A DNA stretch of 64,000 nucleotides from Propioniciclava sinopodophylli. GTDB lineage: Bacteria > Actinomycetota > Actinomycetes > Propionibacteriales > Propionibacteriaceae. The stretch's first letter is position 1, and every line of letters starts with the position of its first letter. The notes beneath the pieces are model-generated. The model was not told the origin of the DNA, ran no database searches, and worked only from the letters and a program-made list of their open reading frames with translations. The stretch covers positions 62,001 to 126,000 of the forward strand of contig NZ_SDMQ01000006.1 in the NCBI RefSeq assembly GCF_004324755.1. Reading direction: 5' to 3'. Positions 1 through 64,000 of the stretch are shown here, in pieces. Made by a program: the position numbers and the translations under genes.

Positions 1-1171
1 ACTCGGGGTCGGACAGCTTGTGCAGCATCATCACCAGCTGGCGGGCCAGCGACTCCGGCGTCGGGCGCGCGATGGCGCCGTTGACGCCCTCGTCCAGCAC
101 CAGTCGCAGCTCGTGGTCGACCGACACGATCGGCAGCCCCGCGTGGGCGGCCTCGTGCAGCACCAGTGCCTGGGTGTCGGTGAGCGACGGGAACGCGAAC
201 ACGTCCGCCGAGGCGTAGTAGGGGCCGAGCTTGTCGCGCGGAACCTGACCGACCAGTGTGACGCCGCCGCGGGAACGGGCCCGGCGCAGCCGCGTCTCCA
301 GGACGGGCGGCGCGGCGTGCCAGTCGCCGACCACCATGAGCTCGGCCTCCGGGATCTCCTCGCGCACCCACTCGAACGCCTCCAGCAGCAGCGAGACGTT
401 CTTCTCGGCGGCGATCCGCCCCACGTACAGGATGCGGGGGCCGGACGCCGGGGGCAGCGGCTCGCCGGGCGGGAGGGCGTCCGCCCCGTTCGGGACGACC
501 TTGATGTGGCTGCGGGGGGAGAGCTCGCGGACGCGGGTGGCCGTCTTGTCCGACGGCGTGGTGACCAGGTCGGCGGCCTGCAGCATGGCGCGGGCGGCGT
601 TCAACAGGTTGCGCCGGGACATGCCGCGCTTCCAGAACTTCACGCTCATCCAGCGGCGCATGTCCTGCAGGGCGGGGCGCTTCATGCCGTGCGCGGACGC
701 CTTGATCAGGCGGTAGTAGGCGTCGAGGAACGGCGTCAGCAGCGCGTAGTGGTCGGCGTACGCCTCGAAGTCGGTGTGCCACGTGACCATGAGAGGCACC
801 TCGAGGCGGTCTGCCGCCCAGACGCCGAGCATCCCGGCCGCACCCAGCCCGTGCACGTGGATGACGTCCGGCGGGTCGGCGGCGAAGGCGTCCAGCGCCT
901 GCTCGAAGCCCCGCCCGTTCGGCACGGCCATCGGCATGCCCGGTAGGCGGATCGACTTCAGCCGCACCTCGGTGCGCCCAGGCTCCCCGCGGTGGGGGTT
1001 CGGGCCGTCGCACGCGGGCGCCACGACCTGCACGTGGCATCCCGCCTTCAGCAGCTCGCCCTCGAGGAACTGCACGGCGTACAGCAGTCCGGAGTGCCCG
1101 GGCCCGTACATGTCGGTGAAGAGCGCGACCTTGAGGGGGGCCTCCGCGGTCGGGCTTGTCGTCTCGTCCAT
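1..1171 (-). CDS. GT-B glycosyltransferase, family 4 type (3' end cut by window)
   Basis: About 390 residues are visible from an ATG at 1171; the C-terminus runs off the left edge. The N-terminal half has the Rossmann start KVALFTDMYGPGHSGL with a glycine-rich acceptor loop, followed by the DVIHVHGLGAAGM segment typical of GT4 enzymes. The C-terminal half has VVPNGAD, ILYVGRIAAEKNVSLLLEAF and the nucleotide-sugar binding stretch AFPSLTDTQALVLHEAAHAG with the usual glutamate. It should transfer a sugar from an NDP-sugar to a lipid or glycan acceptor at the cytoplasmic membrane face. It resembles the phosphatidylinositol mannosyltransferase / diacylglycerol glucosyltransferase branch, but the substrate cannot be read from sequence. 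It diverges from the SDR gene; the 136-bp gap must hold both promoters. No signal peptide is visible. Confidence 0.88.
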   Translation of the reverse strand, partial: MDETTSPTAEAPLKVALFTDMYGPGHSGLLYAVQFLEGELLKAGCHVQVVAPACDGPNPHRGEPGRTEVRLKSIRLPGMPMAVPNGRGFEQALDAFAADPPDVIHVHGLGAAGMLGVWAADRLEVPLMVTWHTDFEAYADHYALLTPFLDAYYRLIKASAHGMKRPALQDMRRWMSVKFWKRGMSRRNLLNAARAMLQAADLVTTPSDKTATRVRELSPRSHIKVVPNGADALPPGEPLPPASGPRILYVGRIAAEKNVSLLLEAFEWVREEIPEAELMVVGDWHAAPPVLETRLRRARSRGGVTLVGQVPRDKLGPYYASADVFAFPSLTDTQALVLHEAAHAGLPIVSVDHELRLVLDEGVNGAIARPTPESLARQLVMMLHKLSDPE

Positions 1172-1307
1172 CGCTGGGGAGTCTAGGTCACCGGTTGGCA
1201 GTCCTCGAACGGAGCGCACCGGGGGCCGGTGGGGCTCGACTTCGACGAGCTTAGCCATCTTTCGATGACTAGCAGAAACGCTTGACGTCCGTGGTAGACA
1301 GGATGCC

Positions 1308-2213
1308 ATGACCGATCTGCATGCCATCGACCGCACCGCACGATCCCTGACCATCGACGAGGGCGGGTTCCCCGCCCAGGAGCAGCAGCCCCCGGGCCTC
1401 ACGTCCGAGATGGAGCCGCACCCCGACCACGGCGAGGAGACCTGGGTCGGCCGCGACCGGCTCTCGGGCCTGAAGGCCCTCATCACCGGCGGCGACTCCG
1501 GCATCGGCCGCGCCGTGGCGATCGCCTTCGCCCGCGAGGGCGCCGACGTCGCCCTGAACTACCTGCCCGACGAGCAGTCCGATGCCGAGGACACCAAGAA
1601 GTGGGTCGAGAAGGCCGGACGCCGCTGCGTGCTGGTGCCTGCCGACATCAGTGACGAGAAGGCCGCCCGCGCGATGGTCGACGAGGCCGCGGAGGGCCTG
1701 GGAGGCCTGGACGTCCTGGTCAACAACGCCGGCTTCCAGTGGGGACGCCGTGAGCACGGCCTTGCCTCGGTGAAGACCGACGAGATGGACCAGGTCATGA
1801 AGGTGAACCTGTACGCGCTGATCTGGGTCAGCCAGCAGGCGCTGAAGCACCTGGGCAAGGGCTCCAGCATCATCAACGTGAGCTCGATCCAGGCCTACGA
1901 CCCCTCCGAGGCGCTCATCGACTACGCCTCGACCAAGGCGGCGATCAACAACATCACCGTGAACCTCGCCCAGGAGCTGGGGGAGAAGGGCATCCGCGTG
2001 AACGCCGTCGCGCCCGGCCCGATCTGGACGCCGCTGCAGCCGGCCACCAAGAAGGGCGACAGCATGCCGTCCTTCGGCGCGGACACCCCGCTGGGTCGCC
2101 CTGGCCAGCCGTCCGAGCTCGCAGGCGCGTTCGTGTTCCTGGCGAGCCCGCTCGAGGCGTCCTACGTCACGGGCACCGTGATCGGCGTGACGGGCGGCAA
2201 GCCCGTCTTCTGA
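1308..2213 (+). CDS. SDR-family oxidoreductase (YghA / stress protein 39-like)
   Basis: A 301-residue short-chain dehydrogenase. Residues 1-50 form the hydrophilic leader seen in the YghA/YdaD group of longer SDRs. The NAD(P) motif TGGDSGIG follows near residue 61, NNAG lies near 140, and the catalytic Ser...Tyr-Ala-Ser-Thr-Lys set (INVSSIQAY, then DYASTKAA) lies near 188-207. The C-terminus has the SDR signature SYVTGTVIGVTGG. Members reduce aldehydes or ketones with NAD(P)H and are often general-stress genes. It is monocistronic and ends facing the DHOD-like gene across hairpin repeats. The ATG at 1308 is chosen because the protein aligns from its first residues with long SDRs. The substrate is unknown. 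Confidence 0.93.
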   Translation: MTDLHAIDRTARSLTIDEGGFPAQEQQPPGLTSEMEPHPDHGEETWVGRDRLSGLKALITGGDSGIGRAVAIAFAREGADVALNYLPDEQSDAEDTKKWVEKAGRRCVLVPADISDEKAARAMVDEAAEGLGGLDVLVNNAGFQWGRREHGLASVKTDEMDQVMKVNLYALIWVSQQALKHLGKGSSIINVSSIQAYDPSEALIDYASTKAAINNITVNLAQELGEKGIRVNAVAPGPIWTPLQPATKKGDSMPSFGADTPLGRPGQPSELAGAFVFLASPLEASYVTGTVIGVTGGKPVF

Positions 2214-2263
2214 GGCACCTCTGCAGGACCGGGCGACAGGTCTGAGTGCTGTTGCGCCCGCCC

Positions 2264-2398
2264 GTGTGACGAATCTGGCTGACGGTTAGCACGCCCTGGC
2301 GTGCTAACCGTCAGCCAGATTCGCCACACACGGGCAGGACCGTCAGCCAGATTCGCCACACACGGGCAGGGCCGCCAGCCAGATCCGTCGCACGCGGC
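2264..2398. repeat. Hairpin repeat family A, copy 1, with tandem tail
   Basis: Lies between the convergent SDR and DHOD-like genes. Perfect 25-bp arms at 2271-2295 and 2298-2322 enclose a 2-nt loop; the outer flanks 2264-2270 and 2323-2331 extend the pairing imperfectly. The right half is then repeated: a 32-nt unit at 2307-2338 recurs at 2339-2370 and again, degenerate, to about 2398. It probably acts as a bidirectional terminator. The core word CTGGCTGACGG recurs inside treZ near 53616, and a TGACGG-stem relative sits at 33047-33110. Confidence 0.85.
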
Positions 2399-2432
2399 CT
2401 AGAACCCGCACTCAGACCCGCACCACGGCTGG

Positions 2433-3443
2433 CTACAGCGCCCCGTAGCGGGCCTTGGCGTCCTGGATCGCCGAGACGTAGCCACCGCGACGCACGGCCT
2501 CGCCATCCCACATCGTCGGGACGGCGAGCATGCCGCGCACCTGATCCAGCGATGCGAAGCCCTTGCGGACCATCCACGACTGCAGCCCGCCGACGAGCTC
2601 GCGGCTGTAGGACCGCCCGTGCCGGATGAGGGCGGCGGTGGTCATGACCACGTCCGCGCCGGCGAGCAGGTACTTCACGACGTCGTCGGAGGACTCCACG
2701 CCCGAGGTGCCCGCCAGCGAGGCGGTGGTGTGGTTGCGCAGGGAGGCGATCCACATGCGGGGGAGGCGGCCCTCCTGGGGCGTCGACAGCTCGAACCCGG
2801 CGTCCGTCGTGAGGGTCTCGATGTCGATGTCGGGGTTCAGGAACCGGTTGAACAGCACCAGGCCGGACGCCCCGGCGTCCACCAGCTGCAGCGCCACGTC
2901 GCCGACCGAGGAGAAGTACGGCGACAGCTTGACCGACACGGGCACGGACACGGCGTCGGAGACCGCCGAGACGATCTCCAGGTGGCGCTCCACGACGACG
3001 TCGCCGGAGGTCTTCACGTCGCCGGGGACCAGGTAGATGTTCAGCTCGATGGCGGACGCCCCCGCGTCGGCCAGCTCGCGGGAGAACTCCACCCAGCCGC
3101 CCAGGTCGGCCCCGTTCAGGGACGCGATGACCGGCACGTCGACGGACTTGGCCGAGCGCTCCAGCAGCGACAGGTACGAGTAGGCGGCCGAGCGGGTCGT
3201 GATCGGGGTGGTCGGGAAGTAGTCCAGCGCCTCGGCGAACGCGTTGCTCTGCGCGTCGATCAGCTGCTCGTCGCGGGCGACTTCGGCGCGCAGCTGCTCC
3301 TCGAACAGCGAGTAGAGGACGACGGCGGATGCGCCGCCGTCGACGAGGCCCTGCACGCCGGCGACCGTTTGGGACAGGGGTCCGGCCGATGCCACGACGG
3401 GGTGCTCGAGTTCGAGCCCGAGGTAGTGCGTGGTCAGGTCCAT
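2433..3443 (-). CDS. Dihydroorotate dehydrogenase-like flavoprotein
   Basis: A 336-residue FMN-dependent TIM-barrel protein of the DHOD / dihydropyrimidine-dehydrogenase C-terminal type. Visible features are the N-terminal GLELEHPVVASAGPLSQ, the strand VPVIASLNGADLGGW, the AIELNIY segment, VSVKLSPYFSS and the phosphate-binding AGADVVMTTAALI near the C-terminus. It lacks iron-sulfur cysteines. The gene starts 5 bp after the nifJ stop, so it belongs to the gltD-like - nifJ operon, where DHOD-like genes of this kind recur in actinobacteria and some anaerobes. Because its neighbours are not pyrimidine genes, pyrD function is unlikely; a role in flavin-linked electron transfer beside NifJ is inference. 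The start at 3443 is the only ATG placed right after the upstream stop. Confidence 0.88.
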   Translation of the reverse strand: MDLTTHYLGLELEHPVVASAGPLSQTVAGVQGLVDGGASAVVLYSLFEEQLRAEVARDEQLIDAQSNAFAEALDYFPTTPITTRSAAYSYLSLLERSAKSVDVPVIASLNGADLGGWVEFSRELADAGASAIELNIYLVPGDVKTSGDVVVERHLEIVSAVSDAVSVPVSVKLSPYFSSVGDVALQLVDAGASGLVLFNRFLNPDIDIETLTTDAGFELSTPQEGRLPRMWIASLRNHTTASLAGTSGVESSDDVVKYLLAGADVVMTTAALIRHGRSYSRELVGGLQSWMVRKGFASLDQVRGMLAVPTMWDGEAVRRGGYVSAIQDAKARYGAL

Positions 3444-3448
3444 GTCCC

Positions 3449-7015
<3,567 letters not shown>

Positions 7016-7042
7016 GGTGGGTTCCTTGCTCGCGTCGCGCGG

Positions 7043-8680
7043 TCAGCGCTCGGGGATCATCTCGATGGCGTGCACGGGGCACTGCTCGTAGCAGGTGCCG
7101 CAGCCGGTGCACTTGGTGTAGTCGTAGCGGTAGCGCAGGCCCTTGCCGAGCTTGATCACCGCGTCCTCGGGGCACGACCCCAGGCAGCCGTCGCACTCGA
7201 TGCAGTTGCCGCAGCTCAGGCAGCGCCACGCCTCGGTGCGCGCCTGGTCGTCGGTCAGGCCGCCCACGATCTCGTCGAAGTTGAGGCGTTGAGCGACGTC
7301 CAACTCGGGCTGGGTGGTGGCGCGGTCATCGCCCCAGTACCAGAGGTTGAGCTTGTCGAACGTGGCCAGGTCGTTCTTCGGGTTGTCGACGACCGGGCGG
7401 CTCGCCAGCCAGCGGTCGATGACGCGGGACGCCTTCTTTCCGTGGCCGACCCCGACGGTGACCGTGCGCTCGGAGGGGACCGCGTCACCGCCGGCGAAGA
7501 TGCCGGGCACGTCGGTCATCAGCGTGCGGGTGTCGACCTGGACGACATCGCCGTCGAACCGCATGCCGGGGATCTGCTTGAGGAAGCCCGAGTCCGCCTC
7601 CTGGCCCAGGGCCAGGATCACGGTGTCGGCCTCGAGGGTCTCGAAGCGGCCGGTGCCGACCGCCCTGCCGTTCTCGTCGAGCTCCATGATCTCGACCTGC
7701 ATCCGGCCCTCGTCGACCTGGCTGATGGTGCGCAGCCAGTTCATCTTCACGCCCTCGCGGACGGCCTCGTCGCGCTCGCCGGCGTGGGCGGGCATCTGCT
7801 CGGCGGTGCGACGGTAGACGACGATCGACTCCTCCGCCCCCAGGCGCTGGGCTACGCGGGCGGCGTCCATGGCGGTGTTGCCGCCGCCGTAGACCGCCAC
7901 GCGGCGACCGATCACGGGGCGCTCGCCGGAGGCGACGTCGCGCAGGAAGCTGACCGCGTCCACGATGCGCCCGGCGTCCCTGGTCGGGATGTCGACGCGC
8001 TTGGAGAGGTGGGCGCCGATGGCGACGAACACGGCGTCGAAGTTGCCCTGCGCCTGCTCCGCGACCAGGTCGGTGACGGTGTGGTTCTGCACGAAGGTGA
8101 CGCCGAGGGCGCGGATGCGGTCGATCTCGGCGTCGAGGACGTCGCGTGGCAGCCGGTACTCGGGGATGCCGTAGCGCATCATCCCGCCGGGCAGATCAGA
8201 GGAGTCGTGCACCTCGACCTCGTGGCCGAGCATCGCGAGGTGGTAGGCCGCCGACAGGCCCGAGGGGCCCGAGCCGATCACCAGCACGCGGCGTCCGCTC
8301 GTGCGAGCCGGGGCCTGGAACCGCCACCCCTGCTCGATCGCCAGGTCGCCCAGATAGCGCTCGACGGAGTGGATACTCACTGCGCCGTCCAACTCGACGC
8401 GGTTGCAGGCCGTCTCGCACGGGTGGTAGCAGACGCGGCCGTGGATGGCGGGGAAGGGGTTGTTGCGGGTCAGTTCCCGCCAGGCGCCCTCGTCGTCCTT
8501 GGCCTTGACCAGCCGCAGCCACTCCTGGATGTTCTCGCCCGCCGGGCACGCGTTGTTGCAGGGGGGCAGAAGGTCGACGTAGATCGGCATCCGCACGCGG
8601 GTGGGGCCGACCCGGCCGGTGGACGCCCCCAGGTCGGGCAGGTGCGTCAGATTGCTGCGGGGCGCGGGCTGCTGGTCCAT
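7043..8680 (-). CDS. GltD-like NAD(P)/FAD oxidoreductase with C-terminal 2[4Fe-4S] ferredoxin domain
   Basis: 545 residues. The N-terminus has the GltD-type cysteine cluster (CNNACPAGENIQEW and CYHPCETACNR). Two dinucleotide folds follow: FAD (VLVIGSGPSGLSAAYHLA near 131) and NAD(P)H (VAVYGGGNTAMDAARVA near 263). The C-terminal AGGDAVPSERTVTVGVGHG completes FAD binding. A bacterial ferredoxin domain closes the chain (CLSCGNCIECDGCLGSCP and CTGCGTCYEQCPVHA). Glutamate synthase small subunits lack this tail and no gltB is present. With nifJ 27 bp downstream, it more likely moves electrons between NAD(P)H and the ferredoxin used by NifJ; that is inference. First gene of the three-gene operon, preceded by a palindrome at 8717-8731. 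Confidence 0.9.
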   Translation of the reverse strand: MDQQPAPRSNLTHLPDLGASTGRVGPTRVRMPIYVDLLPPCNNACPAGENIQEWLRLVKAKDDEGAWRELTRNNPFPAIHGRVCYHPCETACNRVELDGAVSIHSVERYLGDLAIEQGWRFQAPARTSGRRVLVIGSGPSGLSAAYHLAMLGHEVEVHDSSDLPGGMMRYGIPEYRLPRDVLDAEIDRIRALGVTFVQNHTVTDLVAEQAQGNFDAVFVAIGAHLSKRVDIPTRDAGRIVDAVSFLRDVASGERPVIGRRVAVYGGGNTAMDAARVAQRLGAEESIVVYRRTAEQMPAHAGERDEAVREGVKMNWLRTISQVDEGRMQVEIMELDENGRAVGTGRFETLEADTVILALGQEADSGFLKQIPGMRFDGDVVQVDTRTLMTDVPGIFAGGDAVPSERTVTVGVGHGKKASRVIDRWLASRPVVDNPKNDLATFDKLNLWYWGDDRATTQPELDVAQRLNFDEIVGGLTDDQARTEAWRCLSCGNCIECDGCLGSCPEDAVIKLGKGLRYRYDYTKCTGCGTCYEQCPVHAIEMIPER

Positions 8681-8716
8681 CGCTCAACCTCCGGTGGTGA
8701 CGAGTCTGGGCGCAAC

Positions 8717-8731
8717 ACTACCTCTTGTAGT
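8717..8731. promoter_or_regulatory. Palindrome upstream of the nifJ operon, candidate operator
   Basis: Perfect inverted repeat ACTAC-N5-GTAGT, 37 bp upstream of the GltD-like ATG, within the only promoter-sized gap before the operon. The same half-sites (ACTAC / GTAGT) occur with an 8-bp spacer between cydA and the BlaI-type regulator at 22113-22130. A shared redox-responsive regulator is possible, but the spacer length differs, so the link is speculative. Confidence 0.45.
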
Positions 8732-8779
8732 AGAAAACGCGACAGTCGGAGACCGGGGCAAGTGCCGATGGGCGAGGGG

Positions 8780-9334
8780 TCAGGCCGTGCGCACCATGCG
8801 GACCATGTCCATGTCGCCCCAGCCGGGGCCCGAGCGGCCGATGAACCCGTCGGGGGCGAAGCCGTTGCGCTCGTAGAACCGCATGGCCGACTCGTTGGCC
8901 GCGATCACCCACAGGTAGGCGGGGCGGGCGCGCAGGGCGGTGTCCAGCAGGCGTTGGCCGAGGCGGGCGCCGCGCAGGTGCGGCATGACGTAGAGAGTGT
9001 CCAGGCACCACGCGGCCCCCGACGGGCGCCAGGCGTCGCCGAACAGGTCGTGCTCCCATTCCCCCACCCCGCGGAACGCCGCCGCGAGGCCGGCCACGGC
9101 GCCGCGGTCGGTGCGGGCCACCCAGTGGGTGGCCTCCGGCTCGCGGCCGGACGCCCGGGCCGCGGCCGCGGCGTCCACCGCGTCGTGCAGATCGGCGACC
9201 CGCCGGTCGTACGTGCCCCACAGCGCGGCGGCGTGGCCGCCGTCGGCGACGTGGGCGTAGCTGACGTGCTGCAGCGCGATGTGGGCGCGGACGACGTCGC
9301 TGACGTCGTCGTGGGTGACGGGGAGGATCGTCAC
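8780..9334 (-). CDS. GNAT-family N-acetyltransferase
   Basis: 184 residues from a GTG start at 9334. The acetyl-CoA binding region is visible as LDTLYVMPHLRGARLGQRLL, followed by the ANESAMRFYERNGF motif B that closes GNAT folds. The GTG start overlaps the stop of the upstream thiamine-binding gene by 4 bp (GTGA), which argues for this start and for translational coupling. The protein should acetylate an amine on a small molecule or peptide in the cytoplasm; the substrate is unknown. No membrane segment or signal peptide is seen. It ends about 50 bp before the palindromic promoter region of the nifJ operon. Confidence 0.87.
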   Translation of the reverse strand: MTILPVTHDDVSDVVRAHIALQHVSYAHVADGGHAAALWGTYDRRVADLHDAVDAAAAARASGREPEATHWVARTDRGAVAGLAAAFRGVGEWEHDLFGDAWRPSGAAWCLDTLYVMPHLRGARLGQRLLDTALRARPAYLWVIAANESAMRFYERNGFAPDGFIGRSGPGWGDMDMVRMVRTA

Positions 9335-9624
9335 AGGTGCTGCTCCAGGCGCTGGAGCTTGCCCTCGAGCTCCCCGGTGTGGCCCGGGCGGATGTCGGCC
9401 TTGAGCACGAGCGAGACCCGGGGGCCAAACTGCCCGACGGCCTCGGTGGCGCGGCGGACGACGTCGAAGCACTCGTCCCACGTGCCCTCGATGGTGGTGA
9501 ACATGGCGTCGGTGTGGTGCGGCAGACCGGACGCGCGGACCACCCGGACGGCGGCCGCGACAGCCTCCGCGACCGAGTCGCCGGTGGGGCCACCGGAGGG
9601 GGCGACGGAGAAGGCAACGAGCAT
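9331..9624 (-). CDS. MTH1187 / YkoF-type thiamine-binding protein
   Basis: A 97-residue protein beginning MLVAFSVAPSGG, the typical start of the MTH1187 (DUF77) family. Other family marks are the SVAEAVAAAVRVVR helix, the central TDAMFTTIEGTWDECFDVV stretch and the PRVSLVLKADIRPG strand. These small ferredoxin-like-fold proteins form tetramers and bind thiamine or a related hydroxymethylpyrimidine compound. The start at ATG 9624 gives the normal family length; upstream in-frame sequence to about 9900 lacks family similarity. It is translationally coupled to the downstream acetyltransferase by GTGA. No TPP-riboswitch-like leader is apparent. Confidence 0.88.
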   Translation of the reverse strand: MLVAFSVAPSGGPTGDSVAEAVAAAVRVVRASGLPHHTDAMFTTIEGTWDECFDVVRRATEAVGQFGPRVSLVLKADIRPGHTGELEGKLQRLEQHL

Positions 9625-9863
9625 GTTCCCATCGTAGGAGGGAATGCGTGGCCTTTTGTTGCACGGGCTCCGGGCCCCGACGGCGCACTTCCTGCGTCCG
9701 TCGATGTCAACCGATGGCAACTTGCGGCGTTCTGCGGCGGAACGGTGTGCGCGTGGTGATACTGCTCGTAGCCGAGCGAAGGCCCGCGCCGCAGGAGCCG
9801 TGTGGACGGTAGCGGGACGGTTCGGCGAAGAACAGGTTTTCATCGAAGAAAGGTTCTGGGCAG

Positions 9864-11333
9864 ATGCCTGACAACAACTACCGCCCCGAGGGCGATCCAC
9901 TGGGCGGGTCGACCCAGGTTCCCGGCACCGATGACATGGCCGCCGTGACCCCCGCCGGCGTCACGGTCGTCGACGGCGACGAGACCGACGACGAGAGGGA
10001 CTTCGTGCCGCCGAAGGGGCGCGTGGGCGCCACCATCGCGCTGGGCGTCTCGCAGTCCATCGACAACTCCGAGGGTGGCGTCTCCAAGACGTTCTTCCCG
10101 CAGATCATGAACGCGTTCGGCCTCTCAGACGCCGAACTCGGTCTGCTGAACGCCCTCGGCAACGCCGCTCGCATGATCTTCGGCCCTGTCTGGGCCATGC
10201 TGGCCGACCGCTTCGGCCGCAAGCTGATCCTCTTCATCGTCACCGGCCTGTGGGGCGTGTGGACCCTTGGCGCCGCCTTTGCCCAGTCCTGGACGATGCT
10301 GCTCGTCCTGTACGGCATCTCGCTGGTCGGCACCGTGGCGTCCGAGCCCATCCTCAACGGCCTGCTCGGCTCGCTGTACAAGCGTTCCGAGCGCGGCAAG
10401 GCGTTCGGCACCGTCCGTGCGACGTCGGCCGCCCTCGGCTTCGTCATGACCCCGGCGCTCGGCCAGTTCGGTGGCGACCCCAACGGTTGGCGCTACGCCT
10501 TCATCACCATGGGCGTCCTGTCGATCGTCTCCGGCATCCTGATCCTGATCTTCGTGAACGAGCCCAAGAAGGTGGAGAAGGAGAACGCCGACGAGCTCAA
10601 GTCCGAGGCCGGCTTGTTCTCGCTCGCCGATGCCGTCAAGCTGTTCAAGATCCCGACCATCGCCCTGATCGCCCCGATGCTGCTGCTGGTCACCTCACTG
10701 GTGCTCTTCGGCTTCATGGGTCAGGTGTGGGCCCGCGACATGGGCTTCGGCGTGAAGAACGGCTCCTACCTCTACACGGTCTTCCAGATCGGTGCGATGC
10801 TTTCCGCACTCATTGGTGGCTTCCTCGCCGATGTCTTCGTGAAGAAGTTCGGCCACAAGGGCCGCATCATGCTGTTCCAGATCTACGCCGTACTCTTCGG
10901 CTCGATCATCGCGATCACCATGTACTTCTACAAGGTCTGGACGCCCGGCATCCAGTCCGGTGACGGCCAGCAGGTGCTGCAGGACCCGAGCATCGTCTAC
11001 TACGTGCTCGTCTTCCTCATGGGCCTGATCTTCTCCATCGGCTTCTCCGGCTGTGTCCTCCCGATGGTGTCTTCCGTCTGCCCCAAGCAGCTGTCCGCCA
11101 CCTCGTTCGCCGTGCTGTTCTCCCTGATCCAGGGCGGCATCAACGTGGTCTACAGCCTCGTGCTCGGCAACGTGTCCAAGGCGATCGGCAGCCTGCCGCT
11201 CACCATCCTGCTGCTGGTCTCGATCCCGTACTTCATCAACGCGATCTACTTCTTCGTGTTCTACAAGACGTACGAGAAGGATGTGCACCTGCAGGCCGAG
11301 CGCACCGCGCTGATCGAGCAGGGCAAGTTCTGA
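9864..11333 (+). CDS. MFS transporter
   Basis: 489 residues with a hydrophilic, acidic N-terminal tail of about 50 residues and then the major facilitator fold with about 12 membrane segments. The loop 2-3 signature is present as MLADRFGRKLILF, with its partner FLADVFVKKFGHKGR in the second half. NEPKKVEKENADEL marks the central cytoplasmic loop. The codon mix is slightly less GC-extreme than its neighbours, which may indicate strong expression. It is a single-gene unit, with no catabolic or regulatory neighbour to hint at its substrate. The ATG at 9864 follows an AGAAAGG ribosome site about 12 bp upstream. It ends facing the DUF4112 gene across a long palindrome. Confidence 0.9.
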   Translation: MPDNNYRPEGDPLGGSTQVPGTDDMAAVTPAGVTVVDGDETDDERDFVPPKGRVGATIALGVSQSIDNSEGGVSKTFFPQIMNAFGLSDAELGLLNALGNAARMIFGPVWAMLADRFGRKLILFIVTGLWGVWTLGAAFAQSWTMLLVLYGISLVGTVASEPILNGLLGSLYKRSERGKAFGTVRATSAALGFVMTPALGQFGGDPNGWRYAFITMGVLSIVSGILILIFVNEPKKVEKENADELKSEAGLFSLADAVKLFKIPTIALIAPMLLLVTSLVLFGFMGQVWARDMGFGVKNGSYLYTVFQIGAMLSALIGGFLADVFVKKFGHKGRIMLFQIYAVLFGSIIAITMYFYKVWTPGIQSGDGQQVLQDPSIVYYVLVFLMGLIFSIGFSGCVLPMVSSVCPKQLSATSFAVLFSLIQGGINVVYSLVLGNVSKAIGSLPLTILLLVSIPYFINAIYFFVFYKTYEKDVHLQAERTALIEQGKF

Positions 11334-11355
11334 TCCTGCCCTGACCCCCGGCTCC

Positions 11356-11441
11356 GCCCAGGACTCGCCCAACTACCGCCGAGGACTCGTGGTCGTCATG
11401 ACGACCACGAGTCCTCGGCGGTAGTTGGGCGAGTCCTCGGT
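11356..11441. repeat. 86-bp palindrome (22-nt GCCGAG units, family B copy 1)
   Basis: Four 22-nt units, two forward (11356-11377, 11378-11399) and two inverted (11398-11419, 11420-11441), centred at 11398/11399. Bases 11360-11437 form a perfect 78-bp palindrome with no loop; only the outermost unit ends mismatch. It sits between the convergent MFS and DUF4112 genes and can act as a terminator for both. The inner 44 bp recur at 38242-38283. Confidence 0.93.
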
Positions 11442-11450
11442 GATTCTGCG

Positions 11451-11963
11451 TCAGGGGAGGAGCGCGCCGAGGCCGGCGACGATGGCCCAGATCAGCAGGC
11501 CCACCAGCACCAGCGACACCAGCACGAAGCCGACCACCGTGGCGATCGCCATGCCGAGGTAGCCCTTGGCGCTCACGTCGACGTGCTTGCCCTGGGCCAC
11601 GGCCTGTTCCAGCAGGCGGTAGTTCTTGCGGTTCGCCCGGTGCACCACGTCGGCGGCGTCGCCGACGACGGGCACGAAGCCGAGCCCGGTGTCCAGCAGC
11701 AGGTTGAAGCCCATCCGCGCCAGGGTGGGGATCGGGACGCGCTGACGCACGGCGTCCACCATGATGGCGCTGGACAGGCCGGTCCCGATGAGGTCCCCGA
11801 CGCCCGGGATCAGCCCGACCACGGCGTCCGCCCCGATGCCGATGTCCGTGCCGGGGATCTTCACCAGGTCGTCGCTGAAGCGCGCCAGGGCGCGGCTCAT
11901 CGCGATGTCGGGGTAGGCGAGGGGAGCGTGTGGTCGCGGCGAGTCCGAGAGGCGCTTGTTCAC
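11451..11963 (-). CDS. DUF4112-family membrane protein
   Basis: 170 residues. It matches the DUF4112 pattern: an amphipathic glycine-rich region (DAVVGLIPGVGDLIGTGLSS) repeated as NLLLDTGLGFVPVVGDAADV, each half ending in an acidic turn. A single strongly hydrophobic C-terminal segment (IATVVGFVLVSLVLVGLLIWAIVAGLG) should span the membrane. The function of the family is unknown. The gene is alone on its strand between the MFS gene and the siderophore operon; its promoter must lie in 11964-12138. The ATG at 11963 gives a hydrophilic start of about 25 residues before the conserved core. Confidence 0.85.
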   Translation of the reverse strand: MNKRLSDSPRPHAPLAYPDIAMSRALARFSDDLVKIPGTDIGIGADAVVGLIPGVGDLIGTGLSSAIMVDAVRQRVPIPTLARMGFNLLLDTGLGFVPVVGDAADVVHRANRKNYRLLEQAVAQGKHVDVSAKGYLGMAIATVVGFVLVSLVLVGLLIWAIVAGLGALLP

Positions 11964-12078
11964 CCGCCCAGACTAGGCACGACGCCGTCCGCGCACCTCC
12001 GGGCGTCCCCGCACGCGGCCCCGACCGGCGCGCCTCCCACGCCCGCGGCGTCCGGCCCGATGGAATGGGAACCACGGC

Positions 12079-12107
12079 GACCGGGGTACGTATGAGGTAC
12101 CCCGGTC
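12079..12107 (-). terminator. Hairpin downstream of the iron-siderophore operon
   Basis: Perfect 11-bp arms (12079-12089 and 12097-12107; GACCGGGGTAC and its complement) with a 7-nt loop, 32 bp beyond the stop of the leftward ATPase gene. There is no clear U-tract, as is common in high-GC actinobacteria. Confidence 0.7.
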
Positions 12108-12138
12108 GAGGCATGTCCGGGGCCCGGAGGCCGCGGGG

Positions 12139-12896
<758 letters not shown>

Positions 12897-12900
<4 letters not shown>

Positions 12901-13925
12901 CGGCGACGACCTCCAGCCAACAACAGGACGATGAACGTGATGCCGCCGACGAACTCGACGATCATCGACAGGCTACCTTCCAGCCCGAGCACCCTCTCGA
13001 ACGCCCACTGGCCCCCGACGAGGGCGACGGTGCCGGCGAGGATCGAGCCGGGGATCGTCCAGGCGTGCCGCTGGGTGCCGAGCGCCCGGTAGGCGAGGTG
13101 GCTGGACAACAGGCCGAAGAACATCGTGGGCCCGACCAGCGCGGTGGAGGTGCCGACCATGAGCGCCACTCCCACCAGCACGACCATCGTCAGGCGCCGG
13201 TGGTTGATGCCCAGGCAGATCGCGAGGTCGCGGCCGAGGCCGACGACGTCCAGCTGGTGCCGGGCGAGCCATGCGGCGAGCGTGAGGGCGCCGACGACGA
13301 TCGCGCTGACGCCGAGCAGGGCCGGGTCGGCGCCGGTGAAGTCGGCGAAGAAGCGGTCCGACAGCACCTGGAAGTCCTCGGGGCTCATCAGCCGCTGCAG
13401 GAACGACGACACCCCGCGGAACATGCCGCCCACGAGGACGCCCACGAGCAGCATCAGCGTGAGGCTGCGCCCGAAGCGTCCCATCACCAGAGAGAACAGC
13501 AGCAGCGAGAACGCGACCATGGCCAGCAGTTCGAGGGCGAACATCGGCACGGCCGGCAGGGTGGACGCCCCGAACGCGCCGAACACGAACACAGCCGCGG
13601 TCTGCAGCGCGATGTAGAGGGAGTCGAGCCCCATGATCGACGGGGTGAGGATCCGGTTGGCCGTCACCGTGTGGAACAGGACGGTCGACACCCCGACCGC
13701 TGTCGCCACGAGGACGAGCGTGGCCAGCGTGACCGCGCGGCGTCCGAGGATGAAGCCGAGGTTGCCAGACAGGCCGGTGAGCAGGTAGACCGCCACGCTG
13801 GCCGCCGCGAGCGCGACCAGCAGGCCGAGCCGGACGCCCGGGCGCGACCACAGCCCGGCGCGGGCGCGAGAGGAGCCCTCGGACGGCAGGTCGTGCGTGG
13901 GGCGGGCGGTGAGCGTCTCAGCCAC
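12897..13925 (-). CDS. Iron-siderophore ABC transporter permease (FecCD family), second subunit
   Basis: 342 residues with the 9-10 hydrophobic segments of the FecCD/BtuC family. Recognisable stretches are NRILTPSIMGLDSLYIALQT, the DLAICLGINHRRL coupling loop that touches the ATPase, and VGPTMFFGLLSSHLAYRALG. The N-terminal 30 residues are hydrophilic. It starts inside the end of the preceding permease gene (8-bp overlap, 13918-13925) and overlaps the ATPase gene by 4 bp. It should form a heterodimeric channel with the other permease. Confidence 0.93.
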
Positions 13926-14940
13926 GGACGCGCCTCCGGGACAGCAGGATCAGGAACGCCACCGCGCCGACGATGCCGAGCACCGTGGCGATCGGCAGCT
14001 CGAAGGGGTGGATGACCAGGCGCGCCACCAGGTCGCACAGCAGGACGAGGGCCGCGCCGAGCAGGGCCACCCACGGCACCGAGCGGCGGGCGTTGTCGCC
14101 GATGGCGGCGCGGACGACGTTGGGCACGACCAGGCCGAGGAAGGGGAGCGCGCCGACGGTGATCACGACCGTGGCGGAGGTCACGGCGACGACGGTCATG
14201 CCGATGGTCATCGTGCGCCGGTAGTCGAGCCCGAGGTTCGTGGTGAACGCCTCGCCCAGGCCGGCCACGGTGAACCGGTCGGCGACGATTCCGGCGACGA
14301 CGACGAGGGCGCCGGCGATCCAGAGCAGCTCGAAGCGGCCGGCGATGACGGCGGAGAAGTCGCCGGTGGTCCAGGCGTTGAGGCTCTGGATCAGGTCGGT
14401 GCGATAGGCGATGAACGTGGCGAAGGCGCCGATGACGCCGCCGAGCATGAGGCCCACCAGGGGCACGATCAGGACGTCCTTGAGGGGCACGACCTTGAGG
14501 ATGCGGAGGAAGACTGCGGTGCCCATCAGCGCGAAGGTGGTGCCGAGCACCATCTTCACGAGGACGGGGGCGTCAGGCCAGAAGAGCGCGCAGGCGAGCA
14601 GGCCCAGCGTCGCGAAGTCGAGCGTGCCCGCGGTGGACGGCTCGACGAACACGTTGCGGGTCAGCAACTGCATGATCAGGCCCGAGGTCGCCAGGGCGGC
14701 GCCGGCCAGCACGAGCGCCAGCGTGCGCGGGATGCGGCTGACGGCGATGAGCTCGTAGTCGGCGCGGCCCGACAGCACGTCGCCGAGGGAGACGTCCGCC
14801 ACCCCCACGAACAGCGACACGGCCGCGAGCACCGCGAGCGCGGCGACGCCGCCCACGAGCGCAGCGTTGCTGCGCGCGCGGACGGCGGTCCGTGGTGCCG
14901 TGGTGCTCGCGGGGGTGCGGGCGGGGGCGAGGACGCTCAT
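13918..14940 (-). CDS. Iron-siderophore ABC transporter permease (FecCD family), first subunit
   Basis: 340 residues from the ATG at 14940, which shares one base with the stop of the binding-protein gene (TGATG). In-frame sequence further upstream lies inside that gene and is ignored. Family marks are the early arginine-rich SRIPRTLALVLAGAALATSG, TRNVFVEPSTAGTLDFATLG, the ATPase-contacting TNLGLDYRRTMTIGM and GALPFLGLVVPNVVR. About ten membrane helices are expected. It pairs with the 12897-13925 permease. Confidence 0.93.
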   Translation of the reverse strand: MSVLAPARTPASTTAPRTAVRARSNAALVGGVAALAVLAAVSLFVGVADVSLGDVLSGRADYELIAVSRIPRTLALVLAGAALATSGLIMQLLTRNVFVEPSTAGTLDFATLGLLACALFWPDAPVLVKMVLGTTFALMGTAVFLRILKVVPLKDVLIVPLVGLMLGGVIGAFATFIAYRTDLIQSLNAWTTGDFSAVIAGRFELLWIAGALVVVAGIVADRFTVAGLGEAFTTNLGLDYRRTMTIGMTVVAVTSATVVITVGALPFLGLVVPNVVRAAIGDNARRSVPWVALLGAALVLLCDLVARLVIHPFELPIATVLGIVGAVAFLILLSRRRVRG

Positions 14941-15902
14941 CAGCTCAGGGCGTCCTGGACGGCCTTGACCATGCGCTCGGTGGAGTCCAGACCGAAGCCG
15001 ATGGTGTACCAGTCGGAGCCGTCGAGGTAGACGACCTTGTCGTTCGTCCACGCCGGGGTGCGGGCGACGAGCGGGTTGTCGAGCACCTGCTTGGCCGCGG
15101 CGCCCTCCTGGCCGATGGCGGCGTCGCGGTCGATGACGAACAGCACCTCGGGGTTGGTCTCGGCGATGAACTCGAAGCTCACGGCCTGGCCGTGCTGGGA
15201 CGCCTCGAGGTCGGTCGACGCGGCGGGGACGCCGAGCACGTCGTGGATCAGGCCGCCGAAGCGGGCGCCGGGCCCGAACGCGGAGACCTTGCCGCCGGAG
15301 GTGAGCAGGATCAGCGAGCGCGCGTCCGTCTTCACCGCGCCCTTGGCGTCGGCGATGACCTTGTCCAGTTCGGCCAGCTCGGCGTCGGCCTCGGCGCGCA
15401 CGTCGAACAGGTCGCCGAGGGCCTGGGTGCTGGTCTTCAGCGACTCGATCGGCTTGGCGTTGTCGGAGCTCAGGTCGATCGTCGGGGCGACCTGGTTGAG
15501 CTCGGCGTACTTGGCGGCGGAGCGGCCGGAGATGATGATCGCGTCGGGGTCGAGCGCCGCGATGGCCTCGAGGTCGGGCTCCTGGGCGGTGCCGACGGTC
15601 TTGACGGCGGCGTAGGTGTCCAGGGCCTTGGGCATGGCGGCGGACTGGGCAATGCCGACGACGCGGTCCTCGAGGTCGAGCTCGTCCATGGTGTCGAGGG
15701 CGGCCCAGTCGAGCACGACGACCTTCGCCGGGTTCTTCGTGACCTCGGCGGTGCCCTGCTTGTGGGTGATGGAGATCGTGCTGGGAGCGGAGTCGCTCGG
15801 GGCGGCAGTCGAGCCGGCCGGGGTCGCGCTGGACGCGGAGCAGCCGGCGAGGGCCAAAGTCGCGACGACGGCGGGAAGGGCCACGCGGGTGAGGCGGTTC
15901 AT
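14940..15902 (-). CDS. Iron-siderophore binding lipoprotein
   Basis: 320 residues. A lipoprotein signal peptide (MNRLTRVALPAVVATLALAGC) ends in the LAGC lipobox, so the mature protein is anchored outside the membrane. The class III binding-protein fold is indicated by VVVLDWAALDTMDELDL, DPDAIIISGRSAAKYAELNQ and VLFVIDRDAAIGQ near the C-terminus. It captures ferric siderophore and hands it to the permeases encoded directly downstream. The TGGAGA ribosome site precedes the ATG. A DtxR/IdeR-type box lies 25-43 bp upstream, so the operon should be repressed when iron is plentiful. Confidence 0.94.
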   Translation of the reverse strand: MNRLTRVALPAVVATLALAGCSASSATPAGSTAAPSDSAPSTISITHKQGTAEVTKNPAKVVVLDWAALDTMDELDLEDRVVGIAQSAAMPKALDTYAAVKTVGTAQEPDLEAIAALDPDAIIISGRSAAKYAELNQVAPTIDLSSDNAKPIESLKTSTQALGDLFDVRAEADAELAELDKVIADAKGAVKTDARSLILLTSGGKVSAFGPGARFGGLIHDVLGVPAASTDLEASQHGQAVSFEFIAETNPEVLFVIDRDAAIGQEGAAAKQVLDNPLVARTPAWTNDKVVYLDGSDWYTIGFGLDSTERMVKAVQDALS

Positions 15903-15926
15903 GGTTCTCCAGAGGGGATCGGAAGG

Positions 15927-15955
15927 TTAGGGTTGCCTAACTTAGGTACACCTAA
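15927..15955 (-). promoter_or_regulatory. DtxR/IdeR-type iron box
   Basis: Bases 15927-15945 match 15 of 19 positions of the DtxR/IdeR consensus (TTAGG...CCTAA core). An overlapping second inverted repeat, CTTAGGT-N2-ACCTAAG, runs 15941-15956. The pair lies just upstream of the siderophore-binding gene, where bound repressor would block its promoter. Confidence 0.82.
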
Positions 15956-16068
15956 GCACGGCGGAACGCGGCACGACAAGTTGAAGGCCGAATAACGAGA
16001 CGATTCCATTGCGTAATGCGCCGAGCCCCCGAGATGGGAGCTGAGCGACCCTCGGAGCGCCCCCCTGC

Positions 16069-16132
16069 GCCGAGAGCCCCGGTGTCTTACGCCGAGAGCC
16101 CCGGTCCTGTGCGCCGAGAGCCCCTGGGGCGG
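16069..16132. repeat. Three tandem 22-nt GCCGAGAGCCCC units (family C copy 1)
   Basis: Unit starts at 16069, 16091 and 16113 are exactly 22 nt apart. The first 12 bases are conserved (GCCGAGAGCCCC) and the last 10 vary. The array ends 6 bp from the cydC stop. Here the units read opposite to both flanking genes, unlike the other arrays in the window. Confidence 0.85.
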
Positions 16133-16137
16133 TGAAA

Positions 16138-17700
16138 TCAGCCCAGCTGGACCACCCGGTCGCAGCGGGACACGACGCCGGGGTCGTGGGTGATCACCAG
16201 CAGCGGCTTGTCGGACGCCTGCGCCCACACGTCGTCGAGGAGGGCGTCGGCGGTCCCGGGGTCGAGGTGCTCGGACGGCTCGTCCAGCACCAGCACCTGG
16301 GCGTCGCCCACCACGAGCCGCGACAGCCCCAGGCGTCGCTGCTCGCCGCCCGACAGCGCTGTGCCCAACTCGCCGACGAGGCGTCCGGGGTCGACGTCGA
16401 GGCGGACCTGGGCGAGGGCGTCCGCCACGTCGTCCTCGGTCGCGGCGCGGTTGCCGATGCGGACGTTCTCGCTGACGGTGGTGGAGAAGACGTGGGTGTC
16501 CTGGGCGAGGTAGCCGACGCGTCCCTCAACCTCGACCCGGCCGGCCACCGGCGGGATCAGCCCGAGCACCGTGGCCGCCAGGGTCGTCTTGCCGACCCCC
16601 GAGGGGCCCACGAGCGCGACCCGCTCGCCCGGCCCCACGGTGAAGTCGAGGCCGGACGCCAGCGGTGCGGCCCCCGGCCAGCCGATCGTGAGGTCGCGGA
16701 CGGCCAGGCGGGGCACCGCGACGGGGTCGGACGCCGGTAGGTCGCCGGAACCGACGGCATTGGTGGAGAGCACCTCGCGGACGCGGTCCAGGGCCACCCG
16801 GGCGCGCGTCCACGTCTGGGCGGCCTTGGTGAAGTCGTTGAACACCTCGTGCAGGGCCAGCGGCACCAGAGTGAGGACGGCGAGCATCGTGTGGTCGAGC
16901 GTGCCGGCGCGGACGGCTTGCGTGCCGAACCACAGTCCGGCGACGACGGCGACCCCGGCGGCGAGCGCCTGCACGGCGGTGGCGAGCCCGCGCGTCCAGG
17001 CGGCGCGGGCGTCGATGGCGGCCAGCTTCGCGTCGGCCTCGGCCAGGCGGTCCAGGGCCGCTCCGTCGGCCTCGTAGGCCACCAGGTCGGGAGCCGTCCG
17101 GGCGAGCTCGTGCACGACGTTGGCCAGCTCTCCCCGCGCGGGAACGGACGCCGCGTCCGCCCGGGCGGACAGCCGCGCCGCCAGCCACGGGGCGACCCCG
17201 CCGGCCAGCACGGCGCTGAGCAGCAGGGCGAAGGCCGCCGGCCACGAGAAGACCCCGATGACCACCGTCGTGGCGAGGATCACAAAGAGCCCCGACAGGA
17301 AGGGCAGCAGCACCCGGACGACCAGGTCGAGCACGGCGTCCACGTCGGCCACCACGCGGGTGAGGAGGTCGCCGCGCCGGCGTCCGAGCAGGGTGGTGCG
17401 GGCGAGCGTGGAATAGGTGTCCAGCCGCAGTGCGGACTGCAGGCGCAGGCCGATGTCGTGGCCGACCAGCCGTTCGAGGTAGCGGAAGACGCCGCGGGAG
17501 ATGCCGAACGCGCGCACCAGCACTGCGGCGGCGGTCAGGTACATGACGGGCGGGTGCTCGGCGGCGCGCGACAGGAGCCACGCCGACACCCCCATCAGGG
17601 CGACCGACGAGAAGGAGGCGCACGCCGCGAGCAGCACGGCCAGCGCGATGCGGGCCCAGCCGCCCGGGGCGGCCCGCAGGAGTCGGGCGACGAGGTCCAT
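16138..17700 (-). CDS. cydC: CydC, thiol-reductant ABC exporter subunit
   Basis: About 520 residues: an N-terminal six-helix ABC exporter domain and a C-terminal ATPase with Walker A (VALVGPSGVGKTT), LSGGEQRRLGLSRL and the Walker B stretch VLVLDEPSEHLD. With CydD it exports cysteine/glutathione-type thiols needed to assemble cytochrome bd. The ATG at 17700 shares a base with the cydD stop (TGATG); a GTG one codon earlier (17703) is an equally possible start. It is last in cydA-cydB-cydD-cydC, the order known from mycobacteria. Confidence 0.93.
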   Translation of the reverse strand: MDLVARLLRAAPGGWARIALAVLLAACASFSSVALMGVSAWLLSRAAEHPPVMYLTAAAVLVRAFGISRGVFRYLERLVGHDIGLRLQSALRLDTYSTLARTTLLGRRRGDLLTRVVADVDAVLDLVVRVLLPFLSGLFVILATTVVIGVFSWPAAFALLLSAVLAGGVAPWLAARLSARADAASVPARGELANVVHELARTAPDLVAYEADGAALDRLAEADAKLAAIDARAAWTRGLATAVQALAAGVAVVAGLWFGTQAVRAGTLDHTMLAVLTLVPLALHEVFNDFTKAAQTWTRARVALDRVREVLSTNAVGSGDLPASDPVAVPRLAVRDLTIGWPGAAPLASGLDFTVGPGERVALVGPSGVGKTTLAATVLGLIPPVAGRVEVEGRVGYLAQDTHVFSTTVSENVRIGNRAATEDDVADALAQVRLDVDPGRLVGELGTALSGGEQRRLGLSRLVVGDAQVLVLDEPSEHLDPGTADALLDDVWAQASDKPLLVITHDPGVVSRCDRVVQLG

Positions 17701-19499
17701 CACGATGCGCCCCCCTCGCCGTTGGCGGAGCCCCCGATCACCACGACCCGGTCGGCCTCGGCCAGCACCGCGGGCCGGTGGGACACCACGACCGCGGCCA
17801 CGCCGGTGGCGCGCAGGCTGCGCAGGAGAGCCTCCTCGGCCTCGGCGTCCAGCCCGGCGGTGGGCTCGTCGAGCAGCATCAGGTCGGCGCCGGCGTCGAT
17901 GCGCACCAGCGCGCGGGCGGTCGCCACGCGGCGGCGTTCGCCCGCCGACAGCCCCTCGCCGTCGTCGCCGACGGTGCGGGCGGGGTCCATGCCGGGGGCG
18001 CCGGCGCGGGTGAGGGCGTCGGCCACTCCGGCGTCGGACGCCCTTGCGTCGCCCAGCCGGACGTTGTCGGCGATGGTGCCGGCCAGCATGCCGGGGTTCT
18101 GGCCCACGTACGCGATGCGCCGGCGCTCGGGCACCTGCACCGTTCCCGTGGTGGGGGAGAGGAAGCCCACCAGCGCGTTCAGCACCGTCGTCTTGCCCCC
18201 GCCCGAGGGCCCGGTGAGCACGACGAGTTCGCCCGGCGCGACGTCGAACGACACCCCCGTGACGGCCGGTCCGGACGCCCCCGGGTACGTGTGGCCCACG
18301 GCGTCCACGCGGACGAGGGCGGTGGCGGCCGGCCCTTCGAGGCTCGCTGGCGCTCGCACCTCAGGGGCCTCCTCGGCTCGCACGTCAGGGGCCTCAGCGC
18401 CCTCGATCACGTCGAAGGCCTGCTGCGCGGCGGCCATGCCGTCGGCGGCGTCGTGGTAGTGGACGCCCACCTGGCGCACGGGCAGGAACGCCTCGGGGGC
18501 CAGGATCAGCACGAACAGGGCGGTGGCGAGATCGATCTCGTGGTGCACGACCCGGAACCCGATGGTCACGGCGACGACGGCCACCGACAGGGTGGCCAGC
18601 AGTTCCAGCACCAGCGCCGACAGGAACGAGATGCGCAGCGTGCCCATCGTCTCGGCGCGGTGGGCGTCCTCGGTCTTGCGCAGGCCGATCGCCTGGGCCT
18701 TGGCCCGCCCGAACACCTGCAGGGTGGGGAGGCCGGCGACCAGGTCGGCGAAGTGCCGGGCGAGGCGCTGCTGGGTGCGCCAGCGGCGGGCGGTGCGGGC
18801 CTCGGTCGTCCAGCCGACGAGCATCATGAAGACCGGGATGAGCGGCAGCGTGAGGGCGACGATGATCGCCGAGGTCAGGTCGGCGGTCAGGATCGCGACG
18901 CCGACGATGAGCGGCACCGTCACCGCCAGCAGAAGTTGCGGGAGGTACTTGGCATAGAAGCCGTCGAGGGCGTCCAGGCCGACGGTGAGCAGGTTGACCA
19001 GGCCGGCCGAGGAGGTGCGGTCGTCCAGCGGCGACGCCAACCGTGCGGCCATCACGTCGCGACGCAGGCGCGACTTCACGGAGGCGGCGGCGCGGTGGGC
19101 GAGCAGGGTGTTGAGCCAGGCGAGCAACGCCTTGCCGCCGAAGATCGCGGCGAGGGTGGCGATGATCCCCCCGAGCGCGGGCCACGCGCCCGTGCCGGGC
19201 ACGGGGGAGGTGTAGTCGAGGCCGGGAGCTGCGTCGAAGACGCCCGCGATCGCGCGCGAGAGCACCCACGCCTGAAGGACGGTCAGGATCGCGGTGAGGC
19301 AGCCGATGAGGACGCCGCCGGCCATGTAGCCGGCGGTGGCCCGCCCGCGGCGCAGCAGGCGGGGGTCGATGGGGCCGGACGCCCGGGGCCGGGCGGGGGC
19401 GTCCGTCGGGCCCACGGCGTCCGACCCCCCGGACGCAACGGAAGGGACGGCGTCCGGCCGGACGCCGCCCCTGCCGTTGTCTTCCTTGGGCACCCCCAC
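17700..19499 (-). CDS. cydD: CydD, thiol-reductant ABC exporter subunit
   Basis: 599 residues. After a low-complexity N-terminus of about 45 residues come six membrane helices and the ATPase domain with LTGPSGGGKTTVLNA (Walker A), LSAGERRRVATARALV and LMLLDEPTAGLDAE. The family normally has little or no N-terminal extension. The linker between transmembrane and ATPase domains holds two near-identical octapeptides (about E-A-P-D/E-V-R-A), encoded by a 24-nt tandem repeat at 18352-18399. It works with CydC. It starts 3 bp after cydB, so the four cyd genes should be one transcript. Confidence 0.93.
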   Translation of the reverse strand: MGVPKEDNGRGGVRPDAVPSVASGGSDAVGPTDAPARPRASGPIDPRLLRRGRATAGYMAGGVLIGCLTAILTVLQAWVLSRAIAGVFDAAPGLDYTSPVPGTGAWPALGGIIATLAAIFGGKALLAWLNTLLAHRAAASVKSRLRRDVMAARLASPLDDRTSSAGLVNLLTVGLDALDGFYAKYLPQLLLAVTVPLIVGVAILTADLTSAIIVALTLPLIPVFMMLVGWTTEARTARRWRTQQRLARHFADLVAGLPTLQVFGRAKAQAIGLRKTEDAHRAETMGTLRISFLSALVLELLATLSVAVVAVTIGFRVVHHEIDLATALFVLILAPEAFLPVRQVGVHYHDAADGMAAAQQAFDVIEGAEAPDVRAEEAPEVRAPASLEGPAATALVRVDAVGHTYPGASGPAVTGVSFDVAPGELVVLTGPSGGGKTTVLNALVGFLSPTTGTVQVPERRRIAYVGQNPGMLAGTIADNVRLGDARASDAGVADALTRAGAPGMDPARTVGDDGEGLSAGERRRVATARALVRIDAGADLMLLDEPTAGLDAEAEEALLRSLRATGVAAVVVSHRPAVLAEADRVVVIGGSANGEGGAS

Positions 19500-19502
19500 A
19501 GA

Positions 19503-20564
19503 CTAGGCGGCGACCGCCACGTCGTCGGGCATGTTGTGAGTGCTGATCCGCTTGCGGAAGATCCACACCGTCCACGCCTGGTAGGCGAGCACGATCGGGA
19601 CGAAGACCACGGCGGCGCCGGTCATGATGGTGAGGGTCAGGTCGGTGGACGCGGCGGTGACGCGGTCGAGCGGCATCGCGGCGGCGGAGTTGTCGAAGCC
19701 CAGGTTCGGCCACATGCGGCCGAAGATCCAGACGGCGACCAGCAGGATCGTCACGGTGGTAGCAACGAACGCCCAGCCGTCACGCCCGGCGCGGATGGCG
19801 AGCCAGGAGCCGATGAGGCCCGCGGCGGCCAGCACAGTGAGCACCCACCCGATCGCGCCCCAGCCGTAGGCGATGTTCGCCCACACCAGGTAGATCGCGC
19901 CGCCGACGATGGCGGCCAGGCCGACCTTGGCCGAGAAGGCCTTGGCGCGGTCGTGCACGACGCCCTTGGTCTTCAGCGCCAGGAAGTTCGCGCCGTGGAA
20001 CAGGAACAGCACCACGAGCACCACGCCGCCCAGCAGGGCGAACGGGCTGAACAGGCTCCAGAAGCCACCGGTGAAGACGTGCAGGTGGTTGCTGCCCTCG
20101 GCGAGGGCCACCGGCATGCCGATGATGAAGTTCGCGAACCCGACACCGAACACGAGCGACACGATGAAGGAGCCGGTGGCCGCCATCCAGTCGAAGGTGT
20201 TGCGCCAGCGGGCGTCCGGGTTCTTGGCCCGGTACTCGAACGACACGCCCCGGATGATGAGGCCGACGAGGATCAGGAACAGCGGCAGGTAGAGGCCGGA
20301 GAACAACGTCGCGTACCAGCCCGGGAAGGCGGCGAAGGTGGCGCCACCGGCGGTGAGCAGCCAGACCTCGTTGCCGTCCCACAGCGGGCCGACGGTGTTC
20401 ACGATGACGCGGCGTTCCTTCTCGGTCTTGCCGAGGAACGGGATGAGCATGCCGACGCCGTAGTCGAATCCCTCGAGGATGAGGTACCCGATCCACAAGA
20501 CGGCGATGAGGATGTACCAGACGACCTGGAGGTTGCTGGCTTCAGCGGCGAGGGGGAGAAGCAT
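19503..20564 (-). CDS. cydB: Cytochrome bd quinol oxidase subunit II
   Basis: 353 residues, eight to nine membrane helices. The family marks near the N-terminus are LEGFDYGVGML and GPLWDGNEVWLLTAGGA, containing the conserved Trp-Asp pair linked to haem d. FALLGGVVLVVLFLFHGANFLALKTKG lies mid-protein. With CydA it forms the high-affinity menaquinol oxidase that reduces oxygen to water without pumping protons, useful at low oxygen. It lies 16 bp downstream of cydA. Confidence 0.96.
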   Translation of the reverse strand: MLLPLAAEASNLQVVWYILIAVLWIGYLILEGFDYGVGMLIPFLGKTEKERRVIVNTVGPLWDGNEVWLLTAGGATFAAFPGWYATLFSGLYLPLFLILVGLIIRGVSFEYRAKNPDARWRNTFDWMAATGSFIVSLVFGVGFANFIIGMPVALAEGSNHLHVFTGGFWSLFSPFALLGGVVLVVLFLFHGANFLALKTKGVVHDRAKAFSAKVGLAAIVGGAIYLVWANIAYGWGAIGWVLTVLAAAGLIGSWLAIRAGRDGWAFVATTVTILLVAVWIFGRMWPNLGFDNSAAAMPLDRVTAASTDLTLTIMTGAAVVFVPIVLAYQAWTVWIFRKRISTHNMPDDVAVAA

Positions 20565-20580
20565 GTCCGATCACTCCTTC

Positions 20581-22101
20581 TCAGTACGCGAAGGAGAGGA
20601 CGTCGTCCTCACCCTTGATCTCGACGGGGGGCACCTCGGCGGGCAGGCCGAGCCGGACGTACTTGTTCATCAGTCCGATCTCGACCACGGCGAGGGCGCC
20701 GTAGATGACGGTGTAGAGCACCATGGTCAGGAACACCTCGCCCGCGCTCACGCCCGGCGACACAGCGGACGCCGTGGGCAGGACACCCGCGACGATCCAC
20801 GGCTGGCGGCCCATCTCGGTGAAGATCCAGCCGAAGCTGTTGCCGAACAGGGGCGCCAGGACGGCGGTGAACATCAGGACGTTCCAGAACGCGGACGGCT
20901 TGGGCAGCCTGCCCTTGCGCAGGACGAACAGCGCGTAGGCGCCGATCGCCATCGCGATGAAGCCCAGCGTCATCATGATGCGGAAGCTCCAGTAGCTGAC
21001 CGGGATGTTCGGGACGAACTCGGTGATGCCCACGGTGCGCAGCTTGTCCGCGTAGGCGGCCTGCAGGGCGTTCTCGCCGCCGTCGACCGGCAGGTTGAAC
21101 TCGGCGCTGGCGAGCTCGGCGGTGTACTGGGCCTCGAGGTCGCGGATGCCGGGGATCTGGGCGTACGGGTCACCCTTGGCGAGCAGGCCCAGGACGCCGG
21201 GAACGTGCAGCTCGAAGAGCGGACGCGAACCGTCCAGCGTGCCGATGGTCAGCAGCGAGAAGGGGGCCATCTCGCCGTCGCCGCCGGCGGTCTCGTACAG
21301 CGCCTCGGCGGCGGCCATCTTCATGGGCTGCACCTGGTACATGACCTTGCCCTGGAAGTCGCCGGACAGGATCACGGCGGCGCCCGAGACGAGCAGGATC
21401 CAGGCGCCCAGCTTGGCGGCCCAGCGGTAGGCGTCGACGTCGGCGTCCTCCTGCGCGGTGCGGTTGGCCTTGTTGAGGCGGGCCAGGTGCCAGCCGGAGA
21501 CGGCGAGCACGAAGCCGGACGCCGTCATGTAGGCGGCCGCGAGCGTGTGCGGGAAGGTGGCCAGGAACACCGGGTTGGTGAGCAGCGCGAGGAAGTCGGT
21601 CATCTCGGCGCGGTCGGTGAGCGGGTTGTAGGTGGCGCCGACCGGGTTCTGCATGAAGCTGTTCGCCGCGAGGATGAAGACCGCGCTCAGCATCGTGCCG
21701 ATGGCCACCAGCCAGATGGCCATGAGGTGGAGCTTCCTGGGCAGCTTGTCCCAGCCGAAGATCCACAGGCCGAGGAAGGTGGACTCGAGGAAGAAGGCCA
21801 GCAGGGCCTCCAGGGCGAGGGGGGCGCCGAAGATGTCACCCACGAAGCGGGAGTACTCCGACCAGTTCATGCCGAACTGGAACTCCTGCACGATGCCGGT
21901 GACGACACCCATGGCGAAGTTGATCAGGAACAACTTGCCGAAGAACTTGGTCAGGCGGAGAAACTTCTCGTCACCCGAGCGATACCACATGGTCTGCATG
22001 ACTGCGACCAGGAGCGACAGGGCGATGGTCACCGGTACGAAGAAGTAGTGGTAGACCGTCGTGATCCCGAATTGCCAGCGAGCAATGGTTTCCGGACTCA
22101 T
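20581..22101 (-). CDS. cydA: Cytochrome bd quinol oxidase subunit I
   Basis: 506 residues. The N-terminus ETIARWQFGITTVYHYFFVP carries the haem b595 ligand histidine; ESTFLGLWIFGWDKLP contains the conserved glutamates near haem d; the GRQPW quinol-site signature is at about residue 400. The periplasmic Q-loop is of the short type. It is the first gene of cydABDC. No good ribosome site is visible, so translation may be leaderless or start close to the transcript end. The upstream gap holds a palindrome shared with the divergent BlaI-type regulator. Confidence 0.97.
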   Translation of the reverse strand: MSPETIARWQFGITTVYHYFFVPVTIALSLLVAVMQTMWYRSGDEKFLRLTKFFGKLFLINFAMGVVTGIVQEFQFGMNWSEYSRFVGDIFGAPLALEALLAFFLESTFLGLWIFGWDKLPRKLHLMAIWLVAIGTMLSAVFILAANSFMQNPVGATYNPLTDRAEMTDFLALLTNPVFLATFPHTLAAAYMTASGFVLAVSGWHLARLNKANRTAQEDADVDAYRWAAKLGAWILLVSGAAVILSGDFQGKVMYQVQPMKMAAAEALYETAGGDGEMAPFSLLTIGTLDGSRPLFELHVPGVLGLLAKGDPYAQIPGIRDLEAQYTAELASAEFNLPVDGGENALQAAYADKLRTVGITEFVPNIPVSYWSFRIMMTLGFIAMAIGAYALFVLRKGRLPKPSAFWNVLMFTAVLAPLFGNSFGWIFTEMGRQPWIVAGVLPTASAVSPGVSAGEVFLTMVLYTVIYGALAVVEIGLMNKYVRLGLPAEVPPVEIKGEDDVLSFAY

Positions 22102-22112
22102 GGCGGGAATGT

Positions 22113-22130
22113 ACTACTGCATGTCGTAGT
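22113..22130. promoter_or_regulatory. Palindromic operator between cydA and the BlaI-type gene
   Basis: ACTAC-N8-GTAGT, with the central CATG also self-complementary (14 of 18 positions symmetric). It is 12 bp upstream of cydA and 31 bp upstream of the regulator ATG, so it must overlap both promoters. BlaI/MecI/CopY proteins bind dyads rich in TAC...GTA, which fits autoregulation and cyd control. Confidence 0.68.
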
Positions 22131-22160
22131 CGGTCAAGTTTTGTGGTTACCATGGTGTCC

Positions 22161-22499
22161 ATGCCAATCCTCGGTGACCTCGAACACGCAGTGATGGACG
22201 TGTTGTGGGCCCGCCACGCCCCCACCCCGGTGCGTGACGTGCACGAGGAGTTGGCCAGGGGCAGGGAGATCGCCTACACGACGGTCATGACGGTTCTGGA
22301 CCGCCTCGCGAAGAAGGGCGTGGTCGCCCGCCAACTGGACGGCCGGGCCTGGTTGTACGAGCCCGCCCGCTCGCGGTTGGACCTGCACGTCGCCACCGTC
22401 AACGAAGCGCTGGATGGCCTCACCGACGAGGAGCGCTCCGAGGTTTTGCGGCGCGTCGTCTCCGAGGCGCCGCTGGTGGCTGCCGTCGGCGACGCCTGA
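22161..22499 (+). CDS. BlaI/MecI/CopY-family transcriptional repressor
   Basis: 112 residues from the ATG at 22161 (alternatives: ATG 22152, GTG 22143). The winged-helix region is clear: ILGDLEHAVMDVLW, helix-turn-helix VHEELARGREIAYTTVMTVL and the wing KKGVVARQLDGRAWLYEP, followed by a dimerising C-terminal helix. Such repressors are normally cleaved by a BlaR1/MecR1 sensor protease, but no M56 peptidase gene is adjacent. The divergent position and shared palindrome suggest that it represses the cytochrome bd operon; that is inference. No Shine-Dalgarno sequence is obvious. Confidence 0.9.
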   Translation: MPILGDLEHAVMDVLWARHAPTPVRDVHEELARGREIAYTTVMTVLDRLAKKGVVARQLDGRAWLYEPARSRLDLHVATVNEALDGLTDEERSEVLRRVVSEAPLVAAVGDA

Positions 22500-22628
22500 C
22501 GGGTCCCTGGGGTGCGCCCATCGAGTCTCGGGGGCGCGCGCACCTGAGCCGTGCACAGCCACTCGAGGGGCCGGTAGGGGAGCCTATCCTTCGTTGCCAG
22601 CGCCCCATTTCGGGTGCAGAGTCCAGGT

Positions 22629-23369
22629 ATGACCGGCCCCGTCACAACCTCCGCCGCCGTCGCCGGGCACACCGCCGCAGAGACGGGCGGCGGGTCCCAC
22701 AGCTCGATGTTGAACAAGCTGCGCGCGGGCGTCCTGGGCGCCAACGACGGCATCGTCTCGGTCGCAGCCATGGTGATGGGTGTGGCCGGCGCCACGACCG
22801 ACTCCTTCGCGATCCTCGTCGCGGGCGTCGCAGGCCTCAGCGCGGGGGCGCTGTCGATGGCGGTCGGGGAGTACGTCTCGGTCAGCGCCCAACGCGACAG
22901 CGAGCGCGCCCTGCTCGCCCGGGAGCGCTGGGAGCTGGAGAACCTGCCCGACCAGGAGCTCGCCGAACTCGCCTCCCTGTACGAGGCCAAGGGCCTGACC
23001 CCCGACCTCGCCCACCAGGTCGCCACCCAGCTGACCCACCACGACGCGCTCGGCGCGCACGCCGAGGCCGAGCTGGGCATCGACCCCGACGAGCTGGTCA
23101 ACCCGTGGCACGCCGCAGGGGCGTCCATGGGTGCGTTCGTGCTCGGCGCGCTGGTGCCCCTGCTGGTGATGGTGCTCACCGCGCCGTCGGTCCGGGTCTG
23201 GGCGACGGCGGGCGCCGTCGTGGGTGCGCTGGTCTTGACCGGCGTGCTCAGCGCCAGGATCGGAGGCGCGCGGGTCCTGCCGGCGGTGGTCCGGGTGGTC
23301 AGCGGCGGCGTCCTCGCCATGGCGATCACCTACGCGATCGGCATGCTCGTCGGCGGCGGCATCGCCTGA
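22629..23369 (+). CDS. VIT1/CCC1-family iron/manganese transporter
   Basis: 246 residues from the ATG at 22629. The family pattern is complete: LRAGVLGANDGIVSVAAMVMG in helix 1, LSAGALSMAVGEYVSVSAQRD in helix 2, a long charged cytoplasmic loop (about 80-150, rich in glutamate, the metal-binding domain) and three C-terminal helices. Members export Fe2+ or Mn2+ from the cytosol. The siderophore importer lies 7 kb away, but no DtxR box was seen before this gene. Monocistronic; 130 bp after the BlaI-type gene. Confidence 0.92.
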   Translation: MTGPVTTSAAVAGHTAAETGGGSHSSMLNKLRAGVLGANDGIVSVAAMVMGVAGATTDSFAILVAGVAGLSAGALSMAVGEYVSVSAQRDSERALLARERWELENLPDQELAELASLYEAKGLTPDLAHQVATQLTHHDALGAHAEAELGIDPDELVNPWHAAGASMGAFVLGALVPLLVMVLTAPSVRVWATAGAVVGALVLTGVLSARIGGARVLPAVVRVVSGGVLAMAITYAIGMLVGGGIA

Positions 23370-23405
23370 CCCTTCGCGACGCCTCTCCGCGTGGGATCAT
23401 GGAGC

Positions 23406-25622
23406 ATGGGCTTCGAAGTCGACGACGTCATCACCCAGGCCACCACCGAGGAACTGAGCAAGCTCGTCTGCGGTGACGGCAACTGGCACACCAGCGGCGT
23501 GGAGCGCCTCGGCGTCCCCCGCGTCCACATGGCCGACGGGCCACACGGGCTGCGCGTGGAGGAGACCGCCGCGCTCGGCGAGAGTCGTCCGGCCACCTGC
23601 TTCCCGCCCGCCGTCGGGTTGGCGTCCAGCTGGAACCCGGCGCTGCTGAAGAGGGTCGGTACCGCGCTCGGACGCGAGGCCGTCGCCCAAGGCGTCGACG
23701 TCGTCCTCGGCCCGGGCATCAACATCAAGCGTTCGCCGCTGTGCGGGCGCAACTTCGAGTACTTCAGCGAGGACCCCCTGGTGGCCGGCAGGCTGGCGTC
23801 CGCCATGGTCTACGGGCTGCAGTCCCAGGGCGTGGGCGCGTGCGTGAAGCACTTCGCCGCCAACAACCAGGAGACCGACCGCATGCGGGTGGACGCCCGC
23901 GTCAGCGAGCGGGCCCTGCGCGAGATCTACCTCCCCGCGTTCGAGACGGTCATCGGCTCGGCGCACCCATGGATGGTGATGTGCGCCTACAACCGACTCA
24001 ACGGAACGCTGGTCAGCGAGAACCCGTGGCTGCTCACCGACGTCCTGCGCGGCGACTGGGACTACGACGGCGCCGTCGTCAGCGACTGGGGCGCGGTCGT
24101 CGACCGGGTCGAGTCGCTGGTGGCCGGCCTCGACCTGGAGATGCCGCACGAGCAGGGCAACTCCGACGTGGAGGTCGCCGCGGCCGTCGAGTCGGGCCAG
24201 CTCAGCCGCGAAATCCTCGAGCTGGCAGCCGCGCGCATCCTCGCGCTGACCGAGCGTGCGATGGACGCCGTGCGTGACACCACGCCGGTCGACGAGGCCG
24301 AGCACCACCAGCTCGCCCGCGAGGCGGCGCGGGAGTCGATGGTGCTGCTGGCCAACGACGGCGTCCTGCCGCTGGCCCCGCGCGCGAGCGTGGCGCTGGT
24401 CGGCGAGTTCGCCCGGACGCCGCGCTTCCAGGGCGGGGGGTCGTCGAGGGTGAACGCCACGCGCGTGGAGCGGTTGGTCGACACGCTGGCGTCCCGGCGG
24501 CGGGTCACGTTCGCGCCCGGCTTCCTGCTCTCGGGCGAGTCCGACGACGCGCTGGTGGACGAGGCGGTGGCCGCGGCCGAGGCGTCCGACGTCGTGGTGC
24601 TGTGCCTGGGCCTGCCGGACGCCGAGGAGACCGAGGGCGTGGACCGCACCCACCTGCGGCTGCCCGACGTGCAGCTGGCGCTGCTGGCGGAGCTCGCCGA
24701 GACGGGCAAGCCGATCGTGGTGGTGCTGTCCAACGGTGCGGCGGTCGAGGTCGCGCCGTGGGCCGACCAGTGCGCGGCGCTCCTCGAGGGATGGCTGGGC
24801 GGGCAGGCTGGCGCGCTGGCGCTGGCCGACGTCCTGGTGGGCGACGCCGAGCCGTCCGGGCGCCTCACCGAGACGCTGGCCCTCCGGTTGGCCGACCACC
24901 CCTCGTCGTTGATGTTCCCGGGCGAGTCGGGTCACGTGGACTACGGCGAGGGCGTCTTCGTGGGCTATCGCGGCTTCGACGCCGCCGACCGGGAGGTCGC
25001 CTTCCCGTTCGGGTTCGGGCTGGGCTACACGACGTTCTCCTACGACAAGCTGGTCGCGAAGGTGACCGGGACGCCGGCGTCCGGCGACCTGCGCATCGTC
25101 GTGCAGGTGACCGTCACCAACACCGGCGAACGCGCCGGGAGCGAGGTCGTCCAGGTGTACGTGGGTAACGCGCCTGCGTCCGTGCCGCGACCGCCGCGCG
25201 AGTTGCGTGCCTTCGCCAAGGTGCGCCTCGAGCCGGGGGAGTCGCGCACGGTCACCCTGCCGCTGGACTCGCGGGCCTTCGCGTTCTGGTCGGAGGTGCA
25301 CGACCGGTGGGTCGTCGAGTCGGGTCTGTTCACGATCGAGGCGGGCCCGAACGTGCGGGACCTGCCGCTGGTGCAGGAGCTCCGCCTGGACATGCCTGCG
25401 CGCCGCGTCAGGCTGCACGCCGAGTCGACGCTGGCCGAGTGGATGGCCGACGATCAGGCGTGGGCCGCCCTCCTGGCCCGGGTGCCCGGCGGTCAGGGGT
25501 TCTCGCTGCCTGAGGAGGTCATCGCCGTCGTGGGTGGCGCGCCGCTGCGCCGGTTCGCGAAGTTCCCCGGCATCCCGCTGACCGCCGCCGACGTGGACGC
25601 CGTTCTGGCTTCCCACGGCTGA
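23406..25622 (+). CDS. Glycoside hydrolase family 3 (beta-glucosidase-like)
   Basis: 738 residues, no signal peptide, so probably cytoplasmic. The N-terminal GH3 barrel shows VHMADGPHGLR, CVKHFAANNQE and the nucleophile in VVSDWGAV (Asp about 227). The second domain carries KPIVVVLSNGAAVEV, and a fibronectin III-like C-terminal domain (VTVTNTGERAGSEVVQVYV) closes the chain. This domain order is that of bacterial beta-glucosidases/beta-xylosidases. The exact sugar is unclear. The ATG at 23406 is preferred to GTG 23391 because the family alignment begins there. The gene is not next to a sugar transporter and ends at a composite repeat. Confidence 0.93.
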   Translation: MGFEVDDVITQATTEELSKLVCGDGNWHTSGVERLGVPRVHMADGPHGLRVEETAALGESRPATCFPPAVGLASSWNPALLKRVGTALGREAVAQGVDVVLGPGINIKRSPLCGRNFEYFSEDPLVAGRLASAMVYGLQSQGVGACVKHFAANNQETDRMRVDARVSERALREIYLPAFETVIGSAHPWMVMCAYNRLNGTLVSENPWLLTDVLRGDWDYDGAVVSDWGAVVDRVESLVAGLDLEMPHEQGNSDVEVAAAVESGQLSREILELAAARILALTERAMDAVRDTTPVDEAEHHQLAREAARESMVLLANDGVLPLAPRASVALVGEFARTPRFQGGGSSRVNATRVERLVDTLASRRRVTFAPGFLLSGESDDALVDEAVAAAEASDVVVLCLGLPDAEETEGVDRTHLRLPDVQLALLAELAETGKPIVVVLSNGAAVEVAPWADQCAALLEGWLGGQAGALALADVLVGDAEPSGRLTETLALRLADHPSSLMFPGESGHVDYGEGVFVGYRGFDAADREVAFPFGFGLGYTTFSYDKLVAKVTGTPASGDLRIVVQVTVTNTGERAGSEVVQVYVGNAPASVPRPPRELRAFAKVRLEPGESRTVTLPLDSRAFAFWSEVHDRWVVESGLFTIEAGPNVRDLPLVQELRLDMPARRVRLHAESTLAEWMADDQAWAALLARVPGGQGFSLPEEVIAVVGGAPLRRFAKFPGIPLTAADVDAVLASHG

Positions 25623-25629
25623 GGCCCCT

Positions 25630-25838
25630 CCGCCGCGGCGAAGCGGGAGGCACGACCAGAGCCCCGGGTTTCGACGCCGAGAGCCCCGGGTTTCGACGCC
25701 GAGAGCCCCGGGTTTCGACGCCCACAGCCCCGGGTTTCGACGCCCACAGCCCCGGTCAGGGGCCGTCGGCATTCAACGCCGGGGCTGTCGGCAGTCAAAG
25801 CCGGGGCTGTGGTCGTGCCTCCCGCTTCGCCGCGGCGG
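25630..25838. repeat. Large inverted repeat enclosing tandem 22-nt units (family C copy 2)
   Basis: Perfect 29-bp arms at 25630-25658 and 25810-25838 (38 bp with one mismatch if the adjoining 9 bases are included). Between them, starting at 25659, lie about four and a half 22-nt units of the GCCGAGAGCCCCGGG type, followed by partial inverted units near 25774-25809. It separates the convergent GH3 gene and the small membrane-protein gene, so it could terminate both. Confidence 0.9.
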
Positions 25839-25841
25839 GGT

Positions 25842-26141
25842 CTAGTTGCGGGTGCCGTCCGAGCTCAGGTACTCCTCGTGGGAGATCTGCGTCGGGCGGT
25901 TCTTGATCGTTCTGTTGATGAGGTACGTCACCACGCCCAGCACGGCGCCGATGGCGAGCAGGACGAGCGCGATGGAGAACTGCTCCAGCGGGCGCCCCGT
26001 CCACGGGCCGACCAGGTAGAAGGTGCACAGCCCCGCGACGACGGGGATCCAGGTCGGCGTGACGAAGTGGTTCCTCCTTCGTGTTCCGATGGAGGAAACA
26101 GTGACCCAGCCGGCGGGGCCAAGTAAAGGGGTTCTACTCAA
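25842..26141 (-). CDS. Small two-helix membrane protein, start uncertain
   Basis: The last 75 codons look coding: two hydrophobic segments (WIPVVAGLCTFYLVG and FSIALVLLAIGAVLGVVTYLI) and a hydrophilic tail ending in SDGTRN, with strong GC3 bias. I do not recognise a family. The start is a problem. The open frame extends back to a TTG at 26141, overlapping the ABC gene by 8 bp, but the intervening residues are not protein-like. A strong AAGGAGG site sits at about 26070-26076, followed only by non-standard codons (TTC GTC ACG). Either TTG 26141 is used, a rare start is used, or the sequence has an error. It follows the ABC exporter operon directly. Confidence 0.6.
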   Translation of the reverse strand: MSRTPLLGPAGWVTVSSIGTRRRNHFVTPTWIPVVAGLCTFYLVGPWTGRPLEQFSIALVLLAIGAVLGVVTYLINRTIKNRPTQISHEEYLSSDGTRN

Positions 26142-28086
26142 CCGCTCCGGCGAACTGGGACTGGTACAGGTCGAAGTAGGCGCCCCGGGCGGCCAGGAGC
26201 TCGTCGTGAGAACCCTGCTCGACGATGCGTCCCTCGGCCATGACGAGGATCACGTCGGCGTCCCGGATGGTCGAGAGGCGGTGCGCGATGACGAACGCCG
26301 TGCGGTCGGTGCGCAGGGCGGCCATGGCGCGCTGCAGCAGCAGTTCGGTGCGGGTGTCGACCAAGCTGGTCGCCTCGTCCAGGATCAGGATGGACGGGTC
26401 GGCCAGGAACGCCCGCGCGATCGTGATCAGCTGCCGCTCGCCCGCCGAGACGTTCGAGGCCTCCTCGTCGATGACCGTGTCGTAGCCCTCGGGCAACGAG
26501 TGGACGAAGCGGTCCACGTAGGTGGCCGTCGCCGCAGCCAGGATCTCGTCCTCGGTGGCGCCCGGACGCCCGTAGGCGATGTTCTGCCTGATCGTCCCGC
26601 CGAAGAGCCACGTGTCCTGCAGCACCATGCCGGTGCGGGCGCGCAGTTCGGCGCGGGGCACCGACGCGATGTCCACCCCGTCCACTGTGATGCGGCCCGA
26701 ATCCAGCTCGTAGAAGCGCATCAGCAAGTTGACCAGCGTGGTCTTCCCGGCGCCGGTGGGCCCCACGATGGCGACCGTCGACCCGGGCTCGGCGACGAAC
26801 GACAACCGCTCGATCAGCGGGCGGTCCTCCTCGTAGCGGAACGTCACGTCCTCGAACGCCACCCGACCGCGCAGGGGTGCCGGCAGGGCGCCGGGGGTGT
26901 CGGGCACCTGCTCGTCGGCGTCCAGCACCTGGAAGACCCGCTCGGCGGACGCGACACCCGACTGCAGCAGGTTCGCCATGGACGCCACCGACGTGATGGG
27001 GTGGCTGAACATGCGCGAGTACTGGATGAACGCCTGCACCGCGCCCAGCGACATCTGGCCGGACGCCACCCGCAGGCCGCCCACGACGGCGATGACGACG
27101 TAGGACAGGTTCCCGATGAAGAACATCACCGGCATCATCAACCCCGAGATGAACTGGGCTCCGAAGGCGGCGTCGTGCAGCTTCTCGTTGTCGCGCTGGA
27201 ACGCTGCCGCCACCTCGCGCGAGCGCCCGAACACCTTGACCAGCGCGTGGCCGGTGTAGGCCTCTTCGACCTGGGCGTTGAGGTCGCCCGTCGACTTCCA
27301 CATGGCGGCGAACCGCGACTGCGACCGCTTGCCGATCGCCATCGCCGCAGCCATCGAGAGGGGCACCGACACGATCGCCACCAGCGCGAGCAGAGGGGAG
27401 ACCCAGAACATCATGAAGAGGACGCCGACCAGCGTCAGCAGGTTGCTGAGCAGCTGCGACAGGGTTTGCTGCAGCGAGGTGGCGACGTTGTCGATGTCGT
27501 TGGTGACCCGGCTGAGCAGCTCGCCGCGCGGCTGCCGGTCGAAGTAGCCCAGCGGGAGCCTGTCGAGTTTGGCCTTGACGTCGGCGCGCAGCCGGTAGAC
27601 CGACTTCTGCACCACGTCGTTCAGCAGCCAGCCGGACGCCCACATCACGGCCGCGCCGCCCACCGCCAGCCCGACGGCGAGCCAGCCGACCCGGGCGACG
27701 GCCTCCCAGTCGACGCCCTGGCCGGGCACCACGTCCATGCCAGCGACCAGGTCGGCGTAGGTGCCCTGCCCGCGGGCGCGCAGGTCGTTGACGACCGACT
27801 CCAGCGAGGCGCCGGCAGCCATGTCCTTACCGAGGAGGCCGCGGAAGAGCAGGTTGGTCATCTCGCCGAGAATCGCCGGGTTCACCACGTTGGCGACCTG
27901 CGCCACGACCGTCAGCGCGACGACGAGGATGATCTTGGTGCGCTCGGGCCGCAGCGTGCCGAGAAGGCGCTTGAGCGAGGGCAGGAAGTTGATCGCCTTC
28001 TCCTGCGGGCCCATCGCGCCGGGGCCGTGGCCGCGCACCTGTGGGCCGTGCTTGGGGCGCTCGGGGGCGTCCGACACCTTGCTCAT
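26134..28086 (-). CDS. ABC exporter (fused membrane and ATPase domains), second half-transporter
   Basis: 650 residues from the ATG at 28086. A hydrophilic N-terminus of about 40 residues is followed by six helices and the ATPase: Walker A VGPTGAGKTTLVNLLMRFYE, signature SAGERQLITIARAFL and Walker B ILILDEATSLVDT. The signature begins with Ser-Ala rather than Leu-Ser, a deviation also seen in one half of heterodimeric exporters. The gene overlaps the partner stop by 4 bp (ATGA), so the two are made together. Such MdlA/MdlB- or TM287/288-like pairs export drugs, lipids or peptides; no substrate is suggested here. Confidence 0.92.
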   Translation of the reverse strand: MSKVSDAPERPKHGPQVRGHGPGAMGPQEKAINFLPSLKRLLGTLRPERTKIILVVALTVVAQVANVVNPAILGEMTNLLFRGLLGKDMAAGASLESVVNDLRARGQGTYADLVAGMDVVPGQGVDWEAVARVGWLAVGLAVGGAAVMWASGWLLNDVVQKSVYRLRADVKAKLDRLPLGYFDRQPRGELLSRVTNDIDNVATSLQQTLSQLLSNLLTLVGVLFMMFWVSPLLALVAIVSVPLSMAAAMAIGKRSQSRFAAMWKSTGDLNAQVEEAYTGHALVKVFGRSREVAAAFQRDNEKLHDAAFGAQFISGLMMPVMFFIGNLSYVVIAVVGGLRVASGQMSLGAVQAFIQYSRMFSHPITSVASMANLLQSGVASAERVFQVLDADEQVPDTPGALPAPLRGRVAFEDVTFRYEEDRPLIERLSFVAEPGSTVAIVGPTGAGKTTLVNLLMRFYELDSGRITVDGVDIASVPRAELRARTGMVLQDTWLFGGTIRQNIAYGRPGATEDEILAAATATYVDRFVHSLPEGYDTVIDEEASNVSAGERQLITIARAFLADPSILILDEATSLVDTRTELLLQRAMAALRTDRTAFVIAHRLSTIRDADVILVMAEGRIVEQGSHDELLAARGAYFDLYQSQFAGAVE

Positions 28087-29906
28087 GCCGCCTCCTCCGC
28101 CTTGAACTGGGACTCCACGATCTCGGCGTACGTCGGGCAGGTCGCCAGCAGGTGCTCGTGCGTGCCGATTCCCTCGATGCGGCCGTCGTCGAGCACGACG
28201 ATCTGGTCGGCGTCCCGGATCGTGGCGATGCGCTGGCCGACGATCACCACCGCGGCGTCCGCCGTCTCGGACGCCAGCGCGGCCCGCAGGCGGGCGTCCG
28301 TGGCGACGTCGAGGGCTGAGAAGCTGTCGTCGAACAGGTACACGTTCGGACGCCGCACCAGCGCCCGGGCGATCGACAGGCGCTGCCGCTGTCCGCCGGA
28401 CACGTTGGTCCCGCCCTGGGCGATGGGGGCGTTCAGCTGGCCGGGCATGCTCTCGACGAAGTCGCGCGCCTGGGCGACCTCGAGGGCGTGCCAGAGCTCC
28501 TCGTCGGTCGCCTCGGGATTGCCGTAGCGCAGGTTGGACGCCACCGTGCCGGTGAACAGGTAGGGACGCTGGGGCACCAGGCCGATGGAGGTCCACAACA
28601 CCTCGGGGTCGAGGGCGCGGACGTCCACGCCGTCGACGAGCACGCGCCCGCCCGTGGCGTCGAACAGGCGCGGGATCAGGCTGATCAGTGTCGACTTGCC
28701 CGAGCCCGTCGAGCCGATGATGCCCGTGGTCTCGCCGGCCCGGACGGTGAAGGAGATCTCGCTGAGCACCGGCACCTCGGCGCCGGGGTAGCTGAACGTG
28801 ACGTGGTCCAGACGCACCTCGCCGTGGGACAGCCCCTCGCGGACGCCGTCGGTCGGCGGCACCACCGATGAGCTCGTCCGCAGCACCTCCTGGATGCGGA
28901 CGGCGCAGACCTGCGCGCGCGGCGCGATCATCAGCAGCATCGTCGACATCATCACGCTCATCAGGATCATCGTCAGGTACTGCACGAACGCGGTGAGCTG
29001 GCCGATCTGCATCTCTCCGGCGTCCACGCGCAGGCCGCCGAACCACATGACGCCCACCGACGAGGTCGCCATCACGAGCTGCACCACGGGGAAGAACGTG
29101 AGCATGCGGCGTCCGACCCGCAGCGACGTGGTGGTGAGGTCGCCGTTGGCGCGCTCGAACCGGGCGGCCTCGTGCGGCTCGCGCACGAACGCGCGGATGA
29201 CCCGCAGGCCGCTGATCTGCTCGCGCAGCACGCGGTTGAGGGTGTCGATGCGGGTCTGCAGCTGCCGGAACAGCGGCAGCGCCTGCAGCAGGATCACGAT
29301 GATCACCGCGCCCATGCCGAGCACCGCGACGGCGACGAGCCAGCTCAGCCCGATGTCCTCGCGCAGCGCCATGAACAGGCCGCCGGCCATCATGATCGGC
29401 GCGCCCACGATCATGAACGCCGTCATCATGACCAGCTGCTGCACCTGCTGGACGTCGTTGGTCGTGCGCGTGATCAGGCTGGGCGCCCCGAACTGGCTGA
29501 CCTCGCGGGCGCTGAACGAGAGCACCCGGTCGAAGATCGCCGCGCGCAGGTCGCGCCCGAACCCCATCGCCGTGCGCGCACCGAAGTAGATCGCGGACGC
29601 CTGCCCGATGATCTGCACCACCGTGAGGCCCAGCATGAGCGCGCCGAGCCGCCAGATGGCGCCGATGTCGCCGACCGCCACGCCCTCGTCGATGATGCGG
29701 GCGTTCAGCGTGGGCAGGAACAGCGACGCGCCACTGGAGAGCAGCTGCAGCAGCACGACGGCGACCAGGGGGCCGACGTACGGACGCAGGTACGTGCGCA
29801 GGGTTCGGGTCAGGGCGCCGCGCTTGGCGGGAGCCACGCGGGACGCCGTGGGCGCCGGCCCGCCGGATGAAGTCGCCGGGGGCGCGGGGCTGGGGGCACG
29901 GGTCAC
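28083..29906 (-). CDS. ABC exporter (fused membrane and ATPase domains), first half-transporter
   Basis: 607 residues from a GTG at 29906. Six membrane helices precede an ATPase with IGSTGSGKSTLISLIPRLFD (Walker A), VSGGQRQRLSIARALV (signature) and VYLFDDSFSALDV (Walker B). The residue after Walker B is Asp-Ser rather than the usual catalytic Glu. One partner of heterodimeric exporters typically has such a degenerate site, while the other subunit here has Asp-Glu-Ala; this supports an asymmetric dimer. First gene of a two-gene operon whose promoter lies in 29907-30074, facing the lipid kinase gene. Confidence 0.92.
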   Translation of the reverse strand: MTRAPSPAPPATSSGGPAPTASRVAPAKRGALTRTLRTYLRPYVGPLVAVVLLQLLSSGASLFLPTLNARIIDEGVAVGDIGAIWRLGALMLGLTVVQIIGQASAIYFGARTAMGFGRDLRAAIFDRVLSFSAREVSQFGAPSLITRTTNDVQQVQQLVMMTAFMIVGAPIMMAGGLFMALREDIGLSWLVAVAVLGMGAVIIVILLQALPLFRQLQTRIDTLNRVLREQISGLRVIRAFVREPHEAARFERANGDLTTTSLRVGRRMLTFFPVVQLVMATSSVGVMWFGGLRVDAGEMQIGQLTAFVQYLTMILMSVMMSTMLLMIAPRAQVCAVRIQEVLRTSSSVVPPTDGVREGLSHGEVRLDHVTFSYPGAEVPVLSEISFTVRAGETTGIIGSTGSGKSTLISLIPRLFDATGGRVLVDGVDVRALDPEVLWTSIGLVPQRPYLFTGTVASNLRYGNPEATDEELWHALEVAQARDFVESMPGQLNAPIAQGGTNVSGGQRQRLSIARALVRRPNVYLFDDSFSALDVATDARLRAALASETADAAVVIVGQRIATIRDADQIVVLDDGRIEGIGTHEHLLATCPTYAEIVESQFKAEEAA

Positions 29907-30074
29907 GCGGGAATCATACGTGCGCGCTCGGACAGAGCTGCACTGCCGGGGTCAGAGCCGGCCGACGACCGTCACCTCGAGCATCGGGCCTCGCTTCTCT
30001 CTCGTCCTCGACCGTAGCCCGACCGTCCCGGTCGTGTGGCAACCGGTGGCGAGCGCGGGAACTAGGCTCTTCGC

Positions 30075-31109
30075 ATGAGCCAACCCGGAGTGGTCGCGAT
30101 CGTCGCCAACCCGTCCAAGTTCTCCGATCTGGACGAGGTGAAGGGCAGCACCGCGGTGGTGGCGGCCGAGGCTGGTTGGCCGGAGCCGCGGTGGTACGAG
30201 ACGACCGTGGAGGACCCCGGTCGCGGGCAGGCGGTGCAGGCCGTCCGCGACGGTGCCACCCTGGTGTGCTCGCTGGGCGGCGACGGCACCGTCCGGTCCG
30301 TGGTGCAAGGCCTGCTCGAGGTGCGCCCGCCGGACGACGAGGCCGAGGTGCCGCTGGGCCTGCTGCCCGCCGGCACGGGCAACCTGCTCGCCCGCAACCT
30401 GGGGCTGCCGATCGACGACCTGGCCGAGTCCCTCCGCATCGCGCTGACCGGCACGACCCGGCGCATCGACGTCGGGCGGGCCTCTTTCGACGACGGCGAC
30501 GTGGAGGTTTTCCTCGTCGCGGCCGGGGTGGGGTTGGACGCCGAGACCATGGCGAACGTGGATGAGGACGTGAAGAAGAAGGTCGGCTGGATCGCCTACG
30601 TGCTCGCGGCCGGCAAGTCGCTGCTGCGCAAGGGGTTCCGCGTCAGCGTGGTCGCCGACGGCCACCGCGCACGCAGCCAGCACGCCCGCACGGTCATGGT
30701 CGGCAACTGCGGCGAGCTCACCGCCGGCGCCAAGCTCATGCCGGACGCCCGCGTCGACGACGGCCTCCTGGACGCCCTCGTGGTCTCCCCGAAGGGGTTC
30801 CTCGGGTGGGGTTCGGTGCTGCTCGACTTCGCCACGCGCCACCGGCTGGGCCACCCGTCGGTGAAGCGCGTGCAGGCCCAGAAGGTGGAGGTGCTGCTCG
30901 GGAGCCCGGAGGAGGGCGAGCTCGACGGGGACGCCGTGGGCCAGGTCCGCGCGATGCTGTGCGAGGTGCACGCGGGCGCCCTGCCCGTCCGCGTGCCGGC
31001 CGCCCCGGGAGGGCTGGACCTGAGCCACGCTTCCCGCCGAGGGCTCGTGCTGCCGTGTCGCCTTCCTGCTAGACCGCGCCCGTCGACACGCGCGACCATG
31101 AACGGGTGA
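30075..31109 (+). CDS. Diacylglycerol/lipid kinase family protein
   Basis: 344 residues. The catalytic-domain marks are VAIVANPSK at the N-terminus, the CSLGGDGTVRSVVQGLLE glycine loop and LGLLPAGTGNLLARNLGL, the diagnostic phosphate-binding pair of DagK/YegS kinases. The C-terminal half has FLVAAGVGLDAETMA and the ARVDDGLLDALVV stretch. It should phosphorylate diacylglycerol or a related lipid at the membrane surface. The last 25 residues are basic and poorly conserved, partly encoded by a lone GCCGAGGGCTCG repeat-like word near 31037. Its stop shares a base with the next ATG (TGATG), so it is coupled to the repair genes. Confidence 0.9.
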   Translation: MSQPGVVAIVANPSKFSDLDEVKGSTAVVAAEAGWPEPRWYETTVEDPGRGQAVQAVRDGATLVCSLGGDGTVRSVVQGLLEVRPPDDEAEVPLGLLPAGTGNLLARNLGLPIDDLAESLRIALTGTTRRIDVGRASFDDGDVEVFLVAAGVGLDAETMANVDEDVKKKVGWIAYVLAAGKSLLRKGFRVSVVADGHRARSQHARTVMVGNCGELTAGAKLMPDARVDDGLLDALVVSPKGFLGWGSVLLDFATRHRLGHPSVKRVQAQKVEVLLGSPEEGELDGDAVGQVRAMLCEVHAGALPVRVPAAPGGLDLSHASRRGLVLPCRLPARPRPSTRATMNG

Positions 31110-32581
31110 TGCTCGATCGTGAGACCTGCCTGGCGGCCGTCGCGAGCCGCGACGCGCGGTTCGACGGCAGCTTCTACACCGGCGTCACCAGCACCGGCAT
31201 CTACTGCAGGCCGTCGTGCCCCGCCCGCACCCCGGCGCACCACCACATGACGTTCCACCCCAGCGCGGCCGCGGCCCAGGCCGCCGGGTTCCGCGCCTGC
31301 AAGCGCTGCCGGCCGGACGCCGTCCCCGGCTCGCCCGACTGGGACGTGCGCGCCGACACGACGGCGCGCGCGATGCGGCTGATCGGCGACGGGGTCGTCG
31401 ACCGCGAGGGCGTGGACGGCCTGGCGTCCCGGCTGGGCTACTCGGTCAGGCAGGTGCAGCGCCTGACCCTCGACGAGCTCGGCGCCTCACCGCTGGCGCT
31501 GGCTCGCACCCAGCGCGCCCACACCGCGCGGATCCTGCTGCAGACCACCGACCTGCCGCTGCCCGAGGTGGCCTTCGCCGCCGGGTTCGGGTCGATCCGC
31601 TCCTTCAACGACACGGTCCGAGCCGCGTACGCGAGCACGCCCTCCACGCTGCGGGCCCAGCGGCGCAGTCCCCACGCCACCGCCCGTCCCGACCGGCTGC
31701 TCGAGGTATCGCTGCGGCTGGCGTTCAGGCGGCCCTTCGACCCCTCCAACGTCTTCGGACATCTGGCCGCCACTGCCGTCCCCAGCGTGGAGGAGTGGCG
31801 CGACGGCGCCTACCGGCGCACGCTCCGCCTCCCGCACGGCCCGGGCTTCGCCTCCCTTGCCCCGCGCGACGACCACGTCGCCGCAACGCTCCACCTGGCC
31901 GACCCGCGCGACCTGACCCCCGCCATCGGGCGGTGCCGTCGGCTCTTGGATCTGGACGCCGACCCCGTTGCCGTGGACGCCGCGCTGGCGTCCGACCCCG
32001 CGCTGGCCCCGCTGGTCGAGGCCGCCCCTGGGCGTCGCGTGCCCCGCACGGTCGACGGCGAGGAGTTCGCGCTGCGCGCCGTGCTGGGCCAGCAGGTCTC
32101 CACCGCCGCGGCCCGCACCCACGCCGCCCGCTTGGTCCAGGCGTACGGCGTCCCGGTCACCGACCCGGTCGGTGGGCTCACCCACCTGTTCCCCACCGCC
32201 GAGGCCCTCACGAATCCAGCACGCGATGCGCTCGCGGGCCCGGACTCCCGCTTCGCCACGCTCGTCGGCCTCGCACGCGCGCTGGATTCCGGTGTGGTCG
32301 ATCTGTCGCCGGGTGCCGACCGGGACGCCGCCCGCACCGCGCTGGCCTCGCTGCGCGGCATCGGCCCGTGGACCGTCGAGATCGTCGCCATGCGATCGCT
32401 CGGCGACCCCGACGCCTTCCCGGCCCGTGACCTCGGTGTCGTCAAGGGCGCCGAGCGCCTGGGCATCACCGACCTCGACGCGCACGCCACACGCTGGCGT
32501 CCGAGGCGCGCCTACGCCACCCAGCACCTGTGGGCGGCCCTCGACCACCCGATCAACCACCTGCCGCAGGAGGATTCGTGA
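31109..32581 (+). CDS. Ada-type activator fused to AlkA DNA-3-methyladenine glycosylase
   Basis: 490 residues in three parts. Residues 1-75 form the Ada zinc domain with Cys33, Cys37, Cys64 and Cys67; Cys33 (in GIYCRPSCP) is the expected acceptor of methyl groups from DNA phosphotriesters. Residues 85-185 are an AraC-type double helix-turn-helix. Residues 195-490 are AlkA: the helix-hairpin-helix [18 protein letters not shown] and catalytic Asp441 (in PARDLGV). It senses alkylation, activates transcription and removes 3-alkyladenine. The same fusion followed by ogt is known in mycobacteria. GTG 31106 is an alternative start. The stop overlaps ogt by 4 bp. Confidence 0.95.
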
Positions 32582-33060
32582 AGCATCGCACCATCGACTC
32601 GCCCGTCGGCACGTTGACCCTGGTCGTCGACGACGCGGGCACCCTCTGTGCGCTCTACACCGACGGGCAGAAGTACTTCCCGCTGCCCGAGGCGCTGGGG
32701 GAGCGCGACGACACCGTCGCCGCGGACGCCGTCGCCCAGCTCGCCGAGTACTTCGCCGGCGAGCGCGCCGACTTCGACGTGGAACTGGCCCCGCGCGGCA
32801 CCGCGTTCCAGCAGGAGGTGTGGGACGCCCTGCGCGCGATCCCGGCGGGGGAGACCCGCAGCTACGGCGAGGTGGCGGCCGCGCTCGGCCGGCCCGGGGC
32901 GTCCCGGGCGGTGGGGGCGGCGACGGGCCGCAACCCGATCAGCATCATCGTGCCCTGCCACCGGATGGTCGGCGCCTCGGGGGCGATGACCGGCTACGCG
33001 GGCGGCGTCGACCGTAAGCGGTGGCTGCTCGACCACGAACGCGGCGTGCGACAACTCTGA
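32578..33060 (+). CDS. ogt: Methylated-DNA-protein cysteine methyltransferase
   Basis: 160 residues from a GTG at 32578 that overlaps the Ada-AlkA stop (GTGA). The active-site motif [10 protein letters not shown] (Cys127) and the preceding helix-turn-helix region ([23 protein letters not shown]) define the family. The protein transfers the alkyl group from O6-alkylguanine to its own cysteine and is inactivated in the process. Coupling to Ada-AlkA makes this an adaptive alkylation-repair operon. The end of the gene, including its stop, forms part of the outer stem of the hairpin at 33047-33110. Confidence 0.96.
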
Positions 33061-33110
33061 GTGACGGATCGCACGCCAGGGCGTGCGATCCGTCACTCAG
33101 ATGTGTCGCA
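33047..33110. repeat. Hairpin repeat, family A relative (copy 2)
   Basis: Perfect 22-bp arms at 33056-33077 and 33080-33101 around a 2-nt loop, extended to 31-bp arms with two mismatches (33047-33110). It overlaps the ogt stop and ends 4 bp before the lacI-type stop, so it probably terminates both convergent transcripts. The TGACGG...GCACGCC order parallels the copy at 2271-2322. Confidence 0.85.
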
Positions 33111-33113
33111 CGG

Positions 33114-34133
33114 TCAGACGTGGATCGCCGGACGCGAGGGCGCGGGCCCGGTCGAGCGGCGGATGATCAGGTCCGGGTGGAACAGAACCTCGGTCGGGTC
33201 CGGCGTCGTGCCGTCGGAGATGGCGCGCAGCAACGCCGACACGGCCGCCTCGGCGATCGGGCGCACCGGCTGGCGCACCGTCGTCAGGCCCGGGTCGGTG
33301 AACGCCATCAGCGGCGAGTCGTCGAAACCGACCACGGACAGGTCCTCGGGCACCGACATCCCCCGCACGTGCGCCTCGCGGACGACGCCCAGCGCCATGA
33401 GGTCCGAGCCGCACACGACGGCGGTGTGCCCCGATGCGATGAGCCGCCCGGCCGCGACCTGGCCGCCCTCGGCGGTGAACATCGTGGTGGCCACGCTGTC
33501 GGGGCCGAACCCGAGCGCGCGGAAAGCGGCCACCTTGCGGCGGGCCGGCGTGAACCGCTCGTTGCCGACGGCCAGGCCGATGCGCGTGTGGCCGAGGGTG
33601 CGCAGGTGGGCGACGGACGCGGCCACGGCCTCGGCGTCCGAGCACGAGAAGAAGCCCGCGGCCAGTTCGTCCGAGGGCGCGTTGATGAACACGGTCGGGA
33701 TGCCGCTCGCGATCACGCGCTGGTAGGGCTCCACGGACAGGGTGTTGTTGGCGGGGATGCCGCTGACCGACACGATGCCGGCGAGGTTGATGTCGAGGAG
33801 GGCGGCCAGGTGCTGGTCCTCGCTCATGCCGGTTGGGCCGGCGGGGCACACGAACGTGCGGACGCCCGCGGCGTACAGCAGCGAGTCGAGGATCTCGGCG
33901 AACGCGGTGAACGAAGGGTTGGACAGCTCGGGCAGCATGATCGCCACCGGCCCCGGACGCCGCGGGCCCGTCTTCTCCAGCGTGTAGCCCATGGCCTCCG
34001 CCGCCGCGTGGACGGCGTCGCGGGTGTCGGGGCGCACGCCGGGCTTGCCGTTGAGCACGCGCGAAACGGTCGCGGTGGAGACACCGGCCGCGGCGGCCAG
34101 GTCGGCCAGCCGCGCCTTGGCAACGGACGTCAT
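33114..34133 (-). CDS. LacI-family regulator, probable maltose operon repressor
   Basis: 339 residues from the ATG at 34133, which matches where LacI proteins begin. The DNA-binding domain is ARLADLAAAAGVSTATVSRV followed by the hinge helix LNGKPGVRPDTRDAV. The periplasmic-binding-like effector domain follows, with VVCGSDLMALGVVREA and LSVVGFDDSPLMAFTDPGLT. It diverges from malEFG. A LacI-type operator at 34181-34195 lies 48 bp upstream of its own start, so autoregulation and malEFG repression relieved by maltose or maltodextrin are likely. The inducer is inferred from context only. Confidence 0.93.
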   Translation of the reverse strand: MTSVAKARLADLAAAAGVSTATVSRVLNGKPGVRPDTRDAVHAAAEAMGYTLEKTGPRRPGPVAIMLPELSNPSFTAFAEILDSLLYAAGVRTFVCPAGPTGMSEDQHLAALLDINLAGIVSVSGIPANNTLSVEPYQRVIASGIPTVFINAPSDELAAGFFSCSDAEAVAASVAHLRTLGHTRIGLAVGNERFTPARRKVAAFRALGFGPDSVATTMFTAEGGQVAAGRLIASGHTAVVCGSDLMALGVVREAHVRGMSVPEDLSVVGFDDSPLMAFTDPGLTTVRQPVRPIAEAAVSALLRAISDGTTPDPTEVLFHPDLIIRRSTGPAPSRPAIHV

Positions 34134-34180
34134 CGGGTGCCCCTCCCTCCTCCGGGATACCGGGGTAATGCGCCACCTTA

Positions 34181-34195
34181 CTGCAAGCGTTGCAG
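34181..34195. promoter_or_regulatory. LacI-type operator in the lacI-malE gap
   Basis: Perfect dyad CTGCAA-GCG-TTGCAG, close to the common LacI/GalR-family pattern TGCAANCGNTTGCA. Further candidates in the same gap are GACAA-N6-TTGTC (34218-34233) and a MalR-like GAAATCGTTACG (34293-34304); the second half-site TTGCAGG recurs near 34322. Confidence 0.75.
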
Positions 34196-34396
34196 GAGGG
34201 TTCAGATTGGTCACCTCGACAAGTAATTTTGTCAGGGCATCGTCCCTGCCTCAACAGTGGCGCAGGGGCCCGCAGCAATCACGCCAGGTGATGAAATCGT
34301 TACGAAAAAGGCCCCTGAAACTTGCAGGCGGATGGGGTACGGTTGGGCCAACCCACGGGGCCGGCACGGGAGCCGTCCTCATTGAAGGAGAAACCA

Positions 34397-35635
34397 ATGC
34401 GCAAGAGCATCGTCACGATGCTGGCCGCAGGCGTGGCCCTCAGCCTCGCCGCCTGTGGCAGCACGGGTGCCCCGGCCACCACGCCGGCCACCGCCTCGAC
34501 CGCGGCCGCTGCGACGACCCCTGCGGCCGCCGCCGGCAACCTGACCATCTGGGTCGACGAGACCCGCATCGACGACTTCAAGGCGCTGGGCGAGGACTTC
34601 GTCTCGGCCTCCGGCGTCGCCCTCGACGTCGTGCAGAAGCCGACCGCCGACATCAAGACCGACTTCGTGGCCCAGGCCCCGACCGGTGAGGGCCCCGACC
34701 TGATCGTCGGCGCGCACGACTGGACCGGTGAGCTCGTCTCCAACGGCCTGATCTCCCCGATCGAGCTCGGCGACAAGGGCAAGCTGGCCGACAACACCGT
34801 CGCCGCCTTCCAGTACGACGGCGCCCTGTACGGCGTCCCCTACGCGGTCGAGAACATCGCGCTGGTCCGCAACAACAAGATCGTCCAGGACACCCCGGAC
34901 ACGTTCGACGCCCTGATCGAGCAGGGCAAGGGCGCCGGCGCCGAGTTCCCGGCCATCATCCAGGTCGGCGACGGGGGTGACGCGTACCACATGTACCCGA
35001 TCCAGACCTCCTTCGGCGCCCCGGTCTTCAAGTCCAACGCCGACGGCTCCTACACCAACGAGCTGGGCATGGAGGGTGCTGAGGGCGAGGCCTTCGCGAC
35101 CTACCTGAAGAAGCTGGCCGACGAGAAGGTCGCGTCCGTCTCCATGGGTGGCGACCAGGCCAAGCAGGCCTTCCTCGACGGCAAGAGCCCGTACATGATC
35201 ACGGGTCCGTGGAACACCGCCGCCTTCACCGAGGCCGGCATGGACATCTCCGTCCTGGCGGTTCCCTCCGCCGGTGGCCAGCCCTCCGCCCCGTTCTTGG
35301 GTGTCCAGGGTGTCTACCTCTCCTCCAAGTCCGAGAACGGCATCCTCGCCAACCAGTTCCTCGACTACATGGCCACCACCGAGGCCCAGCAGAAGCTGTT
35401 CGACCTGGGCGGTCGCGTCCCGGCCGACACCTCGGTCGCCGAGGGCATCACCGACGAGCTGCTCGCCGGTTTCGCCGAGGCCGGCAAGAACGGCCAGCCC
35501 ATGCCCTCCATCCCCGAGATGGGCGCCGTGTGGAGCCACTGGGGCAACACTGAGGTGAGCATCATCAACGGTCAGGCCGCCGACCCGGTCGCCGCCTGGA
35601 AGACCATGGTCGAGAACATCAAGGCCGGCTTCTGA
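34397..35635 (+). CDS. malE: Maltose/maltodextrin-binding lipoprotein
   Basis: 412 residues from the ATG at 34397, after a GAAGGAG ribosome site. The signal peptide ends at the lipobox SLAAC, followed by an Ala/Thr-rich tether. The family 1 solute-binding fold shows LTIWVDETRIDDFKALGEDF, EGPDLIVGAHDWTGELVSNG, YGVPYAVENIALVRNN and SPYMITGPWNTAAF, all close to actinobacterial MalE. It binds maltose or maltodextrins and feeds MalFG. Its codon choice is strongly biased, as for an abundant protein. No MalK-type ATPase is in the cluster, so a shared one (MsiK-like) encoded elsewhere is probable. Confidence 0.95.
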   Translation: MRKSIVTMLAAGVALSLAACGSTGAPATTPATASTAAAATTPAAAAGNLTIWVDETRIDDFKALGEDFVSASGVALDVVQKPTADIKTDFVAQAPTGEGPDLIVGAHDWTGELVSNGLISPIELGDKGKLADNTVAAFQYDGALYGVPYAVENIALVRNNKIVQDTPDTFDALIEQGKGAGAEFPAIIQVGDGGDAYHMYPIQTSFGAPVFKSNADGSYTNELGMEGAEGEAFATYLKKLADEKVASVSMGGDQAKQAFLDGKSPYMITGPWNTAAFTEAGMDISVLAVPSAGGQPSAPFLGVQGVYLSSKSENGILANQFLDYMATTEAQQKLFDLGGRVPADTSVAEGITDELLAGFAEAGKNGQPMPSIPEMGAVWSHWGNTEVSIINGQAADPVAAWKTMVENIKAGF

Positions 35636-35652
35636 GCCACTTGTGACAAGAT

Positions 35653-35680
35653 GGGCGGGGTGAGGTTTCTCGCCCCGCCC
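35653..35680 (+). terminator. Hairpin between malE and malF, probable attenuator
   Basis: 12-bp arms (35653-35664, 35669-35680) with one G-U pair and a GTTT loop, followed by ACTTTGCTT. It lies 18 bp after the malE stop and 48 bp before malF. Partial termination here, or 3'-end protection, would keep MalE in excess over the permeases, as in other binding-protein operons. Confidence 0.7.
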
Positions 35681-35728
35681 ACTTTGCTTGCCAGGCCGCA
35701 CTGACGCGACCGGAAGGGAAGGAACGAC

Positions 35729-37317
<1,589 letters not shown>

Positions 37318-37318
<1 letters not shown>

Positions 37319-38202
37319 TGGCCGTCAAGCTCGAGAACGCCAACAAGTCCCCCGTCAGCGGCCTGCGCTGGTGGAAGGAGGTCGGCTGGAAGCACATCGT
37401 CGCCCTCGTCATGATCGCGATCTGTGTGTTCCCGCTGCTGTACGTGATGTCGGCCTCGTTCAACCCGGGCGGCACCCTGACCGGCTCGATCCGCCTGTTC
37501 GAGAAGGTCTCGCTCGAGAACTATCAGACCCTGCTGGGGTCGCTGTTCCCGCGCTGGATGCTGCACTCGTTCATCGTCGCCACGGCCACCGCGGTCGGGA
37601 CGGTGCTGATGGCGGCCGCCGCGGCCTACGCCTTCAGCCGGTTCCGGTTCAAGGGACGCCGCGGGTCGCTGACCGCGCTGCTCATCATCCAGATGTTCCC
37701 GCAGATGCTGGCCTTCGTCGCCATCTTCCTGCTGCTGCTCACCATCGGCGACATCTTCCCGGTGCTCGGCATCGGGTCGCTGCTGGGCCTCATCGCCGTC
37801 TACCTGGGCGGCGCGCTGGGTGCGAACACGTTCCTCATGTACGGGTTCTTCAACACGATCCCGGACGACCTGGACGAGGCCGCCAAGATCGACGGCGCCA
37901 CCCACGCCCAGATCTTCTGGGGGATGATCATGCCGCTCGTCACGCCGATCCTGTCGGTCGTCGGGCTGCTGTCCTTCGTCGGCACCTACGGTGAGTTCAT
38001 CCTGGCCCGGATCATCCTGGCCCGGCCCGAGAACTACACCCTGGCCGTCGGCCTGTACGTGTGGGCCTCCGACGAGCGCAACGCCCCGTGGTCGCTGTTC
38101 GCGGCGGGCGCGGTGGTCGCGGCCATCCCGATCATCCTGCTGTTCATGTACCTGCAGAAGTACATCGTCGCCGGCCTCACCGCCGGTGGCGTGAAGGGCT
38201 GA
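37318..38202 (+). CDS. malG: Maltose ABC transporter permease MalG
   Basis: 294 residues from the ATG at 37318, overlapping the malF stop by one base (TGATG). Six membrane helices, the EAA loop DDLDEAAKIDGATHAQIFWG near residue 182 and the C-terminal extension VAGLTAGGVKG, which is typical of MalG and reaches into the ATPase dimer interface. It pairs with MalF for maltose/maltodextrin import. Last gene of the operon; its stop region runs into the 38220-38305 palindrome. Confidence 0.95.
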
Positions 38203-38219
38203 GCGCCACCGCCGAACCC

Positions 38220-38305
38220 GCCGAGGACTCATCCAACTACCGCCGAGGACTCGTGGTCGTCATGACGACCACGAGTCCTCGGCGGTAGTTAGGTGAGTCC
38301 TCGGC
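38220..38305. repeat. 86-bp palindrome (family B copy 2)
   Basis: Same design as 11356-11441: two forward 22-nt units (38220-38241, 38242-38263) and two inverted ones, centred at 38262/38263. The inner units are identical to copy 1; the outer units pair with each other except at two positions. It lies between convergent malG and zwf. Confidence 0.93.
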
Positions 38306-38307
38306 GC

Positions 38308-39684
38308 TCAGTTCCAGGAGGTGGGGCCGTACGAGCCCGCGGTGTACTCGTCCAGCGGCACCTCGCCGGACGACCACGCCTCGAACACCGGCGTGAGGAT
38401 GCGCCAGCACTCCTCGGCCACGTCGCCCCGCACCGAGAGCAGCGGGTCCCCGGACAGGATGCCGTCGAGGATCTCGCCGTAGGGGCGGATCGGCGACTCC
38501 GACAGCTCGGTCGACAGGGTGGTCTGCTCGAGGTCCCAGCGGTCGCCCTCGGCGTTGGTGGTGATCGAGAGCGCGATGCTCTCCGGCGAGATGCCGATCA
38601 CCATCACGTTGGGGGGAGCCTCGTTGTGGAACCCGCCCGGCAGGTGCGCCACCGGCTTGAACTTGACCACGATGCCGCGGAACCCGTCACCCAGCGCCTT
38701 GCCCGACCGCAGCCGGAAGGGGACACCGGCCCAGCGGGCGTTGCAGATCTCCACGGTGAGCTGGGCCAGCGTCTCGGTCTGGCGCGCGGGGTCGACACCC
38801 GGCTCGGCGGTGTAGTCGGGCACCTCACGTCCGTCGATCGTGCCGGCCGCGTACCGCGCGCGCCGCGACGGAACCTCGCCCTCGCCCGACCACAGCTTGG
38901 TCGCGCGCAGCGTGTGCATCATGAGGTCGCGCAGCTCGACGGCGTCGATGTTGGCCGGCTCCTCCATGGCGAAGATCGCCATCACCAGCAGCAGGTGCGA
39001 CTGGATCATGTCCTTCAGTGCGCCCGCCTTGTCGTAGTACCCGGCGCGGCCCTCGAGGGCGAGCCCCTCGTCGGCGATGATCTCGACGCGCTCGATGTTG
39101 TTGGCGTTCCACACCGGCTCGAAGATGCGGTTGCCGAAGCGGATGCCCAGCAGGTTCACTACGGTCGCCTTGCCGAGGTAGTGGTCGACGCGGAAGATCC
39201 GCTCCTCGGGCACCACGGACGTGAGCAGCTGGTTGAACGCCCTGGCCGACTCCAGGCTCGACCCGAACGGCTTCTCGATCGCCACGCGCAGCCCCACTGG
39301 CAGCTCGAGCGTCGACAGCACCTCGCACGCCTTCTGGCTGATCGCCGGCGGCAGCGCGAAATACAGGACGATGGGGCGTCCGGCCTCGTCGATGTCGGCC
39401 AGGAACGCCTTCATCGCCGCGCCGTCCGTCACGTCGAGCTGGGCGTAGCGGGTCTCGGACGCCATCCGCTCGGCCCGCTCCACCCGGCAACCGCCGTCTG
39501 CGAGCGCCTCGCTGACGCGCTTGCGCCACTCCGCCTCGTCGAGCGCCTCAAAGGCTGCGCCGACCAGCTTCACGTCGAGGTCGGGGCGGGTCCGCAGCAG
39601 CGTGCCCAGCCCGGGCAGGAGCAGGCGGCGGGTGAGGTCACCCGAGGCACCGAGGATGACGAGGGTCACGGGCCCGTTGGGCAT
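38308..39684 (-). CDS. zwf: Glucose-6-phosphate 1-dehydrogenase
   Basis: 458 residues from the ATG at 39684 (GGAAGGA ribosome site). The NADP motif is GASGDLTRRLLLPGLG near residue 11; the substrate motif is RVDHYLGKATVVN and the preceding IEKPFGSSLESARAFN contains the conserved lysine-proline pair. It oxidises glucose-6-phosphate to 6-phosphogluconolactone, feeding the pentose phosphate path and NADPH supply. No opcA, pgl or tal gene lies next to it, so this may be a stand-alone copy. It ends 3 bp from the family B palindrome, which probably terminates it. Confidence 0.95.
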   Translation of the reverse strand: MPNGPVTLVILGASGDLTRRLLLPGLGTLLRTRPDLDVKLVGAAFEALDEAEWRKRVSEALADGGCRVERAERMASETRYAQLDVTDGAAMKAFLADIDEAGRPIVLYFALPPAISQKACEVLSTLELPVGLRVAIEKPFGSSLESARAFNQLLTSVVPEERIFRVDHYLGKATVVNLLGIRFGNRIFEPVWNANNIERVEIIADEGLALEGRAGYYDKAGALKDMIQSHLLLVMAIFAMEEPANIDAVELRDLMMHTLRATKLWSGEGEVPSRRARYAAGTIDGREVPDYTAEPGVDPARQTETLAQLTVEICNARWAGVPFRLRSGKALGDGFRGIVVKFKPVAHLPGGFHNEAPPNVMVIGISPESIALSITTNAEGDRWDLEQTTLSTELSESPIRPYGEILDGILSGDPLLSVRGDVAEECWRILTPVFEAWSSGEVPLDEYTAGSYGPTSWN

Positions 39685-39724
39685 GGGCGTTCCTTCCACG
39701 AGGGTGCTCCAACCCTAGACGGCC

Positions 39725-40570
39725 TCAGGAACGCCAGGGGGTCAACGTCTCCACGACCGTGTCGGCCCACAGCACCGAGCCGGCCTCGTTGGGGTGCAGT
39801 CCGTCGGGCTTGAGGAGCGGCCCGGCGCCGCCGGAGGCGTCGGTGAAGGCGTGGTAGACGTCGATGATGGGGTACTTCTCCTCGATGGCCCACTCGGCGA
39901 TGAGGCGGGTCACCTCGTCGGCGGCGGGGAGCCGCTCGGGGGTGGTCACCTGGTTCTGCATCGTGATCACGATCGGGACGTCCGGGGTGGCCTGATCGCG
40001 CACGAGGCCCAGGAGCGTCTGCAGCTGGGGGAGTGCCTGGGTCGGGTCGGAATTGTTGTTGTGTCCGAGCGAGATGACCACCACGTCGGGGGCCTCGGGC
40101 AGGCAGTCGTCGACGTGGTCGTAGAAGTTCGACGGCTTCCAGCCGCTGACCGAGCAGTTCCACACGGTGCGGTGCGGGCCGTCACCGCTCAGGACGCGCT
40201 CCTCGTACCGGCCCGAGCTCGTGATCCATCGGTTGAGGGTCACGGCGTGGTCGCTGCTCATCTCGGTGGCCCACAGGGCGGGCCACTCCGTCATCTCGTC
40301 GCCGGTCGAGTCGCCGAAGACCGCGATGTCGAGCTCGGTGGGGGAATTCAGCAGCGTCTGTACCGCGAACAACGTCGGGACGCTCGCGGGGGCGGGTGCG
40401 CCGGACGCGGTGCCGGCCGGCGTGGGTGCGGCGGGGGTTGCGGCGTGTGCGGCCGGGGAAGATGGGGGCGCCGGGACGGACGTGCCGGTCGACGGTGTCG
40501 TCAGGGCGCACCCCGCCAGCAGGGCGGCCGTGCCTGCCAGGGACGCGAGCTTCGGGGCGGAGCACTTCAC
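39725..40570 (-). CDS. SGNH/GDSL-hydrolase lipoprotein
   Basis: 281 residues from a GTG at 40570. A lipoprotein signal (APKLASLAGTAALLAGC) is followed by a Pro/Ala/Thr-rich tether of about 45 residues. The SGNH blocks are visible: IAVFGDSTGDEMTEW (block I serine), SLGHNNNSDPTQ (block III) and DGLHPNEAG (block V Asp and His). Such proteins deacylate lipids, glycans or acylated polymers outside the membrane; the substrate here is unknown. Starting upstream at 40630 would overlap lysS, so 40570 is preferred, although its ribosome site is weak. Divergent from lysS. Confidence 0.87.
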   Translation of the reverse strand: MKCSAPKLASLAGTAALLAGCALTTPSTGTSVPAPPSSPAAHAATPAAPTPAGTASGAPAPASVPTLFAVQTLLNSPTELDIAVFGDSTGDEMTEWPALWATEMSSDHAVTLNRWITSSGRYEERVLSGDGPHRTVWNCSVSGWKPSNFYDHVDDCLPEAPDVVVISLGHNNNSDPTQALPQLQTLLGLVRDQATPDVPIVITMQNQVTTPERLPAADEVTRLIAEWAIEEKYPIIDVYHAFTDASGGAGPLLKPDGLHPNEAGSVLWADTVVETLTPWRS

Positions 40571-40619
40571 GAGCCAAGCATCCCACTTCGTCCGCGGCGG
40601 TTCTCGGTAGGGTGGCGGG

Positions 40620-42146
40620 GTGAACGACAAGCATCAGCGCGCGGCGTCCGCCGCCCCCCAGCCGTCCGTCTCCGAGCAGGTCCAGGTGCGCCTGGCCAAG
40701 CGCGAGCGGCTGCTGGCCGAGGGCCGCCAGCCGTACCCCGTCGAGGTGCCGCGCACGCACGCGCTCGCCGCGGTGCGCGCCGAGTGGGGCCACCTCGCGC
40801 CGGGCGAGGAGACCGACGTCGTGGTGAGCGTAGCCGGGCGGATCATGTTCCAGCGCAACACCGGCAAACTGTGCTTCGCGACGCTGGCCGACCAGTTCAC
40901 CCAGGACGCCGATGGCGACCGCCTGCAGGTCATGCTCTCGCTGGCCGAGGTTGGCCAGGACTCGCTGGACGCCTGGAAGGCCGACACCGACCTGGGGGAC
41001 TTCGTGTCGGTGACGGGCCGCGTGATCGCGTCCAAGCGCGGCGAGCTGTCGATCATGGCGACCGACTGGGTGCTGGCGTCCAAGGCGCTCCGCCCGCTGC
41101 CGACGCTGCACAACGAGCTGTCGGAGGAGACCCGCGTCCGCCAGCGCTACGCAGACCTGGTCGTGCGCGACGACGCCCGCGCCATGGTGCGGACGCGGGC
41201 GGCGATCACCCGCAGCGTCCGCGAAACGCTGCACCGGCTGGGCTACATCGAGGTCGAGACGCCCACGCTGCAGCTGATCCACGGCGGCGCCGCCGCGCGC
41301 CCGTTCACGACGCACCTCAACGCGTTCGACATCGACATGACCCTGCGCATCGCGCTCGAGCTCTACCTCAAGCGCGCCATGGTCGGTGGCACCGAGAAGG
41401 TGTACGAGATGGGCCGGATCTTCCGCAACGAGGGCATCGACAGCTCGCACTCGGCCGAGTTCACGATGCTGGAGTGCTACGAGGCCTGGATCGACCAGAA
41501 GGGCATCGCCGCGGTCATCCAGCAGGTGATCGTGGACGCCGCGGACGCCGTCGGCTCGCGCCAGGTCGAGACGGAGGCCGGGGTCATCGACCTGGACGGC
41601 GAGTGGCTCTGGCTGCCGTTCTACACCGGGTTGTCGGAGGCGTTCGGCCGCGAGATCACGCCCGACACCACCCGCGCCGAGCTGGAGGAGCTCGCCGAGC
41701 AGCACGGGGTCGAGTTCGACCCCAAGCTCTCCGACGGCAAGCTCGCGATGGAGCTGTTCGGGGAGGTCGTCGAGCCCACGCTGATCCAGCCCACGTTCGT
41801 GTGCGACTACCCGGCCATCGCCCAGCCGCTGGCCCGTCCGCACCGCGACGACCCGCGTCTGGTCGAGGCCTGGGACCTCATCATCGGCGGCATGGAGCGC
41901 GGCACCGGCTTCTCGGAGCTGATCGACCCGGTCATCCAGCGCGAGCGTTTCACCGAGCAGTCGCTGCTGGCCGCCAAGGGCGACCCCGAGGCCATGCAGC
42001 TCGACGAGGACTTCCTCAACGCCCTCGAGTTCGGCGCCCCGCCGATGGGCGGCCTGGGCCTGGGCATCGACCGCCTGATCATGCTCTTCACCAACAAGGG
42101 CATCCGCGAGACGATCCTCTTCCCGCTGCTCAAGCCCCAGGGCTGA
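40620..42146 (+). CDS. lysS: Lysyl-tRNA synthetase (class II)
   Basis: 508 residues from a GTG at 40620. The N-terminal OB-fold anticodon-binding domain (VVVSVAGRIMFQRNTGKLCF) precedes the class II core: motif 2 GRIFRNEGIDSSHSAEFTML and motif 3 GLGLGIDRLIMLF. The lysine site variant IHGGAAARPFTTHLNAFD is standard. It charges tRNA-Lys. The gene is alone on its strand and ends 10 bp before a five-unit 22-nt repeat array that separates it from pabA. Confidence 0.97.
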   Translation: MNDKHQRAASAAPQPSVSEQVQVRLAKRERLLAEGRQPYPVEVPRTHALAAVRAEWGHLAPGEETDVVVSVAGRIMFQRNTGKLCFATLADQFTQDADGDRLQVMLSLAEVGQDSLDAWKADTDLGDFVSVTGRVIASKRGELSIMATDWVLASKALRPLPTLHNELSEETRVRQRYADLVVRDDARAMVRTRAAITRSVRETLHRLGYIEVETPTLQLIHGGAAARPFTTHLNAFDIDMTLRIALELYLKRAMVGGTEKVYEMGRIFRNEGIDSSHSAEFTMLECYEAWIDQKGIAAVIQQVIVDAADAVGSRQVETEAGVIDLDGEWLWLPFYTGLSEAFGREITPDTTRAELEELAEQHGVEFDPKLSDGKLAMELFGEVVEPTLIQPTFVCDYPAIAQPLARPHRDDPRLVEAWDLIIGGMERGTGFSELIDPVIQRERFTEQSLLAAKGDPEAMQLDEDFLNALEFGAPPMGGLGLGIDRLIMLFTNKGIRETILFPLLKPQG

Positions 42147-42156
42147 CAGCCCCCCC

Positions 42157-42266
42157 GTCGAGGGCTTGGGTTCGATCCGCCGAGGGCTTGGGTTCGATCC
42201 GCCGAGGGCTTCGGTTCCGGACGCCGAGGGCTTGTGTTCCGGACGCCGAGGGCTTGGGTTCAGCGC
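42157..42266 (+). repeat. Five tandem 22-nt GCCGAGGGCTT units (family D array 1)
   Basis: Units start at 42157, 42179, 42201, 42223 and 42245. The first 11-12 bases are nearly constant; the tail changes in blocks of neighbouring units (GATCC in the first two, CGGAC in the next two). It lies between convergent lysS and pabA; the last unit contains the pabA stop. Array 2 at 42911-43020 is its inverted counterpart. Confidence 0.92.
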
Positions 42267-42892
42267 GCGGACATCAGCGGCGCGAGGCCGGCCGCACGGG
42301 CCGGGGCGTCCGTGTCGCCGCAGGCCGCCAGCCAGTTGGCGAGCATCTGGTAGCCCCCCTCGGTGAGCACCGACTCGGGGTGGAACTGCACGCTCTCGAC
42401 CGGTAGCGTCCGGTGCCGGACGGCCATGATGACGCCGGAATCGGTGCGGGCGCTGACCTCCAGCTCGTCCGGCACCGTCTCGGGGTCGATGGCGAGCGAG
42501 TGATAGCGCGTCGCCGTGAACGGGTTGGGCAGGCCGGCGAACACGCCGCGTCCATCGTGGTGCACGAGCGACGTCTTGCCGTGCAGCAGTTCGGGTGCCC
42601 GCCCGACGACGCCGCCGTACGCGACGCCGATCGATTGCAGGCCCAGGCAGACGCCGAAGATGGGGATCTGTTCGCCCTTGGTGCGCACCACGTCGATACA
42701 CACGCCGGCGGCCTCGGGCGTCCCGGGACCGGGGGAGAGCAGGACGCCGTCGAACCCGTCAGTCCAGGACTCGTCGTCGAAGCGGGGGTCATCGTTGCGC
42801 CACACCTCCACCTCGGCGCCGATCTGCGCGAGGTAGCTGACGATGTTCCACACGAACGAGTCGTAGTTGTCCACGACGAGGATCCGAGCCAT
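42260..42892 (-). CDS. pabA: Anthranilate/aminodeoxychorismate synthase glutamine amidotransferase
   Basis: 210 residues from the ATG at 42892. The type 1 amidotransferase marks are VVDNYDSFVWN at the start, the oxyanion strand LLSPGPGTPEAAG, the nucleophile in FGVCLGLQ (Cys about 79) and the His-Glu pair in VQFHPESVLTEGG. It supplies ammonia from glutamine to chorismate-using synthases for folate and/or tryptophan. No trpE or pabB is nearby; its position next to the division and kinase cluster matches mycobacterial Rv0013. The gene is flanked on both sides by inverted arrays of 22-nt repeats. Confidence 0.93.
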   Translation of the reverse strand: MARILVVDNYDSFVWNIVSYLAQIGAEVEVWRNDDPRFDDESWTDGFDGVLLSPGPGTPEAAGVCIDVVRTKGEQIPIFGVCLGLQSIGVAYGGVVGRAPELLHGKTSLVHHDGRGVFAGLPNPFTATRYHSLAIDPETVPDELEVSARTDSGVIMAVRHRTLPVESVQFHPESVLTEGGYQMLANWLAACGDTDAPARAAGLAPLMSAR

Positions 42893-42910
42893 GGGGACAT
42901 TCTCGCCGAT

Positions 42911-43020
42911 GCCGCGAACCCAAGCCCTCGGCGTCCCGAACCCAAGCCCTCGGCGTCCCGAACCCAAGCCCTCGGCGTCCCGAACCCAAGCCCTCGACGG
43001 ATCGAACCCAAGCCCTCGGC
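42911..43020 (-). repeat. Five tandem 22-nt GCCGAGGGCTT units (family D array 2, inverted)
   Basis: On the minus strand five 22-nt units run from 43020 down to 42911; the inner ones end GGGAC. It starts 3 bp after the stop of the DUF881 gene and ends 18 bp before the pabA start, so it may terminate the division cluster. Together with array 1 it makes a 110-bp inverted repeat around pabA. Confidence 0.92.
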
Positions 43021-43023
43021 GGG

Positions 43024-43782
43024 CTAGCGGGTGACCTCCGCGTGGGTGAACTCGGCGGGGCCGGCATAGGCGGGCATCTCGACCCGACCGGCGCGGGCGA
43101 CGTCGTAGCCGAGACGGTAGGCGTCCACGTACTGGCGGTAGAGGCGCAGGTAGTCGCTGGTCCGCAGAGCATCTTCCAACTGCGCCACGTCGCCGATCGC
43201 GGTGATCCGGTACGGCGGGGCGTACGGGACGCCGTGCAGCACGACCGTGTTGCCGACGCACTTGATGCCCGTCCGCGACGAGACGCGCTGGCCCTGGATG
43301 GTCATGGCCTCCGCGCCGCCGGCCCACAGGGCGTTCACGACGGCCTGGATGTCCTGCTGGTGGACGATCAGCAGGTCGGCGTCCACGCCCGCCGGCTGCA
43401 CGGACGCGGGGGCGTCCCGCAGCGTCACGGTCAGCGCGGGGCCGGACACAGGCACGGAGTCGGCCCGCTCGGCCGCAGCCGTCAGGTCAGCCACCGCGGG
43501 GCCGCCCGCGTCGTCGGCACGCGTGCGCGCCAGACCGTCGACCTCCGAGCGCAGATTCGCGGCCGTCCGGGCGAGCTGGTCGGCGCGGTCGGCCTCGGCC
43601 TGGACGAGGGCGGCAAGCTGGGTGGTGCGCGCGGGCCGCAGGTCGTTCCCGCGTGACGCCAGCGCGCCGGTCGCCATCATGAAGCCGGCCAGGACGCACA
43701 CGACGACCGTCGCGATGCGGAGCGGTCCGCGGGTGGCGCGCGCCTTGTCGCGGGCGCGACGCAGCGTGTCACCCGTGTCCAT
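43024..43782 (-). CDS. DUF881-family membrane-anchored protein
   Basis: 252 residues from the ATG at 43782. A basic cytoplasmic N-terminus precedes one membrane helix (IATVVVCVLAGFMMATGALA), a coiled-coil-like region (about 50-95) and the DUF881 domain (ALTVTLRDAP, LLIVHQQDIQAVVNALWAGG, TIQGQRVSSRTGIKCVGNTV). The DUF881 fold occurs in proteins coded beside division genes and is thought to act at the septum. It corresponds to mycobacterial Rv0012. Last gene of the leftward cluster from fhaA, followed by the family D array 2. Confidence 0.9.
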   Translation of the reverse strand: MDTGDTLRRARDKARATRGPLRIATVVVCVLAGFMMATGALASRGNDLRPARTTQLAALVQAEADRADQLARTAANLRSEVDGLARTRADDAGGPAVADLTAAAERADSVPVSGPALTVTLRDAPASVQPAGVDADLLIVHQQDIQAVVNALWAGGAEAMTIQGQRVSSRTGIKCVGNTVVLHGVPYAPPYRITAIGDVAQLEDALRTSDYLRLYRQYVDAYRLGYDVARAGRVEMPAYAGPAEFTHAEVTR

Positions 43783-43799
43783 GGCCGCTCCTCTCGGCA

Positions 43800-44105
43800 C
43801 TACTTCCAGAGCGTCGCGACGCCGAAGGAGCCGCCCATCAGCAGCATCGCGATCAGCAGGTTCCAGTTGCCGATGTCGCTCATGCCGGGCACGTAGATGC
43901 CTGTGGACGCCGTCAGGTACCACACGACCAGCCACAGCACGCCGAGCAGCATCAGGGTGATGAAGGTGGGGACGACCCAACCGCGGGACTCACCGAGGCC
44001 CGCCTTGCCGAGTCTCTTCTTCTCGGCACGCTCCTCGGCGACGGCGGCCTGGCGGGCGGACTTCTTCTTGAGGTCGGCCTGCTTGCGGCTCTTGGATTCC
44101 GGCAC
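43800..44105 (-). CDS. crgA: Cell division protein CrgA
   Basis: 101 residues: a charged lysine-rich N-terminus (about 40 residues) and two membrane helices (PTFITLMLLGVLWLVVWYL and LLIAMLLMGGSFGVATLW), the full CrgA/UPF0233 pattern, including WYLTASTGIYVPGM between them. CrgA is a small septal protein that recruits or holds division proteins in actinobacteria. It lies 17 bp upstream of the DUF881 gene and 50 bp downstream of pknB, as in mycobacteria. Confidence 0.95.
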   Translation of the reverse strand: MPESKSRKQADLKKKSARQAAVAEERAEKKRLGKAGLGESRGWVVPTFITLMLLGVLWLVVWYLTASTGIYVPGMSDIGNWNLLIAMLLMGGSFGVATLWK

Positions 44106-44155
44106 GTGCGTTCACTCCTGCTCAGGGGGGACGTGCCACAGCATACCCGCGGGCG

Positions 44156-46095
<1,940 letters not shown>

Positions 46096-46099
<4 letters not shown>

Positions 46100-47532
46100 C
46101 GCACCGCCTCGATCACGGCTTGGGCGACGGGGGCGGCGTAGCGCCCGCCGGAGATCTCGGAGCCGTCGACCCCGGCGTCCTGAACGAACACCGCGACGGC
46201 GACCGTCGGATCCTCGGCGAAGGCCACGAACCAGGCGTACGGGACGCGGGTCGAGCCGCTGCCGGCGGACGCCGTGACGGCCGTGCCCGTCTTGCCCCCG
46301 ACGCGCACGCCGGGGATCTGGGCGCGTCGGCCGGTCCCGTTCTCAACCACGCTCACCATCATGTCCTGCAGGGCGCGGGCATTCGCGCCGGACATGGCCG
46401 TTGAAAGCGGACGCGGTGCGTGCGTGCTGATCACGTTCAGGTCGGCGCCGCGCACCTGGCTGACCACGTGCGGCTCCATCACGACGCCGTCGTTGGCGAT
46501 GCCTGCGACCACCATCGCCATCTGCAGTGGTGACGCGGCGACGTCGAAACCGCCGATGGCGCTGAGCATGGTCTGCGCCCGGTCCGGGTCGGTGGGGAAG
46601 CGCGAGGGGACGCCGTTCAGCTCGGGCATCACCGGCGAGCCGAAGCCGAACTTCTCGGCCTGGCGGCGCAGGGCGTCAGCGCCCAGCTGGTCGCCGAGCA
46701 GCGCGTAGGCGGTGTTGCAGGAGACCTGCAGCGCCTGGCGCAGCGAGACTTCCTCGCCGCCGCAGTCGCCGGTCATCTCGAACGTGGAGTCCGGCAGGCG
46801 CAGGGACGCCGGCGAGGCGACCGTGGTGTCCGGGGTCATGCCCGACTCGAGTGCGGCGGCGCTGACGACGAGCTTGAACGTCGACCCGGGCGGGTACACC
46901 TCGCGGACGGCCCGGTTCGTCAGTGGCTTGGCCGGGTCGTCGTTGAGCTGCTGCCACGCGGTCTGGGTGGCGGCGATGTCGTGGGATGCCAGAGCGTTGG
47001 GGTCGAACGACGGTGAGGTCACCATCGCCAGCACGCCGCCGGTGGTGTAGTCCAGCGCCACGACGGCGCCGGGGCGGTCGCCCAGGGCCTGCGCAGCAGC
47101 CTGCTGGGCGCGGGCGTCCAGGGTCGTCTGGAGGCTGGCGCCCTGCGGACGCCTGCCGGACGCGGCGTCCACGATGTTCTGCAGCACCTGTACGTCGGAG
47201 GTGCCGGCGAGCTGGCTGGAGTACGTCCGCTCCAGCCCCGACCCGCCGTACAGGAACGAGTAGTAGCCGGTGATACCGGCGTACAGCCGCCCCTGGTTGT
47301 AGGTGCGCTGGAAGCCGAACCGGTCCTCGACCGGGGTGGAGGTGACGATCGGGGTGTTGCCGACGAGGATGTCGCCGCGGTCGGTGCCGAATTCGGCGTC
47401 GCGGACGCGGCGGTTGGCCGGGTCGGAGCTGAGCGACTCGGTGCGGAACACGTAGCTGTAGGACGCGTTCAGCATGAGCGCGAGGAACATGAGCATCACG
47501 ACGACCGCGACGCGGCGGATGGGGCCGTTCAC
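46096..47532 (-). CDS. pbpA: Class B penicillin-binding protein PbpA
   Basis: 478 residues from a GTG at 47532 that overlaps the rodA stop by 4 bp (GTGA). One N-terminal membrane anchor (VAVVVMLMFLALMLNASYSY) is followed by a non-catalytic domain and the transpeptidase: PPGSTFKL (active serine), VSCNTAY (SxN) and GGKTGTA. It crosslinks peptidoglycan, normally together with the RodA glycosyltransferase encoded just upstream. The pknB gene begins at its stop codon. Order and content match the mycobacterial Rv0016c-Rv0017c pair. Confidence 0.95.
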
Positions 47533-49085
47533 GGCGCCTCCCCGTCCGGCGGAGGTGCGGTTATCGGTGAGGCGGCGATGGGCTCGGGGCCGGGGGCGCC
47601 GAAGTCCTCGGGGTCCGGACGCGGTGCGTCGACGGCCCCGGCGGCGGGCGCGGCGGGCTCGGTCGCCGCGCGTGCCCCCCCGACGACCGGCAGTGTCTGC
47701 GTGGCGTCGGCCGAGAGCAGGACGTACTCGCCGGTCTCGGCGTGCTCCAGCGGCGGGCGGCGGACCTGGTGGGTGATCGTCAGCATCAGCCCGAGCAGGA
47801 GGAAGTTCGACAGCAGCGAGCTGCCGCCCTGCGACACGAACGGCGTGGTGAGGCCGGTCAGCGGCAGCAGGCGGGTGACTCCGCCGACGATGACGAACAC
47901 CTGCAGCGCGAACACGAACGCCAGGCCGGTGGCCAGCAGCTTGCCGAAGCCCTCGCCCGACCCGAGCGCCGCGCGCAACAGGCGGGCGACGATGAAACCG
48001 AACAGCAGGATCACGGCGACGAGCCCGAACAGCCCGAGCTCCTCGCCCAGGGCGGCGGCGATGAAGTCGTTCTTGGCCAGCGGCGTCAGGTACGGACGCC
48101 CCTCGCCCCAGCCGCTGCCGAACAGGCCGCCCCAGGCGAACCCGAACTGTGCGTTGATGACCTGGCCGTTGCGGTCGTAGTCGGCGAACGGGTTCAGCCA
48201 CGACTCGAAGCGGGTCTGGACATGGCCGAAGGCGTTGTAGCCGACGACGCCGAGGACGACCACCATCAGCGTGCCGAGGATCGCCCAGCTGGGCCGCTCG
48301 GTCGCGACGTACAGCATCGCCACGAAGAGGCCGAAGAACAGCAGGGTGGTGCCGAGATCCTTCTGGAAGACGAGGATGACCAGGGCGAAGCCCCACGCGA
48401 TGAGGATGGGCCCCAGGTCGCGCGGTCGGGGGAAGTCGATGCCCAGGAAGCGGCGTCCGGCCATCGCCAGCACGTCCTTCTTCTCCACCAGGTAGGCGGC
48501 GAAGGCGATCGACAGCACGATGCGGGCGATCTCGGCGGGCTGGAAGCTGAAGGGGCCGACCTCGATCCAGATGCGGGCGCCGTGGTTCTCCTTGCCCAGC
48601 ACCGGCAGGAGGGGCGCCAGCAGCAGGAGGAAGCCGGCCAGGAACCACAGGTAGGTGTAGCGCTGCAGGCGGCGGTGGTCGCGCAACCAGACCACGACGG
48701 CGATGAACACGGCCACGGCCAGGAACAGCCACAGCATCTGCAGCTCGGCGCTGCGCTTGCCGTCGGCCTGGTCGAGGCGATGGATCATCGAGACCCCCAG
48801 CCCGGTGAGCAGGAACGCCACGGGCAGGATCAGCGGGTCGGCGTACGGCAGGCGCCACACGGTGATGCCCCAGCACAGCAGCCCCAGGGCGAACCAGGCG
48901 GCCACACCCACGAACCAGGGCCCGCCGAACTGCAGCGGCCCGGCCGACATCAGCCAGTCGGCGGGAAAGGTGCCGTTCTGGTTCAGGCTCGTGAGCACGT
49001 AGCCAGCCGCCCCCAGCGCGAGGGCGAACAGCATCATCACCAGGGAGGTGCCGGTGCGGCGACGGTGGACGACGACCTCGGCCAC
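47529..49085 (-). CDS. rodA: RodA/FtsW-family peptidoglycan glycosyltransferase
   Basis: 518 residues from a GTG at 49085, 1 bp after the pstP stop. About 12 membrane helices; SEDS marks are GARIWIEVGPFSFQPAEIAR, DLGTTLLFFGLFVAML, the large extracellular loop with FESWLNPFADYDRNGQ and the C-terminal GGSSLLSNFLLLGLML. A Pro/Ala-rich cytoplasmic tail of about 70 residues follows. It polymerises lipid II together with PbpA. In this locus it could serve elongation or septal synthesis; the pairing with pbpA is what the sequence supports. Confidence 0.95.
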   Translation of the reverse strand: MAEVVVHRRRTGTSLVMMLFALALGAAGYVLTSLNQNGTFPADWLMSAGPLQFGGPWFVGVAAWFALGLLCWGITVWRLPYADPLILPVAFLLTGLGVSMIHRLDQADGKRSAELQMLWLFLAVAVFIAVVVWLRDHRRLQRYTYLWFLAGFLLLLAPLLPVLGKENHGARIWIEVGPFSFQPAEIARIVLSIAFAAYLVEKKDVLAMAGRRFLGIDFPRPRDLGPILIAWGFALVILVFQKDLGTTLLFFGLFVAMLYVATERPSWAILGTLMVVVLGVVGYNAFGHVQTRFESWLNPFADYDRNGQVINAQFGFAWGGLFGSGWGEGRPYLTPLAKNDFIAAALGEELGLFGLVAVILLFGFIVARLLRAALGSGEGFGKLLATGLAFVFALQVFVIVGGVTRLLPLTGLTTPFVSQGGSSLLSNFLLLGLMLTITHQVRRPPLEHAETGEYVLLSADATQTLPVVGGARAATEPAAPAAGAVDAPRPDPEDFGAPGPEPIAASPITAPPPDGEAP

Positions 49086-49086
49086 G

Positions 49087-50616
49087 TCAGCACTCCTCGG
49101 GGGCGGTGACGGGGGTGGCGCTCGGGGTCGGGGATGGGGTCGCCTCGGGGGTCGGGGTCGCGGTGGCGCCCTCGACGGGCGCGGCGGTGGGGTTGACCCC
49201 CGGCGTCGGGGCCCCGGACGGATCGAGGACCGATGCCGTGGGTGTCGGCGCGGGGGTGGGGACGGCGGTCGCGCGGGCGCGGGCCTCGCGCTGGGCGATG
49301 CACTGGTTGGCCTTCTCGCGCAGCTCGATGAGCGTGCTCTGGGCCGACGGCAGGTCGGCCACCCCAATAGTCGCGTTCACTTTGGCCGCGTAGTAGGGCG
49401 GCAGGTCCGCGATGCGGGTGGTGTCGGTCTCGAGGAGGGTGGAGAGGTCGAGGCCGAGCACGCGGTCGGGGACACCCCGGTAGAGGGCCACGTTGGCGTC
49501 GGATTCACCGATGAAGTAGCGGGTTTGGGTGTAGGAGTACCAGCCGAACGCGCCGCCGGCCAAGGCGAGCACGGGCAGCAGGATCGCGAGGGTGAGCTTC
49601 ACCCAGGTGGATGCCCTGCGACGGCCCGACAAGGCGTAGCGCTCGTCCTCGGTGATGGCGCGCTCGTCGGCGACCCCGTCGACGTCGGCGTCGGCGTCCA
49701 GCCCGGTGATCGTGGCAGTGTGCTCGGCGCCCGTCGGCGCCTCGACGATCGCGGCGGCACCGATCATGGACACCGGCCCGGGCGTCCCGTCAGCCTCGAC
49801 GTCGGCGACGATGAGCGTGATGTTGTCGTAGCCGCCGGCGCGGTGGGCGAGGTCGACCAGCTTCTCGATCGTCTCGGTGCGGGGCAGCCCGGCGGTCGCC
49901 ACGGACGCGATGGCGGCGTCCGTCACGAGGCCGCACAGGCCGTCGGAGCACACCAGCAGACGGTCGCCGGGGGTGACGTCGAGCCAGCCGAGGTCGGGTT
50001 CGTGCTGGGAGGAGCCGTTGAGCACGCGCAGGACGAGGGAGCGGTGCGGGTGGTTCAGCGCCTCCTCCTCGGTGATGCGGCCCTCGTCGACGAGCGTCTG
50101 CACCCAGCTGTGGTCGCGGGTGACCCGGTGCAGGGCGCCGTCGCGAACGAGGTAGGCGCGCGAGTCGCCGATGTTGACCACGGCGAGCCGGTCCTGGTCG
50201 AGCACGAAGCCGCAGACGGTGGTGCCCATGCCGGCCAGCTCGGGGTCGTCCTCGACGAGTTCGACCAGCCGGTCGTTGGTGCGGGCCAGCGCGCCGGCCA
50301 TGACGGTCAGCACGTCCACCAGGTCGCCGGGGTCGTCACCTTCGTCGATGTCCGCGGGCGCTTCGGCCGACTCCTCGGCCGCCTCCGCGGCGGCCGCGAG
50401 GCGCTCGGCCCGGGCCGCGGCGATGAGGTCGGCCAGCGACTCGTCGGTCTTGCGCAGCTCCCACGTCGCGACCGCGGAGGCGAGGTCACCAGCGGCGGCG
50501 CCGCCCATGCCGTCGGCGACCATGAGCATGTGCGGGCTCGTGTAGGCCGAGTCCTGGTTGTTGCTGCGGACCAGCCCGATCTCCGAGTGGGAGTCGTAGC
50601 CGAGCGTCAGGGCCAT
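49087..50616 (-). CDS. pstP: PP2C-family Ser/Thr protein phosphatase PstP
   Basis: 509 residues. The catalytic domain (1-250) has the metal-binding motifs MVADGMGGAAAGDL, VVNIGDSRAYLV, CSDGLCGLVTDAAI and GGYDNITLIVADV. An insertion rich in Ala/Glu (about 70-95) lies after the first motif. One membrane helix (LTLAILLPVLALAGGAFGWY) is followed by an extracellular region of about 130 residues ending in a Pro/Thr-rich tail. It removes phosphates placed by PknB. Mycobacterial PstP has the same layout. It starts 3 bp after fhaB. Confidence 0.95.
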   Translation of the reverse strand: MALTLGYDSHSEIGLVRSNNQDSAYTSPHMLMVADGMGGAAAGDLASAVATWELRKTDESLADLIAAARAERLAAAAEAAEESAEAPADIDEGDDPGDLVDVLTVMAGALARTNDRLVELVEDDPELAGMGTTVCGFVLDQDRLAVVNIGDSRAYLVRDGALHRVTRDHSWVQTLVDEGRITEEEALNHPHRSLVLRVLNGSSQHEPDLGWLDVTPGDRLLVCSDGLCGLVTDAAIASVATAGLPRTETIEKLVDLAHRAGGYDNITLIVADVEADGTPGPVSMIGAAAIVEAPTGAEHTATITGLDADADVDGVADERAITEDERYALSGRRRASTWVKLTLAILLPVLALAGGAFGWYSYTQTRYFIGESDANVALYRGVPDRVLGLDLSTLLETDTTRIADLPPYYAAKVNATIGVADLPSAQSTLIELREKANQCIAQREARARATAVPTPAPTPTASVLDPSGAPTPGVNPTAAPVEGATATPTPEATPSPTPSATPVTAPEEC

Positions 50617-50619
50617 GGC

Positions 50620-51090
50620 TCAGGCCTCCACGACCAGAAGGGTCCGGCCGATGCGCAGCGTGTCGGCCGGGGTGAACGGGGCGGGCGAGCTGAGCCGCTC
50701 GTTGTTGAGGTAGGTGCCGTTGGTGGAGCCCAGGTCCTCGACCAGGTAGCCCCCGTCGGAGCGGTAGATGCGGGCGTGGCGGGTCGAGACGTAGTCGTCG
50801 TCGAGGATCAGCTGGCAGTCGGTGCTGCGCCCGATCTTCAGGTGATCGCCCAGGCCCATGGTGAGGCCGGCCTGCTTGCCCTTGGTGATGCGCAGTGTGG
50901 TCGGGACGCTCCCCTTGCGGCGGTTCCGGCGGCCCTGCGCGCGGGCGGACGCCACGGGTGCGGCGGCCACGGCGGCTGGCACGCGGCGTCCGAACAGGTC
51001 GGAGCGGATGACGGCGCCGGTGAACAGAATGAAGACCCACAGCAGGGCGAGGAACGCGAACTTCAGGGCCAGGACCAGGAGCTCAGACAT
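50620..51090 (-). CDS. fhaB: FHA-domain protein FhaB
   Basis: 156 residues: an N-terminal membrane helix (LLVLALKFAFLALLWVFILF), a basic linker and a C-terminal FHA domain with LKIGRSTDC, YVSTRHARIYR and LVEDLGSTNGTYLNNERL, which contain the phosphothreonine-binding Arg, Ser and Asn. It is a membrane adaptor for PknB-phosphorylated partners in division. Its ATG overlaps the fhaA stop by 8 bp. Confidence 0.95.
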   Translation of the reverse strand: MSELLVLALKFAFLALLWVFILFTGAVIRSDLFGRRVPAAVAAAPVASARAQGRRNRRKGSVPTTLRITKGKQAGLTMGLGDHLKIGRSTDCQLILDDDYVSTRHARIYRSDGGYLVEDLGSTNGTYLNNERLSSPAPFTPADTLRIGRTLLVVEA

Positions 51091-51790
51091 CGGTCACCGG
51101 GGACCTGACCAGCATGCGCGTGTTGCCCAGCTCCACGCGCGAGCCGTCCCGCAGCGGCGCGGACTGGACGCGCCGGCCGTCGACCACGATGCCGTTGGTC
51201 GAGCCCATGTCCTCGATGGTGACGTGCGGGGCGTCCTCGGTGCCCCGGACGCTCACGCGGGCGTGCAGGCGGGAGATGCCCGGGTCGTTGATGCGCACGT
51301 CGGCGTCCGTGCCGCGGCCCAGCGTGAAGCCGGGCGGGCTCAGCGGGTGCCGGATGCCGTTGACCTCGAGCACGAGGCTCGCGCGGCGGATGGCGGTCGT
51401 CGTCGCCGGCGTCGCGGCCGCGGCCACCGCCTGGCTCTCGACCGTGAAGCGGCCCACCGGCAGCTCGGGCTCCAGCTCGTAGGCCACGGTGACGGGGCCG
51501 TTGAAGACGTAGCCTGCGCTGGCCGCGTACTCGCGCAGCTGGGGGATGATGTCGGAGTTCAGCGTGCGGCTGTAGGGCACCAGCCGGTCGTAGTCGTGCC
51601 GGGACAACCCGATGGTGAAGTCGTTGGGCACGAGCTTGCGGTCGCGGGAGAGCAGGCGGGCCTCGGCGTCCAACTCCTTCTGGAGTCGAGCCGTGATCTC
51701 GACGGGCTGCACGTCCCCCTTGAAGGCGCGCGCGAAGGCACCGTTGACGACACCTTCGAGTTTACGCTCGAGGTTGTCGAAGACTCCCAC
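51083..51790 (-). CDS. fhaA: FhaA: DUF3662 plus FHA-domain protein
   Basis: 235 residues from a GTG at 51790 after GGAGGG. Residues 1-115 form DUF3662 (VFDNLERKLEGVVNGAFARA, DVQPVEITARLQKELD, KLVPNDFTIGLSRHDYDRL); residues 140-235 form the FHA domain (FTLGRGTDADVRI, GISRLHARVSV, IEDMGSTNGIVVDGRRV). The linker, which in mycobacteria is long and glutamine-rich, is short here. It binds phosphorylated partners such as the MviN pseudokinase. First gene of the division/kinase cluster, whose promoter should lie upstream at about 51800-51900. Confidence 0.95.
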   Translation of the reverse strand: MGVFDNLERKLEGVVNGAFARAFKGDVQPVEITARLQKELDAEARLLSRDRKLVPNDFTIGLSRHDYDRLVPYSRTLNSDIIPQLREYAASAGYVFNGPVTVAYELEPELPVGRFTVESQAVAAAATPATTTAIRRASLVLEVNGIRHPLSPPGFTLGRGTDADVRINDPGISRLHARVSVRGTEDAPHVTIEDMGSTNGIVVDGRRVQSAPLRDGSRVELGNTRMLVRSPVTDV

Positions 51791-51842
51791 CGGCCCTCCC
51801 TCCGTCTGCCGCACGTGCCCTGAACGATCCAAGCGTAGCTTG

Positions 51843-51890
51843 CCACCCCCCTCCGGAGGGGAGGTGGCCGGGGGAGGGTACGTCTCCCCC
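51843..51890 (-). terminator. Two hairpins between treZ and fhaA
   Basis: First stem 51843-51854 with 51855-51867 (12-bp CCACCCCCCTCC-type arms, one bulge, no loop); second, weaker stem at about 51869-51890. They follow the treZ stop (51908) in the leftward direction and would end the tre transcript before fhaA. Confidence 0.65.
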
Positions 51891-51907
51891 CTGTCGGCGG
51901 GCAGAGT

Positions 51908-53734
51908 CTACGTCCCCACCACGGCCACGGACGCCGCGGGCAGGCGGAGAGTGCCGCCAGCCAGCTCCGCCCCGCCGAAGGAGGCCAGCAGCGACCCGGC
52001 GAGGGGCACGGCGGCGTCCTCGCGCGGGGCGGCGACCACCGTGAGGGGGCCGTGCGTGAGCGCGAACCACCCCTCGCCGTGCGACGTGGCGACCGCGAGC
52101 CCGGGGCGCACGTGCGCGCGGCGCAGCTCGATCAGGGTGCGGTGCCAGGCCAGCATCGCGGCGTGCTCGGGTTGGTCGCGCTCGGCCCAGTCCACGACGG
52201 ACGCCGCGAACGCGGCCTCGTCCTGCGGGTCGGGGATGACGGCGTCCGGCCCGTAGATCTCGCCCCAGCCGTGCGAGGCGAACTCCTGCAGGCGCCCGGC
52301 GGTGATCAGCGCGCCCAGGTCGGGGTCGTGGTCGCTGAAGAACTGGAACGGGCGGCGGGTACCCCACTCCTGGCCCTGGAACAGCAAGGGCGTGAAGGGG
52401 GAGAGCAACAGCAGCGCGGCGCCACCGGCGATGGCCCCGGCCGGGAGGCGCTCGTCCGGGCGGTCACCCAGCCCGCGGTTCCCGACCTGGTCGTGGTTCT
52501 GCGTGAACGTCACGAACCGGCGCCGCTCGACGTCGTCGGGGACGGGGGCGCCCCACGCCGTGCCGCGGAACGTGGAGAGGCCGCCCTCGTGGACGAACAC
52601 CTTCTCGAACGCGTGCGCCAGTGTCTCGGCGGTGCCGAAGTCGACGTAGTAGCCGAACGTCTCGCCCGTCAGCCAGCTGTGCAGGGCGTGGTGGACGTCG
52701 TCGGCCCACTGGCCGTCCATGCCGCGGGACGCCGCCGTGGCCGGCAGCGACGGGTCGCCCGTGGTGTCGGGGTGGGCGGGGGTGGGGGCGATCATCGCGA
52801 CGTCGTTGAGGTCGGACTCCGCAATGAGTGTCAGCGTCCGTCCGGTGGCGGCCTCCAGCTCGGCGACGGCGTCCGCGATCTCGGCGAGGATGTGTCGCTC
52901 GGAGTCGTCCATCAGCGCGTGGACGGCGTCCAGCCGGAGGGCGTCCACGTGGAAGTCGCGCAGCCAGCGCACGGCGTGATCGACGATGAAGGCGCGGACG
53001 CCGGCGTTGTGCTCGTCGTCCAGGTTGATCGCCGCGCCCCACGGGGTGTGGTGCTTGGCCGTGAAGTAGGGGCCGAACGTGGCGACGTAGTTGCCGGCCG
53101 GCCCGAAGTGGTTGTGCACCACGTCGAGGCAGACCGCCAGGCCGAGGCCGTGGGCGGCGTCCACGAAGCGCTGCAGCGCCTCCGGGCCGCCGTACACCTC
53201 GTGCACCGCGTAGATCGAGACGCCGTCGTAGCCCCAGCCCCGCTCGCCGGGGAAGGGTGCCAGCGGCATCAGCTCGACGGTGTCGACGCCGAGGTCGACC
53301 AGGTCGCCGAGGCGCTCGATCGCGCTGTCGAGCGTGCCGCCGGGGGTGAAGGTGCCCACGTGCAGCTCGTACAGGACGCCGCCGAGCACGTCGCGCCCGG
53401 CCCAGGCGTCGTCGGTCCACGCGAAGGCGGTGGGGTCGAAGACCCGGCTCGGGCCGTGGACGCCGTGGGGCTGGCGTCCGCTGCGCGGGTCTGGGCACGG
53501 GTCGCCGCCGTCGACGCTGAGCAGGTAGTCGGTGCCGGGGGCCAGGTCGATCGTCCAGTTCCCGTCGGTGCCCGGGGTGAGGGGAAGACGGGTGGGCGCG
53601 GGGCGTGCGACATCGCTGGCTGACGCTTCAACCGCTGGGGCGTGCGAACCGTCAGCCAGATCCGTCGCACGGGGGAGGACCGCCTCGACCGTCGTGGCCA
53701 GCGGGGCCCAGACCTCCAGGCGCACGTCAGCCAC
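51908..53734 (-). CDS. treZ: Malto-oligosyltrehalose trehalohydrolase
   Basis: 608 residues of GH13 type. It hydrolyses the maltooligosyl-trehalose made by TreY to release trehalose. The N-terminal beta domain begins LEVWAPLATTVEAV, then come GVLYELHVGTFTPGG, DALRLDAVHALMDDS (nucleophile Asp), LIAESDLND (acid/base Glu) and FTQNHDQVGNR (Asp). Residues of about 22-44 are an unusual insertion encoded by a palindromic repeat (53604-53670) that keeps the frame. The ATG overlaps the treY stop by 8 bp. No treX debranching gene is adjacent. Confidence 0.95.
   Translation of the reverse strand: MADVRLEVWAPLATTVEAVLPRATDLADGSHAPAVEASASDVARPAPTRLPLTPGTDGNWTIDLAPGTDYLLSVDGGDPCPDPRSGRQPHGVHGPSRVFDPTAFAWTDDAWAGRDVLGGVLYELHVGTFTPGGTLDSAIERLGDLVDLGVDTVELMPLAPFPGERGWGYDGVSIYAVHEVYGGPEALQRFVDAAHGLGLAVCLDVVHNHFGPAGNYVATFGPYFTAKHHTPWGAAINLDDEHNAGVRAFIVDHAVRWLRDFHVDALRLDAVHALMDDSERHILAEIADAVAELEAATGRTLTLIAESDLNDVAMIAPTPAHPDTTGDPSLPATAASRGMDGQWADDVHHALHSWLTGETFGYYVDFGTAETLAHAFEKVFVHEGGLSTFRGTAWGAPVPDDVERRRFVTFTQNHDQVGNRGLGDRPDERLPAGAIAGGAALLLLSPFTPLLFQGQEWGTRRPFQFFSDHDPDLGALITAGRLQEFASHGWGEIYGPDAVIPDPQDEAAFAASVVDWAERDQPEHAAMLAWHRTLIELRRAHVRPGLAVATSHGEGWFALTHGPLTVVAAPREDAAVPLAGSLLASFGGAELAGGTLRLPAASVAVVGT
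53604..53670. repeat. Family A hairpin repeat inside the treZ coding region
   Basis: The stem GTGCGAC and CTGGCTGACG at 53604-53624 pairs with CGTCAGCCAG and GTCGCAC at 53650-53670, separated by a 4-nt internal mismatch. The words CTGGCTGACG and GGCGTGCGAACC match the intergenic repeat at 2271-2322. In treZ it encodes about 22 extra residues (roughly 22-44) in an N-terminal loop without breaking the frame. Confidence 0.8.
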
Positions 53735-56462
53735 GGGGCTCCTCCTCGTTGGCGGCCGGGCGGTCGAAGAAGCGCTTGGTGAGCCACGTCAGCAGCCCGG
53801 TGCTCTCGGCCTCGGTCTCGTCAGCTGGTCGGGTCCCTGAGTCCGAAGGGCCCTTCGACCAGCTCAGGGAGCCGGCTCCGGGCTCGGCGCGGAAGATCGG
53901 CCGTCCGTCCTCGAGCGTGTCGGACAGCGACTCGGCCTGCGCGCGCGCCTCGGACGAGTCGGGCCCGTCCACCTTCTCCAGCACGGCGACCGGGTAGCGC
54001 CCGAGCACCTCGGCGATCAGGACGTTGCCGCCGTCGTGCTCGGTGTTGGTCAGCACGTTGAGCCAGCGTCCCTCGGGCAGGAGGACCGAGTGGGCGGTGA
54101 AGCCCTCCGCGCGGGTGAGGTCGCGGTGCAGGCGGGACGCCACGGTGACGACCTGAGGGTTGTCGCCGCGCGCGAAGCACAGCGCGTGCCCGGTGCTGCT
54201 CGGCAGGGGACGGTAGGCGGCCTCGGGGCCGACGAAGGCGTCCGGACGCCGCTTACGCAGCCGCAGCACCTCGCGGGTGACGTGGAACTTCTCCTCCGCC
54301 AGCGTGAGCGGGGAGCGGCGGTCGAGGTAGCTCGCGACGTCGGCCAGACCGACGAAGTCGGCGGCCGCGCGGTTGTCTGGGTCGACCAGGTAGTTCTGCA
54401 GCGTCTCGCACGACTGGTAGACGTCGGCCACGCCCAGGCAAGTCAGCTGGATGGCCTTGCGCGACAGGATCGAGACGCGCACGGCGTCGGCGGTGAACTC
54501 GTACCAGTCGGTGAAGGCGCCCATCAGGTCGCCGTCGTCGTAGACGCGGCGGATGAACGCGAGGAGGCGCTCCTCGCCGTCGGCGTCCTGCGCCGTCCAG
54601 GACGTCCAGATCTTCTGCTCGCGGGCGGCCTTGAGCATGTACTGCTCGATGCGCTCGCGCTCGATCGGGCCGTCGGGCGTCCACGTGCCGGCGAGGATCT
54701 GCCAGAACAGGTTCTCGGTGTGGCCCTCCAGCCCCTCGGCGTAGGGGTGCAGCTTGGTGACGAGCGCGCGCCACTCGGGGGCGTACTGGGCGATGACGCC
54801 GATGCGGCTGCGGACGTCCTCGGACCGCTTGGTGTCGTGGGTAGTGCCGCACGTCATCGTCGCCGGCCAGTCGGACGCCATCGCCGAGCACCAGCGGTGG
54901 AACTCGTCGGGGTTGAGGCTCCAGGTGCCGGGGGAGCCGCCGACCTCGTTGAGGGCGACCAGTTGCGTCCAGCGGTAGTAGGCGGTGTCCTCGACGCCCT
55001 TGGCGGTGACGGCGCCGCACACCTGCTGGAAGCGCACGATCAGTTCGTCGCGCTGGGCCCGCTGTGCGCGTCCCTCGCTGCCGACCTCACGGCCCAGGAC
55101 GAGGTCGACGACGACCTCCATGGTGTCGTGCAGTTCGGCGTCCAGCTTCTCGTTTGCCCGCTCGGCGGCGTGGCGGACGAGCTCGACCGACTCCGCGGGG
55201 GCCGTCTCGCCGGGCACGACGTAGGCGCGATAGCGGTCGAAGGCGATGACGAGCTCGGTCAGGCAGGCGCGGATCCACCCGAAGGTGTGGTCGCGCAGCA
55301 TGATGTCGTCGCGGCAGATCACGTGGGCGAGCGTGGCGATGCGGTGCACCTCGGCGAGCAGGCTCGTGGTGACGATCTCGCGCTTGGCGGCGTCGATCAC
55401 CTCCGGCAGCGTGCCCGGGATGTCGCCGGTGATCAGGTGCGCGACCGTGCCCAGGTCGCCGTAGCCGTTCGGGTCGCACTGCAGTGCCGAGATGCGCCAG
55501 CTCGTGTCGTAACCCGTGGTGCCGGCGACGGGCCAGTCGTCGGGCATCTGCTCGTCGCCCTCGAGGATCTTCTCGGCGGCGATCCAGGCGCCGCCGGTGG
55601 CCCGGGACAGGCGGCGCATGTAGCCGCGCGGGTCGGCCAGGCCGTCGGGGTGGTCAATGCGGAAGGCGTCGATGTGGCCCGCGTGGAAGAGGTCCAGCAG
55701 CAGGGCGTGGGTGGCGTCGAAGACGTCGTCGTCCTCGACGCGGACGGCCACGAGGGTGTCCACGTCGAAGAAGCGGCGGAAGTTCAGTTCCTCGGCGGCG
55801 ACCTTCCAGTAGGCCAGCCGGTAGTACTGCTCCTTCACGCACAGGTGCATCGGCAGGTGCTCAGTGCCGGCGCGCACGGGGAACACGTGGTCGTAGTAGA
55901 CGAGGACGGCCTGCTCGCCCTCCTCCTCCTGACCCGGGATGACGCGGCGCTCGAGCGTGATCTCACCATCGGCCAGCACGGTGCCGATGCGGGCGCCCAG
56001 TACCGGCATGAGGATGCCGTCGCCGTCGTCCGCGCCGTCGAACCAGGCGGCGTAGGGGGAGGACGGGCCGTCCTTGAGCACCGACCACAGGGCCCTGTTG
56101 TGGTGGAGCGGGGTCGGGACGCCCATGTGGTTGGGTACCACGTCGACGATGATGCCCATGTCCCGGGCGTGGGCCGCGGTGGCGAGGCGCTCGAAGCCCT
56201 CGCGCCCGCCCATCTCGGCGCTGATGCGGGAGTGGTCGACCACGTCGTAGCCGTGCGTGCTGCCGGGCGCCGCTTGCAGGATCGGGCTCAGGTACAGGTC
56301 GGTGACGCCGAGCCCCTCGAGGTAGTCGAGCTGCGCGGCCGCGTCGTCGAAGCTGAGGTCGGGCCCCAACTGCAGGCGGTACGTGGACACCGGCGTGCGG
56401 CGTCCGCTCGAGGGCAGGTGCGGGCGGGGGGACGCCACGCTCGCTGCAGTCGTCTGGCTCAC
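53727..56462 (-). CDS. treY: Malto-oligosyltrehalose synthase
   Basis: 911 residues from a GTG at 56462 (AAGGA site upstream). It converts the reducing end of maltodextrins into a trehalose unit. GH13 marks: STYRLQLGPDLSFDDAAAQL, IIVDVVPNHMGV, HIDAFRIDHPDGLADP (nucleophile Asp), WIAAEKILEGDEQMP (acid/base Glu) and TTHDTKRSEDVRSR (Asp). The N-terminal 25 residues are Pro/Ser/Thr-rich. The C-terminal 75 residues are an acidic, low-complexity extension, part of which is encoded by a palindromic repeat at 53834-53870. Cotranscribed with treZ through an 8-bp overlap. Confidence 0.95.
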   Translation of the reverse strand: MSQTTAASVASPRPHLPSSGRRTPVSTYRLQLGPDLSFDDAAAQLDYLEGLGVTDLYLSPILQAAPGSTHGYDVVDHSRISAEMGGREGFERLATAAHARDMGIIVDVVPNHMGVPTPLHHNRALWSVLKDGPSSPYAAWFDGADDGDGILMPVLGARIGTVLADGEITLERRVIPGQEEEGEQAVLVYYDHVFPVRAGTEHLPMHLCVKEQYYRLAYWKVAAEELNFRRFFDVDTLVAVRVEDDDVFDATHALLLDLFHAGHIDAFRIDHPDGLADPRGYMRRLSRATGGAWIAAEKILEGDEQMPDDWPVAGTTGYDTSWRISALQCDPNGYGDLGTVAHLITGDIPGTLPEVIDAAKREIVTTSLLAEVHRIATLAHVICRDDIMLRDHTFGWIRACLTELVIAFDRYRAYVVPGETAPAESVELVRHAAERANEKLDAELHDTMEVVVDLVLGREVGSEGRAQRAQRDELIVRFQQVCGAVTAKGVEDTAYYRWTQLVALNEVGGSPGTWSLNPDEFHRWCSAMASDWPATMTCGTTHDTKRSEDVRSRIGVIAQYAPEWRALVTKLHPYAEGLEGHTENLFWQILAGTWTPDGPIERERIEQYMLKAAREQKIWTSWTAQDADGEERLLAFIRRVYDDGDLMGAFTDWYEFTADAVRVSILSRKAIQLTCLGVADVYQSCETLQNYLVDPDNRAAADFVGLADVASYLDRRSPLTLAEEKFHVTREVLRLRKRRPDAFVGPEAAYRPLPSSTGHALCFARGDNPQVVTVASRLHRDLTRAEGFTAHSVLLPEGRWLNVLTNTEHDGGNVLIAEVLGRYPVAVLEKVDGPDSSEARAQAESLSDTLEDGRPIFRAEPGAGSLSWSKGPSDSGTRPADETEAESTGLLTWLTKRFFDRPAANEEEPRG
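53834..53870. repeat. REP-like palindrome inside the treY 3' end
   Basis: TCCCTGAG and GAAGGG at 53834-53850 pair with CCCTTCGACCAGCTCAGGGA at 53851-53870 (3-nt bulge). The CCCTTCGAC...GCTCAGGGA word is a common repetitive extragenic palindrome in actinobacterial genomes. Here it codes for residues in the non-catalytic C-terminal tail of TreY. Confidence 0.8.
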
Positions 56463-56711
56463 GGGAGCTGTCCTTGTCTCGGGTGCAGTGGCAGCCAACA
56501 ACCTACCGGACCCGCCGAAAGCCTTGGTGTTGTCTGCCGACAGCACCTCCGTCCGGATGGCTGAGCGTGGCGAAGCACGCTGCGTGCGCGCCGTCGAGTG
56601 CTGCGGTCGTTGCGTTCACCGGGTCACCCCCGCCAGGGGTCCCACGATTGAACGCGCTTGTCGTGGGGCGTCCGGTCGCGGCGTAGGGTGCGCTTGGCGG
56701 AGGGAGCGCGC

Positions 56712-57653
56712 GTGTTGGACATCCTGGTGATCACCGCGCCCCTGTACCTGCTGATCCTGCTGGGCTACGCGCTGACGCGCGGCGGTCTCTTCACCCGGGA
56801 GGGCATCAACGCACTCGGCACCTTCGTGATGTACGTGGCCATGCCGGCGCTGATCTTCCTGTCGACGTCGTCGCGCAGGATCAGCGAGGTCGCGCACCCC
56901 ACCTACCTGCTCGGCTTCGCGGTGACCTCGCTCGTGGCGCTGCTCGCGGGCTATGTGTGGTCGCGCAAGGTCGGGCGGACGCCCCGGGCGGCGGCCGCGT
57001 TCGACGCGATGGGCTCGGGCGGGGCCAACTCGGGCTTCGTCGGGTTCCCGGTGCTGCTGATGGTGCTGCCCAGCGTGGCCGGGGGCGTGTTCGGCATGAA
57101 CGTCCTGGTCGAGACCCTGGTGACCGTGCCGCTGTGCTTCTTCTTGGCCGAGCGCGGCAACGCCCGGACAGGGCTGTGGGCGAGCATCCGACCGGCGCTC
57201 ATCGCCATGGTGCGCGTGCCGGTGCTGCTGGCCGTCGTCTCTGGGTTGGCCGTTTCCGCGTCCGGGCTGGTGCTGCCCGGGGTCATCCGCGAGTCGTTCG
57301 ACCTGCTCGGGCGCGTGAGCACCGGCCTGGCCTTGTTCTCCGTCGGCGGCATGCTCGTAGGGCTGTCACTGCGCGGACGCGTGGGGCGCGTCGTCGCGGT
57401 GTCGACGGCGAAGCTGCTGGTCATGCCCGGGTTGGCGGTTGGCGTGGCCTTCGGGTTGCGGGCTCTGGGCCTGCCGCCGCTGGAGGGCGAGTTGTTCGCC
57501 GCCCTGGTGTTGAGCGCCGCCATGCCGACGTGGACGTCGCTCCCGGTCTTCGCTGCCAGGTACGGCGAGACGGACGTCCCGCCGGCCGTCCTGCTGGTGA
57601 CCACCGCGCTGTCGTTCCTGACCCTGTCGGGCCTGTTGGCGGTGCTCACCTGA
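56712..57653 (+). CDS. AEC-family (auxin efflux carrier type) transporter
   Basis: 313 residues from a GTG at 56712 (GGAGGGAG site). About ten membrane helices in two inverted halves. Family marks are ITAPLYLLILLGYALTRGGL at the start, GSGGANSGFVGFPVLLMVLP, which contains the broken helix glycine/proline pattern, and the second broken helix in LVLSAAMPTWTSLPVFAARY. Members carry organic acids or related metabolites. Substrate unknown. It diverges from treY; the 249-bp gap shows no clear operator. Confidence 0.9.
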   Translation: MLDILVITAPLYLLILLGYALTRGGLFTREGINALGTFVMYVAMPALIFLSTSSRRISEVAHPTYLLGFAVTSLVALLAGYVWSRKVGRTPRAAAAFDAMGSGGANSGFVGFPVLLMVLPSVAGGVFGMNVLVETLVTVPLCFFLAERGNARTGLWASIRPALIAMVRVPVLLAVVSGLAVSASGLVLPGVIRESFDLLGRVSTGLALFSVGGMLVGLSLRGRVGRVVAVSTAKLLVMPGLAVGVAFGLRALGLPPLEGELFAALVLSAAMPTWTSLPVFAARYGETDVPPAVLLVTTALSFLTLSGLLAVLT

Positions 57654-57962
57654 GGCCTGCGCGTGGCGTCCATCCGGTGTTGGTGTGGGGGTCGTCGGGC
57701 GTTCACATCCACGAGGTTGTCCACAGACCTGTCCACCGCTGTGGATGATGTGGAAACCATCACCCCTAGTCACGCGCCGCAACTGTGGAGGTGGTTGATG
57801 AGTCAAGGTGGCCAGAACATGAACCCCTGTCTCGCCCGGGGCCCCGGGTTCGTGCGCCGAGAGCCCCGATTTTGTCCGCCGACAGCAGCGCCGCCGATCC
57901 CGAATATGACCTGTCGGCGGCCCCGTGCTAAGGTACTCAGGCTGTCCCCGCGAGGGGGCGAC
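57654..57962. other. Non-coding gap before tRNA-Leu
   Basis: 309 bp without a credible gene. It contains a DnaA-box-like cluster (57717-57757) and one GCCGAGAGCCCC repeat unit with a degenerate GCCGACAGC follower (about 57857-57890), just upstream of the presumed tRNA promoter. The open frame crossing it also crosses the tRNA and is not coding. Confidence 0.75.
57717..57757. promoter_or_regulatory. Cluster of four DnaA-box-like sequences
   Basis: TTGTCCACA at 57717-57725 is the preferred actinobacterial (Streptomyces-type) DnaA box. CTGTCCACC at 57729-57737 is a near match on the same strand; TGTGGATGA (57740-57748) and TGTGGAAAC (57749-57757) are near matches in the opposite orientation. 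Four sites in 41 bp, in two facing pairs. Confidence 0.55.
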
Positions 57963-58045
57963 GCGCGAGTGGCGGAATGGCAGACGCGCACGGTTCAGGT
58001 CCGTGTGTCCGAAAGGACGTGGAGGTTCAACTCCTCTCTCGCGCA
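57963..58045 (+). tRNA. tRNA-Leu (anticodon CAG)
   Basis: An 83-nt class II tRNA. Acceptor stem GCGCGAG (57963-57969) pairs with CTCGCGC (58038-58044), discriminator A. The anticodon stem CACGG/CCGTG holds the loop TTCAGGT, so the anticodon is CAG. There is a long variable arm (GTCCGAAAGGAC) and a T-arm GGAGG-TTCAACT-CCTCT. CCA is not encoded. In mycobacteria a leucine tRNA also lies beside the fhaA cluster. Confidence 0.95.
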
Positions 58046-58078
58046 CAAAAAGCGCCTCTGACAAGGGCAAATAGGACG

Positions 58079-58109
58079 AAAAGGCGGGAGGCGAAAACCT
58101 CTCGCCTTT
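58079..58109 (+). terminator. Terminator after tRNA-Leu
   Basis: Arms AAAGGCGGGAGG (58080-58091) and CCTCTCGCCTTT (58098-58109), 12 bp with one G-U pair and a 6-nt loop CGAAAA, 34 bp downstream of the tRNA. Confidence 0.85.
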
Positions 58110-58264
58110 CCTATGTCCCAATGTTGTGACGAGCAGTTGACAAGGGAGAACACGTTGTCGGCGTGACCGGCGCACTCCCTGGTGGTGGGTTCATTCCCCA
58201 CGCGTGGGGCGAGTTCCCTACGCATTCCCCACGGGTTCCCCATGGGTCGGAAGGGTTCACCACC

Positions 58265-58459
58265 CGCTGCAAGCGGATCACGGTCCGAAGCGGCCACCAG
58301 CGCGCCCTCGCCGCCGTGTGGCGCATCCTGACCACCGCCCAGCCCCACACCGAATTCGGCGGAGACCACTACGCCAAACGCCGTCCCCGCGCCGGGATCC
58401 GCAACCCCCTCCAGCAAATCCGCACCGCTGGCGTCACCGTCCCCTCACCGCCAAGGTGA
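58265..58459 (+). pseudogene. Transposase C-terminal remnant (IS110-like)
   Basis: In the frame ending at 58459 about 55 codons read GHQRALAAVWRILTTAQPH and then EFGGDHYAKRRP, ending in a QIRTAGVTV stretch. This resembles the C-terminus of IS110-family transposases (G-H/K-x-A-L ... LT...P-x-x-D/E-x-G-x-D-Y/H-Y). No start, no DEDD catalytic part and no flanking repeats remain. The rest of the 58110-58551 gap shows only a short CCCCACG-rich inverted stretch near 58197-58245. Confidence 0.5.
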
Positions 58460-58551
58460 GCAGTGCGGGCAGCCGTGGACACACGGTGCCGTGACTGGGT
58501 GGTGCGGTGCGGTCTTCTAGAAGCGCGTGCGCCTCGTGGGATCATGCGGCC

Positions 58552-59049
58552 ATGACTGGTCCGGACAGCGCCGCCGTGTATCGCGCTGACTTTGAGGTGC
58601 AGGTGGCCGCCTTCGTCGACGAGCACCGCCAGATGTTGCTCGCGTCCCTGGACGGGCTCAGAGAGGAGGAGGCCCGGGCCAGGCTGGTGCCTTCCAAGAC
58701 GACGCTCCTCGGACTCGTCAAGCATGCGGTGTTCGTGGAGCGCGTGTGGTTCGGGGAGGCGGTCACGGGGCAGTCGCGCGCCGAGTTGGGGATTGCGGCG
58801 TCGCCGGACGAGTCCTTCGATCTGGCGGCGGAGGACACCATCGAATCCGTCCGGGCCAGCTACCGCGACGCCATCGCCTTGTCGCGCACTGCGTCGGCTG
58901 GGCTGTCCGGGGATGTCGTCTTCTCCGGAAACCGGCGGGGCAGTCTCACGCTTCGCTGGGTCCTCCTCCACGTCTTGCGTGAGCTGGCCCAGCATTGCGG
59001 ACACGCGGACATCTTGCGCGAGCAGCTGCTGGCCCGCCGCAACCAGTGA
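58552..59049 (+). CDS. DinB-like protein (DUF664 family)
   Basis: 165 residues from the ATG at 58552. It follows the DUF664 pattern of four-helix DinB-fold proteins: KTTLLGLVKHAVFVERVWFG with the first metal-ligand histidine and RELAQHCGHADILREQL with two more near the C-terminus. In actinobacteria this fold often forms mycothiol- or other thiol-dependent transferases, so a detoxification role is possible but unproven. Monocistronic. Its stop region forms one arm of a hairpin shared with the convergent HAD gene. Confidence 0.88.
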   Translation: MTGPDSAAVYRADFEVQVAAFVDEHRQMLLASLDGLREEEARARLVPSKTTLLGLVKHAVFVERVWFGEAVTGQSRAELGIAASPDESFDLAAEDTIESVRASYRDAIALSRTASAGLSGDVVFSGNRRGSLTLRWVLLHVLRELAQHCGHADILREQLLARRNQ

Positions 59050-59080
59050 GGCGGGTCGCCGGGCCGGCGGGCCTCACTGG
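59043..59080. terminator. Bidirectional hairpin between convergent dinB-like and HAD genes
   Basis: Perfect 10-bp arms CCAGTGAGGC (59043-59052) and its complement (59071-59080) around an 18-nt GC-rich loop; the left arm includes the stop of the DinB-like gene and the right arm ends 10 bp from the HAD stop. Confidence 0.75.
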
Positions 59081-59090
59081 TCGAGCGCTA

Positions 59091-59963
59091 TCAGGCGCCT
59101 GCCCGCGTCGCCGCACGCCAGACGGCGTCCGGGACGAGTTGGTCGAAGGTGTCGATGATGTGGTCGGGACGCTGCTCGGGCGGGGCGGCCTCCGCTTCTT
59201 CGGGCGTGCTGTCGCCGGTCAGCACCAGCACGGATGCCATGCCGGCGGCCCGGCCCATCGCCACGTCCGTGGCCAGGCGGTCTCCCACCATGAGGACGTC
59301 GGCGGGCTCGACTCCCAAGCCGGCCACCGCCTCTGCGACCATGATCGCCCCCGGCTTGCCCAGGTTCACTGAGCAGCGGACGCCGGTGCACGCCTCGATG
59401 GCGGCCGTGATCGCGGCGCAGTCCGGCTCGCCGCGTCCGCCGGGGAAGGGGCAGTAGCGGTCGGGGTTGGTCTGGACGAGGATCGCCCGCTTGTGGAACC
59501 ACAGGGCGTCGAACGCGATCTGCAGCTTCCGGTAGTCGAACGTGCGGTCGTAGGACGCCACCACGATGTCGATCTCGGCCGGGTCCTCACTCAGGCGGAC
59601 GCCCGCCTCCCGCAGGGCCCGGATGAGGGGCTCCTCCGCGATCGGGAACACCACGGCGTCCGGGTGGTGGGAACGCAACCATCGCACGGTGGTGACAACG
59701 GTGTTGGCGATGTCGTCCACTGGGGTGGGCAGGCCGAGGCGTGCGAGTTTGGCTGCGTACTGCTCGGGGTCCTTGGTGGGGTTGTTGGACAGGAACCGCA
59801 GGGGGATGCCGCGCTCCCGCAGGAACGCGAGGGTTTCCCGCACCCCCGGGAGGACCTCGTCGCCGAGGTAGATCGTGCCGTCCATGTCGAAGACGTAGGC
59901 GCCGTACAGGCGTTCGGGACGCATGGCTGTCGCTTCCTCGATCCGTGCCGCGCTCAGGTCCAC
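59091..59963 (-). CDS. HAD-IIA sugar-phosphatase-like protein (NagD type)
   Basis: 290 residues from a GTG at 59963 that overlaps the AraM-type stop by 10 bp; ATG 59924 is a shorter alternative. HAD motifs: YVFDMDGTIYLGDE (nucleophile and acid Asp), LRFLSNNPTKDPE (motif II), KPGAIMVAEAV (lysine) and LMVGDRLATDVAMGRAAGM (acidic motif). The C2-type cap sits between motifs II and III. Such enzymes dephosphorylate sugar or polyol phosphates. As the last gene of the glucitol-type PTS operon it probably acts on a product of the AraM-type dehydrogenase; that is inference. Confidence 0.9.
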   Translation of the reverse strand: MDLSAARIEEATAMRPERLYGAYVFDMDGTIYLGDEVLPGVRETLAFLRERGIPLRFLSNNPTKDPEQYAAKLARLGLPTPVDDIANTVVTTVRWLRSHHPDAVVFPIAEEPLIRALREAGVRLSEDPAEIDIVVASYDRTFDYRKLQIAFDALWFHKRAILVQTNPDRYCPFPGGRGEPDCAAITAAIEACTGVRCSVNLGKPGAIMVAEAVAGLGVEPADVLMVGDRLATDVAMGRAAGMASVLVLTGDSTPEEAEAAPPEQRPDHIIDTFDQLVPDAVWRAATRAGA

Positions 59964-61300
59964 AGCCCGCCGGGGGCGAAGACCTCGTCGACCAACTCGT
60001 CGAACCAGCCGATCTCGCGGGTCACGTCGAGGACGGTGTAGCGCGAGCGGTAGTACATCGCCTTGGGGAACGTGTCCTTGAGCTCGGCGAGGGTGAGGCC
60101 GATGTCCTCCGGGCGTGTCGGCGTGCCGGCCGCGGCGAGCATGCGCTGCAGGTCACGCGCCGGCATCAACTGGTCGACGAGGCGGGGACGCAGCGACGGC
60201 CAGCCATCGACCAGGGTCTGCACGCGCGTCCGCAACCCGGCGGCGTCCACGTACTTTTCGCGCGTCTCCCGGACGCCCTTCTCGGCGAGCGGGCCGGTGA
60301 GCTTGCTGCGGATGTCGGCCTCGACGGCGTCCCAGGTCGGCCAGGCCGCCACCACGGCGTCCACGTCGATCGCCGCGAGGTCTCGGGCCATGAACCGCTC
60401 GTAGAACGCCGTCATGGCGAGTGTGCCGATGGCCACCTTGTAGCCGTGGGAGAGTGGCGGGTCGAGGTCTGCCCCCAGGTGGTCGAGCTCCCAGAGGTGG
60501 CTGAAGTAGTGCTCGGCCCCGGACGCCGGGCGGGTGCCCTTGTAGACCTGCATGGCCAGCCCCGAGAGGAGCAGCCCCTCGACGAGACCCTCGTAGGCGT
60601 CCGCGTCGCCGGCGGCGAGGGCGTCCGGCCGGGAGAGCGCCTCCGCAACCCCTCCCTGCACGAGGTCCCACGCGAGGGGGTCGATCGGGTCGAGGCCGAT
60701 GGCGTCGGACAGGATCCAGTCGGCTCCGGCCGGGATCTTGGCCGCGAGGTCGCCGTAACCGGAGGCGACCATGGCCTTGGGAGCGGCGGCGGCGACGTCG
60801 AGGTCGAACAGGACGACGGCGGGGGCGGGACAGGGCATCGTGATCTTGACCCCGCCCTGGCTCATGGGTGCCCCGAACCCGGAGTACCCGTCCATGGATG
60901 CCGCCGTACCGACCACCGCGTAGGGCTGGTCCAGCTCGCCGGAGGCCAGCTTGACGAGGTCGTTCAGGGTGCCGGCACCCACGGCGACCCCGAGCGCGTT
61001 GGTCTCCATCAGGCGCTCGCGGATCGTCTCGCAGTGCTCGTAGGCGGCGTACAGGGTCGGCGTCCCAGGGAAGACGAGGGGCTCGGTCTGGGTGAGGCCC
61101 GCCGCCTGAAGGGATGCGGCCACCGCCTCACCCGCGGCGACCCAGGTGCGCTCGTCAGCGACGATCAACAGCGGCCGGCCCGGCTGGGCGAGGGAGCGGG
61201 CGAGGATCTCGCCGGTTCGGGAGAGGATGGCGCGACCGACCTCGATCACGCGGGTGTCGCTCGCGTGCCGCAGTCCGTCGGCGATGGCTTGGTTGGTCAT
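59954..61300 (-). CDS. AraM/EgsA-type glycerol-1-phosphate dehydrogenase family protein
   Basis: 448 residues from the ATG at 61300 (AAGGAAGCACC ahead). It belongs to the iron/zinc-dependent dehydrogenase superfamily: ALGVAVGAGTLNDLVKLAS binds NAD(P), VVGTAASMDGYSGFGAP is the AraM/G1PDH signature, and metal ligands are expected in SGAEHYFSHLWEL and LSHGYKVAIGT. AraM reduces dihydroxyacetone phosphate to sn-glycerol-1-phosphate. Here it sits where sorbitol operons normally carry an SDR sorbitol-6-phosphate dehydrogenase, so it may instead oxidise the phosphorylated polyol delivered by the PTS. Longer than B. subtilis AraM by about 50 residues at the C-terminus. Confidence 0.88.
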   Translation of the reverse strand: MTNQAIADGLRHASDTRVIEVGRAILSRTGEILARSLAQPGRPLLIVADERTWVAAGEAVAASLQAAGLTQTEPLVFPGTPTLYAAYEHCETIRERLMETNALGVAVGAGTLNDLVKLASGELDQPYAVVGTAASMDGYSGFGAPMSQGGVKITMPCPAPAVVLFDLDVAAAAPKAMVASGYGDLAAKIPAGADWILSDAIGLDPIDPLAWDLVQGGVAEALSRPDALAAGDADAYEGLVEGLLLSGLAMQVYKGTRPASGAEHYFSHLWELDHLGADLDPPLSHGYKVAIGTLAMTAFYERFMARDLAAIDVDAVVAAWPTWDAVEADIRSKLTGPLAEKGVRETREKYVDAAGLRTRVQTLVDGWPSLRPRLVDQLMPARDLQRMLAAAGTPTRPEDIGLTLAELKDTFPKAMYYRSRYTVLDVTREIGWFDELVDEVFAPGGLWT

Positions 61301-61352
61301 GGTGCTTCCTTCGGTGGGTGGCGGCGGGCCGGGTGATCGGTGGGCCGCGTGG

Positions 61353-61610
61353 TCAGGGGGAGGACTGGAGGATGTCGGCGGTGGCCTCGAGGGCCTCGGA
61401 CTCGTCGAGTCCGTCTGCCCAGATCGAGACCCGGTCACCGTGGCGCAGGCCCAGGGCGAGCACGTCCACGACGTTGCGCAGGCTCGCGCTCCGGCCCCCG
61501 GTGCGGAGGAACAGGCTGCTGTCGAAGTGGGCGGCCTGTTCGGCGAGGTCGTGGGCCACGAGGGCGTGGACGCCCAGTTCGTGACCCACGACCACCTCGC
61601 GGTGGATCAC
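61353..61610 (-). CDS. HPr-like phosphocarrier protein with altered active site
   Basis: 85 residues, the usual HPr length and fold pattern. His15 is present in GVHALVA at exactly the canonical number, but Arg17 is Leu and Pro18 is Val; in ordinary HPr (GLHARPA) Arg17 helps phosphotransfer. The regulatory Ser46 is Asn. The ATG overlaps the srlB stop by 4 bp, so this is a dedicated operon member and not the general HPr. It may carry phosphate to this operon's EII, or act as a sensor or regulator. Confidence 0.85.
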   Translation of the reverse strand: MIHREVVVGHELGVHALVAHDLAEQAAHFDSSLFLRTGGRSASLRNVVDVLALGLRHGDRVSIWADGLDESEALEATADILQSSP

Positions 61611-61972
61611 GCCTCGATGGCGATCGTGCTGCCGACGTCGAGCTGGGGCATCTGCTCTCCGCGGACGTGGATCGCGCCGTGCATCTTGGCCTTGTCGGCA
61701 CCGTCCACGTTCACCGTGACATGCCCGAGGGCGTCGAGGTTCTGGCGGGCCACGTCGCCGACGGCCGTGATGGGGTAGCTCGTGCCGTCGAGCACGAGTA
61801 CCTGGCCCACCTCGATGTCCTGCGTCGTCCGCGCCGAGGCGTCGATGATGAAGCAGAACTCCTTCAAGGCGTCGGGGGCGTCCTCGCCGAAGGTGACGAA
61901 CATGCCCTGGCCGATGAAGGCGGTGGCCTCCGGTCCGGCCGCGGTGACGGTGGTGCGGTACGTCTCGGTCAT
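61607..61972 (-). CDS. srlB: PTS glucitol/sorbitol-type IIA protein lacking the phospho-histidine
   Basis: 121 residues, colinear with E. coli SrlB: APDALKEFCFIIDAS (33-46), YPITAVGDVARQNLDALGHV (about 66-85) and IHVRGE near the end. In E. coli the phosphorylated residue is His43 in CFIH; here position 43 is Ile and no histidine lies nearby. The remaining histidines match structural ones of the family. Fold and operon position say IIA-Gut, but the phosphorelay step cannot work in the known way. Overlaps the HPr-like gene by 4 bp and follows srlE by 19 bp. Confidence 0.88.
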   Translation of the reverse strand: MTETYRTTVTAAGPEATAFIGQGMFVTFGEDAPDALKEFCFIIDASARTTQDIEVGQVLVLDGTSYPITAVGDVARQNLDALGHVTVNVDGADKAKMHGAIHVRGEQMPQLDVGSTIAIEA

Positions 61973-61991
61973 GAGGGTGATCCTTTCGTGG

Positions 61992-63080
61992 TCAGGAGGA
62001 GTAGAGGCCGATGCTGGCGAGCCAGGCGACGGCGACGCGGGGGACGCCGGTCAGGAACCGGGAGTAGAGGACCGACGGGACGCCGACCTCGACCGTCTCG
62101 GTCTCCGCCTCGGCCAGGCCCAGTCCGACGGGGATGAAGTCGGCGGCGTTCTGGGTGTTGATGGCGAACAGCGCGGGCAGGGCGAGGCTCGGGTGGATGG
62201 TGCCCTTGCCGATCTCCACGCCGATGAGGGTGCCGATGATCTGGCCGATGACGGCGCCGGGGCCAAGCAGCGGCGACAGGAACGGCAGCGAGCAGATGAA
62301 GCCGAGCACGATCAGTCCGATACCCGAGCCCGCGAGCGGCGTCAACATGTTGGAGAACCAGGTGCCGAAGCCCGAGGCCTGGATGATGCCGATCAGCATG
62401 GCGACGAAGCCCATGAATGGGATGACGGTGCTGAGCATCGTCTGCACGGCGTCGCGGGCCGCCTGGTAGAAGATGGACACGACGCGGCCGGCGCCGAGGC
62501 CGATCTTCTCGAGGATCGACTTGTTCTTCTTCGCGGCGATCGTCTGGCTGATCTTCTTGTCGGTGGTCCACTCGCCTTGGACCGCGAACTTGGCTCCGCC
62601 GCCGGCAGCCTGCCCGGACGCCGAGGCGCCGGTGGCCGCCGCCGCCCCCGCGGCTGCTGCCGGAGCTGCCGCAGAGGCCTCAGAGGCCGCCACGGCCTCC
62701 GACTCGTCGGCCAGTCGCACCTGGACGTTGCCCACCGCGGACACGTAGATGTCCTCGTTGATGAACTGCGCCAGAGGGCCCGTCTTGCCGGTCGGCATGA
62801 CGTTGATCGTCGGGATGCCCTTCTTGGGGTACAGGCCACAGCGGAGGGTGCCGCCGCAGTCGATCACCGCGGCGAAGACTTCGTCGTCGGGGATGCTGGT
62901 GCTGAAGCCGTTGACGGCCTCCGCCCCGGAGAGTTCGCAGATGCGGTCCACCACGTCGGGGCGCATGCCGCCGCCGACGATGTAGAGCACCTTGTTCTTC
63001 TGCTCGGTGGGCGTCAGGGTCAGCGGGCCACCGAAGCCGCCACTGCCCCGTTCGATCACGATGGTGCGGTACTGGGACAT
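61992..63080 (-). CDS. srlE: PTS glucitol/sorbitol-type IIB/C protein
   Basis: 362 residues from the ATG at 63080. The N-terminal IIB domain has [13 protein letters not shown] and the phosphocysteine region [19 protein letters not shown], with both cysteines kept. An Ala-rich linker of about 45 residues (roughly 128-170) is longer than in E. coli. The C-terminal membrane part matches Srl[41 protein letters not shown] and [20 protein letters not shown]. It forms the translocation unit with SrlA. Five base pairs downstream of srlA. Confidence 0.93.
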
Positions 63081-63085
63081 GTGCG

Positions 63086-63637
63086 TCACCCTTCCACGTG
63101 GGGTTCGGCGCTCAGCACGACACCCTGCTGCTTGCTGACATAGGCGGTGGTGAAGTCGGTCACCCAACCAGCCACGAAGTTCATGACGAGGCCCACCAGG
63201 AGGTACCGGATGGCCAGGGGGCCCGTGCTCAGGCCGAGCGTGGTGACTCCCTGGGCGATGCCGAGCCAGATGAACAGCTCGGCAGGGTTGATGTGCGGGA
63301 ATACGCCGTTGCTGGTGTGGCAGAACTGGGCGGCGCTCGCGAAGTAGCTGGGCTTGTAACGCTCAGGCAGGAAGCGGCCGAGCGAGTGGACCATCGGGTT
63401 GGCCAGCATGAAGGCGCCGACGAAGGGCAGCAGCATGTAGCGGCTGACCGGGTTGTGGGCGGCCTTGCCGGCGAACCGGTTGATCTTGTCCTCACCGATC
63501 AGCTGGATCAGCGAGTTCATGGCGATCAGCAGCATGAGCACGAGGGGAACGATGCTGCCCATCCAGCTGATGAAGACGGTGGCACCGGCCTGGAAGAGGC
63601 CGACGAACCATTCAGCGGCGTGAACGAGGATGTCCAT
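63086..63637 (-). CDS. srlA: PTS glucitol/sorbitol-type IIC protein
   Basis: 183 residues, colinear with E. coli Srl[75 protein letters not shown] and SYLLVG-like [18 protein letters not shown]. About four membrane helices. It imports a hexitol or related polyol with SrlE. Normal length, all main motifs kept, so the transport part of the system looks intact. Confidence 0.94.
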
Positions 63638-63686
63638 GATTCAACTCCTTTCGATAATGCGGGTGGTACGGGTGGGCGTTGGGGGG

Positions 63687-64000
63687 TCAGGCCGCGGTGG
63701 CGGGGCGGCGTCCGAAGAGGCGTCCGAGCCGGAGGCCGACCTGGGCGAAGGGTCCGGGTGGGTCCAGCGGCTTCCCGCCGGCCAGGACGGTGCGGTAGTT
63801 GTCGCGGGCGTTGGCGACGGCGCCACGGAGCGGCTTGCTGAAGCGGCGGTCGCCCTCGGGGGCGAGGTCGGCCAACTGCAGGCCGTTGTAGACGTCGAAC
63901 GTCTTGAACCGCGAGAGCACGGTGACGCCGGAGAGCTTGCGGCCCTCGACGATGTGGCCGGCGTCGTCGAGCAGGAACAGCACCAGCGCGCCGGCCACGA
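63687..64000 (-). CDS. gutM: GutM-family operon activator (5' end cut by window)
   Basis: The visible 104 residues match the second half of GutM: VLFLLDDAGHIVEGRKLSG, TVLSRFKTFDVYNGLQLADL and a basic C-terminal tail. The N-terminal membrane anchor of the family should lie beyond the right edge. GutM helps activate glucitol operons with a GutR-type regulator, which may be encoded further right. It lies 49 bp upstream of srlA on the same strand. No start is assigned because the frame continues past the window. Confidence 0.8.
   Translation of the reverse strand, partial: VAGALVLFLLDDAGHIVEGRKLSGVTVLSRFKTFDVYNGLQLADLAPEGDRRFSKPLRGAVANARDNYRTVLAGGKPLDPPGPFAQVGLRLGRLFGRRPATAA

What the first reader, a model, noticed from the sequence alone, without database searches (positions are those of the whole stretch)
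11356..43020. Modular 22-nt repeat family at gene ends, conserved GCCGAG core with locus-specific tails
Units of exactly 22 nt beginning GCCGAG(A/G)(G/A)C occur at 11356-11441, 16069-16132, 25659-25809, 38220-38305, 42157-42266 and 42911-43020, with single units near 31037 and 57857. Within a locus the tails are nearly identical; between loci they differ, as if arrays expand and homogenise locally. Almost all lie between convergent genes or just after a stop. I know of no named element with this design.
Basis: seen in the sequence. Interest (0 to 1): 0.72.

Follow-up and report, generated by a model that had tools for sequence, protein, structure and literature searches.

The report
Nuclease-linked repeats scattered between genes
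The 22-letter repeats in this bacterial genome fall into three families, and each family also brackets its own copy of a nuclease-like gene, which points to a protein and repeat partnership that recurs in related bacteria and that we did not find described.

Summary
The repeats are real, but gene ends are not the key. The window lies in a Propioniciclava-type genome with 218 tandem pairs of the unit against 0 in a reversed control. Units form hairpins (>n<m) or direct arrays. Direct arrays less than 1.5 kb apart point inward in 8 of 9 cases, and those 8 pairs share one core subfamily. Each of the three subfamilies (a, g, d) also brackets one member of a protein family, AbiEi-like with a conserved D...ExDGxxK motif. 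Relatives elsewhere are bracketed by inverted repeats with other motifs: 58 of 83 tested loci score 46 or more, against 1 of 107 control genes. Three tested motifs are dispersed in genomes holding the cognate gene and rare or absent elsewhere. The anatomy resembles a REPtron, but Y1 transposase was found in 0 of 13 genus genomes. Binding, cutting and dispersal are inferred. Against: P. flava has arrays but no family hit, 25 of 83 loci lack a clear bracket, and brackets around ordinary genes (trpG here) are unexplained.

The parts
11356..11441 (.). subfamily d hairpin element (>><<), core GCCGAGGACTC, between an MFS gene (+) and a DUF4112 gene (-)
16069..16134 (+). subfamily a direct array (>>> with partial last core GCCGAGAGCCCC), beside the stop of an ABC transporter gene
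25652..25816 (.). subfamily a element (>>>>><<), inside an outer inverted module CGGCGAAGCGGGAGGCACG
38219..38306 (.). subfamily d hairpin element (>><<), 44-nt arms, between an ABC permease gene and a G6PD gene
42157..42266 (+). subfamily g direct array, 5 units, left arm of an inward bracket; its last unit overlaps the end of the trpG-like gene
42260..42892 (-). bracketed native gene, glutamine amidotransferase (trpG/pabA-like); same synteny without arrays in G007 and G012
42911..43020 (-). subfamily g direct array, 5 units, right arm of the inward bracket
57841..57886 (+). subfamily a remnant array of about 2 units, upstream of tRNA-Leu(cag)

Best explanation
The repeats are dispersed copies of cognate sites of a family of about 300-residue proteins, with an AbiEi-like front part (a winged helix in known AbiEi) and a PD-(D/E)XK-like nuclease motif behind it. 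Shown: of the six family members of this genome whose surroundings I read (8 matches in all), three are bracketed, one each, by the three core subfamilies found in the arrays. Relatives elsewhere are bracketed by different motifs, and the three motifs tested genome by genome are dispersed where the cognate gene is. In three of four ortholog groups examined the gene keeps its chromosomal neighbours, and in three ortholog pairs it evolves under purifying selection, so it is mainly the repeats, not the genes, that spread. Inferred: the front domain binds the 22-nt unit, much as AbiEi proteins bind 23-bp inverted repeats in their own promoters. Inferred more weakly: the nuclease part cuts at or near the sites, and break repair copies the motif into new intergenic places and lengthens arrays by slippage. 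The system would thus work like a REPtron with an unrelated enzyme. Hairpin copies between convergent genes may incidentally act as two-way terminators.
For: - One subfamily per member: a brackets G000:C22:79197, g brackets G000:C7:59055, d brackets G000:C11:388244 (arrays at 388196 and 390004, a second gene also inside; score 58 only with 1,100-nt flanks).
- Two further G000 members carry other motifs: C33 (score 100) and C8 (score 71, but 20 with the gene-start rule).
- Bracket test (600 nt upstream aligned to the reverse complement of 600 nt downstream): genus 17 of 28 loci score 46 or more (one search gives 18, one of them, C11, with 1,000-nt flanks; at 600 nt it scores 25), other genera of the family 20 of 27 (without two loci already in the genus set), rest of the class 21 of 28. 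Controls: 1 of 107 genes in G006, G009 and G015.
- Motif specificity: 0 of 70 cross-pairs within a genome reach 46. Of 756 cross-pairs 13 do; 10 of these join proteins that are 50-77% identical.
- Dispersal: GTCTCAAACTCC 25 times in G005 (4 at its own gene) and 0 in 12 others; CAGTTGCCCNCGTT 26 in G006, 3 in G007, 0 in 11 others; CTGCTCGATCTTG 47 in G067 and at most 3 in each of 56 others.
- Polarity: 8 of 9 close array pairs inward, 8 of 8 with matching subfamily; hairpin arms match in 24 of 26.
- Protein: ExDGxxK in 27 of 28; PADLOC AbiEi models hit 10 of 11, best 1.1e-21.
- Place and selection: collinear flanks in three of four ortholog groups; dN/dS 0.14-0.24 in 3 ortholog pairs.
- Published AbiEi proteins bind 23-bp inverted repeats (passages of PMC7319586).
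Against: - P. flava (G011) has 14 tandem matches but no family member was found.
- 25 of 83 loci have no clear bracket at 600 nt, among them G000 C42.
- With the array-rich genomes G000 and G001 included, 11 of 494 control genes reach 46, as expected if arrays also bracket ordinary genes.
- No cognate of the a' subfamily of G001 was seen among the three G001 loci tested (the other three G001 matches were not tested or carry a stop); in G008 a' units lie beside the C33 gene, of which only one side is on the contig.
- Brackets also surround ordinary native genes (trpG, serB-like and others), and one of the 8 close inward pairs encloses no called gene; the model does not predict this.
- The ortholog pair G006:489k / G007:C129 shares no flanking sequence.
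- Pfam support for the nuclease part is weak (MTES_1575 E 0.017, DUF559 E 0.084, one of 11 each). The PDB profile search found nothing convincing (best E 1.4). No fold could be predicted.
- No cutting, binding or movement has been seen.
- Only loci that the searches returned (mostly the best-scoring matches) were tested; they are not phylogenetically independent, the class set had no same-genome gene controls, and two high scores (L282, L297) look partly low-complexity or coding.
Confidence: 0.68

Rival explanations
1. Regulator reading: the protein is an AbiEi-like autoregulator. The inverted repeats beside its gene are operators, and the dispersed arrays are further operators or decoys of a regulon. 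The nuclease-like motif has another role or none, and the repeats spread by ordinary duplication.
For: AbiEi proteins bind 23-bp inverted repeats in their own promoters (passages); AbiEi models match 10 of 11 members; one arm of each bracket lies upstream of the gene by construction of the test.
Against: Repeats also stand after the gene's stop, and genome-wide beside stop codons rather than next to starts (28 of 34 in co-directional gaps). There are 73 elements in 857 kb. The ExDGxxK residues are kept in 27 of 28, which a pure regulator would not need.
Confidence: 0.2
2. Terminators or insulators: the elements are host-made bidirectional terminators and boundary marks at transcript ends, expanded by replication slippage.
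For: Hairpin elements fold strongly (mean z -6.8 and -7.0 on the two strands, n=20). 20 of 68 elements lie between convergent genes, and 36 of 54 outside divergent gaps lie within 10 nt of a stop.
Against: Direct arrays fold no better than shuffles (mean z -0.34 and 0.35, n=20). 13 elements lie in divergent gaps. Array orientation relative to the gene is mixed (by eye). It does not explain motif-to-gene matching.
Confidence: 0.15
3. Plain VNTRs: slippage-made tandem repeats with no dedicated protein; the association with the family is a by-product.
For: Tails are homogenised inside arrays and not shared between arms (6.35 of 10 against 6.48 in the null). Array presence turns over between G000 and G001: of 108 conserved gene adjacencies, both 6, only G000 10, only G001 3.
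Against: Inward polarity, same-subfamily arms, and the bracket excess of 58 of 83 against 1 of 107.
Confidence: 0.05
4. MITE or transposon ends: remains of a classical DDE transposon with several 22-bp transposase sites at each end (Tn7 or Mu style, recalled).
For: Inward arrays of 22-bp sites with sharp outer tips and usually one gene inside.
Against: Bracketed genes are native and syntenic (trpG; three of four groups of family genes). No target duplication was seen by eye. The gene inside the family brackets gives no transposase hit.
Confidence: 0.05

Closest known systems
REP/BIME/REPIN repeats and the REPtron (TnpA_REP, RAYT)
   Same: Short repeats stand beside one gene that is not itself mobile, are dispersed in the same genome, form hairpins, and differ between genomes (passages of PMC8266576; PMC3733652).
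   Different: Y1 transposase in 0 of 13 genus genomes; no GTAG or CGTC tag seen, the core begins GCCGAG; tandem direct 22-nt arrays; the protein is AbiEi/nuclease-like.
AbiEi antitoxins of AbiE type IV toxin-antitoxin systems
   Same: Profile hits; known AbiEi proteins bind 23-bp inverted repeats beside their own gene (passages of PMC7319586).
   Different: No neighbour at the eight loci printed looks like an AbiEii toxin (by eye, from N-termini); an added ExDGxxK part; repeats on both sides of the gene and genome-wide.
DUF559 / MTES_1575 / Vsr-like PD-(D/E)XK nucleases
   Same: Nearly invariant E, D, G and K spaced as ExDGxxK with an upstream D; weak Pfam hits.
   Different: Family hits are weak (one of 11 members each); fold and activity untested; link to repeats not in the papers listed.
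Neisseria dRS3 and other CGTC-type repeats
   Same: Short dispersed repeats; CGTC repeats are said to lack a dedicated transposase (passages of PMC3733652).
   Different: Other sequence, other phyla; here a bracketed protein family is found.

Membership tests
REP/REPtron | Y1 (HUH) transposase TnpA_REP encoded in the genome | tested here: not met
   PF01797 in 0 of 13 genus genomes; 5 of 14 control genomes ring
REP/REPtron | GTAG (or CGTC) tag at the foot of the palindrome | tested here: not met
   Units begin GCCGAG in the 94 seed units, which were chosen by that core; no tag seen by eye in the printed elements
REP/REPtron | Cognate repeats beside the gene and dispersed in its genome | tested here: met
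   in the sense of anatomy only
REP/REPtron | The gene itself is not mobile | tested here: inconclusive
   Collinear flanks in the g clade, the C33/2471k pair and the C28/C212 pair, not in the 489k/C129 pair
AbiEi antitoxin | AbiEi-type sequence | tested here: met
   PADLOC AbiEi models in 10 of 11 members; Pfam AbiEi_4 in 2 of 11
AbiEi antitoxin | AbiEii toxin gene next door | tested here: inconclusive
   Neighbours at the eight loci look like enolase, MazG, GalE and others by eye (labels recalled); no systematic search
PD-(D/E)XK nuclease | Catalytic-type residues | tested here: met
   ExDGxxK in 27 of 28; D206, E217 and D219 in 28 of 29, K223 in 27 of 29
PD-(D/E)XK nuclease | Fold and cleavage | not testable with these tools
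MITE/transposon | Target site duplication at the outer ends | tested here: inconclusive
   None seen by eye at the printed element ends; no systematic test
Intrinsic terminator | Stable hairpin in each element | tested here: inconclusive
   Met by hairpin elements as a group (n=20), not by direct arrays (n=20)
Rfam families | Match at gathering score | tested here: not met
   0 matches in the window

The most novel reading that the evidence does not exclude
A second, independent class of repeat-dispersing systems exists in Actinomycetes: AbiEi-nuclease proteins, each with its own fast-changing recognition repeat, seed genomes with tens to hundreds of intergenic copies. Paralogues in one cell run separate, non-cross-reacting repeat families, and many unexplained hairpin or tandem repeats of this class would be their cognate sites.
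Probability: 0.5. Interest if true: 0.9.

Novelty: categorically new. Interest (0 to 1): 0.8.

Why it matters
REP sequences and TnpA_REP have been a model for how bacterial genomes acquire interspersed palindromes. If AbiEi-nuclease genes do the same job with another enzyme, one cause would account for many unrelated-looking repeat families in Actinomycetes; family members were found in 98 of 118 class genomes. It would also give a role to a common gene family that annotation pipelines name only after an orphan antitoxin domain (that name is recalled), and provide dozens of natural pairs of protein and recognition repeat for studying how DNA-binding specificity changes.

Tried and rejected
Transcript-end marker: dropped as the main reading because direct arrays do not fold, orientation relative to genes is mixed (by eye), and elements also occur in divergent gaps.

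Mobile gene cassettes: the inward brackets first looked like cassettes, but trpG sits in the same synteny without arrays in G007 and G012.

Recombination handles: three blocks of 96-99.6% identity between the window and G001 end at array-bearing stops. In two more segments only about one of six further blocks does (by eye), so this was not pursued.

Arms co-evolving as one stem: tails are not shared between arms beyond subfamily (6.35 against 6.48 of 10).

REP/RAYT: no Y1 transposase. Plasmid search: the listed matches cover the trpG gene, not the arrays.

Method errors mended on the way: the first gene caller put genes on the wrong strand and was replaced. Loci of minus-strand hits from the genome search are not turned round, so the flank tests were partly wrong and were redone, which printed its results but ended with a file-writing error.

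Rows left out of the flank counts: L242, L251 and L267 (contig ends), L254 (in-frame stop), L277 and L310 (short flanks), L269 and L270 in the family set (already in the genus set). The genus test covers 27 of the 35 matches plus one match; the family and class tests cover the loci returned (30 and 29), not the full match lists. Two family loci (L285, L297) and one class locus (L328) have one in-frame stop by the search tables and were kept.
Full report
What is there. The window is part of a 3.07 Mb draft genome (G000). The reported units are real. GCCGAGRRC occurs 37 times in the window against 9.6 expected. The 22-nt tandem pattern occurs 218 times in the genome and never when read backwards. 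Of 39 genomes searched with a stricter pattern, G000 included, 6 match, all of one genus: G000 215, G001 34, G008 34, G011 14, G007 2 and G006 1; 7 other genomes of the genus have none.

Anatomy. I read 857,426 bases of G000 in ten contiguous segments. The first set was chosen partly around arrays, the second was contiguous, so densities are not unbiased. A profile of the units gave 207 hits at score 14 or more against 4 in a Markov control in the first 464 kb. The 857 kb hold 73 elements with 327 units: 44 direct arrays, 26 hairpins and 3 mixed, 5 of them inside predicted genes. A unit is a fixed core of about 12 nt plus a tail of about 10 nt. There are three core subfamilies: a (GCCGASAGCCCC, 38 elements), g (GCCGAGGGCTTG, 26) and d (GCCGAGGACTC, 9). 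Hairpin elements fold strongly and direct arrays do not.

Polarity. Of 9 neighbouring direct-array pairs closer than 1.5 kb, 8 point inward, 1 is same-direction and none point outward. From 1.5 to 5 kb the counts are 1 inward, 3 same and 2 outward; above 5 kb 2, 4 and 5. All 8 close inward pairs have one subfamily on both sides; 7 of them enclose one called gene, one encloses none. Hairpin arms share the subfamily in 24 of 26. Close pairs in G001 (3 of 3) and G011 (4 of 4) also point inward by the coordinates; one G011 arm overlaps a gene call. Tails are not shared between arms beyond subfamily.

Turnover. At lysS-trpG-DUF881 (window 42146-43024), G001 and G008 carry arrays at the same two places in the same orientations, but with other cores at some of them; G007 and G012 have no arrays on either side. 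Over 108 gene adjacencies shared with G001 in three segments, 6 carry elements in both, 10 only in G000 and 3 only in G001.

The cognate proteins. Two G000 brackets and one G001 bracket hold related genes of about 300 codons; the two G000 proteins had no Pfam hit below E 0.02. A search of the genus found 35 matches in 10 of 13 genomes, 5 of them in G000; a profile search gave 8 in G000. Three G000 members are bracketed by the three subfamilies, one each: C22 by a, C7 by g, C11 by d (with a second gene inside). Two more have other motifs (C33, C8) and one has none (C42). Orthologues of C7 in G001 and G008 lie in g brackets; the one in G007 has g units on the one side that the contig covers. Relatives 37-42% identical in other species have repeats of 18-21 nt or simple palindromes with unrelated sequence beside the gene, mostly on both sides.

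Bracket test. I aligned 600 nt upstream with the reverse complement of 600 nt downstream. Among 107 control genes of 600-1300 nt in G006, G009 and G015 the best score is 53, and 1 reaches 46; with G000 and G001 added it is 11 of 494. In the genus 17 of 28 testable family loci reach 46; one search prints 18 because C11 was given 1,000-nt flanks there. In other genera of the family 22 of 29 do, or 20 of 27 without the two loci already counted. In the rest of the class 21 of 28 do. Together that is 58 of 83. Several loci come from related genomes and are not independent. Swapping flanks between class loci gave 20 of 756 at 46 or more, with maxima that point to homologous loci; I did not inspect these one by one. 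In the genus, 13 of 756 swaps reach 46: 10 join proteins 50-77% identical, 3 involve C42, probably through a shared neighbouring gene (not checked). None of 70 swaps within a genome does. So the motif belongs to the gene and drifts with it.

Dispersal. The motif beside G005:C64:44011 occurs 25 times in G005, 4 of them at that gene, and nowhere in 12 other genomes; the reversed control occurs once. The motif of G006:489274 and G007:C129 occurs 26 and 3 times there and nowhere in 11 others; the reversed control occurs 4 times in all. The motif of G067:4610353 occurs 47 times in G067, 6 times as + and - pairs with starts 49 nt apart, and 1 to 3 times in 26 of 56 other genomes; the reversed control occurs twice in all. 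In G000 the C33 motif occurs 6 times and the C8 motif twice in 857 kb that do not contain those genes; the reversed motifs do not occur.

What the protein is. ExDGxxK is present in 27 of 28, with an upstream D in 28 of 29 (25 of 28 by a stricter spacing rule). AbiEi models of PADLOC match 10 of 11 members. Pfam gives AbiEi_4 for 2 of 11 (best 4.4e-5) and a restriction-endonuclease-like (E 0.017) and a DUF559 (E 0.084) hit for one each. Published AbiEi proteins bind 23-bp inverted repeats in their own promoters, two in Streptococcus agalactiae and four in a mycobacterium (passages of PMC7319586); that is close to the 22-nt unit. The genes keep their chromosomal neighbours in three of four ortholog groups; the pair G006:489k / G007:C129 does not (neighbour names judged by eye). 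dN/dS is 0.14-0.24 in three ortholog pairs, with high synonymous divergence.

Reading. The window's arrays are best read as dispersed cognate repeats of three AbiEi-nuclease proteins encoded elsewhere in the same genome. The outline is that of a REPtron: a gene beside repeats that are spread through the genome (passages of PMC8266576). The defining Y1 transposase was found in 0 of 13 genus genomes, and the GTAG/CGTC tags were not seen. It works like a REPtron in anatomy but is not one. That the protein binds the unit is likely; that it spreads the repeats by cutting is a hypothesis.

Results against. P. flava has arrays but no detectable family member. 25 of 83 loci, including G000 C42, show no clear bracket at 600 nt. 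Many brackets enclose ordinary genes. Not all direct arrays have a partner nearby. The nuclease assignment rests on a motif and weak hits. The tested loci were those returned by the searches. Ten paper searches found no report of this link, but the library lacks most subscription journals; of the papers named here I read passages only (PMC8266576, PMC3733652, PMC7319586).

Noticed in passing
window 2264-2384, 33045-33112, about 53659: A second, unrelated palindrome family (CTGNNTGACGG..GCACGC, arms of 32-33 nt), three elements, all in the window part of the 857 kb read; its arms were not found beside three other G000 family genes (C33, C8, C42).
   Followed up: partly
window 9864-11336, about 34400-38202, about 40635-42146: Blocks 96-99.6% identical to G001 in an 84% background, each ending at a stop codon next to an array; in other segments most such blocks do not.
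   Followed up: partly
window about 25628-25655 and 25812-25840: An outer module CGGCGAAGCGGGAGGCACG flanks a and g elements; 5 occurrences at 4 elements in 464 kb of G000 and one in G001.
   Followed up: no
G006:C1 near 2101469 and 2104380 (L117): 20-nt tandem arrays (CGAGCCGCCCGCGTTCGCGA type) in large gaps, similar to those that bracket the family gene at G006:C1:489274.
   Followed up: partly
window 42911-43020: The right g array ends 18 nt upstream of the trpG start codon, so the promoter must lie in those 18 nt, in the array or beyond it.
   Followed up: no
G001:C1:2661433-2662337 (L151): An inward bracket encloses a response regulator gene and separates it from the following gene in the same direction.
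   Followed up: no
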